From positions 27,870,782-27,934,781 of the forward strand of contig NC_065535.1 of the NCBI RefSeq assembly GCF_932294415.1: a DNA stretch of 64,000 nt. Direction: 5' to 3'. This DNA comes from Quercus robur (Eukaryota > Streptophyta > Magnoliopsida > Fagales > Fagaceae). Under the pieces are notes generated by a model, which did not search any database, had not been told where the DNA came from, and saw only the letters and a list, made by a program, of their open reading frames with translations. Shown here in pieces: positions 1 to 64,000 of this stretch. A program made the position numbers and the translations under genes. How positions within the stretch are numbered: position 1 is the stretch's first letter; every line of letters starts with the position of its first letter.

Positions 1-302
1 ATTAAAGAAATTGTAGAATGAAAGAGAAAATGAGAGGAAGAACATGGTTCAAATGTAATGAAGGTCTATTACATTCGGAACATAAAGAATGATTGAGGTT
101 TTACCGTTCATTTCAAGAAAATTCTAAACTATATGACAATAATTATATACATAGAAAGGTAGACTTTAGCAACAAAAAATTAAAAACATAGAAAAGTAGA
201 GAATATAGTAAAAAAAAAAAAAAATTTAAAATATTAAAACCATGGAACATAGTTGGCCTATAGTTTTTTATAGCATTCTCATTGTATTCCGTCAAAGAAT
301 AA

Positions 303-441
303 GGCCCGTTTGGTAGAGTAGTGTGAGTAATGTTGTTTGTATTTTTTTGAAATATGTGTGGGTGAAAAAATGTATGGAAATGCGTGTAATGTTATTTAAA
401 AACTGAAAATATGTTGCTAAAATGCTCTACCAAATAGGCCC
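303..441. mobile_element. Short MITE, Harbinger-like
   Basis: The element starts ggcccgtttggtag and ends taccaaataggccc, so its ends are inverted repeats. It is flanked by TAA at 300-302 and 442-444. A 3-bp TAA/TTA duplication fits the PIF/Harbinger superfamily. It is 139 bp with no coding capacity. A hAT assignment is possible if the 3-bp match is chance. Confidence 0.55.
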
Positions 442-469
442 TAAAAGTTTAAAAAGTGGTTACTTATTA

Positions 470-600
470 TTATTATTATCATTAAATATATTTTTGGTTT
501 GATAATTTGATACTTAGAGGAAGGAAGATTTGAATTCTGAATTTCTCATTTAAAAATATGGAGTTGTCAATTAATTGAGCTATAATATGTGGGTTTTAGT
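470..600 (-). mobile_element. Degenerate tRNA-derived SINE-like repeat
   Basis: Read on the minus strand, a tRNA-like A-box stretch (tagctcaattaattgaca) is followed about 50 bases later by a B-box-like attcaaatc. This is the pol III promoter layout of plant SINEs. Both boxes are imperfect and no clear target duplication was found, so the call rests on layout only. Confidence 0.35.
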
Positions 601-610
601 AAGCTCAACT

Positions 611-1360
611 AGGGCTGTCCACAGGTTGGTCCGGGTCGGTTTTGGCCTCAACCCGGACTCGACCCACTCAGGTCGGGTGGAACAAAAACAAACCCGCAAT
701 TGACCATCGACCACCACAGGTCAAGTTGGCCGGGCTTAGGGGAGCGAACGGTTGGGTCGGTTAAGTCTGATGATGAGTGATGGCGAGCGGAGGAGAAGAT
801 CTCTCTTCGTCAATTTGAGTTAAAGGCCAACCGGATCTAATGGATTATCACTGGATTTGAGTAGATCGGAGCCTAATCTAACTAAGAATAGCCGGATTTG
901 TGTAGATCTAAGTTACATCTAACCCAATACCGCCAGATTTGGGCAAATCTAAGCGAAGGAGGAGAGTAGATCATGGCCGGATTTGAGTGAATCTAAGCAA
1001 ATAACACCAGATCTGAGTGAAGGAAGACTTGGGTGGCCGGATCGGAGTTGAGGAACACTGGATTTGAGCGAAGGAAGACCAAAGATGGTCGGATCGGAGT
1101 TGAGGAACACCAACACATCACCGAATCTCGAAGGATCTCGTCGGATTTGGTCCAAAATTCATTATATTTCGCCGAAAAGGATGATTGTTTCAGTTTGGGT
1201 CAGGTGTCATGGGTTTTGAAACATAAAACCGGCAACCGACCCGTGTGGGGTCGAGTTAGAGAGTTCGGACCCGCGTCTGACCATTGGAGACGTCGGATCG
1301 GGTGGCGGTGGGTCGAGCTCGGGCGGGTTAGGTAGGTGGCCAAGTGGGTTAGACAGCCTT
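611..1360. mobile_element. hAT-like non-autonomous element
   Basis: The left end reads agggctgtccac and the right end ttagacagcctt, giving short imperfect inverted repeats. Flanks aagctcaact (601-610) and aaactcaact (1361-1370) match over at least 7 bases, compatible with the 8-bp duplication of hAT elements. The inside is GC-rich and made of degenerate repeats built on ccggatttgagtagatct. Open frames across it (949-1155 minus, 1033-1335 plus) are by-products of those repeats. A relative lies at 3949-4571. Confidence 0.6.
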
Positions 1361-1370
1361 AAACTCAACT

Positions 1371-1842
1371 AATAAAGTCTCTAATAGTTGAATAAGCTTA
1401 TACTAAAAACTGATTGGTGTCTTAGTCTAATGATAAAGAGCATAATAATCGGAAGAGAACAAGACACCGTAAGTTAAAACTCTATAAATAAATAAATAAT
1501 TGAACTATAATACTCTTCACTAAATAATTATCTTATTGAGAGTGGTAAGAAATGATCTATACATGCTATTCAATGTGTTCATTATTCATATTGGCGTAAA
1601 CAATAAACATAGACTAATATACACCCCTTTCTTTCTTCTTTTTATTTATCTTTTATGGGAAGACTAATATACTTTTAACAAAAAACAAAAGATAAAATAT
1701 ATAAGAGTTTGAATTCAAACTCACGGTTTACATTATCTAATCAGAGATTGCCACATCATATTTTTACTTAAAACTCAATATATCCTATCACACCTAATAA
1801 TAACTCAAAAACTTCTAATTTGATTGGATTTTCATATAGGCA
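1371..1842. other. AT-rich intergenic DNA
   Basis: No coding signal. Around 1415-1480 there is a faint SINE-like stretch (tagtctaatgataaagagc, then gttaaaactct about 35 bases on), too degraded to call separately. Confidence 0.4.
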
Positions 1843-1845
1843 TTA

Positions 1846-2867
1846 GAGCATCTATAGCAGATGTGGCAAAAATTATGCCATTTTGCCATACTAAAGACCT
1901 ACTTTATTATTTTATCACATCATTTTACAATATCTCATTTATTAGATATTTTATCATTCAATTCTATACATTAAAATAATAGTTACTACACATTAAAATA
2001 ATATATTATCCCCTCCTCCATTATCATCAATAACAGCAACAACATCAACGACACAACCACCAGCCACAAATATCCACTGTAGCAACAACACCGACAGCCA
2101 CCACCGGCCATCACCCCCACAGCCCACCACCACTGCCACTGTCATCGCCCATAGCCCACAGCCCACCACCACCCAAATCAACTGAACCACCACCTGCCGC
2201 CTATAATTTAAAAAACAAACACAAATACCCACCATCACCACCACTACAACCCACCTCTACTGCAAACCAACCACCACAATTACTCACCAATATCAGATTA
2301 ACTCAAATTGCAACCAAAAAAAAAAAAAAAACCCACAACCAAAGAGAGGCAAAGTGAAAGGCGGATAGAGAGGAAAGGGAAGAGGGTGAGATCGACGACA
2401 GTCTCGGGGTGAGATCGGCGAGATCGAGTGTGGCTGGGAGATATTGACGGTGGCTGGGTGAGATCGGTGCACGTTTCCAAGAAGTTTTCCTCCAAGCCCT
2501 AGCTAGCGGAGCGCGCTGTCGTTGTCGGAGCTACACCGACGTCGTTGTTAGTGAACATCCCGGACTGGTCAAAGATCCTGAAAGATGAGTACAGAGATTA
2601 TACAAGGAGAAAAGAGAGGGAACCGGTGAGAGAGAAGAGAAAAGAAAAAAAAAAATGAAGAGATAGGAGAGAGAAAAGAGAATAAAAAATTATAAAAAAT
2701 TTTGCACCATCTATTCGTACCATCTCATATTTGAGATGGTACTGTAGCCGTGTTGCATAATTTTTGGGATTTGGAACATCTGATAAACCTCCATTTTTGT
2801 GTTTGGTGTGACAAATGTGCCAAATATTTGGCATTTGGCACATTTACCACGTCTGATGCAGATGCTC
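1846..2867. mobile_element. PIF/Harbinger-type non-autonomous element
   Basis: The left end gagcatctatagcagatgtgg and the right end (reverse complement gagcatctgcatcagacgtgg) are inverted repeats. TTA flanks both sides (1843-1845, 2868-2870), the duplication expected of PIF/Harbinger. The gagcatc terminus is common in plant elements of this kind. It is 1,022 bp. The inside has a low-complexity CCACCA-rich stretch (2010-2280), a purine-rich stretch (2330-2480) and no transposase. Confidence 0.7.
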
Positions 2868-2870
2868 TTA

Positions 2871-3590
2871 GAATTAATTGTGAGTCATTGTGCTTATTTT
2901 TTAATATGTGATAAAGTGATGTGGTATGTTGAATTTAAATAATCTCAGTATATAATAGAGTAATACAACAATATACCACGTCTTTATAAAATTTAATTTC
3001 AATATATCCATACTATATTATTATATATAAAAAAGGATTCGCTTATTTGAACAAAACTTTTATATAGTTCAAAAATACTCTCATTAATGGAAGGTAACTT
3101 CTCTTAGAAATAGGGCTATAAATGTTAATTAACAAATTTCATTTTGAATTTAAAAGGAGAACTCCTAAAATTTAGGATTTTTTTTCCCTTCACGTATACA
3201 AATTTAGTATTACCACTGCACACTCTTGGTGCTATGGTCATTTCACAAGTATAAGTGCTTGTGGGGTGTGGAGGGTAATGGCTGAGGTTCAAGTCTCCAA
3301 GAAGAAGTTTCACACACATATACACTTAGATTAGGTTAGACTAAAGTATCTATCTTATATAAAAAAAGAAAAGAATTTTTATTCATTTTTCATCTAAATA
3401 AAAGTAAAATATCCCTAAAATTTAGCATTTTTTGCCCTCAAGTTCATTTTATTTTAAAAGAAATTATAGTCACTGTTTATTTTTAAAATTTATCATTTTT
3501 ATTTATTTAATAAATATAAATTATTAATTTTTACCAAAAAAATATAAAAGAGCTACTGAGCAGGCGCAATGCCAGGGCTGATTGGCCAAT
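2871..3590. other. AT-rich intergenic DNA
   Basis: No gene seen apart from the SINE-like repeat listed at 3222-3345. A stretch at 2948-2985 resembles the sequence at 5401-5437. Confidence 0.4.
3222..3345 (+). mobile_element. tRNA-derived SINE-like repeat
   Basis: An A-box-like cttggtgctatggtcattt is followed about 55 bases later by a B-box-like gaggttcaagtctcc, the pol III promoter layout of plant SINEs. The 3' part is AT-rich. No target duplication was identified. Confidence 0.5.
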
Positions 3591-3599
3591 AATATATAA

Positions 3600-5398
3600 G
3601 AGATAATTACAGCAAACCCAGTTGAGGTTTGGCCTGTTTGTGCTTTGTCTACCCGTGGTTCAAAACTTATCACTTTGCCCACCTGTACTTTAATCTGTTA
3701 CCCTCCCGTTACTCGCCTCACCCTCAGACGTTAAAAAAACACATTTTTATTCCAAATTAGAACATAACATGGATCAAACTACATGAACTCACTCTCTTTT
3801 CCTCACGAGCCCTAGAAACTTGAAATTACACTGCCTCTAACTGGTACCAATAGAAAAACCCACGAATTTATCAAAGCTCTTAATCATCCTTCTCACCTAA
3901 ACTGAAGGTTCCAAGTCATACCCCGCAAAAGAGTCAGCCTCCTCTGTTTAGGGTTGTCCACGGGTCGGTTCGGGTCGGTTTTGTGCCCAACCTAGAACCG
4001 ACCCGATCACTTCGGGTCTCCTAAAAATGGATCCGCTGCCGACCCGCCGACGGTAATGGTTCGGGTGGTCAGACGTCAAAGTTTTCCAGTCGGTTTTCGG
4101 TCGGGCTCGGATTGTGCGAATCGCGCCGAATTTTTGCCGAAATCTACTTATTTTTGCTGGATCTGACTGGATTTTGAAGAGATCTTGGCTGATCTCAACG
4201 AGATTAGGCCGAACTTGAAGTGATCTTTGCAGATCTCAACAAGATCAGGCCCGATCTCGAAGAGATCCGGAGACATCTCGAAGAGATTAGGCCAAATCTC
4301 GACGAGATCTCACCGGATCTCGATAGATTGGACAAGATCATACCGGTGAACTACTTCAATCGGCGGAGAAAGCTATTTCTGGTGTGTTTTCTGGTCAGAT
4401 CGGTTGAAATTGGTTTTCCATGCTCTAACCCATCAACCGACCCGCCGGTCTCGGATTTTGGGATTGGGGATCCGCCGCCGACTATCGCCGGCGTTGGGTC
4501 GGCCGATTCTCGGGTCGGATAGGCCAGGTTGGGCGGGTGGGTCAGGTACCGAGTCTGGTTGGACACCCCTACCTTTGTTATTAAATCTAGACCCCCATTA
4601 GGATCCCAATGAGCCAAAGGTACAAAATCCAAAGAATTCTAATCTTCCTCAGCTTACCTAAACCCATGAAACTGTCCTAATTAATAATAGAGTGTTATCT
4701 TCGTTTGGATCAGAAACCAGCTCAAAAAGAACTGTTGATGGTGAAGTATATTGGAGAACTTGAAAACCGATATCGACGTTAGAGAACCCACTTTGAAGAA
4801 GCAACAGATTTGGTGAAGTCAAAAAGCCCATTGGAGCTCGAAAACAGCAAACCCACCTCAGGCCCAGTGATTGGACTATCAACGGTTGTAGAAACAAAAA
4901 CTAGTCCATGGCTGTAGCAACAAAAACTACCTGCCCCATCACGGTGCCACTACTTGGAGGGCCCCCAGAAGAAGCGCCGCCAGCCACAACCACATCAAGG
5001 CCTCTGTCAAACCTCAGAAGTACCCCACCCACCTCGTCGGAGCTTGGAGACACCATTGGTGGCTTCTTGGCTAAGTCGTGGGAGCCCGATCCTTCATCCA
5101 TCTCCAATGAGCTTAGAAGGTTCTATTTCTCCAAGCGTTTAAAACCACCAGGTTGGGCCTGTTGGGTTTTGGCCCGTTGCTCATGTTGGTCGTGAGGAAA
5201 AGAGAGTGAGTTCGTGTTGTTTGATTCGTGTTATATTCTAATTTGAAATAAAAATGTGTTTTTCTAATGTCTGAGGGTGAGGTGAGTAACAGGAGAGTAA
5301 CAAATTGAAGTACAGGTAGACAAAGTGATAAGTTTTGAATCACGAATAGACAAAGCGCAAACAGGCCAAAACTCCAATGAATTTGCTATAATTATCCC
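3600..5398. mobile_element. Non-autonomous MULE with 9-bp TSD
   Basis: The ends form inverted repeats of about 210 bp (3600-3810 against 5190-5398), with outer tips gagataattacagcaaa and gggataattatagcaaa. Perfect 9-bp duplications aatatataa lie at 3591-3599 and 5399-5407, the size typical of Mutator-like elements. No transposase is present. A hAT-like element (3949-4571) is nested inside. The remaining 4572-5189 has overlapping open frames on both strands (for example 4908-5195 plus and 4901-5107 minus). Their opposing openness gives no basis for calling either a gene, although a captured exon is possible. The arms are visibly diverged, so this insertion is older than the large MULE at 13.7 kb. 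Confidence 0.8.
3949..4571. mobile_element. hAT-like element nested in the small MULE
   Basis: The left end tagggttgtccacgg and right end (reverse complement taggggtgtccaacc) are inverted. Flanks cctctgtt (3941-3948) and cctttgtt (4572-4579) form an 8-bp duplication with one mismatch. Inside, 4170-4330 is a degenerate short tandem repeat around gatctcgaagagat. It belongs to the same family as the element at 611-1360. Confidence 0.65.
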
Positions 5399-5407
5399 AA
5401 TATATAA

Positions 5408-5943
5408 TACAGTAATACAGCGGTATATCACTATATTGAGGGCAGCTCCCTTACTACTTTCTAGAAAGGACGCGGCAGAGTGGCACGCTGTGCGGTAACG
5501 GAGCTCAGCTACCGCGTTTAGACTAGTCTGCCCAAAACTTTGCCGATTCCAATCACGCGGTAACAGCACACAATTTTGTGCCCCACAAAGATTAGAAAGT
5601 CGTTGCGTGTCATAATCCCATTGGTTGAGAGTGGTGGTAGTTGGGAACATAGTAACGGTAACGGTGGGCATTGCATTTGCAAGAATAGAAAAACGAGTAG
5701 AGAACGGCAACACGTGTTGTGCATGTCCCAAAAATAGTATCACAGAGCAAAACAAAACAAAACAACATTGTGATTGTATAGTAGAGTTACATCTATCCAT
5801 GTACATGTCCTAATATTATGTTGCTTAACCAGCAAGAGGTCTCCCAACTCCCAAGGTTTTGTTTCAGTTTACTACTGCTCCCATAATATTTGACTCTCAA
5901 AAAGAAAAAAAAAATCTACCAATTGCCAAAGAAAAGAGTAAAG

Positions 5944-5978
<35 letters not shown>

Positions 5979-6005
5979 AAACAAGCAAAAAAGAAGAAGA
6001 AGAAG
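5408..6005 (+). promoter_or_regulatory. Promoter and 5' leader of the NAC gene
   Basis: This interval separates the small MULE from the NAC start codon. A palindromic G-box core CACGTG lies at 5711-5716, the kind of site bound by bZIP and bHLH factors. A (GA)14 microsatellite at 5947-5974 and a purine-rich run lead up to the ATG; such GA tracts are common in plant 5' leaders. The transcription start is not determinable from sequence alone. Confidence 0.5.
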
Positions 6006-9000
6006 ATGGGTGCTGCAGTGTTAACAATGGAATCTCTGCCTCTGGGTTTCAGATTCAGACCCACCGACGAAGAGCTTATCAACCATTACCTCAGGTTGAA
6101 AATCAACGGCCGCGATTCCGAGGTCCAGGTCATTCGCGAAATCGACGTTTGCAAATGGGAGCCCTGGGATTTACCTGGTATATTTCTATCTTCCTTCTTC
6201 TTCTTCTTCATTTTTATTTTTCTTTTCTAGTTTTTTTCTTTTATGGTTATGTTTAAAGCTCATTTCTTAATTTTATAATATTTGATTGTGAGGATTGGGA
6301 ATTTTATAGATTGGTTAATTTTACTGTCAATTCATTTCCCTTTATTCTCCCATGAATAAATGAATAATTCCCCTTGAAAAAGCACATCCATATATCCCTA
6401 TTTTGTATGCGAAAGATTCCTTTTTGACATTCTTCTAGCTTCTATTTTCTAACCCTTAAAAAATTATAAATCAAAACAAAGAGGATTACAATAGAAATTT
6501 AGATTTTGATTCTCTGGTTCGATCTGTTTCTATACTCAAAATATCTGTATCCTTTCTTGATTTGTGAATGGATTATATGCTGATTTTGGTTCATATTCTG
6601 TATTATTGATTATTTGGTAAATAAGCTTTATATCAAATTGCACCTGCTCTCCTTGTAAGAGCAAGGTGGAGACCGGAGAGTGAGATTGTAAATCAAGCTC
6701 CATTGAGTGTGTGTGTGTGTGTGTGTGTGTCATTGCAAATCAAAAAAGAGAAAAAGGATTGATTTTTTTTTTTTTTTTTTTGGGCTGAAACCAGGGCTCT
6801 CAGTGATAAAGACAGATGATCCCGAGTGGTTCTTCTTCTGCCCGCGTGATCGGAAGTACCCAAATGGTCATCGTTCCAACAGAGCCACTGATGCTGGCTA
6901 CTGGAAAGCCACGGGTAAGGACCGCACCATAAAGTCCCGCAAGTCTAGCTCCAATACCAGCATGATTGGGATGAAGAAGACCTTGGTTTTCTACAGAGGC
7001 CGTGCTCCCAAGGGCGAGCGCACAAGCTGGATCATGCATGAGTATCGTGCTACTGAGAAAGACCTGGATGGTACTGGTCCCGGCCAGGTACTTTTCTTTC
7101 CTAACAAGTTTTTATTCTAGTCTGGAAACAGCTTGGAATTCATATACACTTAAGACTTACGTTTGTCTTACATTTCTTCTTTCATACTGTGCAGGCTGCC
7201 TTTGTTCTCTGTCGCTTGTTCCACAAGCCTGAGGAGAAGTCACCAGTTCCAAAGTACGATGAAGTAGACCCTACTGGCTTGTCGCCTACCACTACCAAGT
7301 CCTCTCCTGATGATACATTGTCAGATGTAGTTCAACTTCAAGAAACAGCAACATCTGTTATGCCAGTTAGGAGCCAGTCTGAAGGTATAAAGCGATGGTT
7401 GACTGATAAGTCTGATAACATGACCCCTAATGCTCTAGTCCCTGCTGAAACTAGCTCCAATAGTTATGTGCCTTCTGATGTGGACGATCATGTACTAGAA
7501 GAAGATGCTTTAGAGGTGAGAAGCGGACTCACATAGTATCTGTATTCTTTTTTCTTTGTGTGTTCGTCATCCTGTTTCTCTATCTTTTACCATGTATAAG
7601 CCCTTCATAATGAGGAATTTCTTTTCTTTGGTTTGAATCATTAAGAGACATTCTATGACTAAAAGTTGTTGTTTTCTTGCTTTTCAATTTAGGTGAATCA
7701 GCAGCCCTCATGCGGCGAGATTGATTTTCAAGATTTCCCCACATTGCAATCACAGATTCAAATGGAGATAGCACCCCAAGTGGGTTCACCTTTTCCCAGT
7801 GACTTTGGAAATGGCAATAATGCACTAACATTTCAGGATGGTACCAGCGAACAGGATATATCTCTCACAGAGTTGTTAGATGAGTTCTTGAATAACCCTG
7901 ATGATAACTCATTTGATGGATCAGCCAGTCAAAAGAACTCATTTGGTGGAAGCGACACCCTATTTACCAGTCAGGCTGTACCACCTGGAAGCATTTATGT
8001 TAAAGACAGTGGTGCATACAGTGATGCGGACACTGAAATGGCTCAATTACAGGTAAAACAATACTCTTTCGGATTATGAGAGACACGCTATTGGTAATCC
8101 TTGTCTGTTTCCAGTTTAGCTTGCACATTGCATTTACTTTGAAGTTCTGGCACTGTGGTATTTATATATTGCTTTTTTCTGATGGCTGGGGGCGTGTATC
8201 CCTGGTGAGGTTTCACATCATTAAAAATATATATATACTTTGCTTTTATGGGCATTTGATGTAGTTAATTAGTGAACAAATCTAACTCTGAAATTGACAT
8301 GTTTTGTTGTCATCCACCAGCGTGATTCTGAGATGGAAGTTTCTGGATGGTTCAATGAACATGTTGATAGTGAGCATGTATATTCCAACCAAGAACTTTG
8401 GGGGAATGACCTTTGGGATAATTCTGTTGGACAAGATACTTTGTCTGTTTATTCTGCTGTGTGCTCATCCTTGGCGCCCAGCTCAGAAGAACCAACCGAT
8501 AAGAAGGAACCCAATAACTACAGCAGTGTTCCTGTTGGTGAAACTGTAATCAAGATTAGGACCCGGCAACCTCAGAATAGACCAACTTTAGACAATATTC
8601 CATTTCAAGGTACTGCTCCAAGAAGAATCCGTCTGGTTGTCCAGCGTTCTGGTGAATCAGTTTGCCATAGTGAAGTGGGAGGTCCAAGCTGCAGTGAAGA
8701 AGATGAAGTGCAATCAACAGTTACTAAGGTAAGGTTCATTAAATGAAGCTGATATGAAAGTTCTGCTCATATGTATTTATCAATTATTGAGTCTAATAAT
8801 GTTGCCTGCAGGCTGAAGAAGCTTCAGAACACTGTCCTCCTGTTGTTGAGATAGAGGAACAGAGCGAGCTTTTGAAGTCTGAGGAGAGCAGGGGAACTAA
8901 TGAAGAATCCTCTGCAAAACTGAGGTTTAGGGTGAAACGTGATGCTCTTCCGGGCGGTAGCCAGCTGGAGATGTCAGAATTTGCGAAGGCACCTGCTCTA

Positions 9001-9102
9001 CATCATGCCCCACGATCCTCATTAGTCTATATAGCAGGAGTTTCTCTAGTTGTAGTCATGTCTGTTGTCTTTATTGGGGTATGGGGGTACCTCAAATCTT
9101 GA
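6006..9102 (+). CDS. Membrane-tethered NAC transcription factor (NTL type)
   Basis: Six exons with GT-AG junctions join in frame: 6006-6177, 6795-7087, 7195-7515, 7693-8052, 8321-8728, 8812-9102, giving 614 residues. A NAC DNA-binding domain spans about residues 10-170, with the usual landmarks [63 protein letters not shown] and VLCRLFHK. The middle is acidic and Ser-rich, as in NAC activation regions. The last 28 residues hold one hydrophobic helix (about 589-609) followed by a short tail. That architecture defines NTL factors, held at a membrane and released by proteolysis under stress. The N-terminus resembles the Arabidopsis NTL9/NAC062/NAC091 group; which one is not decidable here. The start was chosen by similarity to those N-termini and the stop-free reading into the domain. 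Intron 1 has a (GT)n tract near 6703-6729. Confidence 0.93.
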
Positions 9103-9175
9103 TGTTGTACACCAATAGCTATAGGTAGTCCGCTCCTGTGTTTTTTAGTTGCCAGACGAGGTAAATAAGCAGTTT

Positions 9176-9434
9176 TCTGAAGTTGGAGAGCAGAGTAACT
9201 AATGAAGAATCATCTACACAACTTAGGTTGAGGGTGAATCGTGATGGTCTGTTGGTTGCAGCCAGGCATTGTGCCCCAGGAACCTCATTATCATACGTCA
9301 GTCATCGGAGTAGTTTCTTTTGTTGTGGTTGTGTCCATACTATTTATTGGGGAATGGACTGGGGGAGCTGAGTTTGATCATGATGTTGCACAGGAATAGC
9401 TATAGGTAGTCTGTTCCAGTGTATGTTAGTTGCT
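9176..9434 (+). pseudogene. Decayed tandem copy of the NAC last exon
   Basis: This stretch repeats 8873-9152, the end of the last NAC exon plus the start of its 3' UTR. Matching blocks include gagcag-gtaactaatgaagaatc, the following arginine-rich coding part (VTNEESSTQLRLRVNRDG against [18 protein letters not shown]), the membrane helix, and the downstream ctataggtagtc. The copy has lost about 30 bases in its middle. A small insertion then puts the helix (VVSFVVVVSILFIG) in another frame. It lies after the normal stop, so it is probably 3' UTR or spacer. Use as an alternative last exon is possible but has no support here. Confidence 0.75.
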
Positions 9435-11333
9435 TAGAAGCAGGGTTAGGTTTGTAGATTCCTCTGCTTTCCTGTATGCACGCGTATATATATCTAGAAT
9501 AGCCAAATGTTGTGTACTCTATTATCGAACAACGTTGTTTAATTTAAGTTTGTTTTCTTTTTTTTTTAGTAGCTTTGTTGGAGGTTCTGAATTTTGTTTT
9601 GGATTTATTGTTCTGTACTCATGAATCAAACTAGCTTGTTGTATTGGCTCTTTTTTGTGTGTGTGTGTGCATACTTTGGTTATTTAAGTACATGGAAACA
9701 CTTTATGCTGGTTGCTTTGTCTTTGCGGGGTTTGTACCATGTGCTGGAAGCTCTTACGAAGGAGAAGGTATCTTGTGGTGTTTTGCATCTAAACAAATGC
9801 ATATCACACCTAATTCTCACAAACATGTAGTAGATTCCAATATGTTGTGGGGTCCATATTTCTGTGTCTAGTGGTGCTTCAGTTAGTGCTAAATTCATTT
9901 TGTCTGTTCTGTTTAGATATTGTTCACACAGGCATGCATATACTTGGGAAACCAGTCTGTGGCCGATTCTTTGGCGGGATTTTGTTACCGAGTATGACAG
10001 TCTGCACTCTCTTATGTTTTGTTTTGTTTTGTTTAGAGAGAGGGGAGTATAGTAGATTGTAAAATAGAATTGATTTAAAATTAGTTTATTTTCAGTTAAC
10101 TTTACTCTACTTTCCTCTATTGTTTCTTTCTCTCTCACTCTTCTCAATCCAAATGAGCCATTAGTCTTGGCATCATGTAATGAGGATTGAGTCAAACTTC
10201 CGGTTGTATGCATGCTACATGAATGTGCACTCCTCAAAATCAGATAACATCAATTTGCCCTTTACTGAAAAACTAAAGGTTGCTAGAATCCGTTGGTAAA
10301 GCAGTCATAAGCAGCGTAGTATTGTGTTTTCACACCCAATTATAAGTTGACTTTTTATTTATATTATGTATTGTTTATGAGTTTCATATTATTTTTTGTC
10401 TAAATATTATTTCTAATAAATTAATAATCTAATATTTTAAAAATAAATCAGCTTTTGATTTTTTTTTTTTATCTCTGTCTAAGCTATCATAGATAATCAA
10501 TTGTTTTTAAAATTGCTTTCGTGTATTATTATTATTATTATCATCATCATCATCTCCTTTACTTTATTATCTTTTTCTTTATCAAAAAAAAAAAAAAATA
10601 CTTTATTATCTTTTTAAGGGGTTACTTTTTTAAAATAAAGTTTGGTAGATGAAGCCACTAGTTTTTGGTGGTTTATCGGGTAAAATCGGTGGGCTTCTTG
10701 GAATACCACTATAATGCTGAAAGCGGTTTTTTGGATTAAGCCGGCCCTGTAAGCCATTGCTGCGCTGGTTTGTCCTATTCACTTTTATAATATTTGATTA
10801 TTGTTATGTACGTCTTTTATTTAATAATTCAATTCAATTGCAATTCCACTGCCGACGACAATAATAATTTGAAATATACTACTCTCTCTCTCTCTCTCTC
10901 TAAATTAGAGAGAATTCAATTAAATTTTAAATTAAAATTCAATTATTAGTTAATTTTGTGTCATATGTTTATTTAAGTTTTTAAATTTTTTTGCTAAATG
11001 AGTTAATGAATACAAAATAATTAGAGTATAATATTAATAAATTATATTTAAAAAAAAATCAATCATACATACTTAATAAAAATTATTACACAACAAAGAT
11101 CACCACATATTCTAGTATTTTATTAAAAATTAAAAAAATAATCATAAATAGTATTAAATTTAGGTGAAAATTTTAATATTTAACTAATTATATATATTTT
11201 TTAATAATTTGACTAGTTATTTATATTTTTATAATTAAAAATATGTTAATTTCCATACGTATGCAGGATTTACACGCTAGTTCTTATAAGAAAAACAGGG
11301 GACAACGGGTTTTCCAAATGCCAATAACTATTA
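9435..11333. other. NAC 3' flank and AT-rich spacer
   Basis: The first few hundred bases probably contain NAC 3' UTR and polyadenylation sequence. The rest is AT-rich with poly-T/A runs and a (CT)n tract at 10881-10902. The open frame at 9680-10237 on the minus strand has no recognisable protein features. No gene called. Confidence 0.45.
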
Positions 11334-11619
11334 CTCCCTCCGTTCCATTTTGTTTGTCCTCTATTCTATTATAGAATGTCCCAAAATATTGTCTTGTTTC
11401 TAAAAATAAGTCATTAATTTACTAATGTTCCTATTATACCCCTATTTTATTAATAATTCAATTTTTTGATAAATTTATTTAAGAGTAGTTTTGGAAACTT
11501 ATACATTTTTTTTTGAAGAGAAAATTTATACATTTTTAAAAAATAGACAAGATAATAAATGATGTCTCCTTAAAAAATTTGACTTTTCAAACCGGATAAA
11601 CAAAGTGGAAGGGAGGGAG
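11334..11619. mobile_element. Stowaway-like (Tc1/mariner) MITE
   Basis: The left end ctccctccgttccattttg and right end (reverse complement ctccctcccttccactttg) form an inverted repeat of about 30 bp. The left flank is TA; the right flank has decayed to AA. The ctccctcc terminus is characteristic of plant Stowaway/mariner elements. It is 286 bp and non-coding. Confidence 0.75.
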
Positions 11620-12532
11620 AACAAAAATAAAACTAGCTAATCATAGGATAGGAGCAGTTCTTCAATAGTAGATTTTGGATGCATCCAGAAATTGCGGCTA
11701 CAAAAAACTTGGTAAATATAATGAAAGAAAAGCCACTGTAGCTTACAGTCCAGGTGGCAAAAAAACCAGACAGCTAACAATGCATATGATGACTGTGCAT
11801 CTATTTCTTTTTTATTTTTTATTGGTTGTTTCAAAGAGAAACCAAAATTTCTTATTTTGAGACTCAGAGACTTCGAGTCTTTCGGCCTTAAATTTAGACC
11901 AGCTAACAATACGAAACTCAATGACTTAATACTATTTTTTCTTTCACTTTCAACAAATGAATTTATACAAAACAACTTTCAAATAGTTAAAGATTAAATA
12001 CTAATTTTGTCTAGTATCTAATCATAACTTATCCCAGTCCAAACTAAAGTAACTAAGCTTAATAAAAATCTAATTTATTTGAACAAGTAAAACATCTCTC
12101 TCCAATTAAAATTAGATTAGACTACTTGCTGGTTAAATATAAATGGATGGAGGGGATAAGGATGACAGAGGCCGATAGTCACAGCTCATAATGCACAAAG
12201 CCTTTTCCGCTGGCCTTGTATAAATAATTAAAAAAAAAAATACAAGAAGATATGGATAAAAATCTAAATCCATAATATCTCGTAAGGTAAAGACGCCCAC
12301 GTGGAAGCCCAGCAGCACACTGGAAGAAGAAGTGGGCGCACCTTGGTGAAGGAAAAGAAAATACCAGATCAGTGAGGTACAGATTCTGGTGGTTTTGTTG
12401 GGTATCTTCTAGAGACAAAACACACACAAACACACACTTATATAACATGTTTCTCTCTAGCTAGTTGTTGACTGACTCTCCTATTCTTACTTGGTCCAAT
12501 CTTTTCCAAACTTTGATCTTTGAGCAGAAGTG
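11620..12532. other. Spacer and putative promoter of the 57-aa ORF
   Basis: AT-rich DNA with no coding signal up to about 12,100. A TATA-like ttatataac lies near 12,437-12,446, about 90 bases before the small ORF. CA-repeats (cacacacaaacacacac) precede it. A transcript start shortly after the TATA-like site is plausible. Confidence 0.4.
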
Positions 12533-12706
12533 ATGATACTGGTGGCTATAATGGCGGAGCTGATGGAGGAGTACACAGTGTTGCTGGCGAGGGTGCTAGA
12601 GCATGTGTTTCATTCTGTGCCTTTCCCAAGAAGGGTTCGTTTTCTCATCCTCCGCAGCCTTCCTTTTGCTTCCACACCAACTGGCCCTCTCACTCTAACC
12701 CCTTAG
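12533..12706 (+). CDS. Small protein, 57 aa, unknown function
   Basis: An uninterrupted ORF runs from ATG at 12533 to TAG. An in-frame Met at codon 7 could also be the start. The N-terminal half is an amphipathic, Leu/Glu-rich helix (MAELMEEYTVLLARVLEHVF). A compact basic-hydrophobic block follows (PFPRRVRFLILRSLPFA), then a short Pro/Thr-rich tail. The pattern, the TATA-like site upstream and the higher GC than the flanks suggest a real single-exon gene. I have an impression of similar short plant proteins ending in RRVRFL-LR-LPF but cannot name a family. No signal peptide is evident. It is 1.0 kb from the left end of the giant MULE. A chance ORF cannot be excluded. Confidence 0.55.
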   Translation: MILVAIMAELMEEYTVLLARVLEHVFHSVPFPRRVRFLILRSLPFASTPTGPLTLTP

Positions 12707-13736
12707 TCCTTAGCCCTCCCTTTGGTTTTTTTTTCCCCCTATGAATGTAAGAAGCAAACAGTGCCTGTGGATTATATGTTTTAATCTCAGCTTCTTACTT
12801 TATTCATTCATGTACAGCTTTCAGAAGTCTCTAATTTTTTTTTTTTTTTCTTTTCTGGATTTTAAGTTGATGCGGTGGTCCTAAATTTCTGTAAATATTA
12901 TTTTGAGTTATCTTCTTTCTGATTTAATTAGCATCTTGTATAAAGTGCATCTTGTGAGTTATACCCTTCACTTTTTTCGGCTCTGGTTTCAAAATTTTCA
13001 ATGTATATAAGAAAAAGCATTTGTAGGGAGATATGATTGATACAATTAGATAGAGAGATTGCCCATATTAGAAGAAGGTTCTGGCTTTAACATTAAGACG
13101 AAAATTGTGTACCCTTTAAAATAAGGATTGAATTGAATATGATTCCCAACATGAAATTCATTTTTTTCCCCCACTTCCAACGGTGGGTAATTGTTAAACC
13201 TCACAGAGAGATAATACTTTAGGAGAGAGAGAGAGAGAGAGAGACATAAAGGCCAAGGCATATATAGATGTGATGTAAACTTTGAAAAGCTGGCAATGAT
13301 CTTTAGAGAAGAGTGTGGAAGCTCCTTGGTTATCTTTGAATTTTGTTTTAATTAGGACTACTATGTTTCAATAATTCATTTTTGCTTTCAAAAAAAAAAA
13401 ATCATTTTTATATTTTATTGAGGACAAAACATTTTTGCGAACTCATCTAATCTTAACTTGGGAACTGTTACTGGAGAAAATGGCAGTAAGTAATATTCAA
13501 CTATTTTATTCCTATGATTTCTAGGTGGGACGCCAAGCCTGGGTTTTCATTATCTCTATCGCTTGGTGGTTACCCACATTTCCTTTTCTTTTATCTCGTA
13601 AATTAATTGTACTCGGAATCTTCTATAATCAGTATGGATAAATACAAATACCTGATTTTCTACCACTAAAATATGACAAGAAAGTTAAAAACTCCTTTTC
13701 TTCTCCTTTTCATCAGTGCCAAATTTTCAATCTTAT
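12707..13736. other. Spacer between small ORF and giant MULE
   Basis: AT-rich, with poly-T runs and a (GA)n tract near 13222-13244. No gene or bounded repeat seen. Confidence 0.4.
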
Positions 13737-13746
13737 CAAATGACAC
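13737..13746. repeat. Left 10-bp target-site duplication of giant MULE
   Basis: caaatgacac here is identical to 37697-37706, directly outside the two inverted-repeat tips. Mutator-like elements make 9-11-bp duplications. Confidence 0.9.
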
Positions 13747-14398
13747 GGCGATTTTGGCCCATTAGCACTGATTTTTAAAATATTTAGGCCCGAAACACTG
13801 TTTGGGAAATATTTAGGTAAGTACCACTTTTTTAGGTACTCGAGCTTGGAGAGCTCGAGTACCCCATTTTTCTGTTCCAACGTGGCACCTAACGTTGGAA
13901 CAGGAAAATTTAAAAAATAAGCTTGGTACCCGAGCTCCTGAAGCTCGAGTACTGCTCAGCGGAACTGAAAATTGCCCCCACACTTAAACCATCTGTTACC
14001 CACAATACCCAACCAAGAACAGAGCAAAACATACCCACAAACCAAACCTCTCAATCTCGCTATCTCCCTCTCTCAATCTCGCTATCTCCCTCTCAATCTA
14101 AAGCTATTTCCACACAAATACTCTCATTCTGCCTCTCAATCTCGCAAATACTCCCATTCTCCCTCTCAATCTCGCGATCTGCTTCATTCTCCGTCTCCGT
14201 CTCGCTCTCGGTCTCCCTCTCACAAGGTATGTCTCGCTCAGCTTGCATGTTTAGCTTGTGGGTATTTTTGTTTGTAAATTTGTTATTTTTATGCATAGAA
14301 ATGTTAAACTTACTAAGCCATATTGTGGGTATTTTTATGGGTATTTTTATGGGTATTTTTGTGGGTATTTTTATGGGTATTTCAAACAGAGGGGCATC
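13747..14398 (+). repeat. Left 652-bp terminal inverted repeat
   Basis: It matches 37045-37696 on the opposite strand; the one difference I found is in taagtaccac against taagttccac. It holds a hairpin (ggtactcgag...ctcgagtacc, about 13835-13863), a second palindromic ggtacccgag/ctcgagtac pair near 13925-13953, a CT-rich stretch (14045-14222) and a tandem gggtatttttat array (14327-14386). The open frame through it (13923-14411) is low-complexity and also present in the other arm, so it is not called as a gene. Confidence 0.9.
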
Positions 14399-15771
14399 CG
14401 AGTTCTTCTAAGGCTAATTTGTGGGTATTTTTATGCATAATTTGTAAGGCTAATTCGCGTATCGATGATGGCCGGGGGAGTGGAATCGTGGTCTCCGTCG
14501 CCGTCGCGCCTGAGGGAATAGGAGAAGGGAAAGTGGTGGTTGTTGGAGGAGCGATGGTAATGGCCTTTTCCGTTGGGTGACAGTGGTGCGACGTCGTCTT
14601 CGTCCTCATCTTCTTCTTCGCCCTTTCTTCTCCCTGTCTCCGACCAATTAGGGTTTTCAATTTCATTTCACAGAGTCGCCACGCGGACCATTTCCCCTTC
14701 AATGGCGCTTTGTAAGCTCTCTCTCTCCGAAAAATTTGAGTTCTTTTTCTCTTAATTTTCACTAATCCAACTGGTTTTGGCGCTGCAATTCCATGTCTTG
14801 GTTTTTGTTTTAAATTTTCAATACACGTATATGAACCATATATTTTAGTTGAGTTTGTAGAGTTGCACTTGCCCTTGGAAATGGGTGTTTTTCCAATATT
14901 TCAACTTTCATGGCTTTTAGACAGGGATTATATTGCTAAATTTAAAAATTTGTAAGACCAAAATCAAACCTTTTAAAATTGAGGGACCAAAAATGCAATT
15001 TACCCTCAACACTAAATAGTGGTGGTATAATTGTAGTTCTTGAAGCAAACAAAGGCAACAAATATAAACCTACAATTGATATTGCTCAAATTTGAGCTTC
15101 ACCAAACTTTGCAAAGTGCAGTGTTAAAACCTTGATGACAATGTTACTTACAAAAGCTTCTATTCCGACTACCATGCTTGTTTTTCTGTTGTGTACATGA
15201 GCTGCCATATCTCAATTTGACATCTTGATGTTGAAATTGGATTCCAAATCAGAGTGGTTGTGTCTTATAGGAAGTTTAGCTTTTATTTGAGAGGTTAGAC
15301 TAATCTAAGCCTTAATTTGATTCTCTCTTTTTTATAGTCTAAGTTTGCGTTTTTAATTGATCAGCATCATACACTTCAATTTCTAAATGCTTAGCAGGTT
15401 CTTCAAACAGAGACAACATAGGTGATTAGGAAGAGTTTTAAAGGAATTTATAATGATTAAGAAGGCTCATGAGTCATGAAGGATTTGATTAGAAACAACA
15501 AACATAAACTTCCCTGCAACCTTTAGAGCACACATAAGATAAGAAAAAAACTAGCAAAAAAGAGAGCCAAAAAAGGATCTTTCATGTATAGTCTTGCATA
15601 ATCTCGAATGTATCAATTCCAATACATAGAGTAAATAATACAATGCAAGCAAAAGTTTCTAGATTCAATGAGATATACAGCATATAAGAATTGTGTTTCC
15701 TGCATGTGCTTCATGATTCTCTTAATGTATAAATTCAGTTTAGGATTCTATTATTGAAAAGGAGATCATTA
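14399..15771. other. MULE interior, possible captured 5' exon
   Basis: 14,450-14,760 is GC-richer than its surroundings and encodes a poly-Ser stretch (codons around 14590-14620). It looks like a captured gene start or leader, but no family is recognisable. The rest is AT-rich and non-coding. Confidence 0.35.
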
Positions 15772-15884
15772 CTAGAATAAGTCCACCTCACAGCAAAAAA
15801 AAGTTAGTCCATAATTAAGGTTGTGGGGTGTGTATTCTCTGGGAAAAAGAAAAAGGTTTTGAGGGTGCGCATCCCCTGCCCATC

Positions 15885-16803
15885 TCACCCTAAAATCCAT
15901 ATTTTTCATGGTTCCTGTCTTGTTTGTCCTCATATGTCCAAGCTGACCACATGCCCCACAAACAAAACTCTCTCTTGCAGATTTCCTGTCCTTAAAAACC
16001 TTGACTTTATCTCCCGATATTTTGATTTTCTTACTGACTAGACCAACACTTGTGATATCATTCTTTTTCGTTAAAGCTTTCACCTAAAGCTTTCCATACT
16101 TGCCTTTTTTCGCAATAACATTTTCTACCTCCTTCATGTCTTTATTAAATATCTCTTTGGAAGAATAGGACCCATCAGGTTGGGCAGTACTGACAATTTG
16201 CTTGATCCGATTTGTGTTCTCAAAACCAAAACTTGGTTGCAAGCCCAAAGCCAGCCCTGTTTCCTCCCTCACAACTTTAGTCTTTTTCTTCTTCCTCCTC
16301 TCAGCCTCATCATCTTCCATGAGTAACCTGCATAATTCGGCAGCTTCAACGGCTTCATCTTCATTTTCCTCTTCTGCCTGAGCTATGGATGGGCGCCTTC
16401 TCATTTTGAGCCCCTTAACACCATCTGCTTTGTCATGCTTTGACTCATAGTTACCTACTTCTTCCTCACATTCCTCTGCATCAAGAAGATTCTCTAAATC
16501 CCCAGCAAATGAATCAAGATCACTATTTCCTTCAGAGTCACTCTCATTTTCACGATCTAAGGCAGAAAGACTCTGAACTTGTCGTTCCCAAATCTCCTGA
16601 CACTTCTCCCTTGTCTGCTGTTGCAGTTGAAGAAATGACATCTGCTGGCCACGCGCATACTTGCTGATAGTTGTGGGATCAATCTGTATCCCCGATGCAG
16701 CTTGCTCACTTGAAAGTTTGCGTATCATAGCAATACGGTGCCACGTAGTCAGTTTCGCAATCTCCTCCTCACAAACATCCAACTTCAGAAGAACCTCCCG
16801 TGC
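15885..16803 (-). pseudogene. TAF1: Captured TAF1 (TFIID subunit 1) fragment
   Basis: On the minus strand the reading starts AREVLLKLDVCEEEIAKL near 16803 and continues through WHRIAMIRKLSSEQAASG, ISKYARGQQMSFLQLQQQ, REKCQEIWERQVQSLS and MRRRPSIAQAEEE. An in-frame TAG interrupts it at 16084-16086. The same frame then resumes with KVKVFKDRKSARESF and the zinc knuckle VCGACGQLGHMRTNK before similarity ends near 15885. These are landmarks of the plant TAF1/HAF region between the histone acetyltransferase core and the bromodomain. In the intact protein this region serves basal transcription at TFIID. Here it lacks both ends, has a stop codon and lies inside a MULE, so it is a captured fragment. 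Transcription from the nearby TIR could give chimeric or antisense RNA. Confidence 0.85.
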
Positions 16804-16805
16804 TT

Positions 16806-16980
16806 TGCAGTATTTGATAATTCAACTATTCTTTTAGTCTTCCGGAACTCAAAACTAGGACTTCCATCCTGACTGACCTGGTCCAGGTCAATAATTTCTT
16901 TGGGCCGTTTGATTATGATTTTCTTCTGAGGCTGTTCTCTATCTGTTTCTGTAGGTGGATAAGACTGTTTTCTTTTCTTG
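16806..16980 (-). pseudogene. TAF1: Second captured TAF1 piece, out of order
   Basis: On the minus strand this reads PPTETDREQPQKKIIIKRPKE, then EIIDLDQVSQDGSPSFEF and RKTKRIVELS. In plant TAF1 this IKRPKEIIDLD block lies downstream of the zinc knuckle. Here it comes before the DVCEEE piece on the same strand, and the two are in different frames. The order was therefore rearranged during or after capture, or two separate captures were joined. The junction lies near 16803-16808. Confidence 0.75.
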
Positions 16981-19900
16981 CATGAGGGTCAGTGATAATG
17001 GGAATGGGTTAGAATTCATTGAATTTGTGGTTCCCACTAAGTTTTTTAGTTGGGTTTTAGTTTTTGGTGAATAATGTGTTGTGAAGAACTTAACTAGTTT
17101 GATTGTGTGGGTGCTGTGACTTGTGAGGTTGTGTTGGTGATTTTGGAACTTAGTGTAGGTAAGTTTAATTGAAGTTTCTCCTTTCTAAGGTGAGAAGATA
17201 TTGAAAGAGGGAGAGAGAAATAGATCATAGAGAAAGGGGATTTGGTTCCATTTTTGGTATTTTCAGCTAACACACTATAGGTAAATGCTCTCTCTCTCTA
17301 ATATTTCCACTTTGAAGTTTCACTGATCATAATTTGGTTCCATTTTTGCCTAATCCCATGTCATTCTCTCTATTTTTTAACAACGGGAAAAAATGGACTG
17401 ATGATATAGACCTATACAACTGAGAGAGAGTCTGAGTCTGTAAGGTAGAGATTGAAATCTGTGGGTTGCCTCCACTGTCAGCACGGACTGATGGTTCTTT
17501 TGTTTTTTATTTTTTATTTTTTGGTATTTGGGTTATATTGGGTTTTGCCTAAAGAAATTGGATTAGAATTGTTTTTGTTTTTGTCTATTTAGGTTGCATT
17601 CGTTTTGGGTATCTGTTTAAAATCAACATGCATGCCTTTTTATTTATGTTTATATTTTTTTTATTTTTTTTATTGGTATTTATTTCATTCCTTCTTCCTA
17701 TGTTCTTGTTTCTAATGTTCTCTTTGTTCGTTTTTGTCAAGTTATTTGAATGCTTTTTATTAAAAAAATTAAAATCAAATTTAATTTTTTCCTTGTAGTT
17801 GCGATACATAGGTTACAGCGTTCACAGATTATAGTGATTACGTCATTGCATTAGAACGAGCACCAAAAATTTTGAAAGGTAAGTTTTTATGAATTTCCCC
17901 CTTAATTGTCCCATTCTTAATTTAATCTTTTGTTAATAAATGGTTGATTAATTTGTGCTATATGTTCAAATTCCAACAACATTTGGTTTTTGAGATTAAT
18001 TTATGATTAGTTTTGGAGTTAGTTTACAAAAGAAACACAGTTGACAAAAATCTACATAAATAATTAGTTACATGTAAAACTATAGCTGTTGAACAATTAT
18101 TGATTATGATGTGAGGGGGTGAATTCTATTGAATTTTGAGTCAATGTTATTTTTTTTTTAAGTTCAATGTAGCCAAATAGATGCATTGAGAATCGAAAAG
18201 AGTTTTAGTTTCAGCATTCAAATTTAGTTAGTTGGTTGGTAAATATTTGTTTTTAAGGCATTGAAATCGGAAAGATATGTTATCTATTTGTTTATTATTT
18301 TGACTCAACCTATTAACTGAGGATAGAACACAAAAATCATTTACTTTTTGTTTGTGGGTCTGGGTTGATACTCTTCAAACTTTGTATTACATGCTGAGAT
18401 TGGTAACCTAAATGCATGTGTATGTATGTTTTGTTTGAAATGTGATTTTACAATTAGCTTTTGTTTAGATAGTTTCCCTCACCACGTGTTTGATGTGGAG
18501 CAACTTAAATGTTGTAGCCTAACTATGTTCATATTTATTTTTGTATTGTAGACAGTTTAGCCTCAGTATATGCACTTTATCTTTGCATCTTATAAGCCTT
18601 CAAAGAGATGAATGACAATATCTTCTTTGGTCTTGAAATATTTCTGGTATGTCCATACCATTCTCATCCTGCTTAATCATATTTAACTGAGTTATATTTT
18701 AGATTAAGTTACATTTTCAACAACAAATAATGACATAGGAATTATATGTGTAGCCAGTTGTAATTTCTTGTGGCTGGATTCTTTTAAAATAGAGTTCTAA
18801 ACATGTTTATATCTATAATTACTTATAGCTAGGAATTGATTTTCTCATGCCCAACCTTTACCACTCCGATGCAAAGAATTATTGCAATTCTTAGCCTGTA
18901 TGGATCATATCATTTGAGTTTTGTGTTTGCCTTTGTCTTTGTTCTTCTGCTTGCAATATCCCCACTAAATCTGGACATTTTTTCCACTGTATTATTGTAG
19001 TTCTTAGCCTATATGGGTCATTCATCTTTAGTTGGTTTATAATCATTTAATCCTTTCATAATTTTCTGCACACTTTGTGTTGGCATCATTAGAGATGCTT
19101 TGGTGAGAAAGCATATAAAGTCTTTGGAGGTTATTTTCCTTTCTTTCAAAAGAACAATGTTAGTCAAAAATGCCTATCAGTTTTTTGATAAATGTATTGC
19201 GAGAGAATAGGAGATCAGTGGCACTAAATTGAGTGACCATATTATATTTTATGAATATGACTTCCATTCTGCTCGGGTACTTTATTTTCACACATCATAG
19301 TTTGCTGATTTGAAGCTTTGGATCTTTATTTTCTCACATCATATTGGGGGCTCAATTGAGTTATTGTTTGCATTTGCTACATTTTTTAATTGGTTGCTTA
19401 AGCAGTAAATATTTTACTATGGGTTGGTAGTTTGAACAGTCAAGAAAGAAACCTGAGAAATCATAAAATAATTTTATAGAGATGCTAAATGTTATTATCT
19501 GCGCCATTCTAACTTGCGCCTTAGTTATTGTTAACTATGCTTTCTTCCTTTGAAAATTTGTTTGAACAATTTGGTGGGTTATTCTTATGAAAAGCATGCC
19601 AACTATAAAGTTTCCAGTTACTCATTATAGAACCCATAACCAACAAATTTGCCACTACCCATAAAGGTTTTTTTTTTTTTTTTTGGTTAATATATATGAT
19701 ATAGGTTTGGGTATTTTGGCTGGATTGGTTTTGATTTTGGTATTTGGGTTAGATTTGGTTTTGATTAAGTTATTTGGTAGACTTTTTGATATTAAATGAT
19801 CACATAAGAACTTTTGAAGTGGAATATACTCCACAAGTTTATGTGCTCAGTGCTCTTTACCTTAAGTGTCCAAATAGTGGGGTCACCTTAGTAGAAATAA

Positions 19901-20579
19901 ATTTGAAGCAAAAAATAGTGTATTTTGTGGAAGCATAACAAATTATAAAATAAGTTAAGTTGGAACTTTTAGTGTTTAATGAGTGGATTGGGTTTCTCAA
20001 AAAAAAAAAAAAAAGCTTTAGGGATTTTTAAAGAATGTGAGTGAAAGGTTTATGCATTTGGGATCAAATGTGGTCTGGACACTAGGAGTAGATGATGGCC
20101 TAGGTGTTTACTATTTACCCTCCCTAAAAAAAAATCACTAACATAAGCACTCTACCTTAGATACAGTAGAGAGAGAGACACTCTTGGTCCTTCACTACTC
20201 ACTATATGGTCATCAATAAAATTGGTTTCATTTTCAGGTACTACTCCATGTCTTGTACAACTAATGGGATTATTCTTCGTTCCAGAGTCTCTCCTAGATG
20301 GCTGGTGGGTCCAAATATCTTGATGGGAATGTAATTTATATGTTGTTTTAATTTTGTGACTAAAAAGAAGACGATTTGATCCCATTAGTGAAGAAGAGAA
20401 AGATCAATTTTTATGACATGTAACAATATTCTTTCATTATTTCATGACTATATAATATATATATGTGTCTGAATTGGACTTTATTGTAGATGTGGGATTT
20501 ATATTATGGGTGAAAAAGCTTACAACTATATCTATGTTGGTATTGGCTAGCACGTGCAGCCCAAAGTAATTCTGAAAAA
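16981..20579. other. MULE interior, intron-like DNA without clear genes
   Basis: AT-rich sequence resembling plant introns and UTR. Two exon-like islands are bounded by plausible splice sites: 17800-17878 (donor aaag/gtaag) and about 18606-18647 (MNDNIFFGLEIFL followed by gtatgt). Neither is identifiable. The open frame 17585-17809 (minus) is AT-driven low complexity. This may be intron-rich captured genomic DNA. Confidence 0.35.
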
Positions 20580-21025
20580 AATAGGACTGGGGGTTGACAA
20601 ATTTGCAAGTTGGCAGGTTGGTACCCGAGCTTGGTGGACTCGGGTACTTTGTGAAGTACCCGAGTCCACAAACCTCGGGTACCAACCTGCCAATTTGCAA
20701 AATCGTCAACATTGGTTACCTAGTCCTATTTTGAAAATTTGCAGGTTGGTACCCGAGCTTGCTAGACTCGGGTACTTCACAAGGTACCCGAGTCCAGAAA
20801 GCTCGGGTACCAACCTGCCAATTTTCAAAATTGTCAACGTGGTACCCAGGCCTATTTCGAAATTGGCAGGTTGGTACCCGAGCTTCCTGGACTCTGGTAC
20901 CTCACAAAGTACCCGAGTTCACCAAGCTCGGGTACCAATCTGCCTACTCCGGAATTACCAAATTTCAGAACAGAAAAAAAATGACTGTCAGATTAGTACC
21001 CGAGTCCACCAAGCTCAGTACATGG
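20580..21025. repeat. Palindromic GGTACCCGAG array, left copy
   Basis: Three or so head-to-tail units, each an inverted repeat of about 85-90 bp. A unit opens ggcaggttggtacccgag, passes through gactcgggtact and agtacccgagtcc, and closes ctcgggtaccaacctgcc. Spacers of about 35 bp (aaaatcgtcaac and variants) separate them. Each unit would fold into a long hairpin. A related array lies at 27224-27725, and a shorter version of the motif is in the TIRs. Confidence 0.85.
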
Positions 21026-21555
21026 GTAATTCTCTTTTTTTTTTTGAATTGGCGAGGCTTAATTAGAATGGTTTCGTATCTTCTTTCATTTTTTTCTTTT
21101 TGCGTCTTTCAGTATTTCAGTATTTATCCGTCATGTGATGATTTACTTTAAAGTTGTAAATCATGAATCAGACCAATAGGAAAGCAATGAAAAGCTTTAG
21201 CTGCCCTGATTATCATCAAGAATGTGACCGAAATTATTATCATGATCAAAGCCTGATTCAAGAAGCGATAAAAATGGAGAAAAATATCAAATAGAAATCT
21301 ACCATTGATCAGTCTTGAAGAGCAATCATATTATTTCTTGTATCAAACTTGAGATCCTGGCTTAGTTTGACATTACGCAACATGTACAGCAACATAAAAT
21401 CATGTCTTTGGTAGTACTAAAAAGGATATAAATCTAAGCACCCATAAAAGCATTTCAAGCCTTTCAAGATGAGAGTAGTATGATAACAAAAAGGAGATCA
21501 AAGGCAAGGCCCACTAATAATGATAGCCATGCCATAAAAGGAAACTATAACAATA
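21026..21555. other. MULE interior, no gene seen
   Basis: AT-rich with no recognisable motifs. It may include downstream sequence of the 80-aa ORF at 21556-21798. Confidence 0.35.
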
Positions 21556-21798
21556 TTAGTAGTTAGATGAGCAGTTGGTAGCACTTCCAACTCTTGGCAT
21601 GCCGACATTTTCCCTCTTCGACTCTTCATCCACGGTGAAAGTTACACCACACACCTGACCAGAAATTTCCACCCTTGGCACAGGCTTCACCTCATTAAGG
21701 GGGTGTTCATAACTCCTCAAGCCTCCAGACGATGTGAAGAAGCATCCTTTGGAAAACAACAGAAACAGATAAATCAGCAACCTAGTAGTCATGCTCAT
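21556..21798 (-). CDS. Putative secreted small protein, 80 aa
   Basis: The ORF opens with a Met, a basic residue and a hydrophobic stretch (MTTRLLIYLFLLFSKGCFF), which is a credible signal peptide with possible cleavage near residue 22-26. The mature part would be about 55 residues, hydrophilic, with two cysteines (SGQVCGV and TNCSSNY). I do not recognise the family. It lies inside the giant MULE between a palindromic array and the transposase gene, on the transposase strand. It could be a captured first exon or a full small gene. Base composition is higher in GC than the flanks, which mildly supports coding. Confidence 0.4.
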   Translation of the reverse strand: MSMTTRLLIYLFLLFSKGCFFTSSGGLRSYEHPLNEVKPVPRVEISGQVCGVTFTVDEESKRENVGMPRVGSATNCSSNY

Positions 21799-22388
21799 GA
21801 TGTAATATCAAACAAATAGACTATAGTATTAGTATCTGGAAGTTCATTCTAATAATTACACAAAATCAAAACAAGTCCTACTTTTTTGAACTTTTTTTAA
21901 CAATGTGGTAGATAAATGACAGCACTTGATAAATGGGAAAATGAGTTGATTAGAATACCATCAATTGTTGAAATATTTTGCAAAAATAGGGACTTCAGCA
22001 TGCTGAATTTGAATACTTATCACTTCATTCACATCATATCCTATTTTTTGTTTCAATCCAATGGATGATACGATTGAAAAACACTTGTAAGAAATGGGCA
22101 TTAGCATTTTACACATAATGATCCAACACATACAAAATCAACACTAGAAATAATGCAGTCATCAACACCAAGCATAAGAAGAGAAAGTCTTAGTCCCAAA
22201 ACTTTGGAATTGGAATGAACCACATGTACACAAGCAACGATGATATTTTAACGATATATGTCATAGTTGGTCCTTCAAATTTTTTCCAATCTTTCTTAAG
22301 TTATAAAAATACATAATTGAATGGCATATAGCATGCATTTTGTTTCAAGTTGCATTTAGAAGAATGCCACGGTTTAAAATTAGCGTAC
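21799..22388. other. Transposase 3' flank
   Basis: AT-rich, presumably containing the 3' UTR and terminator of the transposase gene. No gene seen. Confidence 0.35.
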
Positions 22389-25330
22389 CTAGTCTGCGAC
22401 ACCACCACTTGTCGGTACCTCATTCCGCTTAGGGCATGTTCTTCGGTTATGCCCCTCTTGGTCACACAACCCGCATTGCACCTTCCTCCCCCCCTCCTTC
22501 CACGGTGTGGTTCTCCGCCGTCTCCCACCCTCGTCCATCTCATTCCTGATTCGTGTTGAGACAGGGCGGCCTTTCTCTCGAATCAATCGGGGGTTAGGGA
22601 GGACCCTTCGAGTTTCTTCAGGATCCGGCCATGATAATCTATCTTTCAACGCAGGGAAAACGGGAGCATAGCTCCGAAACAGTGCATCCACGCTATAGCA
22701 TGGGTCAATGTATTGCTCTGCATCATGTCGATACCTAATACAAACTGCAATGACATGTGAACATGGTATCTTGTACAACTTCCATTTTTGACATGTGCAA
22801 CTTCTTTGCAACAAATTAACTCCATGTGTGTGATCCCCATGTCCAGCACTCTCTGGATTATGCGGTGTATCTACTTGATATGATTGTTGTTGCGCGCTCA
22901 ATCTTGTCACCCTATGACGCTCCGCCTTCGCCTTATTTCTCATGAAGATATCCAAGGCATATTTAGTCCATTTTTGTCCCGAATTTGACTGTGCTATGCT
23001 CTTATTGCGACGATCATCGAAGTAAGAATTCAATTTGAACCATGTGTATTTCACCATTGCCGTAATGGGCAAGCTACGAGCACCCTTTAGAACACCATTG
23101 AAGCACTCAGAGACGTTTGTCGTCATTGCCCCATAACGATAACCCTTGTCAAAACTTAGAGCCCATTTCTCTTTGGGCACATCCTTTAGATATTGGTGCG
23201 CATCCCGGTTGACATTCTCAATTAACTCGAAGGTGGCATTGAACTTTCGCTCTTGGGTAGCACTTGCTGCCCTCCATACTAGATTCTTTAAAGTTTCATT
23301 CTTCCATCTAGTGTTGACGTTACTACATAGATGACGAAGGCAGTAACGATGTTCTGTCATGGGAGGCCGCAGGGAAAAGTCTCGATTATTGTCTCTAAAA
23401 ATAGCTTGTATCCCAGGGTGTCTGTCAGATACGACACACAGGTGTCTCCGGTCAGTAACATACGTTCTTATACAAGCCAAGAACCAACCCCAAGTCTCTG
23501 TGCTCTCGCTCTCGACAAAGGCGAAGGCTACTGGATAAATTTTATTATTAGCATCTGTCGCCATTGCAATCATCAAGTTCCCTTTATATTTTCCATAGAG
23601 GTGGGTTGCATCAATGCTAATCACAGGCCTACACATCTTGAACCCAACAATACATGGACGAAACGCCCAAAATACGGACTTGAATGTACAGGTTCCCTGT
23701 TCATAATTATCGTCCACTATTAACTTATACTCTGTACCCGGACTTGCGTCCTTCAGTCCTGCCAAAAAACGCGGCAACTCCGCATAAGACTCCTTAAAAT
23801 CCCCGTATATAGATGCAACGGCCTTTTGTTTGGCATCCCATACCTTGTATGTGAACCATAATGATTACGTTAGAAATGAATACAAGTTAAATAAAGAAAC
23901 TTGAAGAAAACAAATCAAGACTTGTAAGACTATATTATTTCTTCGCTCCGCATTCCTTTTTTTCTTTTCTTTTTTCAATTTCAATTTTCATAATATAAAG
24001 TACTCATGGGTTTTGGGAAAAAAAATATCATGATTATACTTCCCAAAAGACTGATGTCTCTATGTTGTATTGAAAATATAATGCAAGTTAAAGAATAGAA
24101 TACCTTGTAATAAGATATTTCGTGTTTTAACTCTGCCAAAGCAACGTGGCGTAAGTTCTTTATCTTATACGCAGGGTCTTCTCGTATATAGCGCTCAAGT
24201 ACATATGATAAGAACACCGAATCAATCATCCGACCATCATGAGCATTCTGAATTTTGTCGCACGTGTGGGGGCCCTTGCATTTTGCGATCTTCCAGATAT
24301 TGTCTCCCTTGCAACATATCGCACGGACTGACCATGGACAGGAATCATCCTCGCAACTCACCATAAGCCTCTCTGAGTCTGAATGCTCAGTTTTGAAGCT
24401 AAAATTATCTCGCACTGCGTACCAAGTCAACGCACGTCGCACCGCCAATTTAGTTGCGAATACCATCCCTTTAATTGGCTGCTCCCCAGGCGTCCATGGT
24501 AATACTTCCGCTTGCATAACCGGTGATGGATCAAACATATTATCCCAAGTGTTTTGGGTGAACCATTCCGGCGTAGAATCGGGACCGGGGCATGTCTCTC
24601 TATTTTCTTCTACAACCACATCTTCGATATGATCAACATCCTCATGTTCACCCATGGTATCTAGGAGCTCCTCGAAGTCATCCCTAGTAACATCGATATG
24701 GGTTGCATCATCACCAAGTCCGTGATCATTACGGTTATTGTCGGATGTGCCCCTATGGAGCTCATCATCAGGTAAATGCTCTCCTTCATGCACTTGCTGG
24801 GGCCCTTCCTCCTCCTCAATCGAGTTCCCATGGGCAAATGTCTGCCACGGTTCATTGCCATACCCATCTCCTGTGTTCTCTACACACCCTTGATAAGATC
24901 TTTCTGGTATTGACTCGATGTGCTCATCTACTCTTCCATCCAAAACAGTATGTTCTGAACCCTCTCCAGCCTCTACTGTGGCGGGCTCAACAGTGACATA
25001 GAGATCCGAAGCAATGAATCCTCGAGCCACCATTTGTGCAACCATTTCCCACATCATCTTCACTTCGGTGCCACCCGATAATTGTAGTGAATTGTAGAAA
25101 ACCTGTGTGTCTACAACCCGTTGAGGTGCTCGATACACGATGGAAATCTTATGCCTAGAGTGGTCTAACCCCATCGCCTTCAATATTCTTCGTTGCAAGT
25201 TCATAAGCCCTATCCCACGTTTCACCTTAACGTATTTTTGCTTTTGGTTCGAGCCTTGGTATGACAACCCATGCAATGAATGATAATACATCTCCCCGTC
25301 GTAGTACACATAGAAAAAGTGAAAATCCAT
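22389..25330 (-). CDS. MuDR-type MULE transposase, two exons, intact
   Basis: Exons 25330-24104 and 23843-22389 join in phase 0 (aag/gta and cag-type junctions) for 893 residues with no stop. The start is the first ATG after an in-frame TAA at 25379-25381. Residues 1-110 are a PB1-like N-terminal region, followed by an acidic linker. A MuDR DNA-binding domain lies near 285-365 (ALTWYAVRDNFSFKTEHSDS, CPWSVRAICC). The MULE DDE core follows, with candidate acidic residues D487 (VISIDATHL), D549 (VVSDRHPGI) and E655 (TTNVSECFN), and CLRHLC near 577. A SWIM zinc finger (C758, C760, C770, H772) and a C-terminal zinc knuckle (CGLCDQEGHNRRTC) complete it. It would cut at the TIRs in the nucleus. Family membership is clear; activity is inferred from openness. 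Confidence 0.92.
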
Positions 25331-25381
25331 CACCGACCTATTATTAACAATATAAAAGTTGTCATCATCTATAACCACTTA

Positions 25382-26607
25382 AATAAAGATGACGTATGAT
25401 AAAAACAATTTATATTCAAACTCAACCTCCTAAACTTTCTGTGTAGAGATATAAATAATTTTCAATCGTTTTAACCACATATCTATAATTTATAATATAT
25501 TTAATTACAATACTTGGCTGCCAGCAAATTGTAAACAAAAACTGTGTTTTATTTAATATTTAGATAACTTGTAAATTATAGAATAAACAATATACAATGA
25601 CATAGTATTCTTTTACATCTAAATAAATAAAATACATAGAAAAATAAAATATAAAATTTAAGATTCAAAGCATAGGCAAATATAATGACAATGATACAAA
25701 TTCTTTTACATCTAAATAACTAAATACATAGAAACATAAAATATAAAATGAATTCCCCAAAGCATAGGCAAATATAAGTTTTACTGATACGAATTTCTTT
25801 CTTCTTCTTGAGTTTTTTGTTATTTAGATATAGTTTATGTTAACTGTGGCTCCCCCCAAATGAATTTTGATATTGTATAGACGTTCATTTCCTTTACCAA
25901 TATCACTATTCACATCACTTGCCTTTCTTGCTTATCTCATAAATGAATGTGAACAATACAGTTATGTATAAATTTTTTTACAATTTTAAATTCTGAATTT
26001 TTGTTATAAACTAAGTTTTTTAAATATTTAGAAGGATAGAGAAGTAAATGACGAATGGGGCATATTGTGAGAAGCAATCAGACAGCAAACAATATACACA
26101 ACTTTACAAGTATTTGCTATATTTTTAATATTTTTAGATTTCACAATATACACAATTTTTAATATATCAGCAGTTGTACATGGACGCAGGGTGTTGCAAA
26201 AAACTGAACTCATGAACTGTGGTCATGCAAAAATAATGTCATACGAACCACACATGCACACACAATCAGACAAAACATTTAACTTACCTCTATGTATACA
26301 ATAGGCAGGACCCAAAGGTGAAACGGTTTGCCTTCAATGGAAAAAACTGACACACTTCAGCTGCAGATGGTGACCCAACAGTTCATGATAGCTTCAGAAA
26401 TATTTCACATGGCAACAACTGACTCTGACCAATGAGTTTTGTGATGTTAGTGCAAGAGTCATTATGGTCATAAAGTGTACAAGTAAGCTGGTGAGGGAGA
26501 GTCAGAAGGTACCATTTGCCTTAACTTAGTGGTTGGCGTCAGACAAGTGGGCAGGGAAAAAAAAAAGCTGAATTTCACTTAAATTTGGAAGATCAAATGC
26601 TCATTTA

Positions 26608-26638
<31 letters not shown>

Positions 26639-27223
26639 CATTTTTGTTTGAAGATTAGAATAAGTGTTTGTAGATTGTAAGTGTCACTCTATCATAAATT
26701 TATATTAGAGTAATGTTACAACCATAATTAACAATTTGTACAAAATGTTGATGTGGTCAACTTGTTATTGGTTTTTATTTAGGCCTACATATAATATGCA
26801 TTTTTTCATAATAGCTTAATCACTCACCACAACAGCAATTTGTAAAAAAATTTGATTGACAGTTTGTATCTCTAGCATTATTCTTTATATTATATGTCTA
26901 TGAGAGTATATGTAATATTGATTGTGTGCATTATTTTTTGTTATAATATTATTTGTGTAAATAATAATGTGTGTGGAAGTTTGTGTGTACAATATAAAAA
27001 TAATACTTATGTGGCTAATGAAAAGGTGACATGACATTTATAATTTTACTACAAACACTTTATAAAAACTGTGGGAACTTACATGTCCTGATATAATTGG
27101 ATTTTATTTATTCTCATGACAAAAATAAAGAAAAAAAAAACGTTGGCTTCATTGTACATTAATTTTTCGTCAATCAAAAAAAAAAAAAAAAATAATAATA
27201 ATAATTAACGCCAACCAAGTTCG
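25382..27223. other. Transposase upstream region
   Basis: AT-rich. A tandem duplication of about 95 bp lies at 25596-25689 and 25690-25781 (shared attcttttacatctaaata and aaagcataggcaaatata). 26285-26450 is less AT-rich and could hold the transposase leader or a non-coding first exon. A poly-T run sits at 26611-26638. No protein-coding gene seen. Confidence 0.4.
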
Positions 27224-27725
27224 CGTTACTTGGTGGCGGTCTTTGTGAAGTACCCGAGCCCACCATACTCGGGTACTAGCAGACTTCCTACAATAATAAA
27301 AAAAAAAAAAAAAAAAAAAGCCAATTTGCAAGGTACCACCATGTTGACAATTTCGCAAGTTGGCAGGTTGGTACCCGAGCTTGGTGGACTCGGGTACTTT
27401 GTGAAGTACTCGAGTCCAGCAAACTCGGGTTGGTACCTGCCAATTTGCAAAATCGTCAACATTAGTACCTTTTGTTCATTTGCAGGTTGGTACCCGAGCT
27501 TTCTAGACTCGGGTACTTCACAAGGTACCCGAGTCCAGAAAGCTCGGGTACCAACCTGGCAATTTTGAAAATGCCACTAGCAGAGTACCCGAGTTTGGTG
27601 GACTCGGGTACTTTGCAAAGTACCCAGGAGTGGCCCAGCGCAATTTTGAACTTACGCAGATTGGTACCCGAGTCCAGGGAACTCGGGTACCAATCTGCCT
27701 AAGTTCAAGATCACCCTTGTACTGG
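27224..27725. repeat. Palindromic GGTACCCGAG array, right copy
   Basis: Units like those at 20580-21025 and in the same order: gcaagttggcaggttggtac at 27355 matches 20605, and the unit with tctagactcgggtacttc at 27500 matches 20762. The two arrays are therefore diverged direct repeats about 6.7 kb apart flanking the transposase gene, although each unit is itself palindromic. A further half unit with a poly-A insertion is at 27236-27320. Confidence 0.8.
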
Positions 27726-28871
27726 GCCAGCGGTTTCCACAATACCATGGAGACAACAAGCTTGAAGAAACAATCTTGTAGCTCCTTTGAAGAGTCAAAC
27801 TTGAAGAAAGAGTGTGATTTCAACTAGGTCTTTCTAAAGCTTAACCAAACCCGAGCTTGAACATGCCCAGCAAGTATGAGCCTCTTTCATTCACACCACT
27901 TCTGGCATAGTAGGAATTAAGAAACAAACCCAGCTACGTTTGCATAAATAATGTTTTTTTTTTTTAAATAAAATAAAGCATAATGTTCATCAAATATGGT
28001 CTCACTTGCATGCAAATTTTCCATATAAACAAATCTAACTGTATTTACTTATAAAGTCTTTTTCTTTATATATGAGAATATAAAGGTGCAGCTCTGCAGA
28101 ATTCATGTCTCTTGCTAATGCGATGGTCCCATTGGAAATGTCCAATCTACAAAATAGTGAAAATACAAATCATAGAGATTAAAGTACATGTAACTTCTGG
28201 GTCTTAAGGAATCTAACATTGGAGAGTTTGGCGTTTATCAGAAATTAACCCATCTAATCATTTTCCCACACTTCCCCCCATTCTGCATATAGGTATCATA
28301 TTTGTTTCAACAACATAAACGTTAGCCTAGCCATATGAAAAATTCTGCAGAATACTGTTATATGGTCTGACGTTACTACATAGTCTCCATGACTTCTTGT
28401 TCAAGTCTTCTCCATCATCTCTGGACATCACCATTGAATAACATATTTTGCACAAAATTAAGGTGTTGTGATCACTAATGAAACTGCTCTAAGTTTGTTG
28501 TATTTGTTCATGCACTTCTTTTCCTCTTTATGTGGAACCTGCAAGAACAGCAGCACGAAAAATTAGAAAAGGCAAGGGAGGGAACGATGGTGGAGAGGGG
28601 ATGGAAATTGTTTAATTCTATTTTCTACATGGGATCCTTCTCTTACCCATGCCTGCTATCATCCAAGTCAGGAAGTGTGGCAAACAGAACTGCAAAAGTG
28701 CACGAGCCACATGAATTGAAGGATGTTTAATCCTTAGTGTTGATAGATGCTGCCACAAAAAGAACAACATGAAATACACTTCATTTCTAATTCAAGCAAT
28801 GAAGCAAAGAGAAGAATTAAAGAGAAGAATTAACATGAAGTGATGCAAAAAGCAGGAGGATGATAACTCAC
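27726..28871. other. MULE interior, no recognised gene
   Basis: AT-rich. An open frame at 28530-28730 has no recognisable features. It could be part of the captured gene whose exons lie at 28872-29154. Confidence 0.3.
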
Positions 28872-29154
28872 AGACAGAGGGCCGGGTGAAAATTCCATGT
28901 AAGGTTGATAAGTGTCAATCATTTTTGATGCCATTCTGCTAGCTGCATGCACTGTGCTAATACGGAAAATTCTTTTCTTCTCGTAGCTATTCATGATGAA
29001 GTCACAGAATTAGAATGCAGGGTAACCGAGTAAGAGTTTTTTCCCCCACTAAGACAGATTACCTTCTAAGTGTTGAGGCAGTTTCATAAGACTGTTGAAC
29101 ATCTGAGCCACTTTTGGCCAGCTTATCAAGCTCAAGTATAAGCTGGTAACAGTC
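28872..29154 (-). pseudogene. Captured exon pair of an unidentified host gene
   Basis: On the minus strand, exon 29154-29063 (after gtgcag, before gtaat) reads DCYQLILELDKLAKSGSDVQ and on to ASTLR. Exon 28986-28872 (after atag, before gtgag) reads YEKKRIFRISTVHAASRM, then IDTYQPYMEFSPGPLS. They join in frame across the intron through a split Ser codon. Good splice sites and phase agreement over two exons suggest genuine gene sequence with its intron kept. The family is not recognised. No start or stop is visible, so it is probably a fragment. Confidence 0.5.
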
Positions 29155-29926
29155 CTGCACATACAATTGTTACCATAATGAGCCTATAGGAACTTAGAAG
29201 AGATCTTTATCACCAACCTCAGGCATCCATTAGCAATAAATTTCATTTGCAACCTATCTGCATATTCTGAGTATCAATGACCAAAGTATCCAGTAGCCAT
29301 GCCAGATAATTTTCATTGCATTTGACAGGACATGGTTATGCTTAAATGAATATATAACAAAAGAATACTACATAAAAATAGAATTTCATGAGAATATTCA
29401 TTTCACAAATATACAAATACACAGTAAAAATTCCAGCCCTTGGCAGGTGAGATTTGAAAGGTTTGGGTTGCCAAATCCACTCTACATTGGACCTAAATCT
29501 AAACAATGTTAATAATTCCACTTCGTAGACCCTTTCTAGAGGCTGAACACACAATTAATAATAAAATTCACAGTTATAATTGCATCTACATTCGCTACGC
29601 CCAACTTCAACAAAAAGTTTCCTTCTATTGCATTTCTAAACATCCCACATTCATCTCTACAATTAGGAAATACCCATTAATAGAAACATCCCATAACAAC
29701 TGATTGTTGCCACAATGCTTACTAAAGCATGCACAATGCTTATCAACCACTACCATGAAATCATCTATATAAGAATGCCTATAACATTCCAGTCTATATC
29801 TTGTAATCCATGTGGATTGCATAATAGTGGCTCATCATATAAAATATATACAAGAAGATCCTATACATGACAAAAAGATCCTATACACCATTACAAACCC
29901 AAAGTAGCACAAATTCTGCCCTTGAA
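29155..29926. other. MULE interior downstream of PMD gene
   Basis: AT-rich. It probably includes the PMD 3' UTR close to 29926. No gene seen. Confidence 0.35.
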
Positions 29927-32791
29927 TCATTCTCGTTTTCTTCTCCTCACCGGTTCCTTGACTGGTCTCACCTTGCCTGAAAAGAACACAACACAAGCAA
30001 ATATTAATAAGCAAATGATTTAACTATAAAGCGATGTATATGTAATCGGTATCGAATCAAACTATAGTACCATGTCCAGTCCCACAGTCAGGAGGATGTG
30101 TCCGTGTGCGTTGCGGCCTTCGTGGCCGATCCTCGATGTGCGAAGGCTCTGCTGGGGGGGTGGGTATTTGTGTCTGGATAAACTCGGTATGCACAAACTC
30201 AGGGGGGGCAGCAACAGGGGTGGGTCGCCCAGGAGTGGGCATGAACCTCATCTCATCTCTACCATCTAAAACTGCGGGGGCAAGGCTGGCAGTCAGTGGG
30301 GGAGACGTACGGGTGGTGGGCAACAGAGATGTACTAGGGGGTGTGGGTGGGCAAGTACCATCGCTCCTCATGGATGGGGACCCAAATGTGTCTCTATGGG
30401 CAAACGTATGGGATGGACCCGTATCATCGTGTGCCATGGACCCTACGTCATAAGCAGTGTCGTCCCACATCTCATCTGTTGTCTGACTTGCTTCCTCCAT
30501 GGTGTGGTCATGCACGGGTGTGTGGCGCCGACTAGATGTGGGCACGGGTGTGTGACGCCGACTAGATGTGGGCACGGGTGTGTGACGCGAACCAGATGTA
30601 GGACGCTGAGCAGATGTGGGACGTCGACTAGATGTGGGCACGGGTGTGTGACGCTGACCAGATGTGGGAGGCCGACTAGATGTATGACGCTGGCTAGATT
30701 GACAGCCTCCACGCCCTTGACGTCCACTTGCTTGCCGACCACGTCGTACAGCTGGTTCACTTGTGTTGCCCACGTCACGTGCATGGTCCAAGGATAACCG
30801 ACCGATCTCTTCAACAGCTTGCAAGGCATTAATACAATCGGTGTAGATCTCAGACCCTGGTTCGCACTTCGTTATAATGTGCAACTGTGATTCAACCTGT
30901 CAGAAAAATACAAGAGTAATGTTAGTAGGTTTAACTAAACTATGCGAAGCAAAGTACATTTATAATGAAACAGTCTTTGTAAATTTACCAAAGTGTCCCA
31001 GTACGAAGTCTCTTTTGTAATATGGCGAATAGTGCGGGGACGAAACCAAACCAAATACTCGTCATTGTAGTTCATCTCCCCGTGAAAGGCCGGTGCATCG
31101 GCAATTTTGGCGTGCGCAGCCCATTTAGCAATATGCGGGGCATGTATTTGGGCCCAATCTTTTTCGTGCTTGCCCTGGAGGGTGATCTTGTGCAGTTCAA
31201 TTGAAGTATCAACATTTTCTGGTATGCCTTGCTTCATCCCAAACTGTCGGAGAACACGTTCGGGATGATGGCCTTCAACCACCCAAAAATGTATCAGCGG
31301 CACAATAGACCTCCATATACGTTGGCCTGCCGTACAATATGCGGGTAGAGAACGCAAATAATTTCTGTACGGTTCCCAAACAATCTGCAATGATTCAACA
31401 GATGCAAACAACCATATTAACAATATAATTAGAAAAAATGTGTAACGAATGTGAACAATACATGTAACTCTGAAATTAAGAATGTTTTTTTTTTTTTTGA
31501 TAAGTAAGAAAGATATATAATTAAGAATGTTTATTCACTCCAAAGTGATAAGTAAGTACAAAAACTACATGCCAAAGCGGTTTCCACTTGTAAGACACGA
31601 TACCTGATTTGGCCGCAGTGAAGTAAACGACACACGATAGGCACGTAGGACGTGCATCGAATGTTCAGTTGTTATCTTAGCCCCTTTCCATCTAGCAACC
31701 AACACAGACATAACCTTCATATTAGTTACTTACATAATTCTCATGCGAACAAAGTTATTGAGGAAATGTAAAACGATAACTATCTAAGATGCTACATACC
31801 TGACAGCAAGTGGACCTGGAGGCAGTGCCTGGTGTGGATGCCTCATCACAGGACATATGTGGGGAAACCTCGCCCACGCCCACAACTGCACCAATAGTAG
31901 TGCACCCCCAATCTGCTTGGCTGTCTTCTCTGATGCCTTACAGAGGTGTCTATAGAGCCAACTTAGTGCTGCACTACCCCAACTATACTTTTTTCCATTG
32001 CTGATTGGATCGAAATATTGCAAATACCTAACTGAGATCCGTTCTCCAGACTTATCCATAAATAGCGTACCACCTAACAACTCCAATATGTAAAAACGAG
32101 CATACTTCTGCACAAGCGCCTCAGGGGCGTCAACCGGGAGAGGGTCGCGAAACTGATCCTCAAGCCATTTGGCTTTTATGCTCGCCCCTTCCAGCACTCC
32201 AGTGTTCTTTCTTGGGTTTCTAAGTTCTCTATTTGGCGGAATACGCCCTAGCAATCTTCTGCAGACTTCACGCCAACTGCCCGTCGAGGGTATAGATTCC
32301 ACCAACGGCAAGCCATCTACAGGTACCCCCATTATAACCTCCATATCTTGTAGTGTGATGGTCATCTCACCGTGGGGCAAGTGAAATGAGTGCGTCTCCG
32401 GCCGCCATCTCTCCACCAACGCTGTGATCAATGCGTGGTCAATGTCCATATGTGGGACCCGAAGCAGCCCATCTAACCCCGCATCAGTGATATAAGCGAG
32501 AATTCGTGGATCTAGCCCATCTACCCCTCCTTCAACCAGACCTTTGTCTCGGTGACGACAAGTCAATACACCTGGCACTTCCTGCAAATAGAGCAGCGTA
32601 GTATTAATAATAATTACAGTACCACATAATAAGTACGCTTCAAAGTTAAATTCCGCCCATCTTTCGACTACATATATTGAACAAGTGCATACCTCGCCTT
32701 CCAAATGAGCATCGAAAAGCAAACTTGAACGATGCTTATCCTGCCTCGTGCACAAAGTCTGTATAGCTCCATGTGGGTCCATATCTGGCAT
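29927..32791 (-). CDS. Plant mobile domain (PMD/MAIN-like) protein, intact
   Basis: Six exons with GT-AG junctions join in frame: 32791-32693, 32581-31800, 31691-31604, 31384-30989, 30896-30071, 29976-29927, giving 746 residues. The PMD core spans about residues 60-420, with typical blocks: LITALVERWRPETHSFHLPH, GEMTITLQDMEVIMGVPVDG, ALSWLYRHLC, LLLVQLWAWARFP and HFWVVEGHHPERVLRQFGM. PMD proteins occur as host silencing factors (MAIN, MAIL1) and as transposon passengers. A Ser/Arg/Thr/Pro tail has tandem repeats of about 10-13 residues (PTSSRRHTPV). The last exon adds a basic, NLS-like end (VKEPVRRRKRE); without that splice, the frame would end ten bases past the junction. The gene lies 4.6 kb upstream of the transposase on the same strand. 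A role in countering or tuning silencing of the element is speculation. Confidence 0.85.
30520..30680 (-). repeat. Tandem repeats in the PMD tail
   Basis: Units of about 30-36 bp built on gactagatgtgggcacgggtgtgtgacgc (plus strand) encode repeated TSSRRHTPVP. Unit number probably varies between copies because the DNA repeats are nearly identical. Confidence 0.75.
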
Positions 32792-34566
32792 TTGGAAACA
32801 ACATCAAGACAGTCTTATTTATTTATTTTTAATTATAAACAAATTTGTCTGAAAATGGCAACATTATTCATCTAATACAGTCTTAAGGTGATTTAATAAA
32901 TTATTTTAGAAAAGTTAGTTATCAAAGCATGTGTTTCGACAATTGATTCATTTAACAAATTAACATTTCTTTTGATAAATTAACATAGTATCAAAGCATG
33001 TGTTTCTACAATTGAAACTTATCTCTACACTACTAAAATAAATTATAAATAACATAAAAACGTGTTAAAATAATAATTAAATTAACTATTTTTTAACATG
33101 AGACAGAACTTTTTATCTTGCAATGTGTGCATGTGCGTGAGTGCGTGAAAAGATTTGTGCAGCTCATGGGTCCGGGATACAATTATAATTTTCCGAGTAA
33201 CATTGGAAAGATATACATTTGGACCACAATACCAAGTTCCCATTCACATTGGCAATCAGTATTCTCAAAACCATATCAGTTTCCTTAAAGAATAAGAGAT
33301 TGCAGTCATTAATAAATTTTAATTGATTTAATTAGTACAAAATCTTGAAATAAATTTTGATGCTGTCACTTTTCGCCATTTGGGTTATTTACATACCAAT
33401 CACACCCAAAAAATGCCAAAAATGTAAGCGCATCATGGGTAGTTCAATTTTCTTCTCAAATATAGAGTTTCAATGGCTTATTGACTTGAATAAAATGAAT
33501 TACAAAAAAAATTTGAGTACGCGATTGTGTGGTGCAATAACATTCTTCACAATACAAATTGCATAAATTCTCTTTTTAATAAATCTAAAATATTCAAATA
33601 AACTTGCATATTCACATTTGCATTAACCCAGTATGCTGAAAAAAATATTGGAGACAAAAGCCACTGCCATTCTTGAACAGAAACAAGCAGCAGAAAGAAT
33701 GAAAGAAAACAAAATCAAACAGAAAATGAAGAAACAATAAAATTCCAGCAATTATGAAATAATAGCACCACAAGTATGGACTGAGGTGTGAGCCTTGTCT
33801 TCCTTAACTATATTTAGCAGAAAGAATAACATCTTCCATGATATGCGTATTGAACAATGTTGGAAAGATCAATACATGGGGAGGGAAACTACAAAGTACA
33901 AATCATGGAGAACCATACAAGACCAAAACAATCACAAATGTTGCTTCTTATTTTTATAAGTGCAAATTCAACCAACAAGTTACAAGCTTTCCTCTTCACA
34001 TGGTTAACTTGCTGCTTTAGACTTGAAAAGAATGAGACTTGAGAGTATTAACTCTAAAGTTTTTAGGATTATTAGAAGTTCACTGTTGTATAAAGAAGAG
34101 AATAACAGATTTCCATATGTTAGTTTCAAAAAGAAAGAAAAACCTATGAAATTCTTCCATATGTTAGTTCACTGTTGAAATTTGAGCTCTAGTTGCATAT
34201 ATTGTCTGCCTGTGAGTCTATGACATCAAATGGTGGACTAAGATCTCAACAGAAGGGGAACAAAAACAAAGACAAAAACGAACTAAGTACATGCATGTAT
34301 GACTTCAATACTATGTTAATTGTTTGAGTATCTATTTCTAATTTAAGAACAAAACTATACCTTAAGGTAATCCTAAAAGGTAGAGTCACAAAAAGGTAAA
34401 ATTAATTAATTAATTTCACCTATAGCTAATATTAAGTGTGATGGTGCTAATAACTAATACTCCAATATGTCTCAGTTACCAAACATATTACTGACTGAGA
34501 AACTAGAGCCTAAGATTTCAGACCCATCTTATCAAACTACAAGTTAAAGACTGAAAGGATGGAAAC
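32792..34566. other. PMD upstream region and MULE interior
   Basis: AT-rich, presumably with the PMD promoter near 32800-33100. Beyond that no gene is seen; the last part may be intron sequence of the kinase gene captured next to it. Confidence 0.35.
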
Positions 34567-35006
34567 CACTACAAATGATGTTTTCAATTTTGGGGTTGTG
34601 CTACTTCAACTTTTGACAGGAAGAAAGCCAAAATCTCTGTTTAAAGAGGTATGCTCTATTTAACATGTTGTCTCCCATATAGTTTAGCATGTTACTATTT
34701 TATAAGTAGTTTTTTCACCTAAGATGGTAAATTCCAGCGGATTAGCTGAATATATTTCTATTGTCAATTGTAACTGATACAGGCAAGGAATGCAATAATG
34801 AAAGGAGGAAGCATAAGTGCCATGGCAGATCCATGCTTAAGTGGGGCTTATATTGTAACTGAATTTCAAAATGTATTATCGATAGCTGTTCAATGTACTA
34901 CTCCAAATGAGCAAGAAAGACCAAACATGGAAGAAGTCTTACAGAAACTTGAAGAAACCCATATTTTAAGTCTAAACTTCAAATCCAATTGCAAGAATTT
35001 TTGAAA
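34567..35006 (+). pseudogene. Captured receptor-like kinase C-terminal fragment
   Basis: Exon 34567-34648 reads NDVFNFGVVLLQLLTGRKPK then SLFKE before a gt donor. Exon 34783 onward reads ARNAIMKGGSISAMADPCLS, TEFQNVLSIAVQCTTPNEQE and RPNMEEVLQKLEE. These are subdomain IX-XI features of plant receptor-like kinases (G-VLL-LLTG; A--C----RP-M--V---LE). The catalytic core upstream is missing. The intron is retained, so it was copied from genomic DNA. The frame ends in TGA at 35002-35004. Confidence 0.75.
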
Positions 35007-35093
35007 AAAAAAAATGTTTGGAAGTTGGAACCAGCAATGCTACAAAATATGTTTTATGGATTTGTATTATATATTTCTCATTATAAAATTAAG

Positions 35094-35648
35094 TGCCAAC
35101 AATGGTCAATCTTGCACACATAGAATTGATAGGTCTAGTCCTGAACGGTTCAATGATGGGATCAGCCTAAGGGATTGGCTTAAACCTGGGCATAGTAAAC
35201 TAAACAAAGCTGAAAGTGTGCTTATATTCAGGCAGATTGTGGAGTTAGTGGATTCTGCACACTCTCAAGGAGTTGTCTTAAATGACTTACGGCCATCTTG
35301 TTTCTTTTTACTGCAATCAAGTAGAGTTAAATACACTGGTTCTTCTACTTGATGTCAGAGAATTAGAGGGTGTGATGTGTCAAGAATCATTTCGGAAAAG
35401 GCCATTGGAACAAAATGAGCATGCCTACCTTAGTTTGGGTGCAAAGCAGCGAAGAATATGTGAGGAAATGAATTCTATTAAACAACAGCCTTACTTCATG
35501 ACTAATGGTGGCTTCAGTACTAAATCAATGAAAGAGACTGAAATTTCAATCACTGGTCCAGAAGATTCAGGACAAACTGAACTTCAGTCTCAAAACAATT
35601 CCAGCTGCCAAAATAAATCACTGGCTGCACAGCAGACTAGATTTTTAT
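35094..35648 (+). pseudogene. Captured SPA-type kinase-like domain fragment
   Basis: The reading ERFNDGISLRDWLKPG, LIFRQIVELVDSAHSQGV, LNDLRPSCFFLLQSSRVKY matches the kinase-like domain of SPA proteins (SUPPRESSOR OF PHYA-105 family, partners of COP1 in light signalling). After a stop and a frame change near 35350 it continues as QESFRKRPLEQNEHAYLSLG and ITGPEDSGQTELQSQNNSSC, which follow in SPA proteins. The coiled coil and WD40 domains are missing. It is a broken fragment inside the MULE, directly after the receptor-kinase piece. Confidence 0.8.
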
Positions 35649-35852
35649 GATTCATGTTGTTACTTTCAAAAATTGAAAATAACCCAGCTGCTAAAGTACA
35701 GTTGAATAAAGTTTTTTTTATTTTAATTTTATGTCTTGGCCTTTTCAAGTTCCAATGAATGACAATTCCTTGTTCATTTCTTTTCTCAGAACCCCAAGTT
35801 CTGGTAATGAAATTTTAGGACGATTTGAAATTCTGGGTTTTGTGAATTTTTC

Positions 35853-35981
35853 AAGAAAGCAGTGTGTGAGGCGGCTCCAACTAAGAAAGCAGACTCAGCT
35901 GCAAAGAGGGCTCGTGAAGCTGAGAAAAGGCGCATCTACAACAAATCCCGCAAATTTGAAATCAAGACCCGCATGAAGAAG
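35853..35981 (+). pseudogene. RPS20: Captured plastid ribosomal protein bS20c exon
   Basis: The frame reads AVCEAAPTKKADSAAKRARE, EKRRIYNKSRKFEIKTRM, KK and ends at a gt donor at 35982. This matches the start of mature chloroplast 30S ribosomal protein S20, including the transit-peptide junction VCEAAP and the conserved AAKRAR/RRIYNKSRKS core. Only about 43 codons are present; the C-terminal helices are absent. The possible acceptor ttttcaag/aaag suggests one captured exon. Confidence 0.8.
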
Positions 35982-37044
35982 GTGCTTATTATACATTCTT
36001 GTAAAGAGGACTATGTTTAATTCTATTTTTGTTGTGGGCTCGCACTTTATCTGGTTTTAGGATAGTTTTTATGTTCGATTGTTCAGTAAAAGGCTTCTAG
36101 ATATCAGTGATGATATAATGATATTAGAGCTAATGAGCTCTGGCTCGAATGGCTTCTTCCCTTCTAAGAGCAAGGTAGGGGGTGTGGTTGTGGGTTCAAG
36201 ACCCATACAAGGTGTGTGTGTAAATTACCAATATATAGAAAAATTAATGGTATAATGATGTTTTATATATTATTTCAAACTGAAATTTTCCTTTTAGATT
36301 ATGAAGCTATGTATCAAATCATCTTGATATGAAACTTCTCTTTTTGTTTAAGAATCATTAACAGGGTCACGATAAAGATCAAAGATCTGCTTTTCTTCAA
36401 ATTAGTGTGATCTATCTACTATAACATGAAAGGCACTTCCTCCTATCAACATTGGTAGCCTGACGATTCTCAGCACAACTTTGGAGACCTAAATTCTTAT
36501 GTTTTTTATTTCTTGTTTTTGTTGTTGTTCTTCTTCTATATTTCATGTGTGGTTAAACTAAATCAAATAAAAGGGTAAAGTTTATGCACAATATGTTAGG
36601 TGCTTAGGTGCAATATATGTTTCCCAATTATGTTCAAACACAGCTGCATTGAAGTTACTTGTCTTTGGAAATATAATATTGTTTGTGTTTCATTGGTCAA
36701 TGCAACCATGTGTTTGTATTTATTTGGGGAACTAATGTACAAAACTTATTTTTGCCTAAATTTTGTCCCAAATTAAAATATCCTTTTTAATTTTTAATTT
36801 TTAATTTTATGTTTGGTCCATATCTGAATGAAACATCCATGTCGATATCTAGATTGGTATCATTCCTATATCTTTAAATTATTGAGGTAGAATTTGGGGT
36901 TTCAATCCGTAGGCCTCATTATTTGCTGACTTTCATGGACAGAACCTTTCATGAGTGAATCCAGAATTGAACCCAAAAGACAAGCACAACAAGACCAACA
37001 TTCTAGTAATCACCGAAAAATATAAATTAACTAACTAACTAAAT
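35982..37044. other. MULE interior before right TIR
   Basis: AT-rich, possibly intron from the captured bS20c gene at first. A SINE-like stretch is listed at 36125-36250. Nothing else recognised. Confidence 0.35.
36125..36250 (+). mobile_element. tRNA-derived SINE-like repeat
   Basis: An A-box-like gctctggctcgaatggcttc is followed about 55 bases later by a good B-box gtgggttcaagaccc, then an AT-rich tail. This is the pol III promoter layout of plant SINEs. Confidence 0.5.
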
Positions 37045-37696
37045 GATGCCCCTCTGTTTGAAATACCCATAAAAATACCCACAAAAATACCCATAAAAAT
37101 ACCCATAAAAATACCCACAATATGGCTTAGTAAGTTTAACATTTCTATGCATAAAAATAACAAATTTACAAACAAAAATACCCACAAGCTAAACATGCAA
37201 GCTGAGCGAGACATACCTTGTGAGAGGGAGACCGAGAGCGAGACGGAGACGGAGAATGAAGCAGATCGCGAGATTGAGAGGGAGAATGGGAGTATTTGCG
37301 AGATTGAGAGGCAGAATGAGAGTATTTGTGTGGAAATAGCTTTAGATTGAGAGGGAGATAGCGAGATTGAGAGAGGGAGATAGCGAGATTGAGAGGTTTG
37401 GTTTGTGGGTATGTTTTGCTCTGTTCTTGGTTGGGTATTGTGGGTAACAGATGGTTTAAGTGTGGGGGCAATTTTCAGTTCCGCTGAGCAGTACTCGAGC
37501 TTCAGGAGCTCGGGTACCAAGCTTATTTTTTAAATTTTCCTGTTCCAACGTTAGGTGCCACGTTGGAACAGAAAAATGGGGTACTCGAGCTCTCCAAGCT
37601 CGAGTACCTAAAAAAGTGGAACTTACCTAAATATTTCCCAAACAGTGTTTCGGGCCTAAATATTTTAAAAATCAGTGCTAATGGGCCAAAATCGCC
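37045..37696 (-). repeat. Right 652-bp terminal inverted repeat
   Basis: Reverse complement of 13747-14398, with one difference noted. It contains the same hairpins, CT-rich tract and gggtatttttat array. The tip lies at 37696, directly against the target duplication. Confidence 0.9.
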
Positions 37697-37706
37697 CAAA
37701 TGACAC
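37697..37706. repeat. Right 10-bp target-site duplication of giant MULE
   Basis: caaatgacac, identical to 13737-13746. Confidence 0.9.
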
Positions 37707-38783
37707 AGCATTATTACTTAGTGCCGTCATGGGAGAGTAAAATATGGCGTTGATTTCTAATTTTAATTCCCTTAAAAAAAATTAATAAAGAAAAGATAGG
37801 TTTTTTGGGTGTTGTCATCCTACTGATAATGAGATTATTTAATAAAAGCATCCCAATGTGAAAACATACAATTGGACGGTACAGAACCAAATCTGGCTAA
37901 GTGTTTGGAGTACGCATAAAAGAAGTAAATAACTGTCCTCAACTTATTGAGTCCATTGAGTAATGTAAACTACGATAATTTTTGAAGCACAGGTATAAAA
38001 AAAACAATATGAAAAAAAAAATTAGTATAAAAAAAAAAATCACAACTCTTTATGGGATTAATTGTGATTGATGGAGAAAAAAAAATGGTATTATGACAAA
38101 AATTGTGAGTTTGTTGATGATACTAGAAGAATTCATATGAAAACTCATGCGTGCTGGATGTTACTAAACCTGTAGTTAGTCCCCTAGTAATGTGAAATTT
38201 TTCCCGAGATTTTTTTTTAATGAAAGGTTTAGAAAAGATTTTAAGATTTTAATTTAACTCTTTTTCACTTATCATCTTTCTAAAATCATTTTTTAGTTGC
38301 TTAAGTTACCAAATACTCCAAGTTGATTCTTAAAAGTAAATATGTTAGTTGTCTAATTTATACTAGTTATTAATCTTTTGAGGCTGATTATAAGTATAAT
38401 TTTTGGACCAAAGGAAACATAGGATTTTGTATTAAAAATAAACCTAGGAACTTGTTTGGTCATCCGAATTTTTCTTTTCCTTGTTTCTCAAAAAAAAAAA
38501 AAAAAAAAAAGAATTTTTCTTTTCCTTTTCCTAACTTCGATTTTTATTTTCCTTTTCCAAACTTAGATTATTTTTTCTTTCTTTCTTTCTTTCTAATGGT
38601 ATTTGAAATTAGTCTTCAAAACCCAATTTTGACATGATTTGTTTTTTACTACTACTAGTTGCAAATTCACGTGATGCATGAAAAATTGTAATATAATTAT
38701 TTTATAAGATTGTAATGTAAGATTTATAGGTTAAATAGTGCATAAAAGTTTTTTTAATTTTTATAAGTTTTATGTAATAGAAC
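37707..38783. other. Spacer between giant MULE and Tat element
   Basis: AT-rich with poly-A and (TTTC)n runs. No gene. The last five bases, agaac (38779-38783), are a candidate target duplication for the retrotransposon (acaac at 59614-59618, one mismatch). Confidence 0.4.
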
Positions 38784-39545
38784 TGTGGAGGCATGAGGAT
38801 CCAAAGCAGTAATAAAGTAGGCAAGGGTAATTCGGAGGAGGGGAATTTCGCGAGGAATTTTTGGATAGGACCTATTTTTACTAATAAGGAGTTTCAGATA
38901 TTGCCATTGATGACGATACTGAGGACTCCTTATTAACCTTGGAAGGTCAAGAATCAGGCGTATAGGGAGGACGGTGCAATCCCAGAGGGAACAAAGGTAA
39001 CTTGGTGTAAAACAAGGAAGAGAGGAAAAAGGAAGGACAAGGCAACTATTCTTTTTGCATTAAATGCATTGCAACCACTTAGCTGGCCGCATTAATGAGG
39101 AAATGACCATGAATAGTATTCTTCACAACTCATATTCTGGTGTAAACACCTTCTAGCAAGGTCTTGATATGACAAGTGTTAGGAGAGTTTGATCATAACC
39201 CTCCAAATGCAAGATCTAGATGCATCCTTGTTGACTTATATAAAGCCAAGAACCATCTGGATCAAAGGGAGAGAAAAGAATAGCGTGGAAGAGAAACAAA
39301 AGAGAGAAAAGAATCATCCCATTGTACCTTCCTCCTTGGATTGAACCCGAGGATAAACACTTAGTCAATTTTCAAGCTATTTCCTATTGAAATGTTATTA
39401 TTTTGCGTATAGTTCTTGGGTATGACTGTCATCTTTTGTTACAGAACGGGTATTTAAAGTTGACCTCGCATCCCATCTCTAACAAATTAATTGTGTGAGT
39501 GAATAGTAATTCGTATTTATCCATTTTTACTTTTCGCTCGCTACA
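38784..39545 (+). repeat. Left LTR of Tat element
   Basis: Starts tgtggaggcatgagg and ends gctaca. A TATA-like cttatataaagcc lies near 39235-39247. It matches 49746-50435 plus 59547-59613. Confidence 0.85.
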
Positions 39546-39565
39546 ATTGGTGTCATCTGTGGGAA
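39546..39565 (+). other. Primer binding site
   Basis: attggtgtcatctgtgggaa follows the LTR directly. It resembles the attggcgccgtctgtggg site common in plant Tat elements, with three C-to-T or G-to-A type changes. Confidence 0.6.
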
Positions 39566-39599
39566 AGTCTCCTGAAGTACTTGTATAAATCTCGTAGTC

Positions 39600-40900
39600 A
39601 TGGCTGGTACTAGGCTTAGTGAATCACTGGAGTCTGTTGGCTCTCAGTGCAGAGATCATTTCATTCATCTCGAACGTAGGAGGGATCAAGATATGGCTCA
39701 TACTCATAGTTAGTGAGCACCTTCCTTTCATTCTAAATGAACTAGACAACATGAGGCTAGTAATCATTCACGTGATGAAGAGGTCCATAACTTGGAGAAG
39801 AAGGTGGAGCGGTTACATCGACGTCTTCGTTGTCGAACTCAAATAAGGGAAGATAGGACCCTTTCTCTAGACCAATATTTAAGTACTAGAAGTGATGGAA
39901 GTTACTGACCACCAAGGAGAGGCGAGGGGCATGATGCGATGGGAAAAGCTCTCCTTCGAATTTCTTGCTCCCCATTTTCTCAACGTATCGAGTAGGTCGA
40001 GCTCCCTTGTCGCTTTAACTAGCCTACTTTCACCATCTATAATGGTAAAACCGACTCAATTGAACACGTGAGCCATTTTCACTAAAGGATGATCATTCAC
40101 TCAAAGAATGAAGTCTTAATGTGCAAGGTCTTCCCTTCAAGCCTTGGGCTGGTGGCTATGAGCTGGTTTGACAGCCTTGAAGAAGAATCAATACATTCCT
40201 ATAAGGAGCTAACTAGGGCCTTCAGGGCAAGATTTGTAACCTATAGCCGAGTCCCTAGACCCTTAGACTTTTTACTCTCGATGTCTATGAGAGAAGGGGA
40301 GACCCTGAAGAATTATTCTGATAGATATTGGGAGATCTATAATGAAATTGATGGAGTTTTTGAGGACGTCGTTGTACGAACCTTCAAAGTGGGTCTTCCT
40401 ACACATTTTGACCTGTGGAAGTCATTTACCATGAAATCGCCTCAGGGCATGCATCAATTAACGGATCAGATTGAGGAGTATAAAAGGGTCGAGGACAACC
40501 AGAGCTTTAGCAAGGGTAAAGCTAAGGCTTTTGTACCTGATCGAAAGGATAGCTTGATAGGCCGGTTGCGTCTTCCCGGCCAAGGAGGGAGTTTTATAAT
40601 CAAACGCCCCATAGTATTGCCGGTCCTTAAGCGATGAACTTGGTGTTCAAAGAGCCAATATATTAAGTGCTAGAGAAGATTAAGCACGAGCCTTATTTTA
40701 AATAGCTAAATAAGATGGTTGGAGACCCAACTTAAAGAAACCAGAATTTGTATTGTCAATACCATCAGGATTAAGGTCATATGACCGAAGAATGTAGAAC
40801 TTTGCAAGCCTTTCTTGATCAGTTGATTAAAGCTGGTAAGTTGAAGCAATTTTTGCAGTAGCAAGATAGTCAAAGAAATCAACTTACGACAGGACCACAG
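39600..40900 (+). pseudogene. Broken gag
   Basis: Starts with ATG at 39600 (MAGTRLSESLESVGS), soon interrupted by TAG. The retrotransposon gag core is open at 40089-40637 (SWFDSLEEESIHSYKELTRA, FRARFV, LDFLLSMSMREGETLKNY). A Zn-binding remnant CQYHQD-GHMTEEC lies near 40757-40797, with stops between. It would form the capsid-like particle. Frames do not connect, so no functional product is expected. Confidence 0.8.
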
Positions 40901-41049
40901 AGAAGTGGAGTACCTTGGTCATCTCTGGGAAAAATAAACGTCATTTTTGCAACCCTAAGAAAAGAATCTCACCCAATTAGCAAGGTAATGTTAGTGTTGC
41001 CACAAATGTAGAATCCGAAGAAGAGGCACCATGTAAGAAGGCCAGAATT

Positions 41050-44000
41050 TTGGAGCAACCAATCATAGGATTTTCCGAGAAAGACAAGTTGGGAACGATT
41101 CAGCCACACAATGATGCCCTAGTGGAAACCTTGCGGATAGCAGGGTACGATGTCAAGAGGGTGATGGTTGATCAAGGCAGTGAGGCAGAGATTATGTACT
41201 CTGACTTGTTTAAATGTCTAGGACTCAAACTTGAGGATTTGGACCAATATGATGCTCCATTGATCGGGTTTAATGGAAACACTATTATTCCGAAGGGGAT
41301 GATTCGATTGCCAGTACAAACTGGGGATAAGGTGGTGAGCATGAATTTCATAATGGTAGATGCTTTTTCACCATATACCGCCATCTTAGCCAAACCGTGG
41401 CTACATGCCATGGGGGCAGTCTCATCTACGTTGCATGTTAAGGTAAACTATCCTACTAATGAGGGGGTGGTAGAGCTAGTGGTATGCCAATTAGTGGCCA
41501 AGCAATGTATGGTGGCGGCGGTTGATCATCATGTTGCTAAAATTGGCTCTTCGGAAGTGGTGCCAACATTATAGCAACCATAGCCCGGGCCGCCTACCTC
41601 CTCAGATAGTCCAGTATCATGTAAGGAGTTGGAAAAGGTCGTCATTGGCAAGGATATAGATAAATACTTTCAAGTTGGGATTCTACTCCCAGTAAAGGAT
41701 AAAAAGCAGCTGGTAGACTTTCTGAAGAGTAATTTAGATGTTTTTGCGTGGAGTGCATATGTAGCAACCGCGATTGATCCCGAGTTTATTTGCTACCACT
41801 TGAATGTTAACCCTAAAGCTACCTCGAAGAAACAGTTACCTCGGCGTTCGTCTAAAGAACATGTCGAGGCTGTAAAACACGAGGTCTGTAAGCTTAAACA
41901 GGCTAGGGAAATCAAAGAGGTTTTCTACCTTGAATGGTTGGCTAATACTGTGGTCGTAAGGAAAAAATCGGGGAGGTGGAGAGTGTGTGTGGATTTTACA
42001 GATCTTAATAAAGCCTGTCCAAAGGATCCGTTTCCTGTCTCGAGAATTGATCAATTAGTTGATGCAACGTATGGACATCCTAGGATGAATTTTCTAGATG
42101 CTTTTCAAGGCTACCATCAAATCGCGTTGGTGCTTCTCGATCAAGAGAAAATAGCCTTCCTTACCCTAACAGGAAATTATCACTATAAAGTAATGCCATT
42201 TGGACTAAAGAATACAGGGTCTACATATCAAAGAATGATGACTAGAATGTTTGAGAGCCAGTTGGGAAAGAACATGGAGGCATACATTGATGATATGGTA
42301 GTTAAGAGTAAAGAAGAGTCTGGGCATCTGTCTGATCTTGATGAAGTTTTTACAATCTTAAGAAAGCACAAGTTACGCTTAAATGCTTCTAAGTATTCTT
42401 TTGGTGTAGGGTCTAGAAAGTTTTTAGGCTACATGATCACCCATCGAGGGATTCAAGTTAATCTCGACTAGATTAGGACTATTCACGGGTTGTATCCTCC
42501 TCGGAATTCGAAAGAAGTTCAGTGTCTTATTGGAATGACAGTAGCTTTAATCGGTTCATATCAAGGTCCGTAGAGCGATGTAGACCGTTCTTTCAGCTAT
42601 TGCATAAATGGAAGGATTTTTCTTGGTTCGAGGAATGTGATAAGGCTTTTGGGGAGTTGAAGGCGTATTTAGCTCATCCACCAGTCTTGTCTAGGCTAGA
42701 GAAAAAGGAGGTTTTGTATGCATATGTTATTGTTGCCCAAAATGTAGTGAGTTTGGTCTTGATATGGGTGGATGAGGGAATTTAGAAACTAGTGTACTAT
42801 GTTAGCAAATCCCTCTAGGACGCCGAGGTTAAGTATCTCTACTTGGAGAAGGCAATTCTTGCTATCATCCATGCCACCAAGAAGTTGCCCCACTACTTCC
42901 AAGCCCACACCGTGATCGTCTTGACCTAGTTGCCCCTACAAGCATTGCTTCGAAGGTTGGATTATACGAGAAGAGTGGCAAAATGGGGAACTATGCTTGG
43001 TGCATTTGACATTAAGTATTTGCCCCGAACGGCTATGAAAGGCTAAATTTTGGCGGATTTGGTAGTAGAATTTACCGAGGAGTTAGGTGATTCTGAGGAG
43101 GGGATAAAGACCGAGGGAGAGTGAGTTCAGTGGAAGTTTAGCAAGTTTGGTAGCTATTTATGGATGGCGTGGCCAACCGGAAAGGATTAGGGATAGGAAT
43201 TGTGATGATCTCACCAGATGGAATCACTTTAGAAAAGTCTTTGAGGCTTAGCTTTTTAGCAACAAGTAACGAGGCAAAATACGAGGCTCTATTGGTAGGG
43301 TTGACTACTATGCAGAAATTTGGAGTTAAGATTATCAGGGCATATTGTGATTCAAGACTCATAGTGGGACAAGTTCAGGGTGATTTTAAGGCTAAAGACC
43401 CAAGGATGCTTTGGCACTTAAATCAAGTTAAGCATTTGTTAGGGTGCTTTCATTCTTTTACACTCGAACAAGTTCCTCAAAGTAAAAATTCTCATGTTGA
43501 TTTGCTAGCAACTTTGGCTACCGCAAGCAGGGAGAATCTTCCTAGGATTATACTTGTGGAAGATTATGCATTACCTGCTTATGACGTACCGGTTCCTGTT
43601 GGAGTTCACTTTATGCGAGTGGGCCCTAGTTCGATGGATCCATTGTTTACATTTCTCAGGAATGGAATATTACCCAAGGACAAGATCGAGGCATAGAAAA
43701 TTCTTAGGAAGGCGCCGAGGTTTTGGTTATCTGAGGATCAAAAACTATACAAACGCTTATACTCGCGATCGTACCTACTGTGTATTCATCCTGAAGTAAT
43801 GGAAATATTACTGGAAGAGTTGCACGAAGGAATTTGTGGTAGTCATATAGGGGGTAGGTCACTTGCCCATAGAGCTTTAATACAAGGTTATTGGTGACCG
43901 AACATGCAGAAGTCCTCCCAAGAGTACGTTAAGAAATGGGACCAGTGTTAGAGATATGCTCCTAACATCCATCAACTAGGGGGAGTGCTAAACTCATTAA

Positions 44001-44869
44001 GTAGCCCTTAGCCTTTTGCATAGTGGGGGCTGGATATCGTGGGGCCTTTTCCTAAGGCAACAGGGAATTGAAGATTCCTCATTGTTGCTACTGATTATTT
44101 CACCAAGTGGGTCGAGGCTGAACCATTAGCAAACATGTGAGATCAAGATGTCAAAAGATCCGTATGGCGAAATATTGTGACGACGTTTAGGGTTTCGAAC
44201 ATTCTTATCTTGGATAATGGGCTTCAATTCAGTAGTAAGGCATTTCGGAGGTATTGTTGTGACTTAAGGATAAAGAATAGGTATTCCACCCCATCGTACC
44301 CACAAAGTAATGGACAAGCTGAGGCGACAAACAAAGTCATTATGGATGGTTTAAAGAAAAGATTGGAAGACGCCAAGGGAAAGTGGGTGGACGAACTGCC
44401 CCATGTTTTGTGGACATATCACGCAACTCCTAGAAGATCTATGGGTGAGACCCCGTTTTCCATGACTTATGGATCTGAAGTAGTTATCTCTACAGAAGCA
44501 AGTTTCCCAACATTAAGGTCTGGCCAACTCCTCGATGGCAGCAATGAATGACTACTATCCCTTGACCTTGATTTAGCTAAGGAATGAAGGGAAATAGTTG
44601 CGGTCAGATTAGTGCAGTACCAGCAGAAGCTTAGGCAAGGATTTGATAAAGGGATAAAAGTCAGGGTATTCATTCCAGGAGATCTTGTTTTGCGAAGGGT
44701 GGTCAAAAGTATGAAGAATCCCTCCTAGGGAAAGCTAGGTCCTAATTGGGAAGGGCCTTATTAGGTAACTTCTATAGCCAGAACAGGGGCTTATCGGTTG
44801 GAAGATTGAGATGGGGTTGTAGTTCCCCGACCATGGAATGTGAATAATTTACGAAAATATTATTTCTAA
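41050..44869 (+). pseudogene. Broken pol: protease, RT, dual RNase H, integrase
   Basis: Order along the strand: aspartic protease (41050-41574, VMVDQGSEAEIMY); reverse transcriptase (41629-42471, with [10 protein letters not shown] as catalytic box); first RNase H (about 42640-43070); second, archaeal-type RNase H (about 43155-43550, MDGVANRKGLGIGIV, NEAKYEALL); integrase with HHCC finger (about 43815-43960) and DDE core (ATDYFTKW, LDNGLQF, GQAEATNK, 44090-44330); C-terminal part ending LRKYYF at 44869. In-frame stops occur at numerous points, for example at 42468, 42784, 43695 and after 44540. The order protease-RT-RNase H-integrase is that of Ty3/gypsy. Confidence 0.88.
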
Positions 44870-44950
44870 TGTGAAATTGTGTAAATAATTATTTGCTTAT
44901 ATGCAATTGAATGTATTGATCATCTCTATTGTTGTCATTTTGATTAAAAA

Positions 44951-45270
44951 TGTACTTAAATTATCATTATGGGTTAAACAGAACCTCGACCAGGTTTGAT
45001 TCCTCAGATCACCTGCCTTGGGTAAATTAACACCTAACTTATCATCATGGGTTAAACAGAACCTCGGCCAAGTTCGACTCCTCGGATCACCTGCCTTGGG
45101 TAAATTAACACCTAACTTATCATCCTAGGTTAAACAGAAACTTGGCTAAGTTCGACTCCTCGGATCACCTTCCTTGAGTAAATTAACACCTAACTTGTCA
45201 TCATGGATTAAGTAGAACCAAGGCTAGGATAGACTCCTTGGATCATCTGCCTTTGGTAAATTAACGTTTA
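44951..45270 (+). repeat. Four tandem repeats of about 80 bp
   Basis: Units carry taacttatcatcatgggtta, aacagaacctcggccaagtt, ctcctcggatcacctgcc and gggtaaattaacacc. They lie right after the integrase end and diverge progressively along the array. Such arrays are frequent in the 3' untranslated part of Tat elements. Confidence 0.85.
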
Positions 45271-45744
45271 ACTTGTAATGTAGGACCTCAATAGATGAGA
45301 TTCCTAGGATCTTCAACTTGGTATAAAACAGCACCTGGTTTCTTCTAAGTCAGTTTCATTGAAATCTAGATTAGGCCTTGCACTTTAGTCAACCAACTAT
45401 GGAGATACTCATCCTTTGACATTAACCATAGGAGAACTTGGTGCTGAGGGCTGCAGAATGGTAGGCTATCTAGGTAAATTAAATGTGATGAAAAAAAAAA
45501 ATGTATTCAATAAAGAGTCATGTAGTTCAGAATGTGTATTAAGGCAAGGGTAAAAGAATTGTTATTACAGAATAAGGAAAACTATATGTGGCAAAAGATA
45601 AGTAGAAACCTTTTCATTCATAAGTTTAGAAACTAGAAAAGTATATAACAAAACAGGGGGTGAAGCTTTAACTCGTTAGAGTATTCACCAACTTCATTAC
45701 AAAAATAAAATAATAATAATAACAAAATAGGTCCTCGACCTAAC

Positions 45745-47570
45745 ATCTATTTCATCCCTTGGCCCTCAGGAGCATTCTCTTTTTTTGCCCTCTCTGTTGT
45801 TTGATCCTCTGTAGCAGGTTGAGATACAAGGGGAGCAATATCAGTTGTTGATGAGACTCTGCCTCAGGAGTGAGCCTCGTCTACCACCATGGAGGCCATC
45901 AAGGCAGCCTTGCTAGACTTTGGAGGTTGATCCTCAACTTAGGAAGGCTGCGTAGGAGTGGTAAAGCTGGTTGGAGGTGGAGCAGATGTTTGTGCCCTTA
46001 TGGCTGGGGGGTAAAACACCTTCTTTGGATTTCTTAATTCAGAAGAGGGGTCTACATCGACGGCATTCAAAGCCTTGATCCAAGTCTAGAGGCAGAAACT
46101 TTGACATACTGTTGGGACTTGAGACTTGAGATGTGCTTTAGTTTCTTTTTTTCCCAAATCGTATGCGGTCTGCTCCATTTTGTCAATTTCTTTAGATTTT
46201 TGGGCTAGCTCCTTACTCAGTTCAGTGATTTGAGCTCGAGCAAGGGAGAGCTAACCCTCTACCTTTTTTAGCTGATGGAGTTATTCCCGGGCTTGCCTCT
46301 CAAAGCTTTCAATTGCAGCTTTAGCACTTTTCCTAGCTTTGTTGCACTCGAACAACTTAAGGAGAGTTTCCTTTAGTTTTTTGTTAGCCAGGGCTTAGGC
46401 CTTCTGGGCGGCATAGCACTTTGATTCCTTCTCTTTTTTCTCATAAAGGGCTTGATTAACCCACCCCTCGGCCACATGTGCTGCTTGGGTGGCGTAAGCA
46501 TTCATAAGTAAGAAAAAGAGTAGAAGTTAAATGCTGTATAGAAGAACAAAACAAAAACAAGAATTGACTACAAGGAGAAAGAAAATGTACCAGAGCTAAA
46601 TCCCTTTTTAGGGACAAGAATATCTAGTGCTTCTTCAAGTTCCAGAGCTTGGCCATATCTCGGGGAAGTAGAAGTGCTTGCTCAACCGAATTGGCTATAT
46701 AGCTCGACCTTTTGTTGTTAAAATTGTGGATTGAAGAATTCGTAGGGAGGGGGGCTCCGTCCAGTATAAGAGGAAGATTCCAATTAGGAGTGCGGGAATG
46801 GTGTTTAGGGATCATGTCCTAAGTCTCTCCCCCCCTCCTTTGTTGAGTTCGGCTTACTTTAGTGGCCTTACTTTGTTCGGGAGAAGTCTCTTCATGGATT
46901 TCTCCTTCCTCGGAGGATCCCTTGCCTCCCTTTTTATCACTCTTCCATTTTTTGTCAACTGTTTCGGTTTGAAAGGCAGGAGGAGGGGCAAGAGTGGGGG
47001 TCTGGGCATTATGGGAACCTCAGGAGTGGCACCCCCAGTGTGTGATTCTAGTAAGGACAAAAGGTATGCATTCTTTTTTCCAACACCAACGCTTTGAGAA
47101 TCATAGTGGCCTCTTGGTCTGCACTAATTGAGGCAACAACTAGCCTCGAGCTGGATGCTATGTCTTCAATCTCATCCTGATGGTAGAAGACTTCGAAATC
47201 CTCATCGTGGATGAGGCTTTTAGTACTTTCCTCCAGGGTCTCTTCCTCAATCCCTTTAGACTGTGATTTAAGCTCGACGTCCGAGGATATAACTTCCTCA
47301 GTTAAGTTTTGAGGATCTGTAAAGACTGGGAGCTCCACAAGTTGGGCTCCGGCAGGAGGAGGCTTTCTAATGAATCCCTCGATGGCCATGTCAACTAGTG
47401 CCAAACGTGGATCTCTTGCATTGATTACGTTCTTTGAAACTTGGAAGCGAGTAGAAATGGGTTTGAAACCCAAGATGACATGCATTGCTCGGAGTTGGCC
47501 ATCTCGATTCAAAAAGATCTTGGATCTAAGAACCTGGTTCAACAAGTCGAAGTTCACCAAGTTGCGTCTT
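45745..47570 (-). pseudogene. Antisense additional ORF of the Tat element, broken
   Basis: On the minus strand, the 5' part (47560-47048) reads DLLNQVLRSKIFLNRDGQLR, FQVSKNVINARDPRLALVDM, EGFIRKPPPAGAQLVELP. The middle (46815-46624) reads SSIHNFNNKRSSYIANSVEQ, ALLLPRDMAKL. After an intron-like gap the rest (46500-45750) is a coiled-coil-like AAQKA-ALANKKLKETLLKL, ARAQITELSKELAQKSKEID, then a Pro/Thr-rich end. Stops and frame changes interrupt it. Antisense ORFs between integrase and 3' LTR are known in Tat-lineage elements; their function is unknown. Confidence 0.7.
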
Positions 47571-48243
47571 TTGGCAGTAGCCTTCTTAAAAAAAAAGAAA
47601 AAGAAAAAGAAAGAAAGAGGTTATTATAGAAAGGTGGAGATAAAATGTGTGTGTTCTCATTTCGTAATAATACAAGATCTTAAAGGTATCCCTAAGCCAC
47701 CCCAACTGGAACGCCATCTTTGGTCGGGTAGTAAAGTCCATCATGCCATTCCCTTGAAATGAAGAGGAAATCCTTGTCCATACCCTGGTTCGTCTTGGGG
47801 AGGCAAGAAATTAATCTAACTGTTAGGACCCTAGTTTTTAGGTAATACCCCGCTTTGTTATTCCTCTAAAAACTATAAACCCAATTTATATTGTGATGGG
47901 TAAGATTTATACCCATCCTTTCATTCATGGCGTCTACACCGCCCAAAATCCTAAACATATTTGGGGCACATTGGGTGTGACAGAGTCTATAAAGAATCAA
48001 AAAATCCCTAGTTACTCAAACTATAGGAAGCCTCATCCCACCTTTGATAAATGCTATCATGGGAATTGCTACTGCCTCTGTGGGTCTTTTTTCATGCCAT
48101 TCTCCTGGATTGTAATGTTCTATGGATGCATTGCTAGGAATCCTATATCGCTTCTTAAACTAGTTGGGAAATTTAGACCCCAGTTGATGGAATTAACAAG
48201 TTTTAAACCCAAGTTGTTAATTAGATTTATTATGAATAAAACT
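47571..48243. other. Tat element 3' untranslated region
   Basis: Repeat-derived DNA without called genes. The last five bases, aaact (48239-48243), are the left target duplication of the solo LTR that follows. Confidence 0.5.
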
Positions 48244-49226
48244 TGTTAAAACAAACAAACATCAATATCATGTCAAAATAATGCAGTGGAAAAATAAATT
48301 AGACAAGATATGATGACCCAGGAAAACCAATGAAATAAACTAGTTTCACAGTAAAAAACCTGGGGGGAAACCTTCCCAAAAAGAAATCCATTATAGTAAA
48401 GAGAAGTTTCAGATCTAGTACAAAACCTTTGCCGCTTAGCTCTACAATCGCTTTAGATGAACTCACAGCAGAAACCTTTTATCACTTCAGAACCTCTGAA
48501 CTCTTCAATATATGAACGCCACCCTTTTGATGCATGAATCCTAGTACGTGACTAACCAATTACACGGATCCCAGTACACAACTTAATTACCAACTAGAAG
48601 AAGATGTTGACTGCAAAGTTCTTCACTTCATCCACACGATGAAGATCAAGAAGCACTTGGTTACAAAACCCTAAGGCGCAAAGACGTAGTAGCTTCTTTT
48701 AGAGAGAATAAGGCTTCGATCACCTTTTGCATATGTTCTCCTTATATTCTCTTATGTAACGGCCTCTAAAATAAGCCTTATATAGGTCTAGGGTTGTGAG
48801 AAAAGAAACCCTACACATACATGTCAGTATGGGCTGAAAATCAGATTTGAAAATCTGAAATTCGTAAAGCTCGACAGATAAGGTGTCGAGGAACATCTCG
48901 ATCGATCCACTAGGTGTCGAGAAGCTATCAAGGAGATAGAATATTTCTCGATCGATCGACCAGCTATCGAGAAGGTGTCGAGATTGCAATAAGAAACACC
49001 TTAAGAAGCTCGATAGATAGCTTAGCTGTCGAGAGGTGTCGAACAGCTATCAAGCTTTAAAAACTCAGCACTTCTTCACTTGTTTCTTGGATAGACTTGA
49101 TGACTTCAACAATTGAACTTGAAACAAGGTTTCTTGAATTATTGAACACATCCTAGATCTACCTAAATGCAAGTAAATTGCGTTTTGTCAAAGGATTAGT
49201 CAATTACACAAAATATGTCCTTAACA
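48244..49226 (-). mobile_element. Solo LTR, SIRE/Maximus-like Copia, reverse orientation
   Basis: Read on the minus strand it starts tgttaaggacatattttgtg and ends ttgttttaaca. Both flanks are aaact (48239-48243, 49227-49231), a perfect 5-bp duplication. A TATA-like ctatataaggc lies near 48777-48787 on the minus strand. The inside includes ctcgatcgatcgag repeats. At 983 bp with no internal region, it is the product of LTR-LTR recombination. Copia assignment is from general resemblance only. Confidence 0.8.
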
Positions 49227-49231
49227 AAACT

Positions 49232-49745
49232 CCTCTTTGTGTTCGGGAGTATCGACTAAACTAAAGAATCTACCCATTTGTCAGGAAAGTAGCAAAAAGA
49301 AAAGGAAGACTTAAAAACAAAATCTGTCACAGGAAGAAAGAATCAAAAGCAAAAAACACTTACAAAAATTTAAGAAGAGAGGATCCTCAGGCGAATTATC
49401 TGGAGTAAGGAGTATTATTTGCTTTAAAAGGAGTAAAATGGGGGAAGAGTCTCCAAACTTCCCCTTATATAAGAGACAAAAAAGAAGTGGAGATTTTCCC
49501 GCCTCTTTAATTGAAGAAATGAGGGCCATAGGACGAGAATTTGACCGTAGAACTGGGGGACAGCAAGCCACCCGTAGCATTTATGGCGAAGTTACGGATT
49601 GCAAAGCGTTAGGAGCGTGTCTCAGTCAGTTGAAGAGATGCTCTCACTTGGGAACTTGTAGGAAGCATGTTGTGGCAACCAGTTCTCCTTAAACAAAACC
49701 TCCCTCTCCTAGGGTAGGAACGGAAAGTGCGGTTTTGGGGGCTAT
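49232..49745 (+). other. Tat element 3' end with polypurine tract
   Basis: Non-coding. The stretch just before the right LTR (ggaaagtgcggttttggggg, 49731-49741 and neighbours) is the likely polypurine tract priming plus-strand synthesis. Confidence 0.5.
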
Positions 49746-50435
49746 TATGGAGGCACGAGGATCCAAAGCAATAATAAAGTAGGCAAGGGTATTTCCGAGG
49801 AGGAGAATTTCGTGAGGAATCCTTAGAGAGGACCTATTTTACTAATAAGGAGTTCAGGATGTTGCCATTGATGAAGATACCGGAGACTCCTTATTAAGCT
49901 AGGAAGGCCGAGAATCAGGTGTATAGGGAGGACGGTGCAATCCTAGGGGGGACAAAGGTAACTTGGTGTAAAACAAGGAAGAGAAGAAAAAAGAAGGACG
50001 AGATAACCATCCTCTCCGCATTAAATGCACTGCAACTACTTAGTTGGCTACATTAATGGGAAAATGATCATGAATAGTGTTCTTCACAGCTCATATTCTG
50101 GTGTAAACACCTTCTAGCAAGGTCTTTATGGGACAAGTGTCAGGAGAGTTTGATCATAACCCTCCAAATGTAAGATCTAGGTGCATCCTTGCTGAGTTAT
50201 ATAAAGCTAAGAAGCATCTGGATCAAAGGAAGAGAAAAGAATAGTGGAGGAGAAACAAAAGAGAGAAAAGATCCATCCCATTGTACCTTCCTCCTCAGAT
50301 TGAACCCGAGGACAAACACTTAGTCAATTTTCAAGCTATTTCTTGTTGAAACGATACCATTTTGTGTATAGTTCTTGGGTATGGCTGTCATTTTTTGTTA
50401 CAGAATGGGTATTTAAAGTTGACCTCACATCCCAT
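49746..50435 (+). repeat. Right LTR of Tat element, first part
   Basis: Matches 38784 onward (tatggaggcacgaggatcca against tgtggaggcatgaggatcca). It stops at cccat (50431-50435), the target duplication of the LARD. A TATA-like ttatataaagc is near 50198. Confidence 0.85.
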
Positions 50436-52341
50436 TGTGAGAGACCGCGCCCCTGGCCCGTTTTTATGGGATGTTGGGCCAAACCCACGTGAATGGGTGG
50501 AGTCGTGTTATTGCCTCTCAAAATGGAGGTTCGACTAGTTATATTTCCCCCTTTAGATTAAGGGTTTTACAATGGAGTCGCCACTTATTTAATTATTGGA
50601 AAAATAAAAAAACCATGAATGAAAAATTCCTCATTTTATTAATTTGAAATTGAATTTACATTGATCATAGGAAAATTACATGACTTTGGTCCTAGATACA
50701 ATCTAAGATAAAGTACATGGCTTTGTTTCCTAGTTACAATCTAAAAATAAAAAATTACATGGATAAACATTTGATCTACTAACCCTTGATCTAAGCTCGG
50801 AGGCTATGTTACAAGGTGGGAAGGTGTTAGGCACCCACCTTGCTCGGTGAAATCGGTTTTCTAGACTACGGTGGCCAACATTCAAATCACATCATCCAAT
50901 ATGTCAATCAATTTGTATGTTGAATTTAATGTGTGTGTATATGATAAAATCTAATTCAATTTATTAAGCATGACATTTGGATTGAAAAATAAACTCTAGT
51001 GAATGTGTGTGGATAGTGATAACCTAGATTCAAAGATTTGAAAGAATTACTAAACAAACATGTTTTTCATATTTTTGATGTGGATTTAAGATTAAATCTA
51101 GTGATATGCATGAACATGTGATGAACAACTAAGAACATGTGAAGAACACATAAGAACATTTAAACATATTCAAGGGAATTATCATGCTTTAATCTTAAAT
51201 TCTTATTATGGCAATATAAACAAACAGTTAAGGAAGGAGATTATACTTTCATTCAAGATCCATATAATGGAGGAGGGGATTCTTGATGGAGGTCCTAAGA
51301 GTGGAGGAAAAGAAGAGCTAGGAGAGGGAGAGTGAGTCTCACTCAATACCTTGAGTCTTAGGAAGATCAAGATATGACAAGACTAGTCAACTTCAGTAGA
51401 ACTCAAGAGAAGAGAAGAGAGAGGGATTTTTTGTGTCTTGGAATGAAGGAGAGGGAGGTTTATATAGTAGTGGTGGAGGAAATATGAATGGAAGGCCATT
51501 TAATGAGAGTTGACAAGGAATCATGAACCTAGACCTCATTTTAGCCTTTGGGGAAATCTGGTGCATTAAATGAAAAGATTGGTGGGAGTGAGGAGCAAGC
51601 CAAAATTCGGTTTTCTCGTAGCTGCTGTCACAGCCTATAGAGCCAACTTTGAAAAATCATATCTACCTCAATTATGATCGGAATTGTCTCATTCTTGTGC
51701 TCAAATTGAAGCCCCGGATGTCTAGTTTCTGGGAAAAATAATCTCATTCACAGATTCAAAATATTTTGAGAGATATCAATGAAATGGTAAGCAGAGTTCA
51801 TTTGTTAGAAAATGGTTTCAGCACAATTAACATTAATAGGTCCCCAAATTAGCTCCTAATTAACATTAAATGGCTCCAATCACTCCCATTTCAAACTTAA
51901 CTGGCTCTAAATTTACTCTAATTAAAAGATAATTGCACAAATTATTCATTGAATAATTAATGTTTAACTATCTAGTTAATTAGGTGTATGTAACTCTACC
52001 ATAAAATGTAGTCCTAACCAATCAAATTATGACACATCATCGATCTCAAATTGATTATATTTATAACCAATTGAAATCAATTGTTCATAATCACATATAG
52101 TCAGACTCAATTTGTAATAATGCATCTCAGCCATTAAAACTTGATTTGATGATAACTTTCAATCTAATGGTCCGATTAGGGCTCATGACCAGTCGATTTG
52201 ATCGTTACAACATCAAGATCATTTTGGTGAAATGAGATTAAGAATCTAATGACTAGGATCAAGATGCATATTTTCAATGTGAAATTACTTTTTTACCCTC
52301 CATATGAGGTTAAATACGGGTTGCAAAATAGGGTGTCAACA
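50436..52341 (+). repeat. Left LTR of LARD
   Basis: 1,906 bp, same length as 57636-59541. Contains ttatatagtagtggtgg near 51460, a possible TATA region. Confidence 0.9.
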
Positions 52342-52502
52342 GAATGCCCCTCATTGGCAGAGCTTGAAAAGCGAATGCCAATGTATGAAAGAGACACCTA
52401 ACTTTGCAATCAGTATTTAACCGTGGTGAATGTATGATGCATATAAATAAAAATGCAGACGGTCATGTTCTGGATCAAAATGTGGACTGAATCTCGAGGG
52501 AG

Positions 52503-52550
52503 ATTGCCTACGTACCTCTTAGTGGGAGGATCAGGTCTGAACGTAGTTCA
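52503..52550 (+). other. Potential hairpin motif, copy 1
   Basis: attgcctacgtacctctta then aggatcaggtctgaacgtag form complementary arms (ctacgt/acgtag, cct/agg). A second copy lies at 54493-54540. Two copies in a non-coding element suggest a functional RNA or DNA structure. Confidence 0.5.
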
Positions 52551-52674
52551 TGCATGCAGCCCCCCCCCCCCCTTTTGTTTTTGTTTTTTTTTTTTTTTGT
52601 GTGTTTGTGTTTTTTTTTTGTGTGTTTTTTTTGAAAAAAATGAGTACAAGACATACTTACCAGTGGTCTGATGG

Positions 52675-53410
52675 ATTTGAAGTTTTGGACGTGCTTCCCA
52701 GAGGTCCACGGATTTGAAATTTGGACGTGCTTCCCAGAGATCCAATGGTTTGATTTTGGACGTGCTTCCCAGAGGTCCATTGAAATTGAATTTGGACGTG
52801 CTTCCCAGAGGTCTGATGGATTGAAGTTTTGGACGTGCTTCCCAGAGGTCCAATGGTTTGAAGTTTGGACGTGCTTCCCAGAGGTCCATTGAAATTGAAG
52901 TTTGGACGTGCTTCCCAGAGGTCCGATGGATTGAATTTGGACGTGCTTCCCAGAGGTCCGATGGATTGAAGTTTTGGACGTGCTTCCCAGAGGTCCGATG
53001 GTTTGAAGTTTGGACGTGCTTCTCAGAAGTCCATTAAAATTGAAGTTTGGACGTGCTTCCCAGAGGTTCGATGGTTTGAAGTTTGGACATGCTTCCCAGA
53101 GATCCATTGAAATTGAAGTTTGGACGTGCTTCCCAGAGATCCAATGGTTTGATTTTGGACGTGCTTCCCAGAGGTCCATTGAAATTGAATTTGGACGTGC
53201 TTCCTAGAGGTCCGATGGATTGAAGTTTTGGACGTGCTTCCCAGAGGTCCGATGGTTTGAAGTTTGGACGTGCTTCCCAGAGGTCCGATGGATTGAATTT
53301 GGATGTGCTTCCCAGAGGTCCGATGGATTGAAGTTTTGGACGTGCTTCCCAGAGGTCCGATGAAATTGAATTTTGGACATGCTTCCCAGAGGTCCGATGG
53401 AATTGAAAGG
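52675..53410 (+). repeat. About 20 tandem repeats of 36-38 bp in LARD
   Basis: The unit is close to ttggacgtgcttcccagagg followed by tccgatggattgaagt. Variants in the spacer (gatggtttg, attgaaattg) recur in a pattern that suggests higher-order duplication. On the minus strand the array translates as repeated DLWEARP in several frames, which explains the long open frames there. These are not genes. Confidence 0.9.
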
Positions 53411-55444
53411 TATTATTCATATCGATGTGTGTGGGCCTTTTACCCTAATACCTGCAAAATAAATACTTTCAATTAGTAACAGAGTTATTCATTGAAAAGA
53501 TTTTGGCATACCTGGCGAATGCCCTTAGTTTGGGACATATTCCATGCTTCGATGAATGTTGAGGATGGACAATTGACTTGATGTTGCACCACTGGAGAAA
53601 TATGGAAGAGGATGATAGCTTTCTGTTCCTGAAGAAGAATTTAATGAAGATTTTTTTTTGAAATGAATTTGGAAAACTTGAATTTTTTGAAGGAATTGAA
53701 ATTTTTGATTGATGACTTTTTCTTTTTTTTCTTTTTTTTTTAAAAAAAAAAATATTTGGTAATCTTGAATTTTTTCAAGGAATTGAAAATTTTGATTGAT
53801 GATTTTTTTTTTTTTTGAAAGCAACCTAAGAAGTACGAGCCCAATGCCTGTAGTCCCAAGGCCTTTTTTGAAAATTTCCTTCTTCTTTTTTTTTTTTTTT
53901 TTTTTTTGAAAATTTTGTCTTTTGTCTTTTTTTTTTTTTTTTGAAATATGAAGATTTGTTCATTATCAAAAAGTGAAGAAGATGAAGATGGAGTAAAAGT
54001 GATGAAGATTTATTCATGATGATGTTTTTTGAAAAACCTATCCTTTGGATGAGAACAACTTTGGTTGGGAGTTGATGCAGATTACTGGATAAGTCCTTGC
54101 TTAATTCCTGCAAAAAGATAATTTAAATTAGCAATGGATTTATTCATTGAAATGAATTGGAAGTATTTACCCAATGCCCCTAGTTTGAGGCATATTCCAT
54201 GCTTAAATTGAAGTTGAGTTCATTTGATGTTGCGACAATTGGGGAACATGAAAGAAGATCACGGTCCGTCATCATTGGTTCCTGCAAAAAGGCTTTCTTT
54301 CTCTAGCTTGTTAGAAACCAATTATCATGAAAACTTGCATACAATATAAATAGGCCAATGCTCTAAGTTTAAACATGCTTAATGCAAAACAAATGAGTTT
54401 AGCCTAACATGCACCCAAACAATTTTGTCACATTATTTTGACTTTGTTCTCCAAGGTTGTTTGAGTGAAAGGGACCGAGTCTCTGCAAGGCTGCCTACGT
54501 ACCTCTGTCACAGAGGATCAGGTCAAGACGTAGTTCAAGAGAACTGGATTTTGAAAAAGAATGATTTTTTTTTTTTTTTTTGAAAAAAAGCAAATTTCCA
54601 TTTTTTTTTTTTGAACAAGATGTGATCCTTTGAACAACCATTTTGGAAAATCAAAGTGTTTAAGAACCAAACAAATCTCTTTGATTAGAAAGGATCAAGA
54701 TCATTAAACTCATGTAATCAAATTTGCTACATCCTTTTAAACATCGTCAGATTGAGTCTCCAAAGGCAATCAAGAAATGAAATGTGATAATATTTATGAA
54801 TCACATTGTTGGGTGCAAACAAGGAGAGTGCTCCAGGTTTGGAAGTTCTTTTGAGGATTTGAGAATTTGAGAAATTTTGTCTTCGGACATATCATCCTGT
54901 GGGGTTTGACAATTTTAAGCATTTTTCCTTTTTAATTCAAGAGAAAGATATTATTAGAGTTTAAGATGCACCTACAACTAGCAAGACTTCAAGGAGGTCT
55001 TTACTCATGGGTTGTAATGTAGGCCGAGTTCAGGTTATGAAATGAAGGATATAAAAAGGCTCAAAATTCCCTATGATGTTCCCCCAAGTATGCATTACTC
55101 AAAAATCAAGTATTGGAGGAGTTGTCACATTTCTTCTTTCTCATCTTCTCACTAGTCTTCATTGGTCACTTGTATCAACATTTGTTTTTATGCTCATTCA
55201 TCTTGAATCATACCTCTAGACTTTCATCTTGTAAAATCCTTTTCTTTTTAGATTACATCTTCAAGTTTCCAATTTGCTAGGATTTTACCTTTTTTTTTTT
55301 TTTTTTTTTTCTTTTCTTTGGCCCTAGCTTTTGCCTAGGCCGCCCTTTTGGGTTTTCAGCATAACGGGCTTTCTTTTCTTTTCTTTCCCTTTTGGCCCTA
55401 ACTTTTGCCTAGACCGCACTTTTGGGTTTTCAGCCTAGCGGGCT

Positions 55445-55479
<35 letters not shown>

Positions 55480-57635
55480 TTTTTTGTCTTTCATCTCTTG
55501 ATTGAATGAACTTTTGGGGACCTTTTGCCCTACTTGTATTTCTCAGCTTAATGATTTTTGGTCATTTTGATGCATTCTTTAGACTTCTTTATTGCCTCAA
55601 TGCACTTGCACCTTTCTGTGCTTGATGAATCTTTTCCTTTTTTGATGAACTTTCTTTTGGATGAACCTTCTTTTGGATGAACCTTCTACTCTTCTTGGCA
55701 TGATGAATTTCAGGTTCTTCAAACTTGATGCACATTTTGTTTTCTCTCACATTGATGGAATTTCATTTCTCTTTCCTTGATTGAGTGAAAACTCCTTTTA
55801 CTTTGATGATCTCTTATCTTTAACTCAATGAATTCTTTACTTGTCTTTCATGTCTTCTAGGAGCGCTTTATCAATTAGTTTCAAAACTACAAGGTCAACT
55901 CCTCCTTAACATGAGATTTAAGCATGCATACTTTGAATTTTCCCACCCTAGGTTTAGATTTTAGTGGGTTTATGCAAAAAAGAGGCTAAGTGTTTAAAGG
56001 CTCAAATGGGCTAGCAATGGATGATGAACATTCTAGGTCATAGGAAATAATTTGGTTTAACCAAAGATGGCCTCCTATCCCTAGTAATGCTTGCTTGTAG
56101 GCACAGTGATTCAAGCTCTTTTAATAAATTCATCTTAAAAGAAAAAGTATGAATGCTCTAATGATGTGAAACAAAAGTCTTTTGAAAATTGGATCAAGTG
56201 CATGGATTCTTGGGATTTTTTGATGGATGGATTCTTTTTGATTGCCTTTTAAGACCATTTCTTCTTATATTCTAAGTCAAGTAGCAAAAGTCTTTACATG
56301 GATCAAATGAAATTAATCATTCCTTGGTACAAGTTGATTGCTCAAGCCTTTAAACATCAAGATTCTAAAAATGTTTTGTCCAAGGGATCCTCATGTACCA
56401 TTTTGAAAAGGAGACTTCTTTTTTTTTTTTTTTTCTTTTTAATCTTGAAAGAAAGAAAAAAATTGGGTCTTTTTTTAAAAAAGTCACTAGGAAGTTCAAT
56501 GCCTCTAGTTCAAGGAATTTTTTTTTAAATGATTTAAGGTCTCAATGCCCCTTGTCCAAAGGCTTTTTTCATTTGAAAATTTTTCTCTTTTTTTGGGAAA
56601 TTTGGAAATCTTGAATTTTTTTTTTGAAATTTTGTTTTTTGTTTTTTTATTATATATATATATATATACACAAACAAAGCTCATTAAATGCTACATGAAA
56701 AATTTGAATTCAAAGAAACATAGAAACATGGAATAAACAATCAAACTTTAAGCTTAACCACGATGTTGCAAACCAAATGTGGAGTGAGGCAAAGTTGGGC
56801 CACTTGCTTTCTCTTGGTCTATTTAGGATGCTTGAGGCTTGGTGTGCTTGAACCTTGATTATGATGAAATGGCTTGGGCTTTCACTTGGAAGGCTTGAAC
56901 CTTGATTATGATCTCTTGGTATCTACTTGAAATGGCTTGGGCTTACACTTGGAAGGCATGCATCTTGTGAGCTTTTGGCCTTTGATGTTGATCATGCGTA
57001 TACACCTTTGATGGGCTCAAGTGTTGGGCTTAGACCCGTTCAAGAAACAAATTGGGCTTCATTTCAAGTAGAGTTCAATCTTAGGCTTTTGGGTTTGAGT
57101 TCATTCACAACATAAAATGTTCAAACAATCATGATGGGCTCAAGCGTTGGACTTGAGTCATCATGGTTCAAACAACGGCCAAACAAATGCGTAATGAAAT
57201 GCAAATTACATGGACCGACCTAAAGGTAGGTTCTATAGGTCATTACAACATGGGTAGAAGGTAGGTTAAAGGTCCCCATAAGCAGGACGTCGTACCTCCC
57301 AACTTGTGACGCCAGGAGCGCCGCGTTGGTCCGAACGGTACAGTTTGTCCCTATGAACCACCATGGCATAACCAAGATGATCCTTGTCGCGGTGGGTGGT
57401 AGGTTCACCGCTGGGTATGTGAGTCTCAGGAAGACCACAATCCACAACTAATACTACCGAGCTTCCGGGCTAGCACACAAATAAAATAAATTTCATTCAA
57501 GCAAATGATGCATGAAATGCAATATAATGACATATTAGATATATTATATACAAAAAGCAATAAACAAACAATGACATGGTTGGCCACCATAACCTAATTG
57601 AAGCTTAGCCCTCAATATCCCAGTGGAGTCGCCAC
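53411..57635 (+). other. LARD interior, non-coding
   Basis: Poly-T/A-rich sequence with repeated phrases: tttgaaaattttgtctt near 53890-53945; tttggcccta-cttttgcctag and gggttttcagc near 55315-55440 (twice); gatgaaccttcttttggatg near 55660. A GC-richer stretch at 57220-57460 has an open frame on the minus strand with no recognised features. No retroviral-type proteins were found in any frame. Confidence 0.6.
54493..54540 (+). other. Potential hairpin motif, copy 2
   Basis: ctgcctacgtacctctgtca then gaggatcaggtcaagacgta, tag. Same arms and order as 52503-52550. Confidence 0.5.
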
Positions 57636-59541
57636 TGTGAGAGACCGCGCCCCTGGCCCATTTTTATGGGATGTTGGGCCAAACCCACGTGAATGAGTGG
57701 AGTTGTGTTATTGCCTCTTAAAATGGAGGTTCGACTAGTTGTATTTCCCCCTTTAGATTAAGGGTTTTACAATGGAGTCGCCACTTATTTAATTATTGGA
57801 AAAATAAGAAAACTATGAATGAAAAATTTCTCATTTTATTAATTTGAAATTGAATTTACATTGATCATAGAAAAATTACATGGCTTTGGTCCTAGATACA
57901 ATCTAAGATAAAGTACATGGCTTTGTTTCCTAGTTACAATCTAAAAATAAAAAATTACATGGATAAGCATTTGATCTACTAACCCTTGATCTAAGCTTGG
58001 AGGCTATGTTATAAGGTGAGAAGGTGTTAGGCACCCACCTTGCCCGGTGAAACCGGTCTTCTAGACTATGGTGGCCAACATTCATATCACATCATCTAAT
58101 ATGTCAATAAATTTGTATGTTGAATTTAATGTGTGTGTATATGATAAACTCTAATTCAATTTATTAAGCATGGCATTTGGATTGAAAAATAAACTCTAGT
58201 GAATGTGTGTGGATAGTGATAACCTAGATTCAAGGATTTGAAAGAATTACTAAACAAACATGTTTTTCATATTTTTGATGTGGATTTAAGATTAAATCTA
58301 GTGATATGCATGAACATGTGATGAACAACTAAGAACATGTGAAGAACACATAAGAACATTCAAACATATTCAAGGGAATTATCATGCTTTAATCTTAAAT
58401 TCTTATCATGGCAATATAAACAAATAGTTAGGGAAGGAGATTATACCTTCATTCAAGATCCATATAATGGAGGAGGGGATTCTTGATGGAGGTCCTAAGA
58501 TTGGAGGAAAAGAAGAGTTAGGAGAGGGAGAGTGAGTCTCACTCAATGCCTTGAGTCTCAGGAAGACCAAGATATGACAAGACTACTCAACTTCACTAGA
58601 ACTCAAGAGAAGAGAAGAGATGGGGATTTTTTGTGTCTTGGAATAAAGGAGAGGGGGGTTTATATAGTAGTGGTGGAGGAAATATGAATAGAAGACCGTT
58701 TAATAAGAGTTGACAAGGAATCATGAACCTAGACCTCATTTTAGCATTTGGGGAAATCTGGTGCATTAAATGGAAAGATTGGTGGGAGTAAGGAGCAAGC
58801 CAAAATTCGGTTTTCCCATAGCTGCTGTCACAGCTTATAAAGCCAACTTTGAAAAATCATATCTGCCTCAATTCTGATCGGAATTGTCTCATTCTTGTGC
58901 TAAAATTGAAGCTCCGGATGTCTAGTTTCTGGAAAAAATAATCTCATTCACAGATTCAAAATATTCTGAGAGATATCAATGAAATGGTAAGCAGAGTTCA
59001 TTTGTTAGAAAATGGTTTCAGCACAATTAACATTAATAGGTCCCCAAATTAGCTCCCAATTAACATTAAATGGCTCCAATCACTCCCATTTCAGACTTAA
59101 TTGGCTCTAAATTTACTCTAATTAAAAGATGATTGCACAAATTACTCATTGAATAATTAATGTTTAACTATCTAGTTAATTAGGTGTATGCAACTCTACC
59201 ATAAAATGTAGTCCTAACCAATCAAATTATGACACATCATCGATCTCAAATTGATTATATTTATAACCAATTGAAATCAATTGTTCATAATCACATATAA
59301 TCATACTCAATTTGTAATAGTGCATCTCAGCCATTAAAACTTGATTTGATGATAACTTTCAATCTAATGGTCCGATTAGGGCTCATGACTAGTCGATTTG
59401 ATCGTTACAATATCAAGATCATTTTGGTGAAATGAGATTAAGGATCTAATGACCAGAATCAAGATGCATATTTTCAATGTGAAATTACCTTTTTACCCTC
59501 CATATGAGGTTAAATACGGGTTGCAAAATAGGGTGTCAACA
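57636..59541 (+). repeat. Right LTR of LARD
   Basis: 1,906 bp. Preceded by cccagtggagtcgccac, whose ggagtcgccac also occurs within the LTR (57775-57784). No clear polypurine tract precedes it. Confidence 0.9.
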
Positions 59542-59613
59542 CCCATCTCTAACAAATTAATTGTGTGAGTAAATAGTAATTCGTATTTATCCATTTTTAC
59601 TTTTTTGCATTCA
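59542..59613 (+). repeat. Right LTR of Tat element, last part
   Basis: cccatctctaacaaattaat and on to ccatttttactttt continue the LTR broken at 50435. The end is placed at ttca (59613) by the candidate duplication acaac, or at 59616 by comparison with the left LTR end. Confidence 0.75.
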
Positions 59614-60060
59614 ACAACAATAAATAATGATATATATATATATATATTAAACACAATTTAATAAAAAGATTTAAATTACATAATTACAATATTGTTTCAT
59701 ATAAATGGAGAAGAAGTTATTAAAATGATTTTTCTTAATATACCATAATTGGTTGACTAATTTTAAAATATCCAAGAATATCGTAAAAAATGTACACCCT
59801 TATTCCATGGAACACATGTAACATGTTAAATTAAATTTAAATTACTATATAACTTTAGAATTGTACCATTTTTTCTTCTTCTCAAATATAAGTGTAATGT
59901 CTATATTTTTTTTAAACTTGAATTTTAAGATAATTTTTTGAATATTTATTATTTTTATTGCTTTTTTAGGACATATATCTCTAATTTCTAATGCCCATTT
60001 TGTTTATATTTTTAACCAAAAACTTAAAAGGCAACCCACAAAATGAATCAATTTAAGGTC
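59614..60060. other. AT-rich spacer
   Basis: (TA)n near 59630-59648; no gene. Ends with aggtc (60056-60060), the duplication of the next solo LTR. Confidence 0.4.
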
Positions 60061-61320
60061 TGTTGAGGTCTGAAAAGAAAGGGCCATAATAAAATAAGCC
60101 CAAAACAGAAGAACAAGTCAAGCCCAAAAGGAAAAATTCAGGCTAAGCCCAAAGCAATAGATACGGATGACTCATGGGGGAATAAAAGGAAGGCCCAGAG
60201 GATCCTGAAGCCTAGAAAAGAAAGAAGCGTCCAAAAAAGAAACCACGGCAAAGTATAAAGAAGCAAGGATCCTCAATAAGCGCAGATCCCTTCAAGCACA
60301 AATAGAAAGGAAGACTGGGATAGATCGATAGAAAGAAGACAGAAGAAGAAAAACAAGAAATAAAAGACGCGAGCGACCTCTCAATGGCACAGACAGAAAA
60401 GGACCTCGGGGAACTAGGTCAGGGAAGAAGAATGGTAACAAATGACTTTCAAAAATGGCAGAACAGGATTCCGCCCAAAAAGGAAAGAAAGGAAAAAGAG
60501 GAAGACGCCAGAAATGGGGATGCCGAGAAGGGCATACCTCAGCACGTCCCAAAGAGGATGGCCAACCAGAAACTTCCGAAGGAATCAGAACCAAGAAAAG
60601 GAAAGAATAAGAAAAAACGGAAAAGGGACTTACCGAGACGATGGAGACAGAGCATGCTCTGTTTGCAAAAGAACAAAACAGGGGAACCAACGGTTCCCCG
60701 GGACGCCCAGAAAACTCCATTATAAAAGGAGGGGATGGGTTGTGAAGAAGGCAGCGAGAAAAAAAAAAAGAAAAGAAACACAAGAAAGAAGAAATTCTCT
60801 AGGAAAAAACTATCAGAAAAATCTGTGCAGAAAGAAAATACTAAGGGAAAACAAATACTGCTTCCCGATATCCTGTAAAGGCCACTATTGCACATACTCA
60901 GATTCAACGAGAATCAAACTTTGCAAGTTTTGAAGGCTGAAATAGCCATTCAAGACTGCAATTTTTGAGCTTGATTGGACCTTGTATCACGTCCTAGTGA
61001 GCTTTCTGTAATCAAACATATAATGTGTTAATGAAATACTGTTTCATAATTCTCAGGATCCCCACAGCACTCTTTTTTTTTATCGTCTTGCTAATCCTGT
61101 TTTTCTTTCTTTCTGAACTTACGTTGTTAATTTTTGGCACTCTTCGATATCCTTGTTTGTCATTTTTTCTGTATATTGTCAGGAGTGTTTTCTGCATTCA
61201 CTTGATTCTTAAACAGCTTGTTAGCTGCGGTGAGTCAAGGCCCGGTCCACCAAATCCTTTCCTTTTTCCTTCAGGCCCGGGATCCTTGGGCCTGAGTATC
61301 CTGAAAAAGACACTCTCACA
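60061..61320 (+). mobile_element. Solo LTR, 1,260 bp, TSD AGGTC
   Basis: Begins tgttgaggtctgaaaag and ends gacactctcaca, with perfect 5-bp flanks aggtc (60056-60060, 61321-61325). A TATA-like attataaaagg lies near 60718-60728. The first part is strongly purine-rich on the plus strand, which produces spurious open frames on both strands. Superfamily not determined. Confidence 0.8.
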
Positions 61321-61325
61321 AGGTC

Positions 61326-62951
61326 CAATTAGTTCAAAATGAACTAAGTGGACTGAAGTGGACTGCATTAGACTGAGTGGTTTGAATGGACTGAAGTGGA
61401 TTGAAATGTTACATTGATGTGGCTCAAAAGGAGTACAACAAGTCCCCCGCTCCTCCTCCCCTCCCCCCCCCCCCCCTAAAAAAAAAAAGGAGTACAATAG
61501 TAATAAATGCTAGATTTCAATTCTTATATATTATATAGATTTTTTAAAAAAGTTTTCAAAAAGTGAAAACCTAAAAATGTTACTCTGGGTTATATTTTTT
61601 TAGTTTTAAGGAAAAGTTGTACTTTCTAACACTGACAACGGTCATCTAGTGAAAGCCCAGCGATATCCCTTCTCTCCTTTGTATCCCTCTTCCTCTCATA
61701 ATCCCATTCAAGCTCCCTTGCATATGAACACAACTCTCTTTCTATCTCTCTCCCTATCACAGTGACCAAGAAAGCCACCAAAGCCAAAGCAAAACCCTAA
61801 TTAGCCAAAGCTAAAGCCAAAACTCAATTAGCCAAAGCCTTACCTAAAAAACCCAAAATTTGTGGATCCAAGCGCATGCATGCGCGCATGCAAACACACA
61901 AAATACCAAATTTGGATCTTAGAGAGAAAAGGTTTCGGGTGGTGGCTTGGGTCAACAATGGTTTGTTGATTGTGGCGAGTTGGGTGTGTAAGAGAGAGAG
62001 AGAGAGAGAGTACTTACCAATGGCCAGGGTCGATGGCAGGAAATGGGACTAGGCTTAGTGTTAGATGAGTGAGACTTGACAAGGGATTTTCATTTGTCGT
62101 TTGTTGAGTTTGAATGAGAAAACATATGGTGTGGGTCACACAACTTTTCGACTTATTTACAAGATTGCCACTAAATTTGGTTCTTAATTTCCGAAAAATA
62201 CCAAAAACTAGTTTCTGGTTTTTTGTTTTGACACAGTGAAAATTGGATTGAGCTTTTGGAAAGCTAAAAACTGAAAATACTTTCCAAACAACTATTACAC
62301 TAGTGGGGCCCACGATTCTAAAAATTGAAAAAAAGAAATGAAAAAGTAAAAAAACCAGGTTGAATTGACTTGACCAAACACCTTCTAAAATTTACTTGCC
62401 AATTCATATAATTTAGTTTACACTAGCCGCTTAAATTGATGTAATAATTCTTAAATATATAACAAAAAAAGTAATTAGAATATTAATTTATTTAGTTATT
62501 CTGTTGGCTTCTAAGTTTTTATAGCGAGTACGTGTATATATATATATATATATATATATTCAATGTATGACATCCAATAGCATATTTATGAACAATCAAG
62601 ATAAACGACATGTCTGTGGTTCAGACAATGAACTATAAGCGTTTGGCATTATATAGCCCTGTGTCCATGGAGATTGGAAAGGGTTTTATGTTTGCTAATT
62701 AGAATGCGTGCTCCTAGCTATGTACGTACTACAGTTTAAAATTTTAGGAAAACATCTACAAGCAGAGAATGGATGCTTATCCTTCTACAAAATGAACTCC
62801 TTCAAGGAAAGGATAACAGCTAACAGATATACTTGGAAAACACTTTCAGCTAGGAATAACACAGCTTCTCTCTCTGCCTTTTTAAGCAGAAAAAATCCAA
62901 TCTTATTGTTGTGAACGGCATCTACACAGCTCTCTGGTCAATTTCCTTACC
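61326..62951. other. Intergenic, possible leader sequences
   Basis: 61,335-61,410 has imperfect repeats of actgaagtggactg. A C/A homopolymer stretch is at 61461-61490, (GA)n at about 61991-62010 and (TA)n at 62534-62559. 61,660-61,830 is CT-rich and leader-like. The open frame 62014-62313 (minus) lacks recognisable features. No gene supported. Confidence 0.35.
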
Positions 62952-64000
62952 ATGGCCAATCTTATCTTCGAAAACCCAGATGGTATACTATATATATCTT
63001 TATGTTCTTAGTGTGTATATGTCTTTTTAGTTTTTACATATGAAAGCATTATTTGCATGAATGAAATCCTTTGACTAGTTATATCACTCCTTTATGCAAC
63101 TTAGCCCCTTTTTACAATTGCCACCGTATCAATTTAGAACTCAAATCCAAAGGTATTTATTTAGCTAAATATTTGGTTTTTGAAAATTATTTTGTTAAAA
63201 AATATCTATCACAACTTATTTAGTTATGTAGTCTTTGACTTTCTCAAAATCAAGTTTAAAGTAGACCTCGATTTCTCCGAAGTCGAGTTTTATGCAATTT
63301 AGTGATATGTGCCAAACTTGAAACTCAATTTTCTCAAACTCAAGTTCTGCGTTCTTGAATTATATAGAATTCGACTTTAGCAAAATTGAGTTCCACGTTG
63401 AAACTCAACTTTTAAAAAATTGAGTTTAAAAAAGAGGCTACATAATTAAATAAGTTGCGAAAGAAGTTTTGTAACAAAATAATTTTCAAAAACCAAATAT
63501 ATATTTAGCAAAAAGGGACCAAAAGAAAATAATGCAAAAGAGTTAAAATGATTGGCTCCTTTATGAGATTGCAAATAAAATATATGTTTCTTATTTTTTT
63601 TGTAGTTCATTTCTGAGACATTTTGATTTCCTTCAATTGAATCGGAGTACTGTGATTTTCATTGGATTTGAAAAGTGATTGAGGAGTTCAATTTTTTATA
63701 TACTCATCTTAAAGAAACATTTATGAGGATTTTTTTATAACCTGATGTACTAATTTGCCATGGTGATAATAGGGGAGATGTCATCTTATTTCACAACAAA
63801 ATTTGAATGTTGTAATGCACATGCACAAACACAAGAGATGTCCAAACAACCCTATCATATGATCATCTCATTTTACATGATTGGCAATATTTTATATATA
63901 TATATATTATTATTATTATTATTATTATTAGCTCTTACCTCCTATGTTTGTGAACACAATTTGCAGACATTTCAAGATCTACTTCAGATTCACCAACAAT
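62952..64000 (+). CDS. Possible gene start, cut by window edge
   Basis: ATG at 62952 in a good context (ttaccATGGCC) opens MANLIFENPD and reaches a donor gtatac at 62983. An acceptor ttgcag ends at 63966. The next exon continues in phase as DISRSTSDSPT up to the window end. Two matching splice sites and phase agreement are the only evidence. The family is unknown. The intron would hold the foldback element at 63161-63509. The first exon of 31 bases is unusually short, so this could be chance. Confidence 0.3.
63161..63509. mobile_element. Foldback MITE-like element
   Basis: The left arm ttagctaaatatttggtttt, tgaaaattattttgttaaaa and the right arm (reverse complement tgctaaatatatatttggtt, tttgaaaattattttgttac) form inverted repeats of about 75 bp. 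The centre has repeated gactt/aagtc-type motifs (tcgagttt, ttgagttt). No clear target duplication. Non-coding. Confidence 0.6.

Follow-up and report, generated by a model that had tools for sequence, protein, structure and literature searches.

What kind of element occupies the 24-kb interval between two long inverted repeats in this part of the oak (Quercus robur) genome, and which of its genes could serve its own spread? Within the window—the whole stretch of 64,000 nucleotides that we analyzed—a Mutator-like element (MULE) spans positions 13747–37696, or 23,950 bp. Its terminal inverted repeats of 652 bp each (left, 13747–14398, plus strand; right, 37045–37696, minus strand) agree at 651 of 652 positions (99.85% identity), with perfect tips and a sole mismatch at 13823/37620. 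They are flanked by a 10-bp target-site duplication, caaatgacac (13737–13746 and 37697–37706), a sequence absent from both strands of the rest of the window. The element thus has the hallmarks of a MULE: long terminal inverted repeats, a duplication in the expected 8–11-bp range, and a MULE transposase. A first-pass annotation had described near-identical 652-bp arms with perfect tips, a perfect 10-bp duplication, an open transposase and an open plant mobile domain (PMD) gene, and several host-gene fragments; all of these are present, the two genes as models of 893 and 746 amino acids and the fragments as pieces of about five host genes.

Does the element encode the means of its own transposition? 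We modeled the transposase gene, on the minus strand, as two exons (24104–25330 and 22389–23843) joined by an in-frame GT-AG intron into an open frame of 893 amino acids, the borders being those of our own gene model. Pfam places DBD_Tnp_Mut (PF03108) in exon 1 and the MULE (PF10551) and SWIM (PF04434) domains in exon 2. Three acidic positions—which we take to be the catalytic D, D, and E of the transposase—and a C..H pair are invariant in all 10 aligned transposases. An open transposase between intact ends supports the reading that the window element is autonomous in coding capacity, as judged from sequence. The transposase would cut at the tips and insert with 9–10-bp duplications, and it would act both in cis and on defective relatives. 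No relatives of this transposase were confirmed in the viral-contig and genome-contig collections.

Is this a solitary element? We searched the 785.7-Mb Quercus robur genome with the arm, as the first-pass annotation had suggested, and obtained at least 51 matches (40 of 591 candidates were scored, and the counts are lower bounds). Counting the window copy as E1, we read 22 further loci, comprising 13 larger elements (E2–E14; 2.7–29.4 kb) and nine small ones. Perfect 9–10-bp duplications were found at 21 of the 23 loci including the window; none was found at E2, and that of s9 is unpaired (the tips of E9, E10, E11, E13, and E14 were checked separately). Four copies have a similar architecture to E1—E2 (23,959 bp), E4 (23,950 bp), E5 (23,445 bp), and E8 (25,272 bp)—and in these, as in the window copy, both genes are open, so that the search yielded four more copies with this gene content. 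The others are reduced in various ways: E7 keeps the PMD gene and has a truncated transposase, both genes are broken in E9–E11, the transposase and a portion of the PMD gene are gone from E6 and E12, and E3, E13, and E14 lack either gene (no transposase exon was found in E13 or E14). Across the four blocks compared, the interiors of the copies are ~91–99.8% identical to the window. On this sequence comparison, the window element belongs to a multicopy family and is no lone Pack-MULE. Its length is unusual for a MULE and could suggest an assembly join or nested unrelated insertions; we rejected this explanation, which is extremely improbable because the architecture recurs at E2, E4, E5, and E8, most of them with their own target duplications. 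Of the label "autonomous Pack-MULE" given to the interval earlier, we retain a single transposed unit with host fragments inside and the coding capacity of an autonomous element; the Pack-MULE part does not suit an element with its own transposase.

How old is the insertion? The near-identical arms had been read as a sign of youth. In E1–E5, left and right arms of a copy show 0–2 differences in 560 bp, whereas the arms of E1 and E4 differ from each other by 3.6%. Within E6–E14, the arms of a copy are 77–89% alike over aligned columns, with 94–210 gap positions, and all of these copies have perfect duplications. Arms seem to have been homogenized in some lineages. Given these within-copy and between-copy comparisons, we rejected arm identity as a simple clock, and the earlier "young" does not follow from it.

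What did the element take from its host? On the minus strand, it carries a TAF1-like fragment (15775–16988), in which the match to TFIID subunit 1 (4rgw, E 5e-13) covers the open reading frame 16821–16084 and the piece 16988–16822 is presumably TAF1-like too, and a C-terminal fragment of an aluminium-induced protein (DUF3700; 21625–21754; above the Pfam cut-off). On the plus strand lie the 3' fragment of a receptor-like kinase (34473–35001), a kinase-region fragment of SPA1 (SUPPRESSOR OF PHYA-105; 35086–35638), and a fragment of ribosomal protein S20 (35829–36017; 27.9 bits, slightly below the Pfam cut-off of 29.5), presumably from the gene for the plastid ribosomal protein. The kinase piece is 88–95% identical per block to a Quercus suber protein, and the SPA1 piece shares 93–94% identity with P0240, a database protein without a name, from a set of hits in which several are called SPA1. 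These two pieces lie ~85 bp apart in the element; in one Castanea mollissima annotation, going by locus names, their relatives belong to two chromosomes, 01 and 11 (P0247, P0244). The kinase piece retains its GT-AG intron (GTATGC...ACAG) and was therefore captured at the DNA level; the S20 and DUF3700 pieces are flanked by intron-like AG/GT. Relative to their host counterparts, both the kinase and the SPA1 piece carry frameshifts, which makes them scraps and not functional exons. The "captured host exons" described earlier thus hold as carried fragments, and not as working exons where these two pieces are concerned.

The same cargo recurs among the sister copies. Of the 12 other copies compared (E3 was not among them), 10 contain the TAF1 open reading frame at 98.5–100% identity. 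DUF3700 occurs in nine and the kinase piece in six; the first part of SPA1 is found in 10, although incomplete in some, and its second part in seven. Since some of these fragments are shared even by transposase-less copies, much of the cargo had been taken up by the time the family amplified. Chimeric gene models in Fagaceae were not taken to prove capture, as annotation may fuse a transposon with a neighboring gene. The host fragments are most readily understood as passengers.

Is the PMD gene one more passenger? Our model of it (29927–32791, minus strand) comprises six exons (32791–32693, 32581–31800, 31691–31604, 31384–30989, 30896–30071, and 29976–29927) separated by five GT-AG introns, is open over 746 amino acids, ends in a stop, and matches PF10536 in Pfam; its borders, too, are those of our own model. 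It forms a separate gene model ~4.6 kb upstream of the transposase on the same strand. The gene is open in six of the 14 larger copies, among them E7 despite its truncated transposase, and PMD followed by transposase appears within two Lithocarpus gene models (P0017, P0165). On account of this retention and pairing, PMD is not merely another captured scrap. Pieces of both genes are also found, interleaved, in a Q. suber gene model (P0043).

PMD could instead be a transposition helper, in the manner of MuDR's MURB, or ride along with no function in the element, and this we regard as unlikely. Its dN/dS among copies is near relaxed and no lower than that of most host scraps, MuDR offers a precedent for helper proteins (the consulted part of PMC9168764), and MULEs captured PMD more than once according to the accessible text of PMC5418596, with which a tentative tree of ours agrees; the open copies, E7 included, and the Lithocarpus models speak against it. 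We rejected strong purifying selection as a conclusion from dN/dS, for which there are too few changes and most host scraps behave alike.

What, then, might this protein do? The predicted structures of PMD match the fold of VANC21, the second protein of an Arabidopsis MULE, VANDAL21, and we had noted the VANC analogy before the fold search was made. At the sequence level, no match between PMD and VANC was found in the PDB up to E 10. Arabidopsis PMD proteins (MAIN/MAIL1) act in silencing, which sits uneasily with anti-silencing by PMD, as do a dyad in the arms that would suit the transposase too (see below) and selection on PMD that is not demonstrated. The portions seen of PMC8616336 term the function of the plant mobile domain unknown, and there, as in those of PMC5418596, an anti-silencing role of transposon-borne PMDs figures as speculation only.

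Does the element contain a sequence that such a protein could recognize? Inside the element, a single group of overlapping arm 10-mers repeats at least four times, and it is part of a dyad, GTACYCGAG-N9-CTCGRGTAC. The element holds 17 such dyads (up to 4 mismatches of 18; 15 are exact). Four of them belong to the arms, and the other 13 are grouped in two arrays. Arm dyad 1 (GTACTCGAG-N9-CTCGAGTAC; 13836–13862) lies 90 bp from the tip, is conserved in the family, and folds with arm dyad 2 (13926–13952) into one hairpin (z −9.8); the right arm carries the counterparts at 37581–37607 (dyad 1) and 37491–37517 (dyad 2). Array 1 (20605–20950) is a noncoding foldback tandem array of six dyads with a unit of ~128 bp, and array 2 (27250–27690), also noncoding, places seven dyads between the PMD and transposase genes. 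At the same threshold, neither the coding exons nor the window outside the element contains a dyad, and 100 Markov resamples contained none with up to 3 mismatches. Among other half-site spacings, 21 yielded 5 matches and 29 yielded 10, because neighboring dyads cross-pair; 1, 14, 16, and 17 yielded one each. Genome-wide, there are 1,317 mismatch-free dyad sites vs. 0 for the reversed pattern.

The dyad is also conserved in position and letters. Across 44 arm ends, the half-site columns are conserved like tip columns 9–19 and above the rest of the arm start, and in the arrays the half-sites vary less than the remainder of the unit; these tests were post hoc on related copies, and their p values are indicative only. 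Dyad number differs between similar copies. We have high confidence that some element-encoded protein recognizes the dyad. Such a protein would bind ~90 bp from each tip and in the noncoding arrays. The MAIN/MAIL1 DOWN motif was not enriched, and five motifs from the translated array were absent from the 308 proteins searched.

The arrays could also be foldbacks that mainly feed host small-RNA silencing, the motif being kept through hairpin maintenance. Two array units (z −14.7 and −12.3) and the arm stretch do fold very well, but half-site letters are kept while spacers drift, which hairpin maintenance alone does not require, and we consider this quite improbable.

Which protein would bind the dyad? 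The transposase is a serious contender, with a probability a little short of even: the dyad would be its own binding site, the arrays amplified by-products or regulatory decoys, and PMD would have some other role. At 43 of the 44 arm ends of 22 paired elements, the dyad stands at a distance of 89–91 bp from the tip (up to 2 mismatches; the exception is the left arm of E14), including those of eight small elements without further dyads, and in the alignment the similarity between small and large elements drops just past it. Among 50 distinct dyad sites listed, all on contig C1, 21 lie in E5 and 22 form 11 close pairs 262–656 bp apart, one of which is s8; the others are two sites 9.2 kb apart and five single ones. 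Five of these C1 places were read, and three proved to be small elements with a different tip and the same dyad position; their ends are tip-like, and their duplications are perfect in two cases and have one mismatch in the third. Of the remaining two, one has no clear duplication and one is single-ended. Ends suffice for transposition, however, and yet 13 of the 17 dyads lie away from them, in noncoding arrays that conserve the half-sites and let the rest of the unit drift.

We lean slightly toward an autonomous two-gene MULE with host scraps, in which an own protein binds the dyads, plausibly a VANC-like PMD. As the most attractive binder, PMD would exert VANC-style anti-silencing on the element family it comes from. 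The dyad, or only its arm copy, may serve the transposase as well. That PMD is the protein recognizing the dyad we propose tentatively, and still more tentatively, by analogy, that it is a VANC-like, sequence-specific anti-silencing factor targeting GTACYCGAG-N9-CTCGRGTAC.

How does this family compare with known systems? The oak element has long arms, unlike VANDALs, in which we know of none. Like Pack-MULEs of rice and other plants, it holds host fragments, with an intron, between MULE arms and 9–10-bp duplications. The transposase-less E13 and E14 fit that class, whereas the window copy differs in its own transposase, second gene, and length of 24 kb; the part of PMC6431247 consulted gives no Pack-MULE of Jiang et al. 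2004 above 7 kb. In PMD-MULEs of grasses and Amborella, the accessible text of PMC5418596 describes PMD as fused to the transposase, whereas in oak it is modeled as a separate six-exon gene riding in the MULE of a eudicot, a group said in the available part of PMC7156037 to hold mainly genic PMD-C. A further parallel is VANDAL21, likewise a MULE with a second protein whose fold matches PMD models: in VANDAL MULEs, tandem repeats within noncoding parts contain the short motifs to which VANC proteins bind (PMC5735166), and these proteins strip methylation (PMC5735166, PMC10398659), as far as the sections seen report. The oak layout resembles this in that its repeated motif is restricted to the arms and noncoding arrays. 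The VANDAL21 motif YAGTATTAY is unrelated to the oak dyad, however, and VANC21 and PMD share the fold only; in oak, the dyad is a candidate target. Kaonashi/ULP MULEs, grapevine Mutavine families, and barley Abermu also combine a transposase with extra captured or unknown genes; the Ulp1 protease domain of the first was absent from the Pfam matches of 10 open reading frames and of 83 of 133 listed ones of at least 45 amino acids. Lengths reach 17.7 kb in the tabulated grapevine MULEs and 8.2 kb in barley, vs. 20.4–29.4 kb for nine oak copies, the longest of which may hold nested insertions.

Pack-MULEs and VANC systems are already known, as are MULEs that carry additional genes or a PMD. New, as far as the accessible open-access literature shows, are a separate PMD gene in a 24-kb eudicot MULE rich in host fragments, the dyad, and the fold link between PMD and VANC21; that literature yielded nothing on oak together with Mutator, and its accessible parts no link between VANC and the plant mobile domain. 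If the proposal is true, PMD and VANC would represent one DNA-binding fold that serves transposons in evading silencing and plants, through MAIN/MAIL1, in establishing it; relatives with dyads, probably numbering in the hundreds, would then be shielded in trans by the intact 24-kb copies. The family gives a structural reason to expect DNA binding by PMD, a candidate target sequence, and intact genes, with the genome-wide dyad sites as a set for controls. It is also an apparently autonomous 24-kb MULE family, longer than the published MULEs compared (in the parts of those reports consulted), that amplifies host scraps, and it presents, in a long-lived tree, a series from autonomous copies through Pack-MULE-like to miniature derivatives.

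How does the tail of the PMD (plant mobile domain) protein evolve relative to the domain itself? The tail is formed by a tandem repeat (30512-30699) whose repeat number and length vary among relatives. Between the window copy of the element (E1) and E11, a broken copy, dN/dS was 1.14 in the tail versus 0.43 in the PMD domain, and between E1 and E8, which is open in both genes, it was 0.90 versus 0.71. The comparison of E1 with E2, also open in both genes, ran in the opposite direction, at 0.17 in the tail versus 0.48 in the domain. Variable, repeat-rich regions are described in PMC5735166 for VANC, the second protein of Arabidopsis VANDAL MULEs.

Some Q. suber, Lithocarpus, and Castanea gene models (P0016, P0020, P0025, P0029, P0040, P0049, P0103, P0107, P0114, P0121, P0129, P0132, and P0165) combine PMD or transposase pieces of this element with host-gene pieces, host identity being taken from protein name or domain type. 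Partners include ELP4 and IDN2 (two models each). These fusions represent either captures by sister copies or annotation joins. A gene model from another eudicot, Vaccinium darrowii (P0112), contains both PMD and MULE transposase at ~36-39% identity.

One family copy, E3 (L018, G000:C37:65053278-65056018; 2.7 kb), consists mostly of the element's rightmost 1.3 kb, present as two inverted copies, and is bordered by a perfect 10-bp duplication. Mu killer, the silencer of maize MuDR, forms a hairpin; E3, with its two inverted right-end copies, is reminiscent of that locus. Three small elements of 525-632 bp on contig C1 (L049, L050, and L051) share the tip GGCCAAAATGGC, unlike the main tip, and carry a dyad matching the element's (GTACYCGAG-N9-CTCGRGTAC) ~90 bp from the end. 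Similar tips occur in the larger copies E9, E10, E11, E13, and E14.

Beyond the element lie a reverse transcriptase ORF (41584-42468) and tandem repeats spaced ~73 bp apart (52650-53407). Domain matches among the 71 of 83 flank ORFs scanned were RVT_3 (one), Retrotrans_gag (one), and NAM (two). A direct repeat pair of 1.9 kb each (50432-52341 and 57632-59541; 96.2% identity) looks like retrotransposon LTRs, and the putative retrotransposon appears to sit inside a second copy of the 38786-39534 sequence.
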